Source: Solea solea (Eukaryota > Chordata > Actinopteri > Pleuronectiformes > Soleidae). Taken from it: DNA of 64,000 nucleotides. A program made the position numbers and the translations under genes. Under the pieces are notes generated by a model. It searched no databases and was not told the origin of the DNA. It was given only the letters and a program-made list of their open reading frames with translations. Location: NCBI RefSeq assembly GCF_958295425.1, contig NC_081149.1, positions 558,001-622,000 on the forward strand, in the 5' to 3' direction. Below are positions 1-64,000 of this stretch, piece by piece; the first letter of the stretch is position 1, and each line of letters begins with the position of its first letter.

Positions 1-2230
1 GACCTTTTCCGAAAGTTGCACAGGTCTGAAACTCGGCAACCGTGATAAGCTTTAGTCCCTGATACACATACGGAAAAATCAGACTCCTGACTCAATGCCT
101 TTAGGAATTATTACAATAAACACACCTAAACGGCTGACCTTTGACCTTTCCGAAGGTTACACAGGTCTGAAACTCGGCACCCTAGATTAGCCTTAGTCCC
201 TGATACACATACGGAAAAATCAGACTCCTGGCTCAATGCCTTTAGGAATTATTACAAAAAACACACCACAGCGGCTGACCTTTGACCTTTCCGAAGGTTG
301 CACAGGTCTGAAACTCGGCACCCTGGATCAGCCTTAGTCCCTGATACACACACGGAAAAATCAGACTCCTGGCTCAATGCCTTTAGGAATTATTACAAAA
401 AACACACCCGAACGGCTGACCTTTGACCTTTCCAAAGCTTGCACGGGTCTGAAACTCGGCACCCTGGATTAGCCTTAGTCCCTGATACACATACGGAAAA
501 ATCAGACTCCTGGCTTAATGCCTTTAGGAATTATTACAAAAAACACACCCGAACGGCTGACCATTGACCTTTTCCGAAAGTTGCACAGGTCTGAAACTCG
601 GCAACCGTGATAAGCTTTAGTCCCTGATACACATACGGAAAAATCAGACTCCTGACTCAATGCCTTTAGGAATTATTACAATAAACACACCTAAACGGCT
701 GACCTTTGACCTTTCCGAAGGTTACACAGGTCTGAAACTCGGCACCCTAGATTAGCCTTAGTCCCTGATACACATACGGAAAAATCAGACTCCTGGCTCA
801 ATGCCTTTAGGAATTATTACAAAAAACACACCACAGCGGCTGACCTTTGACCTTTCCGAAGGTTGCACAGGTCTGAAACTCGGCACCCTGGATCAGCCTT
901 AGTCCCTGATACACACACGGAAAAATCAGACTCCTGGCTCAATGCCTTTAGGAATTATTACAAAAAACACACCCGAACGGCTGACCTTTGACCTTTCCAA
1001 AGCTTGCACGGGTCTGAAACTCGGCACCCTGGATTAGCCTTAGTCCCTGATACACATACGGAAAAATCAGACTCCTGGCTTAATGCCTTTAGGAATTATT
1101 ACAAAAAACACACCCGAACGGCTGACCATTGACCTTTTCCGAAAGTTGCACAGGTCTGAAACTCGGCAACCGTGATAAGCTTTAGTCCCTGATACACATA
1201 CGGAAAAATCAGACTCCTGACTCAATGCCTTTAGGAATTATTACAATAAACACACCTAAACGGCTGACCTTTGACCTTTCCGAAGGTTACACAGGTCTGA
1301 AACTCGGCACCCTAGATTAGCCTTAGTCCCTGATACACATACGGAAAAATCAGACTCCTGGCTTAATGCCTTTAGGAATTATTACAAAAAACACACCCGA
1401 ACGGCTGACCATTGACCTTTCCGAAGGTTGCACAGGTCTGAAACTCGGCAACCGGGATCAGCCTTAGTCCCTGATACACACACGGAAAAATCAGACTCCT
1501 GGCTCAATGCCTTTAGGAATTATTACAAAAAACACACCCGAACGGCTGACTTTTGACCTTTCCAAAGCTTGCACGGGTCTGAAACTCGGCACCCTGGATT
1601 AGCCTTAGTCCCTGATACACATACGGAAAAATCAGACTCCTGGCTTAATGCCTTTAGGAATTATTACAAAAAACACACCCGAACGGCTGACCATTGACCT
1701 TTTCCGAAAGTTGCACAGGTCTGAAACTCGGCAACCGTGATAAGCTTTAGTCCCTGATACACATACGGAAAAATCAGACTCCTGACTCAATGCCTTTAGG
1801 AATTATTACAATAAACACACCTAAACGGCTGACCTTTGACCTTTCCGAAGGTTACACAGGTCTGAAACTCGGCACCCTAGATTAGCCTTAGTCCCTGATA
1901 CACATACGGAAAAATCAGACTCCTGGCTTAATGCCTTTAGGAATTATTACAAAAAACACACCCGAACGGCTGACCATTGACCTTTCCGAAGGTTGCACAG
2001 GTCTGAAACTCGGCACCCTGGATCAGCCTTAGTCCCTATACACACACGGAAAAATCAGACTCCTGGCTCAATGCCTTTAGGAATTATTACAAAAAACACA
2101 CCACAGCGGCTGACCTTTGACCTTTCCAAAGGTTGCACGGGTCTGAAACTCGGCACCCTGGATCAGCCAGGAGTCCCTGATACACATACGGAGAAATCAG
2201 CATCCGGGCTCATTGCCTTTAGGAATTATT
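1..2230 (+). repeat. Satellite A array with 565 bp higher-order repeat
   Basis: Tandem 141 bp monomers, recognised by the recurring TTAGGAATTATTAC block at 101, 242, 383, 524 and 666. Four monomers plus one base form a higher-order unit of 565 bp: the variant monomer beginning GACCTTTTCCGAAAG recurs at 1, 566, 1131 and 1696. The first two units look identical; the third and fourth differ in their middle monomers. Each monomer holds a TGACC(T/A)TTGACCT motif, a DR1-type nuclear-receptor element. Most monomers here carry an in-frame stop (GATTAGCCTTAG or GATAAGCTTTAG contexts), so no long ORF forms. The array continues off the left edge of the window and ends where TTAGGAATTATT runs into the C linker. 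Confidence 0.95.
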
Positions 2231-2477
2231 GAAGAAAAGACAGTTTCCCACCTTTCTTACGTTTGAATTTTACAGACTGTGTTTTTGGCAGTATTTGGCC
2301 CGGGGGAAAAAAGCCCAAAGTCCTGTGTCCAAAAACTGAAAATCAGGTCATGTCAGACTCTATACAGTCTTAGACTCTTTGGCCAGAGTGGAAGTTTTGG
2401 AGGGACTACATTTCTACAGGTCGCAGGAGTGTGAATATTTCATATGTCGTTTGGGGTCCCAAGACGAGCGGAACGAC
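2231..2477 (+). repeat. C linker, full length, between A and B
   Basis: A 247 bp non-tandem segment that begins where A's TTAGGAATTATT changes from ACAAAAAACACACC to GAAGAAAAGACAG, and ends at GGAACGAC before the first B monomer. The same segment recurs 18 more times in the window at every A-to-B transition. This copy has the CAGTATTTGGCCCGGGGG variant, shared with the linkers at 31617, 47758 and 61547, whereas most copies read CAGTTTTTTTTGGCCAGGGGG. I see no coding potential. Confidence 0.9.
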
Positions 2478-2922
2478 GAGGGTACATTAGTATATCTTAT
2501 AAGATGTTAACTTTATTTGTGAGGTTTATGTTATGGGACAGTAGAAAAATGAAAAAAAATCAGAAAACAGTCGTATTCCAGCTGAATGCGCACAAAAACA
2601 GACAAAAATAGAAAAACACATTTAAACAGTGAAATCATTGCAAAATCAAACACTGAAGGTATATAACTATATCTTATAAGATGTTAACTTTATTTGTGAG
2701 TTTTATGTTATGGGACAGTAGAAACAGTTTCAGACCCGTGCAACCTTTGGAAAGGTCAAAGGTCAGCCGTTCGGGTGTGTCTGAATGCGCACAAAAACAG
2801 ACACAAATATAAAAACACATCCGAACAGTGAAATCATTATAAATTCAAACACTGAGGGTACATCAATATACCTTATAAGATGTTAACTTCATATTATAGG
2901 ACAGTAGAAAAAAGATTAAAAT
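2478..2922 (+). repeat. Satellite B block, 445 bp, with inverted A insert
   Basis: About two and a half 176 bp B monomers (CTTATAAGATGTTAAC, then GGTTTATGTTATGGGACAGTAG, then AAAACACATCCAAACAG). The second monomer has an internal piece replaced by an inverted A fragment (2726-2780). The block ends at the standard B-to-A junction, GATTAAAAT followed by ACCCT-N-GATCAGCC of A. Confidence 0.9.
2726..2780 (-). repeat. Inverted satellite A fragment inside a B monomer
   Basis: Fifty-five bases read as the reverse complement of A, from ACACACCCGAACGG through the DR1 motif to GGTCTGAAACT. They replace about 31 bases of the host B monomer, between ACAGTAGAAAC and CTGAATGCGC. The plus strand here shows AAAGGTCAAAGGTCA, so the DR1 element is present in the opposite orientation. 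Identical inserts lie at 48253-48307 and 62042-62096, so one event was later copied by block duplication. Confidence 0.9.
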
Positions 2923-3016
2923 ACCCTTGATCAGCCTTAGTCCCTGATACACATACGGAAAAATCAGACTCCTGGCTTAATGCCTTTAGGAATTATTACA
3001 AAAAACACACCTAAAC
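2923..3016 (+). repeat. Partial satellite A monomer before LINE insertion
   Basis: Begins at the B-to-A junction and runs to ACACACCTAAAC, where an L2/CR1-like LINE fragment interrupts the monomer. CTAAAC (3011-3016) is the left copy of the apparent target-site duplication; the monomer resumes at 3834 with CTAAACGGCTGACC. Confidence 0.9.
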
Positions 3017-3833
3017 ATCAGAGCAGACATCCCCCCCATTCTCCCCTGCACATCGGAGGAACAGCGGTGGAAGTGGTCTCCAGCTTCAGGTACCTGGGCG
3101 TGCATCTCAAGGACGACCTCACCTGGAGCAGCAACACTTCCAGCCTGGTCCGGAAGGCACACCAGCGCCTCTACTTCCTCAGGAGGCTGAGACGCGCTGG
3201 ACTAGGAAGGTCAGCCCTTATCACCTTCTACAGATGTGTAGTGGAGAGTGTCCTGTGCTCCTGCATCACTGTGTGGCACGGCAGCTGCTCTGCAGCAGAG
3301 TGGTGAAAGCTGCACAGAGAACCGTGGGCAGCAGCCTCCCCACCATCACGGACATCTTCACCTCCAGATGCCCTGGGCTACCTGCATCATGAGAGATCCC
3401 ACTCACCCGGCACACACACTGTTCACCCCCCTCCCCTCAGGCAGGAGGCTACGGAGCATCAAGAGCAGCACTACGAGACTGAGGAACAGCTTCTTCCCTG
3501 GAGCTGTCAGACTCCTTAACTCTCTGTAACCCCATAGCCCTGCTGCCCCCACCCCCCACGTACTGTACTTTGCACATGCCTCCAGTACCGTACACACCCT
3601 TGCACCAAATTCTTTTTTGCACAGCACCTTACCTCCAGAGGTTTAAAGTTTTGATCTCTTTTAATTTATATTTTGTTAAGTTAAACTGTTGGTTCTTATT
3701 TCTTATTTTCTTATTCTTCTTATTGCTGGGCCGACCGGGTTCTGGAGAGACTGATTTTCGTTCTGACCTCATGTCTAATGTGTGTTAGTATGACAATGAA
3801 GAAATCTTGAATCTTGAATCTTGAATCTTGAAT
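3017..3833 (+). mobile_element. L2/CR1-group LINE, 5'-truncated 3' end, copy 1
   Basis: An 817 bp GC-richer insert in an A monomer. It encodes the C-terminal end of a non-LTR retrotransposon ORF2: FRYLGVHLKDDLTW and the LRRLRRAGL region up to a stop at 3304-3306, then in another frame LPSGRRLRSIKSSTTRLRNS up to a stop at 3529. Such motifs close the reverse-transcriptase ORF of L2/CR1/Jockey-group LINEs common in fish. The 3' end is a short tandem repeat of ATCTTGA (about 3803-3834), as typical for this group in place of a poly(A) tail. The flanking 6 bp CTAAAC repeats suggest a short target-site duplication, although the last base is shared with the terminal repeat. The frame changes and stops make it non-functional. 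Exact family is not certain. Confidence 0.85.
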
Positions 3834-4763
3834 CTAAACGGCTGACCTTTGACCTTTCCGAAGGTTACACAGGTCTGAAACTCGGCACCCTAGATTAGCC
3901 TTAGTCCCTGATACACATACGGAAAAATCAGACTCCTGGCTCAATGCCTTTAGGAATTATTACAAAAAACACACCCGAACGGCTGACCATTGACCTTTCC
4001 GAAGGTTACACAGGTCTGAAACTCTGCATCCGGGATAAGCCTAAATCCCTGATACACATACGGAAAAATCAGACTCCTGGCTCAATGCCTTTAGGAATTA
4101 TTACAAAAAACACACCCGAACGGCTGACCATTGACCTTTCCGAAGGTTGCACAGGCCTGAAACTCTGCACCCGGGATAAGCCTAAATCCCTGATACACAT
4201 ACGGAAAAATCAGACTCCTGGCTCAATGCCTTTAGGAATTATTACAAAAAACACACCCGAACGGCTGACCATTGACCTTTCCGAAGGTTGCACAGGTCTG
4301 AAACTCGGCAACCGGGATAAGCTTTAGTCCCTGATACACATACGGAGAAAACAGACTCCTGACTCAATGCCTTTAGGAATTATTACAAAAAACACACCCG
4401 AACGGCTGACCATTGACCTTTCCGAAGGTTACACAGGTCTGAAACTCTGCATCCGGGATAAGCCTAAATCCCTGATACACATACGGAAAAATCAGACTCC
4501 TGGCTCAATGCCTTTAGGAATTATTACAAAAAACACACCTGAACGGCTGACCATTGACCTTTCCGAAGGTTGCACAGTTCTGAAACTCTGCACCGGGGAT
4601 AAGCCTAAATCCCTGATACACATACGGAAAGATCAGACTCCTGACTCAATGCCTTTAGGAATTATTACAAAAAACACACCGGAACGGCTGACCATTGACC
4701 TTTCCGAAGGTTGCACAGGCCTGAAACTCTGCACCCGGGATAAGCCTAAATCCCTGATACACA
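3834..4763 (+). repeat. Satellite A array, open-frame subfamily
   Basis: About 6.6 monomers of 141 bp. Many carry the variant CCATTGACC plus CCGGGATAAGCCTAAATCCC, which lacks the stop codons found in other A monomers. The plus-strand frame is therefore open at 3944-4327 and 4367-4864, reading a 47-residue repeat (for example PLGIITKNTPERLTIDLSEG). The second ORF runs on into the adjacent LINE. The array is cut at 4763 within CTGATACACA by the LINE. I treat the ORFs as consequences of the 141 bp period, not as genes. Confidence 0.9.
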
Positions 4764-4767
4764 GGTC

Positions 4768-5279
4768 CCTGACTTCTGTAAATTTGTCAAGGATCAAATC
4801 AAACTATTCTGTGAAACAAACTGTCCTTCTTCCCCTAATAGTTTCATACTATGGGATACATTAAAAGCTTATTTAAGAGGACAAATAATCTCATATACAA
4901 AAGGACTTAAAAATCATATGTAGCAGAAGTGGAAAAATTTGAAAAAGAAATTCTTGGGCTGGAAAAAGACTTTCAGCAACATAGGGATAAGAAGATATAC
5001 AGTTTATTGGTAAAAAGAAAACTCAAGTATAATACACTATGCACTTATAGGGCTGAGAAAGACATTTTGAGAACGAAACAAAGGTACTACGAACTGGGGG
5101 AGAAGGCTCATAAAGTCCTATCCTGGCAATTAAAGAAAGAGGAGAGTTCAAAAACAATTAACCAAATTGAAGACGAACATGGCTGTATTACACAGAACCC
5201 AAAAGAAATAAATGAAACTTTTAAAAAGTTTATGTTAATTTATACAAGTCGGAATCACCAGAAGATCTGTCCACAATAG
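4768..5279 (+). pseudogene. LINE ORF2 remnant: linker between endonuclease and RT
   Basis: The reading frame from 4768 hits TAG at 4921-4923. A second frame, open over 4929-5279, continues with a lysine- and glutamate-rich coiled-coil-like stretch (EKFEKEILGLEKDFQQHRDK) typical of the region before the RT domain in L1/Tx1 ORF2. The frame shifts again near 5230-5240, since the following frame carries the expected continuation into the RT domain. The longest open frame in the preceding satellite (4367-4864) enters this LINE in a third, unrelated frame. Not functional. Confidence 0.8.
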
Positions 5280-5302
5280 ATACATTCTTAAATAATATTG
5301 AT

Positions 5303-6859
5303 TTGCCTAAACTGAGTCAAGACGACCAGAGGTATTTAGATTCACCATTTACCTCCAAAGAGATCGAAAACGCTCTAGCAACGCTGCAATCTAATAAATC
5401 ACCAGGGGAGGATGGGTTTCCCCCCGAATTTTATAAAGAGTTTAAGGATTTGCTTATACCTCTCCTTATGGATGTAATTAATCTAGCATCTAAAACACAA
5501 AGCCTCCCTGATTCATTTTCAATGGCTATAATTACAGTGATCCATAAAAAAAACAAAGACCCCTTAAAATGCTCCTCTTTCCGACCAATTTCACTCTTGA
5601 ATGCGGATTATAAATTGTTTTCTAAAGCTATAGCAAACAGGTTGAGTGAATTCTTACCAAAATTGATAAACCGAGACCAGGTTGGCTTTATCCAGAAGAG
5701 ATCCTCTGCCAATAACATGTGTAGGTTACTTAACGTTATTCATATGGCAACCTCCAGTACTGAACCTAGTATAGCCGTTACGCTGGACGCGGAAAAGGCC
5801 TTTGATAGGCTTGAGTGGCCCTATCTATTCAAGGTTCTATCTAAATTTGGATTTGGCTCCTATTTTATTAATTGGGTCAGAATGCTGTATAAGAATCCAC
5901 AGGCCAGAATAATTACTAATGGACAAATGTCCACTGTCTTCCCCCTCAGTAGATCGAGCAGACAAGGGTGTCCCTTATCCCCTGGGCTTTTCGTTATAGC
6001 TATTGAACCTCTGGCCGAGACAATCAGACACGATTCAGAGATAAAAGGTGTGAAAGTGGACCAGACGATACATAAAATCAATCTGATGGCAGATGATATA
6101 ATTCTGTATTTAACAAAACCATCTGATTCCCTTGCTAAATTGAAAACCGTTTTGCATGCATTTGGATTTGTCTCTGGATATAAGGTAAATTACGATAAAT
6201 GTGAAATTCTTCCACTTTCAAATTTTGACTACACTGAACATCAGCAAAGAGGTCCATTTAAATGGTCTCCAAGCGGGATAAGATACCTTGGAATTATGGT
6301 GGATAACAACCTTAAAAATGTGTACAAACTCAACTACTCACCACTAGTTAGTCGAATAATAGAGGATTTACAGAAATGGATGAGCTTACCTATCACTTTG
6401 ATCGGCCGAATAAATTGCATTAAAATGAATATATTACCAAGGCTGCAGTACCTCTTTCAGTCCTTACCAATCCCAGTGCCATCCAGCTTTTTTAAAAACC
6501 TGAATAAACATATTAGACAATTCATATGGAATGGTAAGACTCCAAGGGTTTCAATGGAAAAACTTACATGGGATTATAAACTGGGGGGTCTTCGACTGCC
6601 TAACCTTGAAAAGCATTATTTGGCTGCCCAGATGCGACTTGTTTCTTTTTTATTTGAAAGGGAAAATGTCCCACCTTGGGTTTCAATTGGAATGTATGCT
6701 GTTAAAGAAAAGGTTCCTGCAGACTTCAGCTATAAATGGACACCTACAACCATCTCCAGAAGAACTGACAACCCTGTTTTGACCCATATCATCAAAACAT
6801 GGCATGAAGTCCGGAAAAATACTGGACTAAAAAATATATTTCACCCAGGACACCATTGA
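5303..6859 (+). pseudogene. LINE reverse transcriptase domain (ORF2 fragment)
   Basis: A 518-codon open stretch holding the RT domain of an L1/Tx1-like element. Visible blocks in order: NKSPGEDGFPPEFY (near residue 31), SSFRPISLLNADYKL, RT motif A DAEKAFD (D at residue 162), motif B SRQGCPLSPG, and motif C as MADD (residues 262-265), where L1-type enzymes usually have an aromatic residue before ADD. The thumb-side region follows (YLGIMVDNNL, IRQFIWNGKTPR, GGLRLPNLEKHYLAAQ). Both catalytic aspartates of motif C remain. The ATG at 5303 is only the first methionine in an open frame, not a true start. The frame is lost at 6856-6859. Confidence 0.9.
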
Positions 6860-7574
6860 AACAGAACGAACTCATACCTATGTCAGTGGATAATAAGATC
6901 CTGGAAACGTGGCACCAGAAAGGGATTCATCATTTGGAGGACTGTTATAAGGATGGATGCCTGATGTCTTTTGAGGATCTAAGGAGGAAATATGATCTGT
7001 CCAGTAGAAACTTTTTTTGTTATTTACAGTTAAGATCATTTCTTAAATCTGTTTTGGGATCTGAAATGACTTTACCCATGCTCAGCGATCTGGAAAAACT
7101 GCTTCAGGAGGGTAACGCACCCCGTCTTATTGCAAAAGTCTACTCCCTCTTGATGGATGATGCTCCAAAACCAGGTTTACATAAATCAAGGGAGAAATGG
7201 GAGTCTGACTTGGGTGTGACAATGGGTACAGAGCTCTGGGCTGAATTGTGTCAAAAAAGTCTAACTGCCACTCTTAATTCTAGATACAGGCTGACTTATT
7301 ATAACTTTCTTCATCAAACCTATCTTACGCCACAGAAATTACATAAATATAAACCTGAGATATCCAACCTGTGCTTTAGATGTAGTATAGAAGAGGGTTT
7401 ATTCCTACACTGCACTTGGTTATGCACAAAACTTAACACATTCTGGCATGATTTCTCTGGCATCATGACAAAACTCCTAGGACTACATCTCCCATTAGAT
7501 CCTCAAACCTGCTTATTAGGAGATACTACAAATATTAATGCACGATTAAGAAAAGCTCAAAAGAGGTTCCTCTC
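6856..7574 (+). pseudogene. LINE ORF2 C-terminal region with Cys/His motif
   Basis: About 239 codons continuing the same ORF2 after a frameshift that overlaps the previous stop. It ends with a Cys/His segment, CFRCSIEEGLFLHCTW, matching the C-terminal CX2C...HX-type motif of L1/Tx1 ORF2, followed by LNTFWHDF. Satellite A begins at 7575, so the final residues up to 7578 are read partly from satellite. The 3' UTR is absent. Confidence 0.85.
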
Positions 7575-8345
7575 TTAGCCTTAGTCCCTGATGCACATAC
7601 GGAAAAATCAGACTCCTGGCTCAATGCCTTTAGGAATTATTACAAAAAAAACACCCGAACGGCTGACCATTGACCTTTCCGAGGGTTGCACAGGTCTGAA
7701 ACTCGGCAACCTGGATAAGCTTTAGTCCCTGATACACATACGGAAAAATCAGACTCCTGGCTTAAGGCCTTTAGGAATTATTACAAAAAACACACCCGAA
7801 AGGCTGACCTTTGACCTTTCCAAAGGTTGCACGGGTCTGAAACTTGGCACCCTGGATAAGCCTTAGTCCCTGATACAGATACGGAAAAATCAGACCACTG
7901 GCTGAATGCCTTTAGGAATTATTACAAAAAAACACCCGAACGGCTGACCATTGACCTTTCCGAAGGTTGCACGGGTCTGAAACTCTGCACCGGGGATAAG
8001 CCTAAATCCCTGATACACATACGGAAAGATCAGACTCCTGACTCAATGCCTTTAGGAATTATTACAAAAAACACACCCGAACGGCTGACCATTGACCTTT
8101 CCGAAGGTTGCACAGGCCTGAAACTCTGCACCCGGGATAAGCCTAAATCCCTGATACACATACGGAAAAATCAGACTCCTGGCTCAATGCCTTTAGGAAT
8201 TATTACAAAAAACACACCCGAACGGCTGACCATTGACCTTTCCCAAGGTTGCACAGGTCTGAAACTCGGCACCCGGGATAAGCCTAAATCCCTGATACAC
8301 ATACGGAAAAATCAGACTCCTGGCTCAATGCCTTTAGGAATTATT
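7575..8345 (+). repeat. Satellite A array after the LINE
   Basis: About 5.5 monomers. The first ones are more diverged than elsewhere (TGATGCACATAC, GCTTAAGGCC, CAGACCACTGGCTGAATGCC). The last ones belong to the open-frame subfamily, giving an ORF at 8046-8381 that runs into the C linker. DR1 motifs are present in the CCATTGACC form and once in the CCTTTGACC form. Confidence 0.9.
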
Positions 8346-8489
8346 GAAGAAAAGACAGTTTCCCACCTTTCTTACGTTTGAATTTTACAGACTGTGTTTT
8401 TGGCAGTTTTTTTTGGCCGGGGGAAAAAAGCCCAAAGTCCTGTATCCAAAAACTGAAAATCAGGTCATGTCAGACTCTATACAGTCTTA

Positions 8490-9114
8490 CCCTGGATTTC
8501 CACTGGACGCGGAACGGCCGCGGCGCGGTTCTGCTTCGTCCTCTCCCAAACGTCAATCCCCACCGGGCGCGTTACGGCAGCGGCGCGGAGCCTTGGGAGC
8601 CAGCGGTATTCACGGAAGATCGCGCGATAATCTCGAACGGACGCGAGATCCCGCGATAGACTGTGTGTATAAAGGAAACAACAACAACAACACAGCTTCT
8701 TTCATTTCTCCACTTCCATAATCAGTCTCTCGTCGTCCATTGTCTCCGAGACCCTCGGATCAAATGACTGTTGACCTGGGAGCACCGTGACGTTGAGGTG
8801 AAGTTGTGACCTGCGTATTGTGTTTTATTTTGAAAGGGGGGCGGAAAGTGTTTTACTTTGATACTGTGTCGGACTTCCTGTCTTGTGCGATCTGCTTCGT
8901 TGAAATTTACGAGGTTCAGCAGCGGCAACGGAAAAAATAGAACTGATTCCTATCGATAGCGCTGCGGCGCGGCAAGCCGCTTCTGGGCCGCTGCTGATCC
9001 GGGCCGCAGTGCGGCCGGTGGGAATGCTCACATTGATTAGAATGGAAGCGATTAGCAACGGCTACCGTTCCGCGGCCGTTCCGCGGCCGTTCTGCGTCCA
9101 GTGGAAATCCAGGG
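8490..9114. mobile_element. PIF/Harbinger-type non-autonomous element (MITE-like)
   Basis: A 625 bp insert bounded by terminal inverted repeats: the left end begins CCCTGGATTTCCACTGGACG, and the right end is its reverse complement over about 34 bases with one mismatch. The flanks are TTA on both sides (8487-8489 and 9115-9117), where the uninterrupted linker has a single CTTAGAC. A 3 bp TTA duplication is the TWA-type target site of PIF/Harbinger transposons. The interior is GC- and CpG-rich, unlike the surrounding satellite, and has no transposase ORF, so it would need a transposase in trans. The right end has repeated CCGTTCCGCGG copies next to the terminus. piggyBac, which uses TTAA, fits less well. 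Confidence 0.85.
8668..8674 (+). promoter_or_regulatory. Possible TATA box inside the Harbinger-type element
   Basis: TATAAAG follows a CpG-rich stretch and precedes a CAA-repeat and a pyrimidine-rich tract. The arrangement resembles a core promoter and could be the retained 5' end of a parental transposase gene. This is motif-level evidence only. Confidence 0.25.
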
Positions 9115-9209
9115 TTAGACCCTTTTGGCCAGAGTGAAAGAGGAACTACAGGTCGCAGGAGTGTGAATATTTCATATGTCGTTTGGGGTCCCAAGACGAG
9201 CGGAACGAC

Positions 9210-12200
9210 GATGGTACATTAGTATATCTTATAAGATGTTAACTTTATTTGTGAGGTTTATGTTATGGGACAGTAGAAAATGAAAAAAAATCAGAAAACA
9301 GCCTTATCTCAGCTGAATGCGAACACAAACAGACACTTGTAGAAAAACACATCCAAACAGTGAAATCATTGCAAAATCAAACAGTGAGTGTACAGAACTA
9401 AATATTTTAAGATGTTAACTTCATTTGTGAGGTTTATGTTATGGGACAGCAGAAAAATTAAAAAAATCCGGAAACAGCCTTATCTCAGCTGAATGCGCAC
9501 ACAAACAGACACTTGTAGAAAAACACATCCCAACAGTGAAATATTTGCATAATTAAACACTGAGGGTAAAGCAGTATATCTTATAAGATGTTAAGTTCAT
9601 TTGTTAGGTTTATATTATGGGAAAGTAGAAAAATGAAAAAAATCCGATAACAGCCTTATCTCAGCTGTATGCGCACACAAACAGACACCAATAGAAAAAC
9701 ACATCCAAACAGTGAAATCAATGCAAAATCAAACAGTGAGTGTACAGAACTAAATATTTTAATATGTTAACTTCATTTGTGAGGTTTATGTTATGGGACA
9801 GCAGAAAAATTAAAAAAATCCGGAAACAGCCTTATCTCAGCTGAATGCGCACACAAAACAGACACCAATAGAAAAACACATCCAAACAGTGAAATCAATG
9901 CAAAATGAAACAGTAAGTGTACAGAACTAAATCTTTTAAGATGTTAACTTCATTTGTGAGGTTTATGTTATGGGACAGCAGAAAAATTAAAAAAATCCGG
10001 AAACAGCCTTATCTCAGCTGAATGCGCACACAAACAGACACTTGTAGAAAAACACATCCCAACAGTGAAATCATTGCAAAATCAAACACTGAGGGTACAG
10101 AACTAAATATTTTAAGATGTTAACTTCATTTGTGAGGTTTATGTTATGGGACAGCAGAAAAATGAAAAAAATCCGGAAACAGCCTTATCTCAGCTGTATG
10201 CGCACACAAACAGACACCAATAGAAAAACACATCCAAACAGTGAAATCATTGCAAAATCAAACACTGAGGTTACAGAAGTATATCTTATAAGATGTTAAG
10301 TTCATTTGTGAGGTTTATGTTATGGGACAGCAGAAAAATGAAAAAAATCCGTAAACAGCCTTATCTCAGCTGAATGCGCACACAAACAGACACTTGTAGA
10401 AAAACACATCCCAACAGTGAAATCATTGCAAAATCAAACACTGAGGGAACAGAACTAAATCTTTTAAGATGTTAACTTCATTTGTGAGGTTTATGTTATG
10501 GGACAGCAGAAAAATGAAAAAAATCCGGAAACAGCCTTATCTCAGCTGAATGCGCACACAAACAGACACCAATAGAAAAACACATCCAAACAGTGAAATC
10601 ATTGGAAAATCAAACAGTGAGTGTACAGAACTAAATCTTTTAAGATGTTAACTTCATTTGTGAGGTTTATGTTATGGGACAGCAGAAAAATTAAAAAAAT
10701 CCGTAAACAGCCTTATCTCAGCTGAATGCGCACACAAACAGACACCAATAGAAAAACACATCCAAACAGTGAAATCATTGCAAAATCAAACAGTGAGTGT
10801 ACAGAACTAAATCTTTTAAGATGTTAACTTCATTTGTGAGGTTTATGTTATGGGACAGCAGAAAAATTAAAAAAATCCGTAAACAGCCTTATCTCAGCTG
10901 AATGCGCACACAAACAAACACCAATAGAAAAACACATCCAAACAGTGAAATCATTGCAAAATCAAACAGTGAGTGTACAGAACTAAATCTTTTAAGATGT
11001 TAACTTCATTTGTGAGGTTTATGTTATGGGACAGCAGAAAAATTAAAAAAATCCGTAAACAGCCTTATCTCAGCTGAATGCGCACACAAACAGACACTTG
11101 TAGAAAAACACATCCAAACAGTGAAATCTTTGCAAAATTAAACACTGAGGGTAAAGAAGTATATCTTATAAGATGTTAAGTTCATTTGTTAGGTTTATAT
11201 TATGGTAAAGTAGAAAAATGAAAAAAATCCGAAAACAGCCTTATCTCAGCTGTATGCGCACACAAACAGACACCAATAGAAAAACACATCCAAACAGTGA
11301 AATCAATGCAAAATGAAACAGTAAGTGTACAGAACTAAATCTTTTAAGATGTTAACTTCATTTGTGAGGTTTATGTTATGGGACAGCAGAAAAATTAAAA
11401 AAATCCGGAAACAGCCTTATCTCAGCTGAATGCGCACACAAACAGACACTTGTAGAAAAACACATCCCAACAGTGAAATCATTGCAAAATCAAACACTGA
11501 GGGTACAGAACTAAATATTTTAAGATGTTAACTTCATTTGTGAGGTTTATGTTATGGGACAGCAGAAAAATGAAAAAAATCCGGAAACAGCCTTATCTCA
11601 GCTGTATGCGCACACAAACAGACACCAATAGAAAAACACATCCAAACAGTGAAATCATTGCAAAATCAAACACTGAGGTTACAGAAGTATATCTTATAAG
11701 ATGTTAAGTTCATTTGTGAGGTTTATGTTATGGGACAGCAGAAAAATGAAAAAAATCCGTAAACAGCCTTATCTCAGCTGAATGCGCACACAAACAAACA
11801 CCAATAGAAAAACACATCCAAACAGTGAAATCATTGCAAAATCAAACAGTGAGTGTACAGAACTAAATCTTTTAAGATGTTAACTTCATTTGTGAGGTTT
11901 ATGTTATGGGACAGCAGAAAAATTAAAAAAATCCGTAAACAGCCTTATCTCAGCTGAATGCGCACACAAACAGACACTTGTAGAAAAACACATCCAAACA
12001 GTGAAATCTTTGCAAAATTAAACACTGAGGGTAAAGAAGTATATCTTATAAGATGTTAAGTTCATTTGTTAGGTTTATATTATGGTAAAGTAGAAAAATG
12101 AAAAAAATCCGAAAACAGCCTTATCTCAGCTGTATGCGCACACAAACAGACACCAATAGAAAAACACATCCAAACAGTGAAATCAATGCAAAATGAAACA

Positions 12201-15200
12201 GTAAGTGTACAGAACTAAATCTTTTAAGATGTTAACTTCATTTGTGAGGTTTATGTTATGGGACAGCAGAAAAATTAAAAAAATCCGGAAACAGCCTTAT
12301 CTCAGCTGAATGCGCACACAAACAGACACTTGTAGAAAAACACATCCCAACAGTGAAATCATTGCAAAATCAAACACTGAGGGTACAGAACTAAATATTT
12401 TAAGATGTTAACTTCATTTGTGAGGTTTATGTTATGGGACAGCAGAAAAATGAAAAAAATCCGGAAACAGCCTTATCTCAGCTGTATGCGCACACAAACA
12501 GACACCAATAGAAAAACACATCCAAACAGTGAAATCATTGCAAAATCAAACACTGAGGTTACAGAAGTATATCTTATAAGATGTTAAGTTCATTTGTGAG
12601 GTTTATGTTATGGGACAGCAGAAAAATGAAAAAAATCCGTAAACAGCCTTATCTCAGCTGAATGCGCACACAAACAGACACTTGTAGAAAAACACATCCC
12701 AACAGTGAAATCATTGCAAAATCAAACACTGAGGGTACAGAACTAAATCTTTTAAGATGTTAACTTCATTTGTGAGGTTTATGTTATGGGACAGCAGAAA
12801 AATGAAAAAAATCCGTAAACAGCCTTATCTCAGCTGAATGCGCACACAAACAGACACCAATAGAAAAACACATCCAAACAGTGAAATCATTGGAAAATCA
12901 AACAGTGAGTGTACAGAACTAAATCTTTTAAGATGTTAACTTCATTTGTGAGGTTTATGTTATGGGACAGCAGAAAAATTAAAAAAATCCGTAAACAGCC
13001 TTATCTCAGCTGAATGCGCACACAAACAGACACCAATAGAAAAACACATCCAAACAGTGAAATCATTGCAAAATCAAACAGTGAGTGTACAGAACTAAAT
13101 CTTTTAAGATGTTAACTTCATTTGTGAGGTTTATGTTATGGGACAGCAGAAAAATTAAAAAAATCCGTAAACAGCCTTATCTCAGCTGTATGCGCACACA
13201 AACAAACACCAATAGAAAAACACATCCAAACAGTGAAATCATTGCAAAATCAAACAGTGAGTGTACAGAACTAAATCTTTTAAGATGTTAACTTCATTTG
13301 TGAGGTTTATGTTATGGAACAGCAGAAAAATTAAAAAAATCCGTAAACAGCCTTATCTCAGCTGAATGCGCACACAAACAGACACTTGTAGAAAAACACA
13401 TCCAAACAGTGAAATCTTTGCAAAATTAAACACTGAGGGTAAAGAAGTATATCTTATAAGATGTTAAGTTCATTTGTTAGGTTTATATTATGGTAAAGTA
13501 GAAAAATGAAAAAAATCCGAAAACAGCCTTATCTCAGCTGTATGCGCACACAAACAGACACCAATAGAAAAACACATCCAAACAGTGAAATCAATGCAAA
13601 ATGAAACAGTAAGTGTACAGAACTAAATCTTTTAAGATGTTAACTTCATTTGTGAGGTTTATGTTATGGGACAGCAGAAAAATTAAAAAAATCCGGAAAC
13701 AGCCTTATCTCAGCTGAATGCGCACACAAACAGACACTTGTAGAAAAACACATCCCAACAGTGAAATCATTGCAAAATCAAACACTGAGGGTACAGAACT
13801 AAATATTTTAAGATGTTAACTTCATTTGTGAGGTTTATGTTATGGGACAGCAGAAAAATGAAAAAAATCCGGAAACAGCCTTATCTCAGCTGTATGCGCA
13901 CACAAACAGACACCAATAGAAAAACACATCCAAACAGTGAAATCATTGCAAAATCAAACACTGAGGTTACAGAAGTATATCTTATAAGATGTTAAGTTCA
14001 TTTGTGAGGTTTATGTTATGGGACAGCAGAAAAATGAAAAAAATCCGTAAACAGCCTTATCTCAGCTGAATGCGCACACAAACAAACACCAATAGAAAAA
14101 CACATCCAAACAGTGAAATCATTGCAAAATCAAACAGTGAGTGTACAGAACTAAATCTTTTAAGATGTTAACTTCATTTGTGAGGTTTATGTTATGGGAC
14201 AGCAGAAAAATTAAAAAAATCCGTAAACAGCCTTATCTCAGCTGAATGCGCACACAAACAGACACTTGTAGAAAAACACATCCCAACAGTGAAATCATTG
14301 CAAAATCAAACACTGAGGGTACAGAACTAAATATTTTAAGATGTTAACTTCATTTGTGAGGTTTATGTTATGGGACAGCAGAAAAATGAAAAAAATCCGG
14401 AAACAGCCTTATCTCAGCTGTATGCGCACACAAACAGACACCAATAGAAAAACACATCCAAACAGTGAAATCAATGCAAAATGAAACAGTAAGTGTACAG
14501 AACTAAATCTTTTAAGATGTTAACTTCATTTGTGAGGTTTATGTTATGGGACAGCAGAAAAATTAAAAAAATCCGGAAACAGCCTTATCTCAGCTGAATG
14601 CGCACACAAACAGACACTTGTAGAAAAACACATCCCAACAGTGAAATCATTGCAAAATCAAACACTGAGGGTACAGAACTAAATATTTTAAGATGTTAAC
14701 TTCATTTGTGAGGTTTATGTTATGGGACAGCAGAAAAATGAAAAAAATCCGGAAACAGCCTTATCTCAGCTGTATGCGCACACAAACAGACACCAATAGA
14801 AAAACACATCCAAACAGTGAAATCATTGCAAAATCAAACAGTGAGTGTACAGAACTAAATCTTTTAAGATGTTAACTTCATTTGTGAGGTTTATGTTATG
14901 GGACAGCAGAAAAATTAAAAAAATCCGTAAACAGCCTTATCTCAGCTGAATGCGCACACAAACAAACACCAATAGAAAAACACATCCAAACAGTGAAATC
15001 ATTGCAAAATCAAACAGTGAGTGTACAGAACTAAATCTTTTAAGATGTTAACTTCATTTGTGAGGTTTATGTTATGGGACAGCAGAAAAATTAAAAAAAT
15101 CCGTAAACAGCCTTATCTCAGCTGAATGCGCACACAAACAGACACTTGTAGAAAAACACATCCAAACAGTGAAATCTTTGCAAAATTAAACACTGAAGGT

Positions 15201-18200
15201 AAAGAAGTATATCTTATAAGATGTTAAGTTCATTTGTTAGGTTTATATTATGGTAAAGTAGAAAAATGAAAAAAATCCGAAAACAGCCTTATCTCAGCTG
15301 TATGCGCACACAAACAGACACCAATAGAAAAACACATCCAAACAGTGAAATCAATGCAAAATGAAACAGTAAGTGTACAGAACTAAATCTTTTAAGATGT
15401 TAACTTCATTTGTGAGGTTTATGTTATGGGACAGCAGAAAAATTAAAAAAATCCGGAAACAGCCTTATCTCAGCTGAATGCGCACACAAACAGACACTTG
15501 TAGAAAAACACATCCCAACAGTGAAATCATTGCAAAATCAAACACTGAGGGTACAGAACTAAATATTTTAAGATGTTAACTTCATTTGTGAGGTTTATGT
15601 TATGGGACAGCAGAAAAATGAAAAAAATCCGGAAACAGCCTTATCTCAGCTGTATGCGCACACAAACAGACACCAATAGAAAAACACATCCAAACAGTGA
15701 AATCATTGCAAAATCAAACACTGAGGTTACAGAAGTATATCTTATAAGATGTTAAGTTCATTTGTGAGGTTTATGTTATGGGACAGCAGAAAAATGAAAA
15801 AAATCCGTAAACAGCCTTATCTCAGCTGAATGCGCACACAAACAAACACCAATAGAAAAACACATCCAAACAGTGAAATCATTGCAAAATCAAACAGTGA
15901 GTGTACAGAACTAAATCTTTTAAGATGTTAACTTCATTTGTGAGGTTTATGTTATGGGACAGCAGAAAAATTAAAAAAATCCGTAAACAGCCTTATCTCA
16001 GCTGAATGCGCACACAAACAGACACTTGTAGAAAAACACATCCAAACAGTGAAATCTTTGCAAAATTAAACACTGAGGGTAAAGAAGTATATCTTATAAG
16101 ATGTTAAGTTCATTTGTTAGGTTTATATTATGGTAAAGTAGAAAAATGAAAAAAATCCGAAAACAGCCTTATCTCAGCTGTATGCGCACACAAACAGACA
16201 CCAATAGAAAAACACATCCAAACAGTGAAATCAATGCAAAATGAAACAGTAAGTGTACAGAACTAAATCTTTTAAGATGTTAACTTCATTTGTGAGGTTT
16301 ATGTTATGGGACAGCAGAAAAATTAAAAAAATCCGGAAACAGCCTTATCTCAGCTGAATGCGCACACAAACAGACACTTGTAGAAAAACACATCCCAACA
16401 GTGAAATCATTGCAAAATCAAACACTGAGGGTACAGAACTAAATATTTTAAGATGTTAACTTCATTTGTGAGGTTTATGTTATGGGACAGCAGAAAAATG
16501 AAAAAAATCCGGAAACAGCCTTATCTCAGCTGTATGCGCACACAAACAGACACCAATAGAAAAACACATCCAAACAGTGAAATCATTGCAAAATCAAACA
16601 CTGAGGTTACAGAAGTATATCTTATAAGATGTTAAGTTCATTTGTGAGGTTTATGTTATGGGACAGCAGAAAAATGAAAAAAATCCGTAAACAGCCTTAT
16701 CTCAGCTGAATGCGCACACAAACAGACACTTGTAGAAAAACACATCCCAACAGTGAAATCATTGCAAAATCAAACACTGAGGGTACAGAACTAAATCTTT
16801 TAAGATGTTAACTTCATTTGTGAGGTTTATGTTATGGGACAGCAGAAAAATGAAAAAAATCCGTAAACAGCCTTATCTCAGCTGAATGCGCACACAAACA
16901 GACACCAATAGAAAAACACATCCAAACAGTGAAATCATTGCAAAATCAAACAGTGAGTGTACAGAACTAAATCTTTTAAGATGTTAACTTCATTTGTGAG
17001 GTTTATGTTATGGGACAGCAGAAAAATTAAAAAAATCCGTAAACAGCCTTATCTCAGCTGAATGCGCACACAAACAAACACCAATAGAAAAACACATCCA
17101 AACAGTGAAATCATTGCAAAATCAAACAGTGAGTGTACAGAACTAAATCTTTTAAGATGTTAACTTCATTTGTGAGGTTTATGTTATGGGACAGCAGAAA
17201 AATTAAAAAAATCCGTAAACAGCCTTATCTCAGCTGAATGCGCACACAAACAGACACTTGTAGAAAAACACATCCAAACAGTGAAATCTTTGCAAAATTA
17301 AACACTGAGGGTAAAGAAGTATATCTTATAAGATGTTAAGTTCATTTGTTAGGTTTATATTATGGTAAAGTAGAAAAATGAAAAAAATCCGAAAACAGCC
17401 TTATCTCAGCTGTATGCGCACACAAACAGACACCAATAGAAAAACACATCCAAACAGTGAAATCAATGCAAAATGAAACAGTAAGTGTACAGAACTAAAT
17501 CTTTTAAGATGTTAACTTCATTTGTGAGGTTTATGTTATGGGACAGCAGAAAAATTAAAAAAATCCGGAAACAGCCTTATCTCAGCTGAATGCGCACACA
17601 AACAGACACTTGTAGAAAAACACATCCCAACAGTGAAATCATTGCAAAATCAAACACTGAGGGTACAGAACTAAATATTTTAAGATGTTAACTTCATTTG
17701 TGAGGTTTATGTTATGGGACAGCAGAAAAATTAAAAAAATCCGGAAACAGCCTTATCTCAGCTGAATGCGCACACAAACAGACACTTGTAGAAAAACACA
17801 TCCCAACAGTGAAATCATTGCAAAATCAAACACTGAGGGTACAGAACTAAATATTTTAAGATGTTAACTTCATTTGTGAGGTTTATGTTATGGGACAGCA
17901 GAAAAATGAAAAAAATCCGGAAACAGCCTTATCTCAGCTGTATGCGCACACAAACAGACACCAATAGAAAAACACATCCAAACAGTGAAATCATTGCAAA
18001 ATCAAACACTGAGGTTACAGAAGTATATCTTATAAGATGTTAAGTTCATTTGTGAGGTTTATGTTATGGGACAGCAGAAAAATGAAAAAAATCCGTAAAC
18101 AGCCTTATCTCAGCTGAATGCGCACACAAACAAACACCAATAGAAAAACACATCCAAACAGTGAAATCATTGCAAAATCAAACAGTGAGTGTACAGAACT

Positions 18201-21200
18201 AAATCTTTTAAGATGTTAACTTCATTTGTGAGGTTTATGTTATGGGACAGCAGAAAAATTAAAAAAATCCGTAAACAGCCTTATCTCAGCTGAATGCGCA
18301 CACAAACAGACACTTGTAGAAAAACACATCCAAACAGTGAAATCTTTGCAAAATTAAACACTGAGGGTAAAGAAGTATATCTTATAAGATGTTAAGTTCA
18401 TTTGTTAGGTTTATATTATGGTAAAGTAGAAAAATGAAAAAAATCCGAAAACAGCCTTATCTCAGCTGTATGCGCACACAAACAGACACCAATAGAAAAA
18501 CACATCCAAACAGTGAAATCAATGCAAAATGAAACAGTAAGTGTACAGAACTAAATCTTTTAAGATGTTAACTTCATTTGTGAGGTTTATGTTATGGGAC
18601 AGCAGAAAAATTAAAAAAATCCGGAAACAGCCTTATCTCAGCTGAATGCGCACACAAACAGACACTTGTAGAAAAACACATCCCAACAGTGAAATCATTG
18701 CAAAATCAAACACTGAGGGTACAGAACTAAATATTTTAAGATGTTAACTTCATTTGTGAGGTTTATGTTATGGGACAGCAGAAAAATGAAAAAAATCCGG
18801 AAACAGCCTTATCTCAGCTGTATGCGCACACAAACAGACACCAATAGAAAAACACATCCAAACAGTGAAATCATTGCAAAATCAAACACTGAGGTTACAG
18901 AAGTATATCTTATAAGATGTTAAGTTCATTTGTGAGGTTTATGTTATGGGACAGCAGAAAAATGAAAAAAATCCGTAAACAGCCTTATCTCAGCTGAATG
19001 CGCACACAAACAGACACTTGTAGAAAAACACATCCCAACAGTGAAATCATTGCAAAATCAAACACTGAGGGTACAGAACTAAATCTTTTAAGATGTTAAC
19101 TTCATTTGTGAGGTTTATGTTATGGGACAGCAGAAAAATGAAAAAAATCCGTAAACAGCCTTATCTCAGCTGAATGCGCACACAAACAGACACCAATAGA
19201 AAAACACATCCAAACAGTGAAATCATTGGAAAATCAAACAGTGAGTGTACAGAACTAAATCTTTTAAGATGTTAACTTCATTTGTGAGGTTTATGTTATG
19301 GGACAGCAGAAAAATTAAAAAAATCCGTAAACAGCCTTATCTCAGCTGAATGCGCACACAAACAGACACCAATAGAAAAACACATCCAAACAGTGAAATC
19401 ATTGCAAAATCAAACAGTGAGTGTACAGAACTAAATCTTTTAAGATGTTAACTTCATTTGTGAGGTTTATGTTATGGGACAGCAGAAAAATTAAAAAAAT
19501 CCGTAAACAGCCTTATCTCAGCTGAATGCGCACACAAACAGACACTTGTAGAAAAACACATCCAAACAGTGAAATCTTTGCAAAATTAAACACTGAGGGT
19601 AAAGAAGTATATCTTATAAGATGTTAAGTTCATTTGTTAGGTTTATATTATGGTAAAGTAGAAAAATGAAAAAAATCCGAAAACAGCCTTATCTCAGCTG
19701 TATGCGCACACAAACAGACACCAATAGAAAAACACATCCAAACAGTGAAATAAATGCAAAATCAAACAGTGAGTGTACAGAACTAAATCTTTTAAGATGT
19801 TAACTTCATTTGTGAGGTTTATGTTATGGGACAGCAGAAAAATTAAAAAAATCCGGAAACAGCCTTATCTCAGCTGAATGCGCACACAAAAACAGACACC
19901 AATAGAAAAACACATCCAAACAGTGAAATCAATGCAAAATGAAACAGTAAGTGTACAGAACTAAATCTTTTAAGATGTTAACTTCATTTGTGAGGTTTAT
20001 GTTATGGGACAGCAGAAAAATTAAAAAAATCCGGAAACAGCCTTATCTCAGCTGAATGCGCACACAAACAGACACTTGTAGAAAAACACATCCCAACAGT
20101 GAAATCATTGCAAAATCAAACACTGAGGGTACAGAACTAAATATTTTAAGATGTTAACTTCATTTGTGAGGTTTATGTTATGGGACAGCAGAAAAATGAA
20201 AAAAATCCGGAAACAGCCTTATCTCAGCTGTATGCGCACATAAACAGACACCAATAGAAAAACACATCCAAACAGTGAAATCATTGCAAAATCAAACACT
20301 GAGGTTACAGAAGTATATCTTATAAGATGTTAAGTTCATTTGTGAGGTTTATGTTATGGGACAGCAGAAAAATGAAAAAAATCCGTAAACAGCCTTATCT
20401 CAGCTGAATGCGCACACAAACAGACACTTGTAGAAAAACACATCCCAACAGTGAAATCATTGCAAAATCAAACAGTGAGTGTACAGAACTAAATCTTTTA
20501 AGATGTTAACTTCATTTGTGAGGTTTATGTTATGGGACAGCAGAAAAATTAAAAAAATCCGTAAACAGCCTTATCTCAGCTGAATGCGCACACAAACAGA
20601 CACTTGTAGAAAAACACATCCAAACAGTGAAATCTTTGCAAAATTAAACACTGAGGGTAAAGAAGTATATCTTATAAGATGTTAAGTTCATTTGTTAGGT
20701 TTATATTATGGTAAAGTAGAAAAATGAAAAAAATCCGAAAACAGCCTTATCTCAGCTGTATGCGCACACAAACAGACACCAATAGAAAAACACATCCAAA
20801 CAGTGAAATAAATGCAAAATCAAACAGTGAGTGTACAGAACTAAATCTTTTAAGATGTTAACTTCATTTGTGAGGTTTATGTTATGGGACAGCAGAAAAA
20901 TTAAAAAAATCCGGAAACAGCCTTATCTCAGCTGAATGCGCACACAAAAACAGACACCAATAGAAAAACACATCCAAACAGTGAAATCAATGCAAAATGA
21001 AACAGTAAGTGTACAGAACTAAATCTTTTAAGATGTTAACTTCATTTGTGAGGTTTATGTTATGGGACAGCAGAAAAATTAAAAAAATCCGGAAACAGCA
21101 TTATCTCAGCTGAATGCGCACACAAACAGACACTTGTAGAAAAACACATCCCAACAGTGAAATCATTGCAAAATCAAACACTGAGGGTACAGAACTAAAT

Positions 21201-21925
21201 CTTTTAAGATGTTAATTTCATTTGTGAGGTTTATGTTATGGGAGAGCAGAAAAATTAAAAAAATCCGTAAACAGCCTTATCTCAGCTGAATGCGCACACA
21301 AACAGACACTTGTAGAAAAACACATCCAAACAGTGAAATCTTTGCAAAATTAAACACTGAGGGTAAAGAAGTATATCTTATAAGATGTTAAGTTCATTTG
21401 TTAGGTTTATATTATGGGAAAGTAGAAAAATGAAAAAAATCCGAAAACAGCCTTAACTCAGCTGAATGCGCACACAAACAGACACTTGTAGAAAAACACA
21501 TCCAAACAGTGAAATCATTGCAAAATCAAACACTGAGGGTACAGAACTAAATCTTTTAAGATGTTAACTTCATTTGTGAGGTTTATGTTATGGGACAGCA
21601 GAAAAATGAAAAAAATCCGTAAACAGCCTTATCTCAGCTGAATGCGCACACAAACAGACACCAATAGAAAAACACATCCCAACAGTTAAATCTTTGCAAA
21701 ATCAAACAGTGAGTGTACAGAACTAAATCTTTTAAGATGTGAACTTCATTTGTGAGGTTTATATTATGGGACAGCAGAAAAATTTAAAAAAATCCGGAAA
21801 CAGCCATATCTCAGCAGAATGCGCTTACAAACAGACACCAATAGAAAAACACATCCGTGAAATCATTGCAAAATCAAACACTGAGAGTACAGAAGTATAT
21901 CTTATAAGATGTACATTTCATTTGT
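9210..21925 (+). repeat. Long satellite B array, about 72 monomers, 880/1408 bp higher-order repeat
   Basis: About 12.7 kb of head-to-tail 176 bp monomers. A distinctive monomer (open over 60 codons, starting at ATGTTAACTTC) recurs at 10117, 11525, 12405, 13813, 14693, 15573, 16453, 17861 and 18741, at spacings of 880 (5 x 176) or 1408 (8 x 176) bp; a further copy with one base change lies 1408 bp later, near 20149. Central copies are nearly identical, while monomers near both edges (9210-9900 and 21400-21925) are more diverged. Monomers contain GTTAAC, and some contain the palindrome ATCTTATAAGAT. Because 176 is not a multiple of 3, ORFs stay near 60 codons and are not genes. Confidence 0.95.
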
Positions 21926-22140
21926 TCAGTTAACTGTATGGTTATTTGTCATAATCAAACTTCAAAAAAATATTTCTACAACAAATGTTGCTTTCACAGC
22001 ACACATTATTGTTGTAATCATATCATTATTATTAATATTATTATTATTATCGCTGTTAATATTATTATTGTTATCATCACCATCATTATATTTATATCAT
22101 TAATACATTGACATTATATTAACATAAAAAAACAAAAACT
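21926..22140. repeat. AT-rich border with ATT/ATC microsatellite
   Basis: The B array decays after CTTATAAGATGTACATTTC, and an AT-rich segment follows. From about 22008 to 22105 it is a degenerate ATT/TTATTA trinucleotide repeat. No gene is visible. Confidence 0.8.
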
Positions 22141-22433
22141 CGCGCACTCATTCTATTGGGAACAATGACATGATGATGCTGTAGGGCCACCTTCAGCATT
22201 CGCTTCCGATTTTCATTAAGTTTCGATTCCACCTTAAAAAAAATGCACGTTTCGGCCAGTAGGGAGAAGTGCAAATTCAGGAATGGTTGCAATAGAATTC
22301 AGTCAGCATTCATATTTGAGATGGACTTTCTCCTATAGTCCAAAGTAGATATGGACATATAGGGGATCACTGGAAAAATAAGGAGCTGTAGCATGCAAAG
22401 CAGGTGACATATTTCATGTGAAATCATATTAGG

Positions 22434-22447
22434 CCACTAGAGGGCAG
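22434..22447 (+). promoter_or_regulatory. CTCF-like core motif
   Basis: CCACTAGAGGGCAG matches the vertebrate CTCF core consensus CCASYAGRKGGCRS at every position. It lies between a large satellite array and a putative exon region. Short motifs like this are also spread by dispersed repeats, so occupancy is unknown. Confidence 0.4.
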
Positions 22448-22890
22448 TGCAAAGTCACAAATTGTTGCAAAATAATTGTCAAAATCTTGACTTTTGAGCT
22501 TGATTTTCTCCAAAATTCTCAAACCAGGAAAATTCATCACAAATACCCGATCACGATATGACAATATCAAAATTCTAAGATCATATCTTGTCTCATGTCA
22601 TGATATAGCTATAATATTGTCATGCCTTCCTCATCATAGTTCACATTCCATTTGTCAGAGATAAAATATGAATCCATAACCCATTTTGAGAGGCAGGTTC
22701 TCATAAGGTTGGGATGTGTCAACTATTTGGGTTGCCACTAGACTCCCCTGTTTAAATGTAGGAGTTTAGTATTTTGGGCAACACCATGTTAGTTTTTGAA
22801 ACCAGAAACAACCATAGTTATAAGAGAAAGGATGGATACTGATAGCGTGTCCACTACAAATCCACCTATAACTGCAACTTTGCAAACATG

Positions 22891-22931
22891 AAATGCAGAG
22901 CTGTCAATCACACACTGACAGCTCTGCATTT
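22891..22931. repeat. Perfect 16 bp hairpin with 9-base loop
   Basis: AAATGCAGAGCTGTCA (22891-22906) and its exact reverse complement (22916-22931) flank a 9-base loop. A second smaller palindrome, AATGTAAA-N6-TTTACATT, follows directly. No flanking T-run suggests a terminator; a MITE core or cruciform-prone site is more likely. Confidence 0.8.
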
Positions 22932-23873
22932 AAATGTAAAATTAAATTTACATTGTGGACATGCAGCTCTACTGAAGAGGAACTAAGACCATAAACCCTT
23001 TAGAACAATGTATGCAGGGCACCAGACTAACTTTTTACTAGGAGCACAGTAGCCCCCCCTATAACTGAATGTTTTAGGAGAGCAAGCAGAACATTTAGGG
23101 GCGCACACCTTAAACATTTCCTCTCATTTTCACTGTATTACTGATCAATACTCCGATAATAATTGAATAAATTGCAATGTGCTGTTTAGAATTCCCAGTG
23201 AATTTTTATTGTGCACTTGTTTGTTAAAGAATAACATCACATAAGAGACATTAAGTGTACATAAAATACCATCACTGTCACTACAGTACAATTATTAACT
23301 AGAAGTGGCCCGGTACTGTCCAGTACACAGAAACGGCACTTTTATTTGTGTACTGGCACATTTCACAAGATGCCGGTAATCTCTTATCAGTCCACTTGAT
23401 TATGGTCCAGAGCAATAATGTCTCAGGGTACACTATGTGACGTTCACCTGTTCTCGCAAAAGTCAAGTGTTTATTCCTTGAGTTTGGAGTTTTTATTTTC
23501 TATCTAATCTCTATCTGGAAGACGACCGCTGTGGCGACCATCATCATGCTTCAAAAGCATGAGTTAGCTCATCCACACACTCATACTTTCTGATATAATA
23601 AAAATAAACATGGAGCTGGCAAGTTGAGGCTTGAAAATATCAGAGGAAGATGCACAGAAGGGATTAAGCTGGGCAATAGCCCGGTATCCTGGACTCTTGC
23701 TCAAAAATTAATAAATTGATAAAGTTGAACCTGAATTTTCCTTAACACTAAAACAAGGCCAGACCAAAAGTTTCACTCCCAGGGCTGGAGTATGCCAGGT
23801 GTAATATTATTAGATATTAATGTAGATGTGATGCAATAATTTGATGCACAAGCCTGTTTTCTTTGTGTATTAC

Positions 23874-23966
23874 CTTAATGACTCTGTCCTGGCAGTGCTG
23901 GATGATCTTACACAGCTCCTCTGTACCCTGAGACTCGAGACTCTGATGAAGGATCTGCTCAAACAT
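23874..23966 (-). CDS. Putative exon of an unidentified gene (31 codons)
   Basis: On the minus strand an acceptor (TTTTACTAG) precedes 93 bp, open in phase 0, that ends AAG before donor GTAATA. The peptide begins MFEQILHQSLESQGTEEL and ends QHCQDRVIK. The phase matches the donor of the next exon upstream at 24391-24546. I do not recognise the protein. It looks helical and soluble, and no catalytic motif is visible. It may be part of a live gene or a relic captured by the repeats. Confidence 0.5.
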
Positions 23967-24390
23967 CTAGTAAAACACAATTTGTAGTTTTGTACCTAAC
24001 TTTGTGACATACATGCATGTAACACCAGACAAACTGACTCATATAGGAATATCCCATGAAATAATGTGATAATGTTATTTATCACATGTGGACCCAGGTC
24101 CACAGTCTGTATTGTGGCATGTTTAACTGTTTAACTGTCCACTGAGTTATCAAACCGCCAAAAGATGTTCGCCTTTAGTTCTACTGTGTCCTTGATCAAT
24201 GCCACAGTCAGAACCTCATCATTCAACTATTTGACAAACTCTAGTCAAACAGGAGCTACAGTGTAGGAAAATGATCAAGCAATATAATGAGTGTCAATAA
24301 AATGATTAGCTCTCATAGAAACTTCCCATTGTGTTAACCAGTTAACCAATAACCTATATCAGACTGGTTAGTCAGTAGTTGAGGTTTCAC

Positions 24391-24546
24391 CTCTCTCATG
24401 GGGATCTGGGCCCTTTGGACAAACACTGACGGGCTGCTCACGTCAAACTGTTGCTGCAGACCCTCAAGGCTCAGGTTCACCACCTTCTCATAGCAGCTGT
24501 GCATCTTAACTGGATGGAAAGCCAGCATGGAGATCTTCTCCATGTG
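24391..24546 (-). CDS. Putative exon of an unidentified gene (52 codons)
   Basis: On the minus strand an acceptor (CTTCCTCCTCAG) precedes 156 bp open in phase 0, followed by donor GAG-GTGAAA. The peptide includes MEKISMLAFHPVKM, CYEKVVNLSLEGLQQQFDV and ends AQIPMRE. Codon choice is GC-rich in third positions compared with the AT-rich flanks, which supports coding. It joins in phase with the exon at 23874-23966 across a 424 bp intron. Gene identity is unknown. Confidence 0.55.
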
Positions 24547-25161
24547 CTGAGGAGGAAGACAAGAAGGGAGAGGAAGAGATGGATGAGGCATGGACAGATT
24601 TGGGAAAAATGTATAATTGTGTCTCACAATAAATATACTACTGCAAAAGTATCACTAATATTACACTAGACAAATGCTGTTTAAATCACAAACATATTTG
24701 GAATAGGAGTATAGGAATTGCGGATAGATAACATTTGTTTTGTAAAGATCCAGATTCTTGTGCTTCAACTGCGAAAATCAGAGTGCATTTTCTATACATA
24801 ATCATTATATATTGTGCTTCAATTTAAGCACATTCTCATGTTATGGGTTTTATTTAAAGCAACACAATTTTCAACCTTCACGTAATGTCTCTAAGCAGGG
24901 ATGGGAAGTATTTCTGATACATGTATTAAAAAAAATACATATTTAAAATACGAAATATGCTCTTTTCTGGAGATGATGAAAAATTCCTTCAGATTTTGTA
25001 CCAATATATTTCCATTATGTGTATTTTATTTAAAATACTGTAACATACATCCTTTGAAAAAAAGTGATGACATAAGAAGACAAATTGCAGGATGCTGCTT
25101 CAGATTGGACGTCATGGTGCTTGTGCCTACTTTAATTTGCCAGGACTTGTTAAGATCACAA
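24547..25161. other. Intron-like AT-rich DNA, nothing recognised
   Basis: AT-rich sequence with no supported gene. Around 24897-25060 the text GATGGGAAGTATTT and nearby ATACATGTAT-like runs look like an old dispersed repeat, but I cannot assign a family. Confidence 0.5.
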
Positions 25162-25710
25162 TTAGTCTACATAAGAATTGAATTGAGTCAAACGATTACC
25201 ATCAGAGCTGAGTTTCAAGACTTTAGAGCTCACTCTGTCGTTTACATCGATGACAGTGTTAAAGTCGCCACATAAAATAATTTTGTATCCGACCAATAGG
25301 GGTTCTTTAAGTCTTTTAAAAAGTTGAAAAATGTTTGTTCTCTCATGAGAGGTGTACACGTGTATCGTTCGTATTTTTTCTCCTCGGTAAAAACAATCCA
25401 ACATGAGCAATCTACAAGGAATTAAATTAGGAAATCATTCGTTTTACGAATAATAGTGACATCACCAGTTTTAGAAAAAAGATCCCACCATCAGCTTTAC
25501 TTTCGCCAATAGAAATTACACTTAGACCTTTGTTCCACATGCTGGATACCGTTACTCTTTACTTGTGTTCAGTCTCAGTTCTTGACAACATAATATGTCA
25601 AAGTCAGTTTTCAACAAGAATTTAATTTGTTGGGCTCTAAAAGAATTTGATTGGATGCCATGGGCATTCCAAGATGAAACTTTGGGGAAGGTCATAAATG
25701 TTTGGGGGGT
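25162..25710 (-). pseudogene. Degraded LINE endonuclease (APE-type) domain
   Basis: Minus-strand fragments of an L1/Tx1-type ORF2 endonuclease. The N-terminal part reads SSWNAHGIQSNSF and ILCCQELRL (25552-25700). After stops and frame changes the later part reads IRTIHVYTSHER and then ILCGDFNTVID (25162-25410), the GDFN block being a hallmark of APE-type LINE endonucleases. Multiple stops between the parts show it is dead. It lies head-to-head with the plus-strand RT remnant at 25906. Confidence 0.75.
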
Positions 25711-25735
25711 TATGGTGTGGGTTTGTCGTGATTTT

Positions 25736-25738
25736 ATA

Positions 25739-25772
<34 letters not shown>

Positions 25773-25775
25773 TTA
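25736..25775. repeat. TA dinucleotide microsatellite
   Basis: About thirteen TA units followed by degenerate TATATTTATT, between the two oppositely oriented LINE remnants. Confidence 0.9.
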
Positions 25776-25905
25776 TTTTAAAATAAGTTGTTGCCAAAGT
25801 TGTTGCTGTAAGGGGGGCTCTCTGCTACAGCCTGCGGGTAAAGCGGGGTGCTGCCAACTCGCTGACCCTGACCCTTATACCTATTCCAAGCCCTACCAGT
25901 AGAGG

Positions 25906-26730
25906 TCCCCCAAGCCCCAATTTATGAGCTGGAATAAAATGATATCAAAGTTTAGTTGGGGTGGCAAAAGACCCACGATAAGACTGGAAACTCTCCAGCT
26001 GCCAAAAGAAGAAGGAGGGATGAGACTTCCAAAATTAAAGGAATACTACCATGCGGCCCAATTGAGATATATTGTAGGTTGGTGCAAACCAGACACAGTG
26101 AAATGAAATAGAAAAAGAGTTTGGAGAAAACCCAGTACAGAATATAATTGGGGATAAAGAAACATACAAGAAGATTCAAAACCAAATAGACACAATCACG
26201 ATGTTCACATACAAAATATGGTTCAGCATAATAAAAAAATATAAGATACAGAAAGACACTAATTTATTGAATATGATAGCAATTTTACACCGACTAGGTA
26301 CGATATAGGATTTAAACAGTGGACAACCAAGGGAATCACAGCATGGTGTGTTTTGGTGAAAGATGGACAGCTTGAGAGTTTCCAAAATATGACAGAAAAA
26401 AAGGATTTAGATAATCAATCATGAATTCTGTGGATTCCTGCAATTTAGAGACTACTATATGAAAGAGATCAGGATGGACCCCTCCTGAGAAGTGAATAGT
26501 GTGATCCAGATCATCATAATCAACGCATACAAAGAAACCACAATTAGAATTATATTGGGACTATATAAAAAAAATGCTACAAAATACATAAAAAAAAAGA
26601 TGGGAATCAGGATTTAACATAAAACTTAGTGATGAAGATTGGCTAAGATTGGTATAATCTGCCAGACATTAGCCTCATGTATGAAACAAAGTGATTTTGA
26701 AGCAGAAACATATTTAGGTTACAAGGTCAG
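25906..26730 (+). pseudogene. Degraded L1/Tx1-like LINE ORF2, post-RT region
   Basis: The clearest part (25924-26106) reads FSWGGKRPTIRLETLQLPKE followed by GGMRLPKLKEYYHAAQLRYI, matching the equivalent region of the LINE at 4764-7574 (FIWNGKTPR, GGLRLPNLEKHYLAAQ). Downstream, recognisable but frameshifted coding continues to roughly 26700 with many stops. It is a different, older family member from the 4764 copy. Confidence 0.75.
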
Positions 26731-27430
26731 AGCTGCAGTGACTTCCTGACAAGTACAAATGAGCATTTCATGGGTTGTACTGGCAACAGATATGACAAAT
26801 GTTGGGTGGCTGGGAGATTTTTTTTTAATCAGTCTTGAATATGTCAAAGATTACCCACAATATTAACTTTGAAGCATTGTTAGTTTTGTGTAGCATCAGC
26901 TAAAACATGTACTCCCTCCCCTCTTAATTTGAAAAGAGGACATTTGTAATATGGAAATGATTGAATATTTGGTGGTTTTGAGGAGGACTGATGCAGGACA
27001 AAAGTATTAATCTTTTATGACAACAATTCTTGGGAGTGAACATTCCTGCCATATACTCAAGTGTATGGTGAAAACAATGTTCAGTGTTCTATTGATCTAT
27101 TAATAAAATGTTTTCATTTGAATTCCAATTTGCCAAGAGACCTTCTTACAAGAAAGTGTGCCATATGCACTAACACAGTGGAAATGAATCATAATGAAGC
27201 CTGAGGGTTAAGGAAACAGTTTGTCATCAACTAAATACTGTAGGTGTCCAAAGCCTGAGGGTCAGCCTCTTTCCCCGGATGAAGCAGAATCCAGTCACGT
27301 TAACTGTGCGTTGTAAGAATGGAAAAGACTGTCATAAAAAAAAAATAATAATTACAACACCCACACTGTATCAACATTCAGAGTGGACCTAATTTTTAAG
27401 AATAGAGGGATAGATTTAGTGTATAGCCTA
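26731..27430. other. No gene seen; possible LINE 3' flank
   Basis: AT-rich sequence without supported ORFs. AATAAA at about 27101 could be the polyadenylation signal of the preceding LINE remnant or chance. Confidence 0.5.
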
Positions 27431-27690
27431 CTTGTTAAATAGACAGGACAGTGCAGCAGCAGCACCAGCGAAGCTCTCTGAACAGATCAGCAATGTGACC
27501 CACAGTCCTCACAACCGAAGACGCAGCCGAAACACAGCAAGCGGTTCCGCGAAAACGGGAGCTTTGCAGCTGCGGGTCCGGGTGAGAGGACATCGGTTCT
27601 CACAGTGGAACTGTTCAGACAGCAAGTCTGGCTCCCGTGTAACGTCGCAGACAACACCATCTCAGAGATAGGATACTGACTGCATTTAAA
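27431..27690. other. Small CpG-rich patch
   Basis: About 260 bp with clearly more CG dinucleotides than its AT-rich surroundings (for example GGTTCCGCGAAAACGGGAGC near 27542) and a donor-like CCGG-GTGAGAGG on the plus strand near 27580. Both strands have short open frames with no recognisable protein. It could be a small promoter or first exon, or a repeat fragment. Confidence 0.25.
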
Positions 27691-27910
27691 CACTAAACTT
27701 TCGAAAAAAACAGCAAAGCGAAAAAGAAAAAAAAGAGCATGGAACATTTACATGTGCATATATTAGTATTACCTATATTTCGATTAATGCGTGTGTGTTT
27801 AAATGCATGTGTATGTATGTAGTGAAAAGACGTAGTTACTGTAATTAACGAACACATTTTAGCAATGGCCTGCTGTTTAGCTCATTATAATAATGTAAAA
27901 TTTCACTTAC

Positions 27911-28076
27911 CTCTACATTTTTGAGCATCTTCCTGTGACATGTCAATAGCCTCCCTCTACCACCAACTTCCCCAGTAATTCCTTGGTCAGCGACTGATGC
28001 TGCAACTCCATTACATGTTCATCCACCTGCTGAGCAGACACTAACCTGTTCACGTTTTGGATATTAATCCGCTGCT
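27911..28076 (-). pseudogene. Putative frameshifted exon of an unidentified gene
   Basis: On the minus strand a strong donor (AGAG-GTAAGTG) closes a coding-like segment. From about 28076 it reads QQRINIQNVNRLVSAQQVDE and continues to LLGKLVVE; a single extra G in GAGGGAGG (plus-strand position about 27951-27957) then breaks the frame, and the shifted frame continues EAIDMSQEDAQKCR. With the extra base the frame hits TGA. The acceptor is uncertain (CCACCACAG at 28077, or the frame extends farther up). The donor phase (1) does not match the exon at 24391, so another exon or another gene is implied. A sequencing error is possible. Confidence 0.4.
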
Positions 28077-28453
28077 GCTGTGGTGGGGAACTACGTTGCG
28101 TTGGAGTGTGACGATGGTCGATAATTATCTTAAAGCTACAGTAGTAGTTGAAATAAACTGCCCCTTTGTTTCACCACACATGCATGGCAGAAATGTTCGC
28201 TTCCAAGATTTTTTGTAATAAAAACATAACAGATTAATCCTCTGCATTCTTTGTGCGTTTGGATTTTTTTTTGAGGATATCTTACACCAAATTGCTTCAA
28301 ATTTGGTGTAGGTGAAGTTATTTTCCACTGTCAGGGAATATCAACATTTTCCATTATCATATAACACACTATTCAATCAATATCTGAAGCTAAAATGATG
28401 TGGGTGTATTTTAGGGATATCATAGTATGGTGTGAATGTGGGTTTAGGAATAA
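28077..28453. other. No gene seen
   Basis: AT-rich DNA between the putative exon and the TG microsatellite. The minus-strand frame upstream of 28076 stays open for a while (TPTQRSSPPQQQR), so the exon may start higher than 28076. Confidence 0.4.
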
Positions 28454-28497
28454 ATGTGTGTGTGTGTGTCTGTGTCTGTGTGTCTGTGTGTATGTGC
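28454..28497. repeat. TG-rich microsatellite
   Basis: An interrupted TG/TGTC dinucleotide tract of about 44 bp. The ORFs on both strands across it are low-complexity artefacts. Confidence 0.9.
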
Positions 28498-28756
28498 AAC
28501 TCCAGGCACTTCTTGTTCTCACATCAAGTTCAAATCGACATGATACACAGGCACCTACACCTACAAAGAGGCTCATACACACATTCACTCCTTTGAGTAA
28601 AAAAAAGAAACAGGCATCTTGAGGGACTTCAAAGACTTGCCCTCTACGTGAACCCAAACAAAAGTCTGGTTTTGTTTACACAGGTGCAATTACAGGTAAA
28701 CACAATGTTTCACTTTGTTTGGGGCTCAATTCATCCTGACTGTCAAAGACACAGCC

Positions 28757-28801
28757 TCAGACGCTGAAGACCTCGACCTCATCAACATCAGTCACAATGT
28801 A
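28757..28801 (-). CDS. Possible terminal coding exon of an unidentified gene
   Basis: On the minus strand a strong polypyrimidine acceptor (TTTTTCTTTTTCAG) is followed in phase 0 by YIVTDVDEVEVFSV and a TGA at 28757-28759. The acidic short tail resembles the end of a vertebrate protein, but 14 codons are not enough to identify one. It ends a frame above the exons at 27911 and 24391, so it would belong to a different gene whose upstream exons would lie toward or beyond the inverted B repeat. Confidence 0.3.
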   Translation of the reverse strand, partial: YIVTDVDEVEVFSV

Positions 28802-29170
28802 CTGAAAAAGAAAAAGGTTAAATAATTTATCAAAACTAACACTAACCCTATCATATTATAGTGATTACATGTAAAATAATTACATCAAATCAAACATAAG
28901 CTAGATGTTTTGTATGACCTGTGTGATCATCCGTTTTTGATGAAGTTTAAAATCCATAATTTGTATTAGTAGTGTATGATTTCACTTTCACTGAACTCAG
29001 TACCACCTATACTTCATATACTAGTAGTATGGAGTACTTTTACTGTATACGTTTTGGAGGAATATAGGGTCAAAGTTCACTTTTTGCAACAAACAATAGG
29101 GTAACATTTTTTGATGAAGTATAAAATCCTTATTTTTTATCAGTAGTTTATGATTTAACTTTCACTGGAC
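28802..29170. other. Border region with imperfect direct repeat
   Basis: A segment of about 65 bp (TTTTTGATGAAGT through CACTTTCACTG) occurs at about 28934 and again at about 29108, roughly 174 bp apart, with several mismatches. The spacing is close to the 176 bp B period, and the second copy abuts the inverted B fragment. No coding sequence is seen. Confidence 0.6.
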
Positions 29171-29391
29171 GTATTCAGCTGAGGTTAGGCTGTTTTCGGA
29201 TTTTTTTCTTTTTTCTACTGTCCCATAATATAAACCTCACTAATGAAGTTAACATCATATAAGATATACTTCTGTACCCTCAGTGTTTGATTTTGCAATG
29301 ATTTCACTGTTGGGATGTGTTTTTCTATTGGTGTCTGTTTGTGTGCGCATCCAGCCGAGATAAGGCTGTTTCGGATTTTTTTCTACTGTCC
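29171..29391 (-). repeat. Inverted satellite B fragment
   Basis: About 1.25 B monomers in reverse orientation (TTCTACTGTCCCATAATATAAACC, AGTTAACATC, TGCAATGATTTCACTG), the only B sequence on the minus strand in the window. It closes the non-satellite island and sits head-to-head with the plus-oriented B block at 29491. Confidence 0.9.
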
Positions 29392-29490
29392 ACAGTACTG
29401 TGCAAAGGTTTTAGGCAGTTGTGAAAAAAATGAATCAATCATCAATCAACAAAATGCAGTGAATAAACAAAAGAGAAATCTAAATCACCC
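29392..29490. other. Short linker between opposed B repeats
   Basis: Ninety-nine bases that match neither A, B nor C. It begins CAGTACTGTGCAAAGGTTTT, which resembles termini I associate with Tc1/mariner-type dispersed repeats in vertebrates, but no inverted partner or target-site duplication is visible, so the assignment is weak. Confidence 0.35.
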
Positions 29491-29874
29491 TTTGTGAGGT
29501 TTATGTTATGGGACAGTAGAAAAATGAAAAAAATCAGAAAACAGCCGTATCCCTGCTGAATGCGCACAAAAACAGAGACAAATAGAAAAACACATCCAAA
29601 CAGTGAAATCATTGCAAAATCAAACACTGAAGGTATATAACTATATCTGATGAGATGTTAACTTTATTTGTGAGGTTTATGTTATGGGACAGTAGAAAAA
29701 TGAAAAAAATTGCGAAAACAGCCGTATCCATGCTGAATGCGCACAAAAACAGAGACAAATAGAAAAACACATCCAAACAGTGAAATCATTGCAAAATCAA
29801 ACACTGAGGGTACATCAATATACCTTATAAGATGTTAACTTCATATTATAGGACGGTAGAAAAAAGATTAAAAT
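29491..29874 (+). repeat. Satellite B block without C linker
   Basis: About 2.2 B monomers starting abruptly at TTTGTGAGG after the linker and ending at the standard B-to-A junction. It is the only plus-strand B block not preceded by C, so it marks a rearrangement edge. Confidence 0.9.
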
Positions 29875-31259
29875 ACCCTCGATCAGCCTTAGTCCCTGAT
29901 ACACATACGGAAAAATCAGACTCCTGGCTTAATGCCTTTAGGAATTATTACAAAAAACACACCCGAACGGCTGACCATTGACCTTTTCCGAAAGTTGCAC
30001 AGGTCTGAAACTCGGCAACCGGGATAAGCTTTAGTCCCTGATACACATACGGAAAAATCAGACTCCTGACTCAATGCCTTTAGGAGTTATTACAAAAAAC
30101 ACACCACAGCGGCTGACCTTTGACCTTTCCAAAGGTTGCACGGGTCTGAAACTCGGCACCCTTGATCAGCCAGGAGTCCCTGATACACATACGGAGAAAT
30201 CAGCATCCGGGCTCATTGCCTTTAGGAATTATTGAAGAAAAGACAGTTTCCCACCTTTCTTACGTTTGAATTTTACAGACTGTGTTTTTGGCAGTTTTTT
30301 TTGGCCAGGGGGAAAAAAGCCCAAAGTCCTGTGTCCAAAAACTGAAAATCAGGTCATGTCAGACTCTATACAGTCTTAGACTCTTTGGCCAGAGTGGAAG
30401 TTTTGGAGGAACTACATTTCTACAGGTCGCAGGAGTGTGAATATTTCATATGTCGTTTGGGGTCCCAAGACGAGCGGAACGACGAGGGTACATTAGTATA
30501 TCTTATAAGATGTTAACTTTATTTGTGAGGTTTATGTTATGGGACAGTAGAAAATGAAAAAAAATCAGAAAACAGTCGTATTCCAGCTGAATGCTCACAA
30601 AAACAGACACAAATAGAAAAACACATCCAAACAGTGAAATCATTGCAAAATCAAACACTGAGGGTACCGAAGAATATCTTATAAGATGTTAACTTTATTT
30701 GTGAGGTTTATGTTATGGGACAGTAGAAAATGAAAAAAAATCAGAAAACAGTCGTATTCCAGCTGAATGCGCACAAAAACAGACAAAAATAGAAAAACAC
30801 AGTCAAACAGCGAAATCATTGCAAAATCAAACACTGAAGGTATATAACAATATCTTATAAGATGTTAACTTTATTTCTGAGGTTTATGTTATGGGACAGT
30901 AGAAAAATGAAAAAAAAATCAGAAAACAGTCGTATTCCAGCTGAATGCGCACAAAAACAGACAAAAATAGAAAAACACATTCAAACAGTGAAATCATTGC
31001 AAAATCAAACACTGAAGGTATATAACTATATCTTATAAGATTTTAACTTTATTTGTGAGGTTTATGTTATGGGACAGTAGAAAAATGAAAAAAATTGCGA
31101 AAACAGCCGTATCCCTGCTGAATGCGCACAAAAACAGACACAAATAGAAAAACACATCCAAACAGTGAAATCATTATAAATTTAAACACTGAGGGTACAT
31201 CAATATACCTTATAAGATGTTAACTTCATATTATAGGACAGTAGAAAAAAGATTAAAAT
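29875..31259 (+). repeat. Composite unit: A, C, B
   Basis: A 29875-30233 (359 bp), C 30234-30483, B 30484-31259 (776 bp, about 4.4 monomers). The A monomers include both the CCATTGACC and CCTTTGACC forms of the DR1 motif. Confidence 0.9.
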
Positions 31260-32462
31260 ACCCTCGATCAGCCTTAGTCCCTGATACACATACGGAAAAA
31301 TCAGACTCCTGGCTTAATGCCTTTAGGAATTATTACAAAAAACACACCTAAACGGCTGACCTTTGACCTTTCCGAAGGTTACACAGGTCTGAAACTCGGC
31401 ACCCTGGATCAGCCTTAGTCCCTATACACATACGGAAAAATCAGACTCCTGGCTCAATGCCTTTAGGAATTATTACAAAAAACACACCACAGCGGCTGAC
31501 CTTTGACCTTTCCAAAGGTTGCACAGGTCTGAAACTCGGCACCCTGGATCAGCCAGGAGTCCCTGATACACATACGGAGAAATCAGCATCCGGGCTCATT
31601 GCCTTTAGGAATTATTGAAGAAAAGACAGTTTCCCACCTTTCTTACGTTTGAATTTTACAGACTGTGTTTTTGGCAGTATTTGGCCCGGGGGAAAAAAGC
31701 CCAAAGTCCTGTGTCCAAAAACTGAAAATCAGGTCATGTCAGACTCTATACAGTCTTAGACTCTTTGGCCAGAGTGGAAGTTTTGGAAGAACTACATTTC
31801 TACAGGTCGCAGGAGTGTGAATATTTCATATGTCGTTTGGGGTCCCAAGACGAGCGGAACGACGAGGGTACATTAGTATATCTTATAAGATGTTAACTTT
31901 ATTTGTGAGGTTTATGTTATGGGACAGTAGAAAAATGAAAAAAAATCAGAAAACAGTCGTATTCCAGCTGAATGCGCACAAAAACAGACAAAAATAGAAA
32001 AACACATTCAAACAGTGAAATCATTGCAAAATCAAACACTGAAGGTATATAACTATATCTTATGAGATGTTAACTTTATTTGTGAGGTTTATGTTATGGG
32101 ACAATAAAAAAATGAATAAAATCAGAAAACAGCCGTATCCCTGCTGAATGCACACAAAAACAGAGACAAATAGAAAAACACATCCAAACAGTGAAATCAT
32201 TGCAAAATCAAACACTGAAGGTATATAACTATATCTTATAAGATTTTAACTTTATTTGTGAGGTTTATGTTATGGGAGAGTAGAAAAATGAAAAAAATTG
32301 CGAAAACAGCCGTATCCCTGCTGAATGCGCACAAAAACAGACACAAATAGAAAAACACATCCAAACAGTGAAATCAATATAAATTTAAACACTGAGGGTA
32401 CATCAATATACCTTATAAGATGTTAACTTCATATTATAGGACAGTAGAAAAAAGATTAAAAT
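31260..32462 (+). repeat. Composite unit: A, C, B
   Basis: A 31260-31616 (357 bp), C 31617-31863 (TATTTGGCCCGGGGG variant), B 31864-32462 (599 bp). The last B monomer has the ACTTCATATTATAGGACAG variant found at every B-to-A border. Confidence 0.9.
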
Positions 32463-34544
32463 ACCCTCGATCAGCCTTAGTCCCTGATACACATACGGAA
32501 AAATCAGACTCCTGGCTTAATGCCTTTAGGAATTATTACAAAAAACACACCCGAACGGCTAACCATTGACCTTTTTCGAAAGTTGCACAGGTCTGAAACT
32601 CGGCAACCGGGATAAGCTTTAGTCCCTGATACACATACGGAAAAATCAGACTCCTGACTCAATGCCTTTAGGAATTATTACAAAAAATACACCACAGTGG
32701 CTGACCTTTGACCTTTCCAAAGGTTGCACAGATCTGAAACTCAGCACCCTGGATCAGCCAGGAGTCCCTGATACACATACGGAGAAATCAGCATCCGGGC
32801 TCATTGCCTTTAGGAATTATTGAAGAAAAGACAGTTTCCCACCTTTCTTACGTTTGAATTTTACAGACTGTGTTTTTGGCAGTTTTTTTTGGCCAGGGGG
32901 AAAAAAGCCCAAAGTCCTGTGTCCAAAAACTGAAAATCAGGTCATGTCAGACTCTATACAGTCTTAGACTCTTTGGCCAGACTCCTGGCTTAATGCCTTT
33001 AGGAATTATTACAAAAAACACACCCGAACGGCTGACCTTTGACCTTTCCGAAGGTTGCACGGGTCTGAAACTCGGCACCCTGGATTAGCCTTAGTCCCTG
33101 ATACACATACAGAAAAATCAGACTCCTGGCTTAATGCCTTTAGGAATTATTACAAAAAACACACCCGAACGGCTAACCATTGACCTTTTCCGAAAGTTGC
33201 ACAGGTCTGAAACTCGGCAACCGGGATAAGCTTTAGTCCCTGATACACATACGGAAAAATCAGACTCCTGACTCAATGCCTTTAGGAATTATTACAAAAA
33301 ATACACCACAGTGGCTGACCTTTGACCTTTCCAAAGGTTGCACAGATCTGAAACTCAGCACCCTGGATCAGCCAGGAGTCCCTGATACACATACGGAGAA
33401 ATCAGCATCCGGGCTCATTGCCTTTAGGAATTATTGAAGAAAAGACAGTTTCCCACCTTTCTTACGTTTGAATTTTACAGACTGTGTTTTTGGCAGTTTT
33501 TTTTGGCCAGGGGGAAAAAAGCCCAAAGTCCTGTGTCCAAAAACTGAAAATCAGGTCATGTCAGACTCTATACAGTCTTAGACTCTTTGGCCAGACTCCT
33601 GGCTTAATGCCTTTAGGAATTATTACAAAAAACACACCCGAACGGCTGACCTTTGACCTTTCCGAAGGTTGCACGGGTCTGAAACTCGGCACCCTGGATT
33701 AGCCTTAGTCCCTGATACACATACAGAAAAATCAGACTCCTGGCTAAATGCCTTTAGGAATTATTACAAAAAACACACCCGAACGGCTGACCATTGACCT
33801 TTTCCGAAAGTTGCACAGGTCTGAAACTCGGCAACCGGGATAAGCTTTAGTCCCTGATACACATACGGAAAAATCAGACTCCTGACTCAATGCCTTTAGG
33901 AATTATTACAAAAAACACACCACAGCGGCTGACCTTTGACCTTTCCAAAGGTTGCACGGGTCTGAAACTCTGCACCCTGGATCAGCCAGGAGTCCCTGAT
34001 ACACATACGGAGAAATCAGCATCCGGGTTCATTGCCTTTAGGAATTATTGAAGAAAAGACAGTTTCCCACCTTTCTTACGTTTGAATTTTACAGACTGTG
34101 ATTTTGGCAGTTTTTTTTGGCCAGGGGGAAAAAAGCCCAAAGTCCTGTGTCCAAAAACTGAAAATCAGGTCATGTCAGACTCTATACAGTCTTAGACTCT
34201 TTGGCCAGAGTGGAAGTTTTGGAGGAACTACATTTCTACAGGTCGCAGGAGTGTGAATATTTCATATGTCGTTTGGGGTCCCAAGACGAGCGGAACGACG
34301 AGGGTACATTAGTATATCTTATAAGATGTTAACTTTATTTGTGAGGTTTATGTTATGGGACAGTAGAAAATGAAAAAAAATCAGAAAACAGTCGTATTCC
34401 AGCTGAATGCGCACAAAAACAGACACAAATAGAAAAACACATCCAAACAGTGAAATCATTGCAAAATCAAACACTGAGGGTACATCAATATACCTTATAA
34501 GATGTTAACTTCATATTATAGGACGGTAGAAAAAAGATTAAAAT
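32463..34544 (+). repeat. Composite unit with two truncated linkers and a 614 bp tandem duplication
   Basis: A 32463-32821, C' 32822-32980, A 32981-33435, C' 33436-33594, A 33595-34049, C 34050-34299, B 34300-34544 (245 bp, the shortest B block). The two C'-A pieces repeat at a 614 bp period. Reading through C' into A gives 72-codon ORFs at 32870 and 33484, which are junction artefacts. Confidence 0.9.
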
Positions 34545-36331
34545 ACCCTCGATCAGCCTTAGTCCCTGATACACATACGGAAAAATCAGACTCCTGGCTT
34601 AATGCCTTTAGGAATTATTACAAAAAACACACCCGAACGGCTGACCATTGACCTTTTCCGAAAGTTGCACAGGTCTGAAACTCGGCAACCGGGATAAGCT
34701 TTAGTCCCTGATACACATACGGAAAAATCAGACTCCTGACTCAATGCCTTTAGGAGTTATTACAAAAAACACACCACAGCGGCTGACCTTTGACCTTTCC
34801 AAAGGTTGCACGGGTCTGAAACTCGGCACCCTTGATCAGCCAGGAGTCCCTGATACACATACGGAAAAATCAGACTCCTGACTCAATGCCTTTAGGAATT
34901 ATTACAAAAAATACACCACAGTGGCTGACCTTTGACCTTTCCAAAGGTTGCACAGATCTGAAACTCAGCACCCTGGATCAGCCAGGAGTCCCTGATACAC
35001 ATACGGAGAAATCAGCATCCGGGCTCATTGCCTTTAGGAATTATTGAAGAAAAGACAGTTTCCCACCTTTCTTACGTTTGAATTTTACAGACTGTGTTTT
35101 TGGCAGTTTTTTTTGGCCAGGGGGAAAAAAGCCCAAAGTCCTGTGTCCAAAAACTGAAAATCAGGTCATGTCAGACTCTATACAGTCTTAGACTCTTTGG
35201 CCAGACTCCTGGCTTAATGCCTTTAGGAATTATTACAAAAAACACACCCGAACGGCTGACCTTTGACCTTTCCGAAGGTTGCACGGGTCTGAAACTCGGC
35301 ACCCTGGATTAGCCTTAGTCCCTGATACACATACAGAAAAATCAGACTCCTGGCTAAATGCCTTTAGGAATTATTACAAAAAACACACCCGAACGGCTGA
35401 CCATTGACCTTTTCCGAAAGTTGCACAGGTCTGAAACTCGGCAACCGGGATAAGCTTTAGTCCCTGATACACATACGGAAAAATCAGACTCCTGACTCAA
35501 TGCCTTTAGGAATTATTACAAAAAACACACCACAGCGGCTGACCTTTGACCTTTCCAAAGGTTGCACGGGTCTGAAACTCTGCACCCTGGATCAGCCAGG
35601 AGTCCCTGATACACATACGGAGAAATCAGCATCCGGGTTCATTGCCTTTAGGAATTATTGAAGAAAAGACAGTTTCCCACCTTTCTTACGTTTGAATTTT
35701 ACAGACTGTGATTTTGGCAGTTTTTTTTGGCCAGGGGGAAAAAAGCCCAAAGTCCTGTGTCCAAAAACTGAAAATCAGGTCATGTCAGACTCTATACAGT
35801 CTTAGACTCTTTGGCCAGAGTGGAAGTTTTGGAGGAACTACATTTCTACAGGTCGCAGGAGTGTGAATATTTCATATGTCGTTTGGGGTCCCAAGACGAG
35901 CGGAACGACGAGGGTACATTAGTATATCTTATAAGATGTTAACTTTATTTGTGAGGTTTATGTTATGGGACAGTAGAAAATGAAAAAAAATCAGAAAACA
36001 GTCGTATTCCAGCTGAATGCGCACAAAAACAGACACAAATAGAAAAACACATTCAAACAGTGAAATCATTGCAAAATCAAACACTGAAGGTATATAACTA
36101 TATCTTATAAGATGTTACATTTATTTGTGAGGTTTATGTTATGGGACAGTAGAAAAATGAAAAAAATTGCGAAAACAGCCGTATCCCTGCTGAATGCGCA
36201 CAAAAACAGACACAAATAGAAAAACACATCCAAACAGTAAAATCATTATAAATTCAAACACTGAGGGTACATCAATATACCTTATAAGATGTTAACTTCA
36301 TATTATAGGACAGTAGAAAAAAGATTAAAAT
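34545..36331 (+). repeat. Composite unit: A, C', A, C, B
   Basis: A 34545-35045, C' 35046-35204, A 35205-35659, C 35660-35909, B 35910-36331 (422 bp). The C'-A-C part repeats the preceding unit at an offset of 1610 bp, including the GTGATTTTGGCAG variant in the full linker. Confidence 0.9.
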
Positions 36332-37525
36332 ACCCTCGATCAGCCTTAGTCCCTGATACACATACGGAAAAATCAGACTCCTGGCTTAATGCCTTTAGGA
36401 ATTATTACAAAAAACACACCTAAACGGCTGACCTTTGACCTTTCCGAAGGTTACACAGGTCTGAAACTCGGCACCCTAGATCTGAAACTCGGCACCCTGG
36501 ATAAGCCTTAGTCCCTGATACACATACAGAAAAATCAGACTCCTGGCTAAATGCCTTTAGGAATTATTACAAAAAACACACCCGAACGGCTGACCATTGA
36601 CCTTTTTCGAAAGTTGCACAGGTCTGAAACTCGGCAACCGGGATAAGCTTTAGTCCCTGATACACATACGGAAAAATCAGACTCCTGACTCAATGCCTTT
36701 AGGAATTATTACAAAAAATACACCACAGTGGCTGACCTTTGACCTTTCCAAAGGTTGCACAGATCTGAAACTCAGCACCCTGGATCAGCCAGGAGTCCCT
36801 GATACACATACGGAGAAATCAGCATCCGGGCTCATTGCCTTTAGGAATTATTGAAGAAAAGACAGTTTCCCACCTTTCTTACGTCTGAATTTTACAGACT
36901 GTGTTTTTGGCAGTTTTTTTTGGCCAGGGGGAAAAAAGCCCAAAGTCCTGTGTCCAAAAACTGAAAATCAGGTCATGTCAGACTCTATACAGTCTTAGAC
37001 TCTTTGGCCAGAGTGGAAGTTTTGGAGGAACTACATTTCTACAGGTCGCAGGAGTGTGAATATTTCATATGTCGTTTGGGGTCCCAAGACGAGCGGAACG
37101 ACGAGGGTACATTAGTATATCTTATAAGATGTTAACTTTATTTGTGAGGTTTATGTTATGGGACAGTAGAAAAATGAAAAAAAAATCAGAAAACAGTCGT
37201 ATTCCAGCTTACTGCAAACAAAAACAGACAAAAATAGAAAAACACATTCAAACAGTGAAATCATTGCAAAATCAAACACTGAAGGTATATAACTATATCT
37301 TATAAGATGTTACATTTATTTGTGAGGTTTATGTTATGGGACAGTAGAAAAATGAAAAAAATTGCGAAAACAGCCGTATCCCTGCTGAATGCGCACAAAA
37401 ACAGACACAAATAGAAAAACACATAAAAAAGTAAAATCATTATAAATTCAAACACTGAGGGTACATCAATATACCTTATAAGATGTTAACTTCATATTAT
37501 AGGACAGTAGAAAAAAGATTAAAAT
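36332..37525 (+). repeat. Composite unit: A, C, B
   Basis: A 36332-36852 (521 bp), C 36853-37102, B 37103-37525 (423 bp). The A block has a 21 bp internal duplication at about 36475-36500 (CTGAAACTCGGCACCCT occurs twice), also present in the units starting at 40819 and 51482. Confidence 0.9.
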
Positions 37526-39171
37526 ACCCTGGATTAGCCTTAGTCCCTGATACACATACGGAAAAATCAGACTCCTGGCTTAATGCCTTTAGGAATTATT
37601 ACAAAAAACACACCCGAACGGCTAACCATTGACCTTTTTCGAAAGTTGCACAGGTCTGAAACTCGGCAACCGGGATAAGCTTTAGTCCCTGATACACATA
37701 CGGAAAAATCAGACTCCTGACTCAATGCCTTTAGGAATTATTACAAAAAATACACCACAGTGGCTGACCTTTGACCTTTCCAAAGGTTGCACAGATCTGA
37801 AACTCAGCACCCTGGATCAGCCAGGAGTCCCTGATACACATACGGAGAAATCAGCATCCGGGCTCATTGCCTTTAGGAATTATTGAAGAAAAGACAGTTT
37901 CCCACCTTTCTTACGTTTGAATTTTACAGACTGTGTTTTTGGCAGTTTTTTTTGGCCAGGGGGAAAAAAGCCCAAAGTCCTGTGTCCAAAAACTGAAAAT
38001 CAGGTCATGTCAGACTCTATACAGTCTTAGACTCTTTGGCCAGACTCCTGGCTTAATGCCTTTAGGAATTATTACAAAAAACACACCCGAACGGCTGACC
38101 TTTGACCTTTCCGAAGGTTGCACGGGTCTGAAACTCGGCACCCTGGATTAGCCTTAGTCCCTGATACACATACAGAAAAATCAGACTCCTGGCTTAATGC
38201 CTTTAGGAATTATTACAAAAAACACACCCGAACGGCTAACCATTGACCTTTTCCGAAAGTTGCACAGGTCTGAAACTCGGCAACCGGGATAAGCTTTAGT
38301 CCCTGATACACATACGGAAAAATCAGACTCCTGACTCAATGCCTTTAGGAATTATTACAAAAAATACACCACAGTGGCTGACCTTTGACCTTTCCAAAGG
38401 TTGCACAGATCTGAAACTCAGCACCCTGGATCAGCCAGGAGTCCCTGATACACATACGGAGAAATCAGCATCCGGGCTCATTGCCTTTAGGAATTATTGA
38501 AGAAAAGACAGTTTCCCACCTTTCTTACGTTTGAATTTTACAGACTGTGTTTTTGGCAGTTTTTTTTGGCCAGGGGGAAAAAAGCCCAAAGTCCTGTGTC
38601 CAAAAACTGAAAATCAGGTCATGTCAGACTCTATACAGTCTTAGACTCTTTGGCCAGAGTGGAAGTTTTGGAGGAACTACATTTCTACAGGTCGCAGGAG
38701 TGTGAATATTTCATATGTCGTTTGGGGTCCCAAGACGAGCGGAACGACGAGGGTACATTAGTATATCTTATAAGATGTTAACTTTATTTGTGAGGTTTAT
38801 GTTATGGGACAGTAGAAAAATGAAAAAAAAATCAGAAAACAGTCGTATTCCAGCTTACTGCAAACAAAAACAGACAAAAATAGAAAAACACATTCAAACA
38901 GTGAAATCATTGCAAAATCAAACACTGAAGGTATATAACTATATCTTATAAGATGTTACATTTATTTGTGAGGTTTATGTTATGGGACAGTAGAAAAATG
39001 AAAAAAATTGCGAAAACAGCCGTATCCCTGCTGAATGCGCACAAAAACAGACACAAATAGAAAAACACATAAAAAAGTAAAATCATTATAAATTCAAACA
39101 CTGAGGGTACATCAATATACCTTATAAGATGTTAACTTCATATTATAGGACAGTAGAAAAAAGATTAAAAT
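37526..39171 (+). repeat. Composite unit of 1646 bp: A, C', A, C, B
   Basis: A 37526-37884, C' 37885-38043, A 38044-38498, C 38499-38748, B 38749-39171. It is nearly identical to the next unit at a 1646 bp offset. The B block carries the CTTACTGCAAAC variant in place of CTGAATGCGCAC. Confidence 0.9.
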
Positions 39172-40818
39172 ACCCTCGATCAGCCTTAGTCCCTGATACA
39201 CATACGGAAAAATCAGACTCCTGGCTTAATGCCTTTAGGAATTATTACAAAAAACACACCCGAACGGCTAACCATTGACCTTTTTCGAAAGTTGCACAGG
39301 TCTGAAACTCGGCAACCGGGATAAGCTTTAGTCCCTGATACACATACGGAAAAATCAGACTCCTGACTCAATGCCTTTAGGAATTATTACAAAAAATACA
39401 CCACAGTGGCTGACCTTTGACCTTTCCAAAGGTTGCACAGATCTGAAACTCAGCACCCTGGATCAGCCAGGAGTCCCTGATACACATACGGAGAAATCAG
39501 CATCCGGGCTCATTGCCTTTAGGAATTATTGAAGAAAAGACAGTTTCCCACCTTTCTTACGTTTGAATTTTACAGACTGTGTTTTTGGCAGTTTTTTTTG
39601 GCCAGGGGGAAAAAAGCCCAAAGTCCTGTGTCCAAAAACTGAAAATCAGGTCATGTCAGACTCTATACAGTCTTAGACTCTTTGGCCAGACTCCTGGCTT
39701 AATGCCTTTAGGAATTATTACAAAAAACACACCCGAACGGCTGACCTTTGACCTTTCCGAAGGTTGCACGGGTCTGAAACTCGGCACCCTGGATTAGCCT
39801 TAGTCCCTGATACACATACAGAAAAATCAGACTCCTGGCTTAATGCCTTTAGGAATTATTACAAAAAACACACCCGAACGGCTAACCATTGACCTTTTCC
39901 GAAAGTTGCACAGGTCTGAAACTCGGCAACCGGGATAAGCTTTAGTCCCTGATACACATACGGAAAAATCAGACTCCTGACTCAATGCCTTTAGGAATTA
40001 TTACAAAAAATACACCACAGTGGCTGACCTTTGACCTTTCCAAAGGTTGCACAGATCTGAAACTCAGCACCCTGGATCAGCCAGGAGTCCCTGATACACA
40101 TACGGAGAAATCAGCATCCGGGCTCATTGCCTTTAGGAATTATTGAAGAAAAGAAAGATTCCCACCTTTCTTACGTTTGAATTTTACAGACTGTGTTTTT
40201 GGCAGTTTTTTTTGGCCAGGGGGAAAAAAGCCCAAAGTCCTGTGTCCAAAAACTGAAAATCAGGTCATGTCAGACTCTATACAGTCTTAGACTCTTTGGC
40301 CAGAGTGGAAGTTTTGGAGGAACTACATTTCTACAGGTCGCAGGAGTGTGAATATTTCATATGTCGTTTGGGGTCCCAAGACGAGCGGAACGACGAGGGT
40401 ACATTAGTATATCTTATAAGATGTTAACTTTATTTGTGAGGTTTATGTTATGGGACAGTAGAAAAATGAAAAAAAAATCAGAAAACAGTCGTATTCCAGC
40501 TTACTGCAAACAAAAACAGACAAAAATAGAAAAACACATTCAAACAGTGAAATCATTGCAAAATCAAACACTGAAGGTATATAACTATATCTTATAAGAT
40601 GTTACATTTATTTGTGAGGTTTATGTTATGGGACAGTAGAAAAATGAAAAAAATTGCGAAAACAGCCGTATCCCTGCTGAATGCGCACAAAAACAGACAC
40701 AAATAGAAAAACACATCCAAACAGTAAAATCATTATAAATTCAAACACTGAGGGTACATCAATATACCTTATAAGATGTTAACTTCATATTATAGGACAG
40801 TAGAAAAAAGATTAAAAT
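39172..40818 (+). repeat. Composite unit of 1647 bp: A, C', A, C, B
   Basis: A 39172-39530, C' 39531-39689, A 39690-40144, C 40145-40394 (with GAAAGATTCCC variant), B 40395-40818. The right part of this unit, from about 39437, starts the large duplicated block. Confidence 0.9.
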
Positions 40819-42821
40819 ACCCTCGATCAGCCTTAGTCCCTGATACACATACGGAAAAATCAGACTCCTGGCTTAATGCCTTTAGGAATTATTACAAAAA
40901 ACACACCTAAACGGCTGACCTTTGACCTTTCCGAAGGTTACACAGGTCTGAAACTCGGCACCCTAGATCTGAAACTCGGCACCCTGGATAAGCCTTAGTC
41001 CCTGATACACATACAGAAAAATCAGACTCCTGGCTAAATGCCTTTAGGAATTATTACAAAAAACACACCCGAACGGCTGACCATTGACCTTTTTCGAAAG
41101 TTGCACAGGTCTGAAACTCGGCAACCGGGATAAGCTTTAGTCCCTGATACACATACGGAAAAATCAGACTCCTGACTCAATGCCTTTAGGAATTATTACA
41201 AAAAATACACCACAGTGGCTGACCTTTGACCTTTCCAAAGGTTGCACAGATCTGAAACTCAGCACCCTGGATCAGCCAGGAGTCCCTGATACACATACGG
41301 AGAAATCAGCATCCGGGCTCATTGCCTTTAGGAATTATTGAAGAAAAGACAGTTTCCCACCTTTCTTACGTTTGAATTTTACAGACTGTGTTTTTGGCAG
41401 TTTTTTTTGGCCAGGGGGAAAAAAGCCCAAAGTCCTGTGTCCAAAACTGAAAATCAGGTCAGATCAGACTCTATACAGTCTTAGACTCTTTGGCCAGACT
41501 CCTGGCTTAATGCCTTTAGGAATTATTACAAAAAACACACCCGAACGGCTGACCTTTGACCTTTCCAAAGGTTGCACGGGTCTGAAACTCGGCACCCTGG
41601 ATTAGCCTTAGTCCCTGATACACATACAGAAAAATCAGACTCCTGGCTTAATGCCTTTAGGAATTATTACAAAAAACACACCCGAACGGCTAACCATTGA
41701 CCTTTTCCGAAAGTTGCACAGGTCTGAAACTCGGCAACCGGGATAAGCTTTAATCCCTGATACACATACGGAGAAATCAGCATCCGGGCTCATTGCCTTT
41801 AGGAATTATTGAAGAAAAGACAGTTTCCCACCTTTCTTACATTTGAATTTTACAGACTGTGTTTTTGGCAGTTTTTGTTGGCCAGGGGGAAAAAAGCCCA
41901 CAGTCCTGTGTCCAAAAACTGAAGACTCTATACAGTCTTAGACTCTTTGGCCAGAGTGGAAGTTTTGGAGGAACTACATTTCTACAGGTCGCAGGAGTGT
42001 GAATATTTCATATGTCGTTTGGGGTCCCAAGACGAGCGGAACGACGAGGGTACTTAGTATATCTTATAAGATGTTAACTTAATTTGTGAGGTTTATGTTA
42101 TGGGACAGTAGAAAAATGAAAAAAAATCAGAAAACAGTCGTATTCCAGCTGAATGCGCACAAAAACAGACAAAAATAGAAAAACACATTCAAACAGTGAA
42201 ATCATTGCAAAATCAAACACTGAAGGTATATAACAATATCTTATAAGATGTTAACTTTATTTCTGAGGTTTATGTTATGGGACAGTAGAAAAATGAAAAA
42301 AAATCAGAAAACAGTCGTATTCCAGCTGAATGCGCACAAAAACAGACAAAAATAGAAAAACACATTCAAACAGTGAAATCATTGCAAAATCAAACACTGA
42401 AGGTATATAACTATATTTTATAAGATTTTAACTTTATTTGTGAGGTTTATGTTATGGGACAGTAGAAAAATGAAAAAAAATCAGAAAACAGTCGTATTCC
42501 AGCTGAATGCGCACAAAAACAGACAAAAATAGAAAAACACATTCAAACAGTGAGATCATTGCAAAATCAAACACTGAAGGTATATAACTATATCTTATGA
42601 GATGTTAACTTTATTTGTGAGGTTTATGTTATGGGACAATAAAAAAATGAAAAAACATCAGAAAACAGCCGTTTCCCTGCTGAATGCACACAAAAACAGA
42701 GACAAATAGAAAAACACATCCAAACAGTGAAATCATTATAAATTCAAACACTGAGGGTACATCAATATACCTTATAAGATGTTAACTTCATATTATAGGA
42801 CAGTAGAAAAAAGATTAAAAT
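40819..42821 (+). repeat. Composite unit: A, C', A, C, B
   Basis: A 40819-41339 (521 bp, 21 bp internal duplication), C' 41340-41497 (TCAGATCAGAC variant), A 41498-41810 (313 bp), C 41811-42045 (lacks AAATCAGGTCATGTC), B 42046-42821 (776 bp). Reproduced at 51482-53484. Confidence 0.9.
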
Positions 42822-44296
42822 ACCCTCGATCAGCCTTAGTCCCTGATACACATACGGAAAAATCAGACTCCTGGCTTAATGCCTTTAGGAATTATTACAA
42901 AAAACACACCTAAACGGTTGACCTTTGACCTTTCCGAAGGTTGCACGGGTCTGAAACTCGACACCCTGGATTAGCCTTAGTCCCTGATACACATACGGAA
43001 AAATCAGACTCCTGGCTTAATGCCTTTAGGAATTATTACAAAAAACACACCCGAACGGCTGACCTTTGACCTTTCCAAAGCTTGCACGGGTCTGAAACTT
43101 GGCACCCTGGATTAGCCTTAGTCCCTGATACACATACGGAAAAATCAGACTCCTGGCTTAATGCCTTTAGGAATTATTACAAAAAACACACCCGAACGGC
43201 TGACCATTGACCTTTTCCGAAAGTTGCACAGGTCTGAAACTCGGCAACCGGGATAAGCTTTAGTCCCTGATACACATACGGAAAAATCAGACTCCTGACT
43301 CAATGCCTTTAGGAATTATTACAAAAAACACACCACAGCGGCTGACCTTTGACCTTTCCAAAGGTTGCACGGGTCTGAAACTCGGCACCCTGGATCAGCC
43401 AGGAGTCCCTGATACACATACGGAGAAATCAGCATCCGGGCTCATTGCCTTTAGGAATTATTGAAGAAAAGACAGTTTCCCACCTTTCTTACATTTGAAT
43501 TTTACAGACTGTGTTTTTGGCAGTTTTTTTTGGCCAGGGGGAAAAAAGCCCACAGTTCTGTGTCCAAAAACTGAAGACTCTATACAGTCTTAGACTCTTT
43601 GGCCAGAGTGGAAGTTTTGGAGGAACTACATTTCTACAGGTCGCAGGAGTGTGAATATTTCATATGTCGTTTGGGGTCCCAAGACGAGCGGAACGACGAA
43701 GGTACATTAGTATATCTTATAAGATGTTAACTTTATTTGTGAGGTTTATGTTATGGGACAGTAGAAAAATGAAAAAAAATCAGAAAACAGTCGTATTCCA
43801 GCTGAATGCGCACAAAAACAGACAAAAATAGAAAAACACATTCAAACAGTGAAATCATTGCAAAATCAAACACTGAAGGTATATAACTATATCTTATGAG
43901 ATGTTAACTTTATTTGTGAGGTTTATGTTATGGGACAATAAAAAAATGAATAAAATCAGAAAACAGCCGTATCCCTGCTGAATGCACACAAAAACAGAGA
44001 CAAATAGAAAAACACATCCAAACAGTGAAATCATTGCAAAATCAAACACTGAAGGTATATAACTATATCTTATAAGATTTTAACTTTATTTGTGAGGTTT
44101 ATGTTATGGGAGAGTAGAAAAATGAAAAAAATTGCGAAAACAGCCGTATCCCTGCTGAATGCGCACAAAAACAGACACAAATAGAAAAACACATCCAAAC
44201 AGTGAAATCAATATAAATTTAAACACTGAGGGTACATCAATATACCTTATAAGATGTTAACTTCATATTATAGGACAGTAGAAAAAAGATTAAAAT
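42822..44296 (+). repeat. Composite unit: A, C, B
   Basis: A 42822-43462 (641 bp), C 43463-43697 (short variant lacking AAATCAGGTCATGTC), B 43698-44296 (599 bp). Its right part recurs 13507 bp downstream. Confidence 0.9.
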
Positions 44297-46240
44297 ACCC
44301 TCGATCAGCCTTAGTCCCTGATACACATACGGAAAAATCAGACTCCTGGCTTAATGCCTTTAGGAATTATTACAAAAAACACACCACAGCGGCTGACCTT
44401 TGACCTTTCCAAAGGTTGCACGGGTCTGAAACTCGACACCCTGGATTAGCCTTAGTCCCTGATACACATACGGAAAAATCAGACTCCTGGCTTAATGCCT
44501 TTAGGAATTATTACAAAAAACACACCCGAACGGCTGACCTTTGACCTTTCCAAAGGTTGCACGGGTCTGAAACTCGGCACCCTGGATTAGCCTTAGTCCC
44601 TGATACACATACAGAAAAATCAGACTCCTGGCTAAATGCCTTTAGGAATTATTACAAAAAACACACCCGAACGGCTGACCATTGACCTTTCCGAAAGTTG
44701 CACAGGTCTGAAACTCGGCAACCGGGATAAGCTTTAGTCCCTGATACACATACGGAAAAATCAGACTCCTGACTCAATGCCTTTAGGAATTATTACAAAA
44801 AATACACCACAGTGGCTGACCTTTGACCTTTCCAAAGGTTGCACAGATCTGAAACTCAGCACCCTGGATCAGCCAGGAGTCCCTGATACACATACGGAGA
44901 AATCAGCATCCGGGCTCATTGCCTTTAGGAATTATTGAAGAAAAGACAGTTTCCCACCTTTCTTATGTTTGAATTTTACAGACTGTGTTTTTGGCAGTTT
45001 TTTTTGGCCAGGGGGAAAAAAGCCCAAAGTCCTGTGTCCAAAACTGAAAATCAGGTCATGTCAGACTCTATACAGTCTTAGACTCTTTGGCCAGACTCCT
45101 GGCTTAATGCCTTTAGGAATTATTACAAAAAACACACCCGAACGGCTGACCTTTGACCTTTCCAAAGGTTGCACGGGTCTGAAACTCGGCACCCTGGATT
45201 AGCCTTAGTCCCTGATACACATACAGAAAAATCAGACTCCTGGCTTAATGCCTTTAGGAATTATTACAAAAAACACACCCGAACGGCTAACCATTGACCT
45301 TTTCCGAAAGTTGCACAGGTCTGAAACTCGGCAACCGGGATAAGCTTTAGTCCCTGATACACATACGGAGAAATCAGCATCCGGGCTCATTGCCTTTAGG
45401 AATTATTGAAGAAAAGACAGTTTCCCACCTTTCTTACGTTTGAATTTTACAGACTGTGTTTTTGGCAGTTTTTTTTGGCCAGGGGGAAAAAAGCCCACAG
45501 TCCTGTGTCCAAAAACTGAAGACTCTATACAGTCTTAGACTCTTTGGCCAGAGTGGAAGTTTTGGAGGAACTACATTTCTACAGGTCGCAGGAGTGTGAA
45601 TATTTCATATGTCGTTTGGGGTCCCAAGACGAGCGGAACGACGAGGGTACTTAGTATATCTTATAAGATGTTAACTTTATTTGTGAGGTTTATGTTATGG
45701 GACAGTAGAAAAATGAAAGAAAATCAGAAAACAGTCGTATTCCAGCTGAATGCGCACAAAAACAGACAAAAATAGAAAAACACATTCAAACAGTGAAATC
45801 ATTGCAAAATCAAACACTGAAGGTATATAACAATATCTTATAAGATGTTAACTTTATTTCTGAGGTTTATGTTATGGGACAGTAGAAAAATGAAAAGAAA
45901 TCAGAAAACAGTCGTATTCCAGCTGAATGCGCACAAAAACAGACAAAAATAGAAAAACACATTCAAACAGTGAAATCATTGCAAAATCAAACACTGAAGG
46001 TATATAACTATATCTTATGAGATGTTAACTTTATTTGTGAGGTTTATGTTATGGGACAATAAAAAAATGAATAAAATCAGTAAACAGCCGTAACCCTGCT
46101 GAATGCACACAAAAACAGAGACAAATAGAAAAACACATCCAAACAGTGAAATCATTATAAATTCAAACACTGAGGGTACATCAATATACCTTATAAGATG
46201 TTAACTTCATATTATAGGACAGTAGAAAAAAGATTAAAAT
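44297..46240 (+). repeat. Composite unit: A, C', A, C, B
   Basis: A 44297-44936 (640 bp), C' 44937-45094, A 45095-45407 (313 bp), C 45408-45642 (short variant), B 45643-46240 (598 bp). Reproduced at 57804-59747. Confidence 0.9.
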
Positions 46241-48449
46241 ACCCTCGATCAGCCTTAGTCCCTGATACACATACGGAAAAATCAGACTCCTGGCTTAATG
46301 CCTTTAGGAATTATTACAAAAAACACACCACAGCGGCTGACCTTTGACCTTTCCAAAGGTTGCACGGGTCTGAAACTCGACACCCTGGATTAGCCTTAGT
46401 CCCTGATACACATACGGAAAAATCAGACTCCTGGCTTAATGCCTTTAGGAATTATTACAAAAAACACACCCGAACGGCTGACCTTTGACCTTTCCAAAGG
46501 TTGCACGGGTCTGAAACTCGGCACCCTGGATTAGCCTTAGTCCCTGATACACATACAGAAAAATCAGACTCCTGGCTAAATGCCTTTAGGAATTATTACA
46601 AAAAACACACCCGAACGGCTGACCATTGACCTTTCCGAAAGTTGCACAGGTCTGAAACTCGGCAACCGGGATAAGCTTTAGTCCCTGATACACATACGGA
46701 AAAATCAGACTCCTGACTCAATGCCTTTAGGAATTATTACAAAAAATACACCACAGTGGCTGACCTTTGACCTTTCCAAAGGTTGCACAGATCTGAAACT
46801 CAGCACCCTGGATCAGCCAGGAGTCCCTGATACACATACGGAGAAATCAGCATCCGGGCTCATTGCCTTTAGGAATTATTGAAGAAAAGATAGTTTCCCA
46901 CCTTTCTTACGTTTGAATTTTACAGACTGTGTTTTTGGCAGTTTTTTTTGGCCAGGGGGAAAAAAGCCCAAAGTCCTGTGTCCAAAACTGAAAATCAGGT
47001 CATGTCAGACTCTATACAGTCTTAGACTCTTTGGCCAGACTCCTGGCTTAATGCCTTTAGGAATTATTACAAAAAACACACCCGAACGGCTGACCTTTGA
47101 CCTTTCCAAAGGTTGCACGGGTCTGAAACTTGGCACCCTGGATTAGCCTTAGTCCCTGATACACATACGGAAAAATCAGACTCCTGGCTTAATGCCTTTA
47201 GGAATTATTACAAAAAACACACCCAAATGGCTGACCTTTGACCTTTCCAAAGGTTGCACGGGTCTTAAACTCGGCACCCTAGATACACATACGGAAAAAT
47301 CAGACTTCTGGCTTAATGCCTTTAGGAATTATTACAAAAAACACACCTAAACGGCTGACCTTTGACCTTTCCAAGGTTACACAGGTCTGAAACTCGGCAC
47401 CCTAGATTAGCCTTAGTCCCTGATACACATACGGAAAAATCAGACTACTGGCTCAATGCCTTTAGGAATTATTACAAAAAACACACCCGAACGGCTAACC
47501 ATTGACCTTTTCCGAAAGTTGCACAGGTCTGAAACTCGGCAACCGGGATAAGCTTTAGTCCCTGATACACATACGGAAAAATCAGACTCCTGACTCAATG
47601 CCTTTAGGAATTATTACAAAAAATACACCACAGTGGCTGACCTTTGACCTTTCCAAAGGTTGCACAGATCTGAAACTCAGCACCCTGGATCAGCCAGGAG
47701 TCCCTGATACACATACGGAGAAATCAGCATCCGGGCTCATTGCCTTTAGGAATTATTGAAGAAAAGACAGTTTCCCACCTTTCTTACGTTTGAATTTTAC
47801 AGACTGTGTTTTTGGCAGTATTTGGCCCGGGGGAAAAAAGCCCAAAGTCCTGTGTCCAAAAACTGAAAATCAGGTCATGTCAGACTCTATACAGTCTTAG
47901 ACTCTTTGGCCAGAGTGGAAGTTTTGGAGGGACTACATTTCTACAGGTCGCAGGAGTGTGAATATTTCATATGTCGTTTGGGGTCCCAAGACGAGCGGAA
48001 CGACGAGGGTACATTAGTATATCTTATAAGATGTTAACTTTATTTGTGAGGTTTATGTTATGGGACAGTAGAAAATGGAAAAAAAATCAGAAAACAGTCG
48101 TATTCCAGCTGAATGCGCACAAAAACAGACAAAAATAGAAAAACACATTTAAACAGTGAAATCATTGCAAAATCAAACACTGAAGGTATATAACTATATC
48201 TTATAAGATGTTAACTTTATTTGTGAGTTTTATGTTATGGGACAGTAGAAACAGTTTCAGACCCGTGCAACCTTTGGAAAGGTCAAAGGTCAGCCGTTCG
48301 GGTGTGTCTGAATGCGCACAAAAACAGACACAAATATAAAAACACATCCGAACAGTGAAATCATTATAAATTCAAACACTGAGGGTACATCAATATACCT
48401 TATAAGATGTTAACTTCATATTATAGGACAGTAGAAAAAAGATTAAAAT
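46241..48449 (+). repeat. Composite unit: A, C', A, C, B
   Basis: A 46241-46880 (640 bp), C' 46881-47038, A 47039-47757 (about 719 bp with one shortened monomer near 47281), C 47758-48004, B 48005-48449 (445 bp, with the inverted A insert). From 47758 onward it matches 2231 onward at an offset of about 45526. Confidence 0.9.
48253..48307 (-). repeat. Inverted satellite A fragment inside B, copy 2
   Basis: Same 55 bp inverted insert and same junctions as at 2726-2780, with AAAGGTCAAAGGTCA on the plus strand. Confidence 0.9.
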
Positions 48450-51400
48450 ACCCTCGATCAGCCTTAGTCCCTGATACACATACGGAAAAATCAGACTCCT
48501 GGCTTAATGCCTTTAGGAATTATTACAAAAAACACACCTAAACATCAGAGCAGACATCCCCCCATTCTCCCCTGCACATCGGAGGAACAGCGGTGGAAGT
48601 GGTCTCCAGCTTCAGGTACCTGGGCGTGCATCTCAAGGACGACCTCACCTGGAGCAGCAACACTTCCAGCCTGGTCCGGAAGGCACACCAGCGCCTCTAC
48701 TTCCTCAGGAGGCTGAGACGCGCTGGACTAGGAAGGTCAGCCCTTATCACCTTCTACAGATGTGTAGTGGAGAGTGTCCTGTGCTCCTGCATCACTGTGT
48801 GGCACGGCAGCTGCTCTGCAGCAGAGTGGTGAAAGCTGCACAGAGAACCGTGGGCAGCAGCCTCCCCACCATCACGGACATCTTCACCTCCAGATGCCCT
48901 GGGCTACCTGCATCATGAGAGATCCCACTCACCCGGCACACACACTGTTCACCCCCCTCCCCTCAGGCAGGAGGCTACGGAGCATCAAGAGCAGCACTAC
49001 GAGACTGAGGAACAGCTTCTTCCCTGGAGCTGTCAGACTCCTTAACTCTCTGTAACCCCATAGCCCTGCTGCCCCCACCCCCCACGTACTGTACTTTGCA
49101 CATGCCTCCAGTACCGTACACACCCTTGCACCAAATTCTTTTTTGCACAGCACCTTACCTCCAGAGGTTTAAAGTTTTGATCTCTTTTAATTTATATTTT
49201 GTTAAGTTAAACTGTTGGTTCTTATTTCTTATTTTCTTATTCTTCTTATTGCTGGGCCGACCGGGTTCTGGAGAGACTGATTTTCGTTCTGACCTCATGT
49301 CTAATGTGTGTTAGTATGACAATGAAGAAATCTTGAATCTTGAATCTTGAATCTTGAATCTAAACGGCTGACCTTTGACCTTTCCGAAGGTTACACAGGT
49401 CTGAAACTCAGCACCCTAGATTAGCCTTAGTCCCTGATACACATACGGAAAAATCAGACTCCTGGCTCAATGCCTTTAGGAATTATTACAAAAAACACAC
49501 CCGAACGGCTGACCATTGACCTTTCCGAAGGTTGCACAGGTCTGAAACTCGGCTACCGGGATAATCTTTAGTCCCTGATACACATACGGAAAGATCAGAC
49601 TCCTGACTCAATGCCTTTAGGAATTATTACAAAAAACACACCCGAACGGCTGACCATTGACCTTTCCGAAGGTTGCACAGGCCTGAAACTCTGCACCCGG
49701 GATAAGCCTAAATCCCTGTTACACATACGGAAAAATCAGACTCCTGGCTCAATGCCTTTAGGAATTATTACAAAAAACACACCCGAACGGCTGACCATTG
49801 ACCTTTCCGAAGGTTGCACAGGTCTGAAACTCGCCAACCGGGATAAGCTTTAGTCCCTGATACACATACGGAGAAAACAGACTCCTGACTCAATGCCTTT
49901 AGGAATTATTACAAAAAACACACCCGAACGGCTGACCATTGACCTTTCCGAAGGTTACACAGGTCTGAAACTCTGCATCCGGGATAAGCCTAAATCCCTG
50001 ATACACATACGGAAAAATCAGACTCCTGGCTCAATGCCTTTAGGAATTATTACAAAAAACACACCCGAACGGCTGACCATTGACCTTTCCGAAGGTTGCA
50101 CAGATCTGAAACTCAGCACCCTGGATCAGCCAGGAGTCCCTGATACACATACGGAGAAATCAGCATCCGGGCTCATTGCCTTTAGGAATTATTGAAGAAA
50201 AGACAGTTTCCCACCTTTCTTACGTTTGAATTTTACAGACTGTGTTTTTGGCAGTTTTTTTTGGCCAGGGGGAAAAAAGCCCAAAGTCCTGTGTCCAAAA
50301 ACTGAAAATCAGGTCATGTCAGACTCTATACAGTCTTAGACTCTTTGGCCAGACTCCTGGCTTAATGCCTTTAGGAATTATTACAAAAAACACACCCGAA
50401 CGGCTGACCTTTGACCTTTCCGAAGGTTGCACGGGTCTGAAACTCGGCACCCTGGATTAGCCTTAGTCCCTGATACACATACAGAAAAATCAGACTCCTG
50501 GCTTAATGCCTTTAGGAATTATTACAAAAAACACACCCGAACGGCTAACCATTGACCTTTTCCGAAAGTTGCACAGGTCTGAAACTCGGCAACCGGGATA
50601 AGCTTTAGTCCCTGATACACATACGGAAAAATCAGACTCCTGACTCAATGCCTTTAGGAATTATTACAAAAAATACACCACAGTGGCTGACCTTTGACCT
50701 TTCCAAAGGTTGCACAGATCTGAAACTCAGCACCCTGGATCAGCCAGGAGTCCCTGATACACATACGGAGAAATCAGCATCCGGGCTCATTGCCTTTAGG
50801 AATTATTGAAGAAAAGAAAGATTCCCACCTTTCTTACGTTTGAATTTTACAGACTGTGTTTTTGGCAGTTTTTTTTGGCCAGGGGGAAAAAAGCCCAAAG
50901 TCCTGTGTCCAAAAACTGAAAATCAGGTCATGTCAGACTCTATACAGTCTTAGACTCTTTGGCCAGAGTGGAAGTTTTGGAGGAACTACATTTCTACAGG
51001 TCGCAGGAGTGTGAATATTTCATATGTCGTTTGGGGTCCCAAGACGAGCGGAACGACGAGGGTACATTAGTATATCTTATAAGATGTTAACTTTATTTGT
51101 GAGGTTTATGTTATGGGACAGTAGAAAAATGAAAAAAAAATCAGAAAACAGTCGTATTCCAGCTTACTGCAAACAAAAACAGACAAAAATAGAAAAACAC
51201 ATTCAAACAGTGAAATCATTGCAAAATCAAACACTGAAGGTATATAACTATATCTTATAAGATGTTACATTTATTTGTGAGGTTTATGTTATGGGACAGT
51301 AGAAAAATGAAAAAAATTGCGAAAACAGCCGTATCCCTGCTGAATGCGCACAAAAACAGACACAAATAGAAAAACACATCCAAACAGTAAAATCATTATA

Positions 51401-51481
51401 AATTCAAACACTGAGGGTACATCAATATACCTTATAAGATGTTAACTTCATATTATAGGACAGTAGAAAAAAGATTAAAAT
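48450..51481 (+). repeat. Composite unit carrying LINE copy 2
   Basis: A 48450-48543, LINE 48544-49359, A 49360-50193 (open-frame subfamily at 49611-50195), C' 50194-50352, A 50353-50807, C 50808-51057, B 51058-51481. The junction of the two large duplicated blocks lies in the A segment near 50093-50101. Confidence 0.9.
48544..49359 (+). mobile_element. L2/CR1-group LINE 3' fragment, copy 2
   Basis: The same fragment in the same A-monomer position with the same CTAAAC flanks (48538-48543 and 49360-49365) and the same stops as at 3017-3833. It is one base shorter in a C run near its start. Sharing of site, truncation point and defects shows it was copied with its flanks, not inserted again. 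Confidence 0.9.
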
Positions 51482-53484
51482 ACCCTCGATCAGCCTTAGT
51501 CCCTGATACACATACGGAAAAATCAGACTCCTGGCTTAATGCCTTTAGGAATTATTACAAAAAACACACCTAAACGGCTGACCTTTGACCTTTCCGAAGG
51601 TTACACAGGTCTGAAACTCGGCACCCTAGATCTGAAACTCGGCACCCTGGATAAGCCTTAGTCCCTGATACACATACAGAAAAATCAGACTCCTGGCTAA
51701 ATGCCTTTAGGAATTATTACAAAAAACACACCCGAACGGCTGACCATTGACCTTTTTCGAAAGTTGCACAGGTCTGAAACTCGGCAACCGGGATAAGCTT
51801 TAGTCCCTGATACACATACGGAAAAATCAGACTCCTGACTCAATGCCTTTAGGAATTATTACAAAAAATACACCACAGTGGCTGACCTTTGACCTTTCCA
51901 AAGGTTGCACAGATCTGAAACTCAGCACCCTGGATCAGCCAGGAGTCCCTGATACACATACGGAGAAATCAGCATCCGGGCTCATTGCCTTTAGGAATTA
52001 TTGAAGAAAAGACAGTTTCCCACCTTTCTTACGTTTGAATTTTACAGACTGTGTTTTTGGCAGTTTTTTTTGGCCAGGGGGAAAAAAGCCCAAAGTCCTG
52101 TGTCCAAAACTGAAAATCAGGTCAGATCAGACTCTATACAGTCTTAGACTCTTTGGCCAGACTCCTGGCTTAATGCCTTTAGGAATTATTACAAAAAACA
52201 CACCCGAACGGCTGACCTTTGACCTTTCCAAAGGTTGCACGGGTCTGAAACTCGGCACCCTGGATTAGCCTTAGTCCCTGATACACATACAGAAAAATCA
52301 GACTCCTGGCTTAATGCCTTTAGGAATTATTACAAAAAACACACCCGAACGGCTAACCATTGACCTTTTCCGAAAGTTGCACAGGTCTGAAACTCGGCAA
52401 CCGGGATAAGCTTTAATCCCTGATACACATACGGAGAAATCAGCATCCGGGCTCATTGCCTTTAGGAATTATTGAAGAAAAGACAGTTTCCCACCTTTCT
52501 TACATTTGAATTTTACAGACTGTGTTTTTGGCAGTTTTTGTTGGCCAGGGGGAAAAAAGCCCACAGTCCTGTGTCCAAAAACTGAAGACTCTATACAGTC
52601 TTAGACTCTTTGGCCAGAGTGGAAGTTTTGGAGGAACTACATTTCTACAGGTCGCAGGAGTGTGAATATTTCATATGTCGTTTGGGGTCCCAAGACGAGC
52701 GGAACGACGAGGGTACTTAGTATATCTTATAAGATGTTAACTTAATTTGTGAGGTTTATGTTATGGGACAGTAGAAAAATGAAAAAAAATCAGAAAACAG
52801 TCGTATTCCAGCTGAATGCGCACAAAAACAGACAAAAATAGAAAAACACATTCAAACAGTGAAATCATTGCAAAATCAAACACTGAAGGTATATAACAAT
52901 ATCTTATAAGATGTTAACTTTATTTCTGAGGTTTATGTTATGGGACAGTAGAAAAATGAAAAAAAATCAGAAAACAGTCGTATTCCAGCTGAATGCGCAC
53001 AAAAACAGACAAAAATAGAAAAACACATTCAAACAGTGAAATCATTGCAAAATCAAACACTGAAGGTATATAACTATATTTTATAAGATTTTAACTTTAT
53101 TTGTGAGGTTTATGTTATGGGACAGTAGAAAAATGAAAAAAAATCAGAAAACAGTCGTATTCCAGCTGAATGCGCACAAAAACAGACAAAAATAGAAAAA
53201 CACATTCAAACAGTGAGATCATTGCAAAATCAAACACTGAAGGTATATAACTATATCTTATGAGATGTTAACTTTATTTGTGAGGTTTATGTTATGGGAC
53301 AATAAAAAAATGAAAAAACATCAGAAAACAGCCGTTTCCCTGCTGAATGCACACAAAAACAGAGACAAATAGAAAAACACATCCAAACAGTGAAATCATT
53401 ATAAATTCAAACACTGAGGGTACATCAATATACCTTATAAGATGTTAACTTCATATTATAGGACAGTAGAAAAAAGATTAAAAT
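51482..53484 (+). repeat. Composite unit: A, C', A, C, B
   Basis: A 51482-52002, C' 52003-52160, A 52161-52473, C 52474-52708, B 52709-53484. A copy of the unit at 40819-42821, offset 10663, with the same 21 bp slip in A and the same short linker. Confidence 0.9.
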
Positions 53485-56187
53485 ACCCTCGATCAGCCTT
53501 AGTCCCTGATACACATACGGAAAAATCAGACTCCTGGCTTAATGCCTTTAGGAATTATTACAAAAAACACACCTAAACGGTTGACCTTTGACCTTTCCGA
53601 AGGTTACACAGGTCTGAAACTCGGCACCCTAGATTAGCCTTAGTCCCTGATACACATACGGAAAAATCAGACTCCTGGCTGGATGCCTTTATGAATTATT
53701 ACAAAAAACACACCCGAACGGCTGACCATTGACCTTTCCGAAGGTTGCACAGGTCTGAAACTCGGCACCCTGGATCAGCCTTAGTCCCTATACACACACG
53801 GAAAAATCAGACTCCTGGCTCAATGCCTTTAGGAATTATTACAAAAAACACACCACAGCGGCTGACCTTTGACCTTTCCAAAGGTTGCACAGGTCTGAAA
53901 CTCGGCACCCTAGATCAGCCTTAGTCCCTGATACACACACGGAAAAATCAGACTCCTGGCTCAATGCCTTTAGGAATTATTACAAAAAACACACCCGAAC
54001 GGCTGACCTTTGACCTTTCCAAAGGTTGCACGGGTCTGAAACTCGACACCCTGGATTAGCCTTAGTCCCTGATACACATACGGAAAAATCAGACTCCTGG
54101 CTTAATGCCTTTAGGAATTATTACAAAAAACACACCCGAACGGCTGACCTTTGACCTTTCCAAAGGTTGCACGGGTCTGAAACTCGGCACCCTGGATTAG
54201 CCTTAGTCCCTGATACACATACAGAAAAATCAGACTCCTGGCTAAATGCCTTTAGGAATTATTACAAAAAACACACCCGAATGGCTAACCATTGACCTTT
54301 TTCGAAAGTTGCACAGGTCTGAAACTCGGCAACCGGGATAAGCTTTAGTCCCTGATACACATACGGAAAAATCAGACTCCTGACTCAATGCCTTTAGGAA
54401 TTATTACAAAAAATACACCACCGTGGCTGACCTTTGACCTTTCCAAAGGTTGCACAGATCTGAAACTCAGCACCCTGGATCAGCCAGGAGTCCCTGATAC
54501 ACATACGGAGAAATCAGCATCCGGGCTCATTGCCTTTAGGAATTTTTGAAGAAAAGACAGTTTCCCACCTTTCTTACGTTTGAATTTTACAGACTGTGTT
54601 TTTGGCAGTTTTTTTTGGCCAGGGGGAAAAAAGCCCAAAGTCCTGTGTCCAAAAACTGAAAATCAGGTCATGTCAGACTCTATACAGTCTTAGACTCTTT
54701 GGCCAGACTCCTGGCTTAATGCCTTTAGGAATTATTACAAAAAACACACCTGAACGGCTGACCTTTGACCTTTCCGAAGGTTGCACGGGTCTGAAACTCG
54801 GCACCCTGGATTAGCCTTAGTCCCTGATACACATACAGAAAAATCAGACTCCTGGCTTAATGCCTTTAGGAATTATTACAAAAAACACACCCGAACGGCT
54901 AACCATTGACCTTTTCCGAAAGTTGCACAGGTCTGAAACTCGGCAACCGGGATAAGCTTTAGTCCCTGATACACATACAGAAAAATCAGACTCCTGACTC
55001 AATGCCTTTAGGAATTATTACAAAAAATACACCACAGTGGCTGACCTTTGACCTTTCCAAAGGTTGCACAGATCTGAAACTCAGCACCCTGGATCAGCCA
55101 GGAGTCCCTGATACACATACGGAGAAATCAGCATCCGGGCTCATTGCCTTTAGGAATTATTGAAGAAAAGACAGTTTCCCACCTTTCTTACGTTTGAATT
55201 TTACAGACTGTGTTTTTGGCAGTTTTTTTTGGCCAGGGGGAAAAAAGCCCAAAGTCCTGTGTCCAAAACTGAAAATCAGGTCATGTCAGACTCTATACAG
55301 TCTTAGACTCTTTGGCCAGAGTGGAAGTTTTGGAGGAACTACATTTCTACAGGTCGCAGGAGTGTGAATATTTCATATGTCGTTTGGGGTCCCAAGACGA
55401 GCGGAACGACGAGGGTACATTAGTATATCTTATAAGATGTTAACTTTATTTGTGAGGTTTATGTTATGGGACAGTAGAAAATGAAAAAAAATCAGAAAAC
55501 AGTCGTATTCCAGCTGAATGCGCACAAAAACAGACACAAATAGAAAAACACATCCAAACAGTGAAACTATTGCAAAATCAAACACTGAGGGTACCGAAGA
55601 ATATCTTATAAGATGTTAACTTTATTTGTGAGGTTTATGTTATGGGACAATAGAAAAATGAAAAAAAAATCAGAAAACAGTCGTATTCCAGCTTACTGCA
55701 AACAAAAACAGACAAAAATAGAAAAACACATTCAAACAGTGAAATCATTGCAAAATCAAACACTGAAGGTATATAACTATATCTTATAAGATGTTAAATT
55801 TATTTGTGAGGTTTATGTTATGGGACAGTAGAAAAATGAAAAAAAATCAGAAAACAGCCGTATCCCTGCTGAATGCACACAAAAACAGAGACAAATAGAA
55901 AAACACATCCAAACAGTGAAATCATTGCAAAATCAAACACTGAAGGTATATAACTATATCTTATAAGATTTTAACTTTATTTGTGAGGTTTATGTTATGG
56001 GACAGTAGAAAAATGAAAAAAATTGCGAAAACAGCCGTATCCCTGCTGAATGCGCACAAAAACAGACACAAATAGAAAAACACATCCAAACAGTAAAATC
56101 ATTATAAATTCAAACACTGAGGGTACATCAATATACCTTATAAGATGTTAACTTCATATTATAGGACAGTAGAAAAAAGATTAAAAT
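53485..56187 (+). repeat. Composite unit: A, C', A, C, B (mostly extra DNA)
   Basis: A 53485-54547 (1063 bp, the longest uninterrupted A run between linkers apart from the left-edge array), C' 54548-54706, A 54707-55161, C 55162-55410, B 55411-56187 (777 bp). After about 53600 it has no counterpart at the expected place in block copy 1. Confidence 0.9.
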
Positions 56188-57803
56188 ACCCTCGATCAGC
56201 CTTAGTCCCTGATACACATACGGAAAAATCAGACTCCTGGCTTAATGCCTTTAGGAATTATTACAAAAAACACACCTAAACGGCTGACCTTTGACCTTTC
56301 CGAAGGTTACACAGGTCTGAAACTCGGCACCCTAGATTAGCCTTAGTCCCTGATACACATACGGAAAAATCAGACTCCTGGCTCAATGCCTTTAGGAATT
56401 ATTACAAAAAACACACCCGAACGGCTGACCATTGACCTTTCCGAAGGTTGCACAGGTCTGAAACTCGGCACCCTGGATCAGCCTTAGTCCCTGATACACA
56501 CACGGAAAAATCAGACACCTGGCTCAATGCCTTTAGGAATTATTACAAAAAACACACCCGAACGGCTGACCTTTGACCTTTCCAAAGCTTGCACGGGTCT
56601 GAAACTTGGCACCCTGGATTAGCCTTAGTCCCTGATACACATACGGAAAAATCAGACTCCTGGCTTAATGCCTTTAGGAATTATTACAAAAAACACACCC
56701 GAACGGCTGACCATTGACCTTTTCCGAAAGTTGCACAGGTCTGAAACTCGGCAACCGGGATAAGCTTTAGTCCCTGATACACATACGGAAAAATCAGACT
56801 CCTGACTCAATGCCTTTAGGAATTATTACAAAAAACACACCACAGCGGCTGACCTTTGACCTTTCCAAAGGTTGCACGGGTCTGAAACTCGGCACCCTGG
56901 ATCAGCCAGGAGTCCCTGATACACATACGGAGAAATCAGCATCCGGGCTCATTGCCTTTAGGAATTATTGAAGAAAAGACAGTTTCCCACCTTTCTTACA
57001 TTTGAATTTTACAGACTGTGTTTTTGGCAGTTTTTTTTGGCCAGGGGGAAAAAAGCCCACAGTTCTGTGTCCAAAAACTGAAGACTCTATACAGTCTTAG
57101 ACTCTTTGGCCAGAGTGGAAGTTTTGGAGGAACTACATTTCTACAGGTCGCAGGAGTGTGAATATTTCATATGTCGTTTGGGGTCCCAAGACGAGCGGAA
57201 CGACGAAGGTACATTAGTATATCTTATAAGATGTTAACTTTATTTGTGAGGTTTATGTTATGGGACAGTAGAAAAATGAAAAAAAATCAGAAAACAGTCG
57301 TATTCCAGCTGAATGCGCACAAAAACAGACAAAAATAGAAAAACACATTCAAACAGTGAAATCATTGCAAAATCAAACACTGAAGGTATATAACTATATC
57401 TTATGAGATGTTAACTTTATTTGTGAGGTTTATGTTATGGGACAATAAAAAAATGAATAAAATCAGAAAACAGCCGTATCCCTGCTGAATGCACACAAAA
57501 ACAGAGACAAATAGAAAAACACATCCAAACAGTGAAATCATTGCAAAATCAAACACTGAAGGTATATAACTATATCTTATAAGATTTTAACTTTATTTGT
57601 GAGGTTTATGTTATGGGAGAGTAGAAAAATGAAAAAAATTGCGAAAACAGCCGTATCCCTGCTGAATGCGCACAAAAACAGACACAAATAGAAAAACACA
57701 TCCAAACAGTGAAATCAATATAAATTTAAACACTGAGGGTACATCAATATACCTTATAAGATGTTAACTTCATATTATAGGACAGTAGAAAAAAGATTAA
57801 AAT
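56188..57803 (+). repeat. Composite unit: A, C, B
   Basis: A 56188-56969 (782 bp), C 56970-57204 (short variant), B 57205-57803 (599 bp). C and B copy 43463-44296 at offset 13507. Confidence 0.9.
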
Positions 57804-59747
57804 ACCCTCGATCAGCCTTAGTCCCTGATACACATACGGAAAAATCAGACTCCTGGCTTAATGCCTTTAGGAATTATTACAAAAAACACACCACAGCGGC
57901 TGACCTTTGACCTTTCCAAAGGTTGCACGGGTCTGAAACTCGACACCCTGGATTAGCCTTAGTCCCTGATACACATACGGAAAAATCAGACTCCTGGCTT
58001 AATGCCTTTAGGAATTATTACAAAAAACACACCCGAACGGCTGACCTTTGACCTTTCCAAAGGTTGCACGGGTCTGAAACTCGGCACCCTGGATTAGCCT
58101 TAGTCCCTGATACACATACAGAAAAATCAGACTCCTGGCTAAATGCCTTTAGGAATTATTACAAAAAACACACCCGAACGGCTGACCATTGACCTTTCCG
58201 AAAGTTGCACAGGTCTGAAACTCGGCAACCGGGATAAGCTTTAGTCCCTGATACACATACGGAAAAATCAGACTCCTGACTCAATGCCTTTAGGAATTAT
58301 TACAAAAAATACACCACAGTGGCTGACCTTTGACCTTTCCAAAGGTTGCACAGATCTGAAACTCAGCACCCTGGATCAGCCAGGAGTCCCTGATACACAT
58401 ACGGAGAAATCAGCATCCGGGCTCATTGCCTTTAGGAATTATTGAAGAAAAGACAGTTTCCCACCTTTCTTATGTTTGAATTTTACAGACTGTGTTTTTG
58501 GCAGTTTTTTTTGGCCAGGGGGAAAAAAGCCCAAAGTCCTGTGTCCAAAACTGAAAATCAGGTCATGTCAGACTCTATACAGTCTTAGACTCTTTGGCCA
58601 GACTCCTGGCTTAATGCCTTTAGGAATTATTACAAAAAACACACCCGAACGGCTGACCTTTGACCTTTCCAAAGGTTGCACGGGTCTGAAACTCGGCACC
58701 CTGGATTAGCCTTAGTCCCTGATACACATACAGAAAAATCAGACTCCTGGCTTAATGCCTTTAGGAATTATTACAAAAAACACACCCGAACGGCTAACCA
58801 TTGACCTTTTCCGAAAGTTGCACAGGTCTGAAACTCGGCAACCGGGATAAGCTTTAGTCCCTGATACACATACGGAGAAATCAGCATCCGGGCTCATTGC
58901 CTTTAGGAATTATTGAAGAAAAGACAGTTTCCCACCTTTCTTACGTTTGAATTTTACAGACTGTGTTTTTGGCAGTTTTTTTTGGCCAGGGGGAAAAAAG
59001 CCCACAGTCCTGTGTCCAAAAACTGAAGACTCTATACAGTCTTAGACTCTTTGGCCAGAGTGGAAGTTTTGGAGGAACTACATTTCTACAGGTCGCAGGA
59101 GTGTGAATATTTCATATGTCGTTTGGGGTCCCAAGACGAGCGGAACGACGAGGGTACTTAGTATATCTTATAAGATGTTAACTTTATTTGTGAGGTTTAT
59201 GTTATGGGACAGTAGAAAAATGAAAGAAAATCAGAAAACAGTCGTATTCCAGCTGAATGCGCACAAAAACAGACAAAAATAGAAAAACACATTCAAACAG
59301 TGAAATCATTGCAAAATCAAACACTGAAGGTATATAACAATATCTTATAAGATGTTAACTTTATTTCTGAGGTTTATGTTATGGGACAGTAGAAAAATGA
59401 AAAGAAATCAGAAAACAGTCGTATTCCAGCTGAATGCGCACAAAAACAGACAAAAATAGAAAAACACATTCAAACAGTGAAATCATTGCAAAATCAAACA
59501 CTGAAGGTATATAACTATATCTTATGAGATGTTAACTTTATTTGTGAGGTTTATGTTATGGGACAATAAAAAAATGAATAAAATCAGTAAACAGCCGTAA
59601 CCCTGCTGAATGCACACAAAAACAGAGACAAATAGAAAAACACATCCAAACAGTGAAATCATTATAAATTCAAACACTGAGGGTACATCAATATACCTTA
59701 TAAGATGTTAACTTCATATTATAGGACAGTAGAAAAAAGATTAAAAT
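57804..59747 (+). repeat. Composite unit: A, C', A, C, B
   Basis: A 57804-58443, C' 58444-58601, A 58602-58914, C 58915-59149, B 59150-59747. A copy of 44297-46240 at offset 13507. Confidence 0.9.
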
Positions 59748-62238
59748 ACCCTCGATCAGCCTTAGTCCCTGATACACATACGGAAAAATCAGACTCCTGG
59801 CTTAATGCCTTTAGGAATTATTACAAAAAACACACCACAGCGGCTGACCTTTGACCTTTCCAAAGGTTGCACGGGTCTGAAACTCGACACCCTGGATTAG
59901 CCTTAGTCCCTGATACACATACGGAAAAATCAGACTCCTGGCTTAATGCCTTTAGGAATTATTACAAAAAACACACCCGAACGGCTGACCTTTGACCTTT
60001 CCAAAGGTTGCACGGGTCTGAAACTCGGCACCCTGGATTAGCCTTAGTCCCTGATACACATACAGAAAAATCAGACTCCTGGCTAAATGCCTTTAGGAAT
60101 TATTACAAAAAACACACCCGAACGGCTGACCATTGACCTTTCCGAAAGTTGCACAGGTCTGAAACTCGGCAACCGGGATAAGCTTTAGTCCCTGATACAC
60201 ATACGGAAAAATCAGACTCCTGACTCAATGCCTTTAGGAATTATTACAAAAAATACACCACAGTGGCTGACCTTTGACCTTTCCAAAGGTTGCACAGATC
60301 TGAAACTCAGCACCCTGGATCAGCCAGGAGTCCCTGATACACATACGGAGAAATCAGCATCCGGGCTCATTGCCTTTAGGAATTATTGAAGAAAAGATAG
60401 TTTCCCACCTTTCTTACGTTTGAATTTTACAGACTGTGTTTTTGGCAGTTTTTTTTGGCCAGGGGGAAAAAAGCCCAAAGTCCTGTGTCCAAAACTGAAA
60501 ATCAGGTCATGTCAGACTCTATACAGTCTTAGACTCTTTGGCCAGACTCCTGGCTTAATGCCTTTAGGAATTATTACAAAAAACACACCCGAACGGCTGA
60601 CCTTTGACCTTTCCAAAGGTTGCACGGGTCTGAAACTTGGCACCCTGGATTAGCCTTAGTCCCTGATACACATACGGAAAAATCAGACTCCTGGCTTAAT
60701 GCCTTTAGGAATTATTACAAAAAACACACCCAAATGGCTGACCTTTGACCTTTCCAAAGGTTGCACGGGTCTTAAACTCGGCACCCTAGATACACATACG
60801 GAAAAATCAGACTTCTGGCTTAATGCCTTTAGGAATTATTACAAAAAACACACCCGAACGGCTGACCTTTGACCTTTCCGAAGGTTGCACAGGTCTGAAA
60901 CTCGGCACCCTAGATCAGCCTTAGTCCCTGATACACACACGGAAAAATCAGACTCCTGGCTCAATGCCTTTAGGAATTATTACAAAAAACACACCCGAAC
61001 GGCTGACCTTTGACTTTTCCAAAGGTTGCACGGGTCTGAAACTCGACACCCTGGATCAGCCTTAGTCCCTGATACACATACGGAAAAATCAGACTCCTGG
61101 CTTAATGCCTTTAGGGATTATTACAAAAAACACACCTAAACGGCTGACCTTTGACCTTTCCAAGGTTACACAGGTCTGAAACTCGGCACCCTAGATTAGC
61201 CTTAGTCCCTGATACACATACGGAAAAATCAGACTACTGGCTCAATGCCTTTAGGAATTATTACAAAAAACACACCCGAACGGCTAACCATTGACCTTTT
61301 CCGAAAGTTGCACAGGTCTGAAACTCGGCAACCGGGATAAGCTTTAGTCCCTGATACACATACGGAAAAATCAGACTCCTGACTCAATGCCTTTAGGAAT
61401 TATTACAAAAAATACACCACAGTGGCTGACCTTTGACCTTTCCAAAGGTTGCACAGATCTGAAACTCAGCACCCTGGATCAGCCAGGAGTCCCTGATACA
61501 CATACGGAGAAATCAGCATCCGGGCTCATTGCCTTTAGGAATTATTGAAGAAAAGACAGTTTCCCACCTTTCTTACGTTTGAATTTTACAGACTGTGTTT
61601 TTGGCAGTATTTGGCCCGGGGGAAAAAAGCCCAAAGTCCTGTGTCCAAAAACTGAAAATCAGGTCATGTCAGACTCTATACAGTCTTAGACTCTTTGGCC
61701 AGAGTGGAAGTTTTGGAGGGACTACATTTCTACAGGTCGCAGGAGTGTGAATATTTCATATGTCGTTTGGGGTCCCAAGACGAGCGGAACGACGAGGGTA
61801 CATTAGTATATCTTATAAGATGTTAACTTTATTTGTGAGGTTTATGTTATGGGACAGTAGAAAATGGAAAAAAAATCAGAAAACAGTCGTATTCCAGCTG
61901 AATGCGCACAAAAACAGACAAAAATAGAAAAACACATTTAAACAGTGAAATCATTGCAAAATCAAACACTGAAGGTATATAACTATATCTTATAAGATGT
62001 TAACTTTATTTGTGAGTTTTATGTTATGGGACAGTAGAAACAGTTTCAGACCCGTGCAACCTTTGGAAAGGTCAAAGGTCAGCCGTTCGGGTGTGTCTGA
62101 ATGCGCACAAAAACAGACACAAATATAAAAACACATCCGAACAGTGAAATCATTATAAATTCAAACACTGAGGGTACATCAATATACCTTATAAGATGTT
62201 AACTTCATATTATAGGACAGTAGAAAAAAGATTAAAAT
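59748..62238 (+). repeat. Composite unit: A, C', A, C, B
   Basis: A 59748-60387, C' 60388-60545, A 60546-61546 (1001 bp, two monomers more than the counterpart at 47039-47757), C 61547-61793, B 61794-62238 (445 bp, with inverted A insert). Confidence 0.9.
62042..62096 (-). repeat. Inverted satellite A fragment inside B, copy 3
   Basis: Same 55 bp insert and junctions as at 2726 and 48253. Confidence 0.9.
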
Positions 62239-64000
62239 ACCCTCGATCAGCCTTAGTCCCTGATACACATACGGAAAAATCAGACTCCTGGCTTAATGCC
62301 TTTAGGAATTATTACAAAAAACACACCTAAACATCAGAGCAGACATCCCCCCCATTCTCCCCTGCACATCGGAGGAACAGCGGTGGAAGTGGTCTCCAGC
62401 TTCAGGTACCTGGGCGTGCATCTCAAGGACGACCTCACCTGGAGCAGCAACACTTCCAGCCTGGTCCGGAAGGCACACCAGCGCCTCTACTTCCTCAGGA
62501 GGCTGAGACGCGCTGGACTAGGAAGGTCAGCCCTTATCACCTTCTACAGATGTGTAGTGGAGAGTGTCCTGTGCTCCTGCATCACTGTGTGGCACGGCAG
62601 CTGCTCTGCAGCAGAGTGGTGAAAGCTGCACAGAGAACCGTGGGCAGCAGCCTCCCCACCATCACGGACATCTTCACCTCCAGATGCCCTGGGCTACCTG
62701 CATCATGAGAGATCCCACTCACCCGGCACACACACTGTTCACCCCCCTCCCCTCAGGCAGGAGGCTACGGAGCATCAAGAGCAGCACTACGAGACTGAGG
62801 AACAGCTTCTTCCCTGGAGCTGTCAGACTCCTTAACTCTCTGTAACCCCATAGCCCTGCTGCCCCCACCCCCCACGTACTGTACTTTGCACATGCCTCCA
62901 GTACCGTACACACCCTTGCACCAAATTCTTTTTTGCACAGCACCTTACCTCCAGAGGTTTAAAGTTTTGATCTCTTTTAATTTATATTTTGTTAAGTTAA
63001 ACTGTTGGTTCTTATTTCTTATTTTCTTATTCTTCTTATTGCTGGGCCGACCGGGTTCTGGAGAGACTGATTTTCGTTCTGACCTCATGTCTAATGTGTG
63101 TTAGTATGACAATGAAGAAATCTTGAATCTTGAATCTTGAATCTTGAATCTAAACGGCTGACCTTTGACCTTTCCGAAGGTTACACAGGTCTGAAACTCA
63201 GCACCCTAGATTAGCCTTAGTCCCTGATACACATACGGAAAAATCAGACTCCTGGCTCAATGCCTTTAGGAATTATTACAAAAAACACACCCGAATGGCT
63301 GACCATTGACCTTTCCGAAGGTTGCACAGGTCTGAAACTCGGCTACCGGGATAATCTTTAGTCCCTGATACACATACGGAAAGATCAGACTCCTGACTCA
63401 ATGCCTTTAGGAATTATTACAAAAAACACACCCGAACGGCTGACCATTGACCTTTCCGAAGGTTGCACAGGCCTGAAACTCTGCACCCGGGATAAGCCTA
63501 AATCCCTGTTACACATACGGAAAAATCAGACTCCTGGCTCAATGCCTTTAGGAATTATTACAAAAAACACACCCGAACGGCTGACCATTGACCTTTCCGA
63601 AGGTTGCACAGGTCTGAAACTCGCCAACCGGGATAAGCTTTAGTCCCTGATACACATACGGAGAAAACAGACTCCTGACTCAATGCCTTTAGGAATTATT
63701 ACAAAAAACACACCCGAACGGCTGACCATTGACCTTTCCGAAGGTTACACAGGTCTGAAACTCTGCATCCGGGATAAGCCTAAATCCCTGATACACATAC
63801 GGAAAAATCAGACTCCTGGCTCAATGCCTTTAGGAATTATTACAAAAAACACACCCGAACGGCTGACCATTGACCTTTCCGAAGGTTGCACAGGCCTGAA
63901 ACTCTGCACCCGGGATAAGCCTAAATCCCTGATACACATACGGAAAAATCAGACTCCTGGCTCAATGCCTTTAGGAATTATTACAAAAAACACACCCGAA
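62239..64000 (+). repeat. Composite unit carrying LINE copy 3, cut by window end
   Basis: A 62239-62332, LINE 62333-63149, A 63150-64000 continuing off the right edge. The A monomers include the open-frame subfamily (open at 63401-63643 and again from 63683 toward the edge). Confidence 0.9.
62333..63149 (+). mobile_element. L2/CR1-group LINE 3' fragment, copy 3
   Basis: Same 817 bp fragment, CTAAAC flanks (62327-62332 and 63150-63155) and internal stops as the copy at 3017-3833. Part of block duplication copy 2. Confidence 0.9.

What the first reader, a model, noticed from the sequence alone, without database searches (positions are those of the whole stretch)
1..64000. Every 141 bp A monomer carries a DR1 nuclear-receptor element
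Seen: most A monomers contain TGACCTTTGACCT, whose reverse complement is AGGTCAAAGGTCA, a perfect direct repeat of AGGTCA with one-base spacing. Most of the rest have TGACCATTGACCT (AGGTCAATGGTCA). A minority read TAACCATTGACC and lose one half-site. Known: DR1 elements are bound by RXR heterodimers and homodimers, PPAR-RXR, HNF4 and COUP-TF. Inference: about 150 A monomers make this locus a very dense platform for such receptors, which could act as a decoy, seed satellite transcription or recruit repressors. I know of no described satellite with this property.
Basis: partly seen in the sequence, partly recalled or inferred. Interest (0 to 1): 0.75.

Follow-up and report, generated by a model that had tools for sequence, protein, structure and literature searches.

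The report
Pericentromeric satellite carrying receptor-binding-like motif
A tandem repeat that appears to lie near the centromeres of what looks like a fish genome carries a textbook DNA-binding motif for hormone-type nuclear receptors in a bit over half of the copies in this stretch, but the motif is not clearly kept more carefully than the rest of the repeat, so it is probably an inherited accident that receptors could bind only if that DNA is ever open.

Summary
The motif is real, but "every monomer" is too strong. In the window 137 A copies span the slot: 80 have the perfect DR1 AGGTCAAAGGTCA, 40 AGGTCAATGGTCA, 15 AGGTCAATGGTTA and 2 other forms; chance gives about 0.01 per window. The copies are tandem relatives, so 80 hits are one founder event, apparently a 7-bp duplication (TGACCTT)2. 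Genome-wide the A-type 17-mer occurs 8,632 times, against 11,528 perfect DR1s and 159 for the reversed control.

The satellite looks pericentromeric: A/B lies at one end of seven large contigs whose other end is telomeric, and internally on C1 and C2.

Over 153 distinct monomers half-sites are 95.4% conserved against 94.2% elsewhere; 39% of random column sets do as well. Tree counts (6% of random sets) and C1 alone (2.2%) lean the other way. The upstream half-site is near-invariant, but an A-rich block is firmer.

Best reading: a hitch-hiking, latent receptor site. A second, unrelated satellite near contig ends also carries the perfect DR1 and merits a binding assay.

The parts
1..2242 (+). 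A satellite array (141-bp monomers, 17 hits, 9 perfect DR1s); a 565-bp (4-monomer) recurrence is visible, e.g. DR1 at 135, 700, 1265, 1830
135..147 (-). first perfect DR1, AGGTCAAAGGTCA on the minus strand; one of 80 in the window (77 on -, 3 on +)
2726..2782 (-). inverted A fragment with DR1 (2753-2765, reading on +) embedded in a B run; same arrangement at 48253-48309 and 62042-62098
3833..4763 (+). A array, 1 perfect DR1 (3843), the other copies read mostly AGGTCAATGGTCA
7571..8357 (+). A array resuming after a LINE insertion, 1 perfect DR1 (7805)
9204..21925 (+). B satellite array (176 bp, 73 hits), no perfect DR1
29875..63999 (+). composite region of alternating short A arrays, linkers, short B arrays and 30-bp B/A junctions; holds 68 of the 80 perfect DR1s
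30246..30477 (+). example of the A-to-B linker (232 bp)

Best explanation
A is one of two intermixed satellites (A 141 bp, B 176 bp) of a probably pericentromeric or centromeric block. Its DR1 is a feature of the founder monomer, probably made by a 7-bp tandem duplication (TGACCTT)2, that was multiplied passively by unequal exchange and higher-order amplification. Shown: the motif, its counts, the position on the contigs sampled, and the lack of clear extra conservation of the two-half-site unit. Inferred: in native chromatin most copies are packed away and bound little; where the array opens, COUP-TF/RXR-class receptors (better fitted than HNF4) would occupy it opportunistically, chiefly through the intact upstream half-site, without the motif having been selected for that.
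For: Half-sites 0.954 vs rest 0.942 over 153 distinct monomers from 5 contigs; 39% of random 12-column sets and 55 of 141 slid masks are at least as conserved. Window alone: 0.947 vs 0.943, the DR1 13-mer ranking 57 of 129. On C35 35 of 80 distinct monomers keep the perfect site and 35 have the weaker TGACCATTGACCT form, which is itself amplified (4,169 17-mer copies genome-wide). The firmest 13-base windows centre on TTATTACAAAAAA, not DR1. The site is an exact 7-mer tandem repeat, the only adjacent duplication of 6-8 bases found in the consensus. Position.
Against: Counting changes on a tree, half-sites change less (1.33 vs 2.75 per column; 6% of random sets; 24 of 141 slid masks). On C1 half-sites are 0.980 vs 0.923 (2.2% of random sets; 13 of 141 slid masks). 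A perfect DR1 in a 141-bp unit is rare by chance (10 of 200,000 shuffles), and a second unrelated satellite has one too.
Confidence: 0.7

Rival explanations
1. The DR1 is a maintained docking site: COUP-TF/TR4/RXR-class receptors bind A arrays and recruit co-repressors (NuRD-type) to seed pericentromeric heterochromatin, as proposed for variant telomere repeats.
For: Consensus COUP-TF2/RXR site; COUP-TF-type domain present; orphan receptors on TCAGGG repeats recruit ZNF827-NuRD and TRIM28 and raise H3K9me3 in human cells; C1 conservation and tree counts; same DR1 in a satellite near contig ends.
Against: No extra column conservation on C35, C2 or C26; 57 of 137 window copies lack the perfect site; much of the block is B without DR1: samples at C35:100001 and 200001, C26:50001, C32:200001 and C40:200001 are B alone, C31:200001 is mixed. 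No binding data. TRIM28 may be absent from fishes (recalled).
Confidence: 0.12
2. Only the single upstream half-site matters (AAAGGTCAA, an extended half-site of the kind used by monomer-binding receptors or in half-site mode); the second half-site is dispensable.
For: Upstream half-site 0.993 conserved, 147 of 153 distinct monomers intact, downstream 0.915; receptors, including PPARgamma:RXR on the 5' half, can bind in half-site mode (PMC6555819 passages).
Against: Another block of the monomer with no known role is as conserved or more (positions 29-46).
Confidence: 0.1
3. The arrays act as a receptor decoy, titrating receptors from genes.
For: A-type 17-mers make up 8,632 of 11,528 (75%) perfect DR1s in the genome, enough sites to matter if accessible.
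Against: Requires open chromatin at these arrays, which could not be tested; no clear sign of selection.
Confidence: 0.05

Closest known systems
TCAGGG variant telomere repeats bound by NR2C/NR2F receptors (COUP-TF1/2, TR2, TR4, EAR2) in ALT cells (PMC13187458: abstract and introduction; PMC7691514: passages; PMC11194075: search listing only)
   Same: Tandem repeat with receptor half-sites, possible recruitment of chromatin modifiers at a chromosome landmark
   Different: 6-bp telomere repeats in human ALT cells with reported binding, whose direct role PMC7691514 doubts; here a 141-bp satellite, one DR1 slot per monomer, no binding data
Human satellite III / HSF1 and mouse pericentromere / GFI1B, TRIM28, SALL1 and Pax3-9 (PMC4363358: passages; Bulut-Karslioglu 2012 seen only in its reference list)
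   Same: Pericentromeric satellite reported to be bound by, or to depend on, transcription factors
   Different: Different factor classes; binding reported there, only predicted here
Consensus DR1 (DR1cons) as crystallised with HNF4 and RAR/RXR (PMC10315846: passages)
   Same: Identical 13 bases AGGTCAAAGGTCA in 80 of 137 copies
   Different: Regulatory DR1s are usually single sites (recalled); the review calls DR1cons unnatural, and HNF4 prefers CAAAGTCCA

Membership tests
DR1 nuclear-receptor element | two RGGTCA half-sites, one-base spacer, A preferred | tested here: met
   80 of 137 slot-spanning copies perfect; 40 with TGGTCA as second half-site, 15 TGGTTA, 2 other. A-spacer preference:
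DR1 nuclear-receptor element | receptor occupancy | not testable with these tools
   no ChIP data held
DR1 nuclear-receptor element | half-sites more conserved than surroundings | tested here: inconclusive
   not met by column identity (0.954 vs 0.942; 39% of random sets); lean towards it by tree counts (6%) and on C1 (2.2%)
HNF4-specific binding motif | xxxxCAAAGTCCA | tested here: not met
   CAAAGTCCA has 0 matches on either strand of the window (motif)
pericentromeric/centromeric satellite | long tandem arrays, block at the non-telomeric end of acrocentric contigs or internal | tested here: met
   A or B at one end of C26, C28, C31, C32, C35, C36, C40, telomere repeats at the other end in 7 of 7; internal on C1 (from 22.94 Mb of 47.06) and C2 (from 14.45 Mb of 40.0) in capped lists. 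22 starts and 20 ends sampled; the remaining ends showed no A/B. No cytology or CENP-A data
CENP-B-box satellite | NTTCGNNNNANNCGGGN (pattern recalled) | tested here: not met
   0 matches in the window
nuclear-receptor-bound tandem repeat of the ALT kind | direct receptor binding and recruitment of chromatin modifiers | not testable with these tools
   no binding data

The most novel reading that the evidence does not exclude
In this genome orphan nuclear receptors (COUP-TF/TR4/RXR class) are general marker proteins of constitutive heterochromatin: two unrelated satellites, pericentromeric A and a subtelomeric ~1.1-kb repeat, have each acquired the same perfect DR1 and use it to recruit chromatin modifiers in normal cells, a germline version of what ALT telomeres do.
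Probability: 0.07. Interest if true: 0.8.

Novelty: new member of a known kind. Interest (0 to 1): 0.33.

Why it matters
If receptors bind A, about three quarters or more of the genome's perfect DR1 sites would sit in one satellite, so any DR1 receptor study in this lineage would have to account for them, and receptor supply could couple to heterochromatin. If they do not, it is a natural case of a strong motif in a satellite without function, a caution for motif scans in repeats. One CUT&RUN experiment would decide occupancy.

Tried and rejected
CENP-B-like box: none in the window. Protein-coding reading of the 141-bp unit: no frame of the A consensus stays open across monomers (longest stretch 46 codons). 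RNA families: none at gathering score in the window. B satellite as receptor platform: no DR1 in its consensus. Homology of A with the 1.1-kb satellite: exact match of only 14 bases, the motif plus one. Extra conservation of the DR1 inside that satellite: six copies, all fetched because they hold the motif (biased, and with ends of unequal length); 173 of 888 windows, itself included, do as well or better. A published description of this satellite or of a receptor element in one: term searches listed none that I recognised as such; these are narrow searches of one library, read as listings only. Species not identified. Not obtained: genome-wide count of the TAACCATT form and a whole-genome list of diverged A copies (not completed).

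Rows dropped: conservation used only near-full monomers (at least 130 model positions) and one of each identical sequence: 292 full of 410 hits, 153 distinct. Three sequences shared between C35 and C26 or C31 are counted under C26 or C31; C31 (5 rows) was too small to report alone; C32 and C40 samples gave no A. The three outermost columns on either side were left out of the random sets. L003-L008 were used but left out as overlapping L002 or L055. One search's A/B scan failed on an input error and was redone.

Full report
What is there. The window is G000:C35:558001-622000 of a 642-Mb, 211-contig genome. It looks like a fish (my reading of the receptor set and repeats; species not identified). 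A monomers (141-142 bp) form arrays that alternate with a second satellite B (176 bp) through recurring junctions: A_n, a linker of usually 217-234 bp, B_n, a 30-bp junction, A_n; plus A_n to A_n joints of 143-145 bp. Retroelement and MITE-like pieces interrupt it.

The motif. TGACCTTTGACCT occurs 80 times, 0.01 expected. Of 197 A hits, 137 span the slot: 80 AGGTCAAAGGTCA, 40 AGGTCAATGGTCA, 15 AGGTCAATGGTTA, 1 AGGTCAAAAGTCA, 1 AAGTCAAAGGTCA; no strict DR1 lies outside A in the window. These are not 80 independent events, since monomers are copies. The fairer null is one monomer: 10 of 200,000 dinucleotide shuffles of the A consensus have a strict DR1, 195 a relaxed one, and 1,664 (0.8%) some DR0-5/IR/ER arrangement. 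The site is an exact 7-bp tandem duplication, TGACCTT TGACCTT, the only adjacent duplication of 6-8 bases found in the consensus.

Genome-wide. The A-type 17-mer TGACCTTTGACCTTTCC occurs 4,434 + 4,198 = 8,632 times, reversed control 0. The form with the weaker second half-site, TGACCATTGACCTTTCC, occurs 2,545 + 1,624 = 4,169 times, control 0. Perfect AGGTCAAAGGTCA: 5,815 + 5,713 = 11,528, reversed control 82 + 77 = 159. On C1 between 64 kb and 22.9 Mb I count 42 listed sites in 22.8 Mb, 1.8 per Mb, against 1,250 per Mb in the window; only six of the 42 were looked at in sequence (L001, L052-L054). That background is itself about seven times the reversed control (0.25 per Mb), so DR1 is not rare in this genome even outside A.

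Position. C35 begins inside B arrays; A or B is present in samples up to 0.80 Mb and absent at 1.0 Mb, with one sample at 0.50 Mb that holds neither. I sampled 22 contig starts and 20 ends. A or B lies at one end of C26, C28, C31, C32, C35, C36 and C40, and telomere repeats at the other end in 7 of 7. The remaining sampled ends showed no A/B; the starts of C25, C33 and C38 read N. On C1 (47 Mb) and C2 (40 Mb) it is internal, from 22.94 and 14.45 Mb, in lists that were capped. This is the layout of a centromeric or pericentromeric block on acrocentric and bi-armed chromosomes (inference). Much of the block is B: C35:100001 and 200001, C26:50001, C32:200001 and C40:200001 are B alone.

In the window, 63 distinct monomers: half-sites 0.947, rest 0.943, DR1 13-mer rank 57 of 129. 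Over C35, C1, C2, C26 and C31, 292 full monomers, 153 distinct: half-sites 0.954, rest 0.942; 39% of random 12-column sets and 55 of 141 slid masks as good. By contig: C35 (80) 0.951 vs 0.946; C2 (24) 0.948 vs 0.953; C26 (6) 0.972 vs 0.971; C1 (38) 0.980 vs 0.923, 2.2% of random sets, 13 of 141 slid masks. Parsimony changes: 1.33 vs 2.75 per column, 6% of random sets, 24 of 141 slid masks; DR1 window rank 19 of 123. The upstream half-site is 0.993 (147 of 153 intact), the downstream one 0.915. The firmest block is around TTATTACAAAAAA. So the two-half-site unit is at best weakly favoured; on C35 its weaker form is as common among distinct monomers as the perfect one (35 and 35 of 80). The C1 result is the best sign the other way and was not resolved.

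Which receptors. HNF4, RXR and COUP-TF2 bind DR1; HNF4 strictly prefers CAAAGTCCA, and the consensus DR1 is called unnatural (PMC10315846, passages). COUP-TF/EAR are assigned DR1 (PMC10345098, passages). An A spacer is preferred, and binding through one half-site is common (PMC6555819, passages). So COUP-TF/RXR fit best. The genome has 128 matches to the receptor zinc-finger family, counted exon by exon; L009 matches COUP-TF1 best and the L028 exon HNF4-alpha best. L010-L012 and L034 look like further COUP-TF relatives by eye.

Second satellite. At the start of C1 an unrelated 1,120-bp tandem repeat has one perfect DR1 per unit seen. A 24-mer from it occurs 63 times: 59 within about 51 kb of an end of C1, C2, C28, C29, C30 or C38, and 4 on C192; the nearby ends of C28 and C29 carry telomere repeats. 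Its exact match with A is 14 bases, the motif plus one base. By the C1 background a 1.1-kb unit would hold a DR1 about 0.2% of the time (my arithmetic); since genomes hold many satellite families and I found it by looking for DR1, this is suggestive only.

Known precedents. Orphan receptors bind TCAGGG variant telomere repeats in ALT cells and recruit ZNF827-NuRD and TRIM28, raising H3K9me3 (PMC13187458, abstract and introduction). Another study finds the role indirect and some telomeres without sites (PMC7691514, passages). HSF1 and other factors bind pericentromeric satellites (PMC4363358, passages). So receptor-bound tandem repeats and factor-bound satellites are known kinds; my narrow searches showed no described DR1-bearing pericentromeric satellite.

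Verdict. I favour a hitch-hiking, latent site (0.7).

Noticed in passing
C1:1-51000 (L051), also near ends of C2, C28, C29, C30, C38 (L109-L113): Satellite near contig ends, copies spaced mostly 1,050-1,124 bp (2,334 on C38), unrelated to A, with a perfect DR1 in each copy fetched; the copies were found by that motif
   Followed up: partly
L054 (C1:1616701-1617000): AGGTCACAGTGACCT, a perfect palindrome with 3-base spacer (the estrogen-response-element arrangement, recalled), overlapping TGACCTTTGACC; two near copies 58 bp apart. Whether it is a dispersed repeat was not tested
   Followed up: no
window 2726-2782, 48253-48309, 62042-62098: Inverted A fragment inside a B run, same 57-bp model span at three places, suggesting large duplicated higher-order units
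   Followed up: partly
window 4764-7570: LINE with reverse transcriptase (RVT_1, E 2.9e-35) inserted in the A array; two open frames meet near 6856. Its sequence recurs in part at C35:500001 (L044)
   Followed up: partly
window 8497-9116: GC-rich insert with inverted-repeat-like ends inside an A/B linker, MITE-like by eye
   Followed up: no
window 21930-29490: Mostly non-satellite DNA (with a short inverted B piece at 29166-29391) holding exon-like stretches on the minus strand (23860-23990, 24380-24570); gene not identified
   Followed up: no
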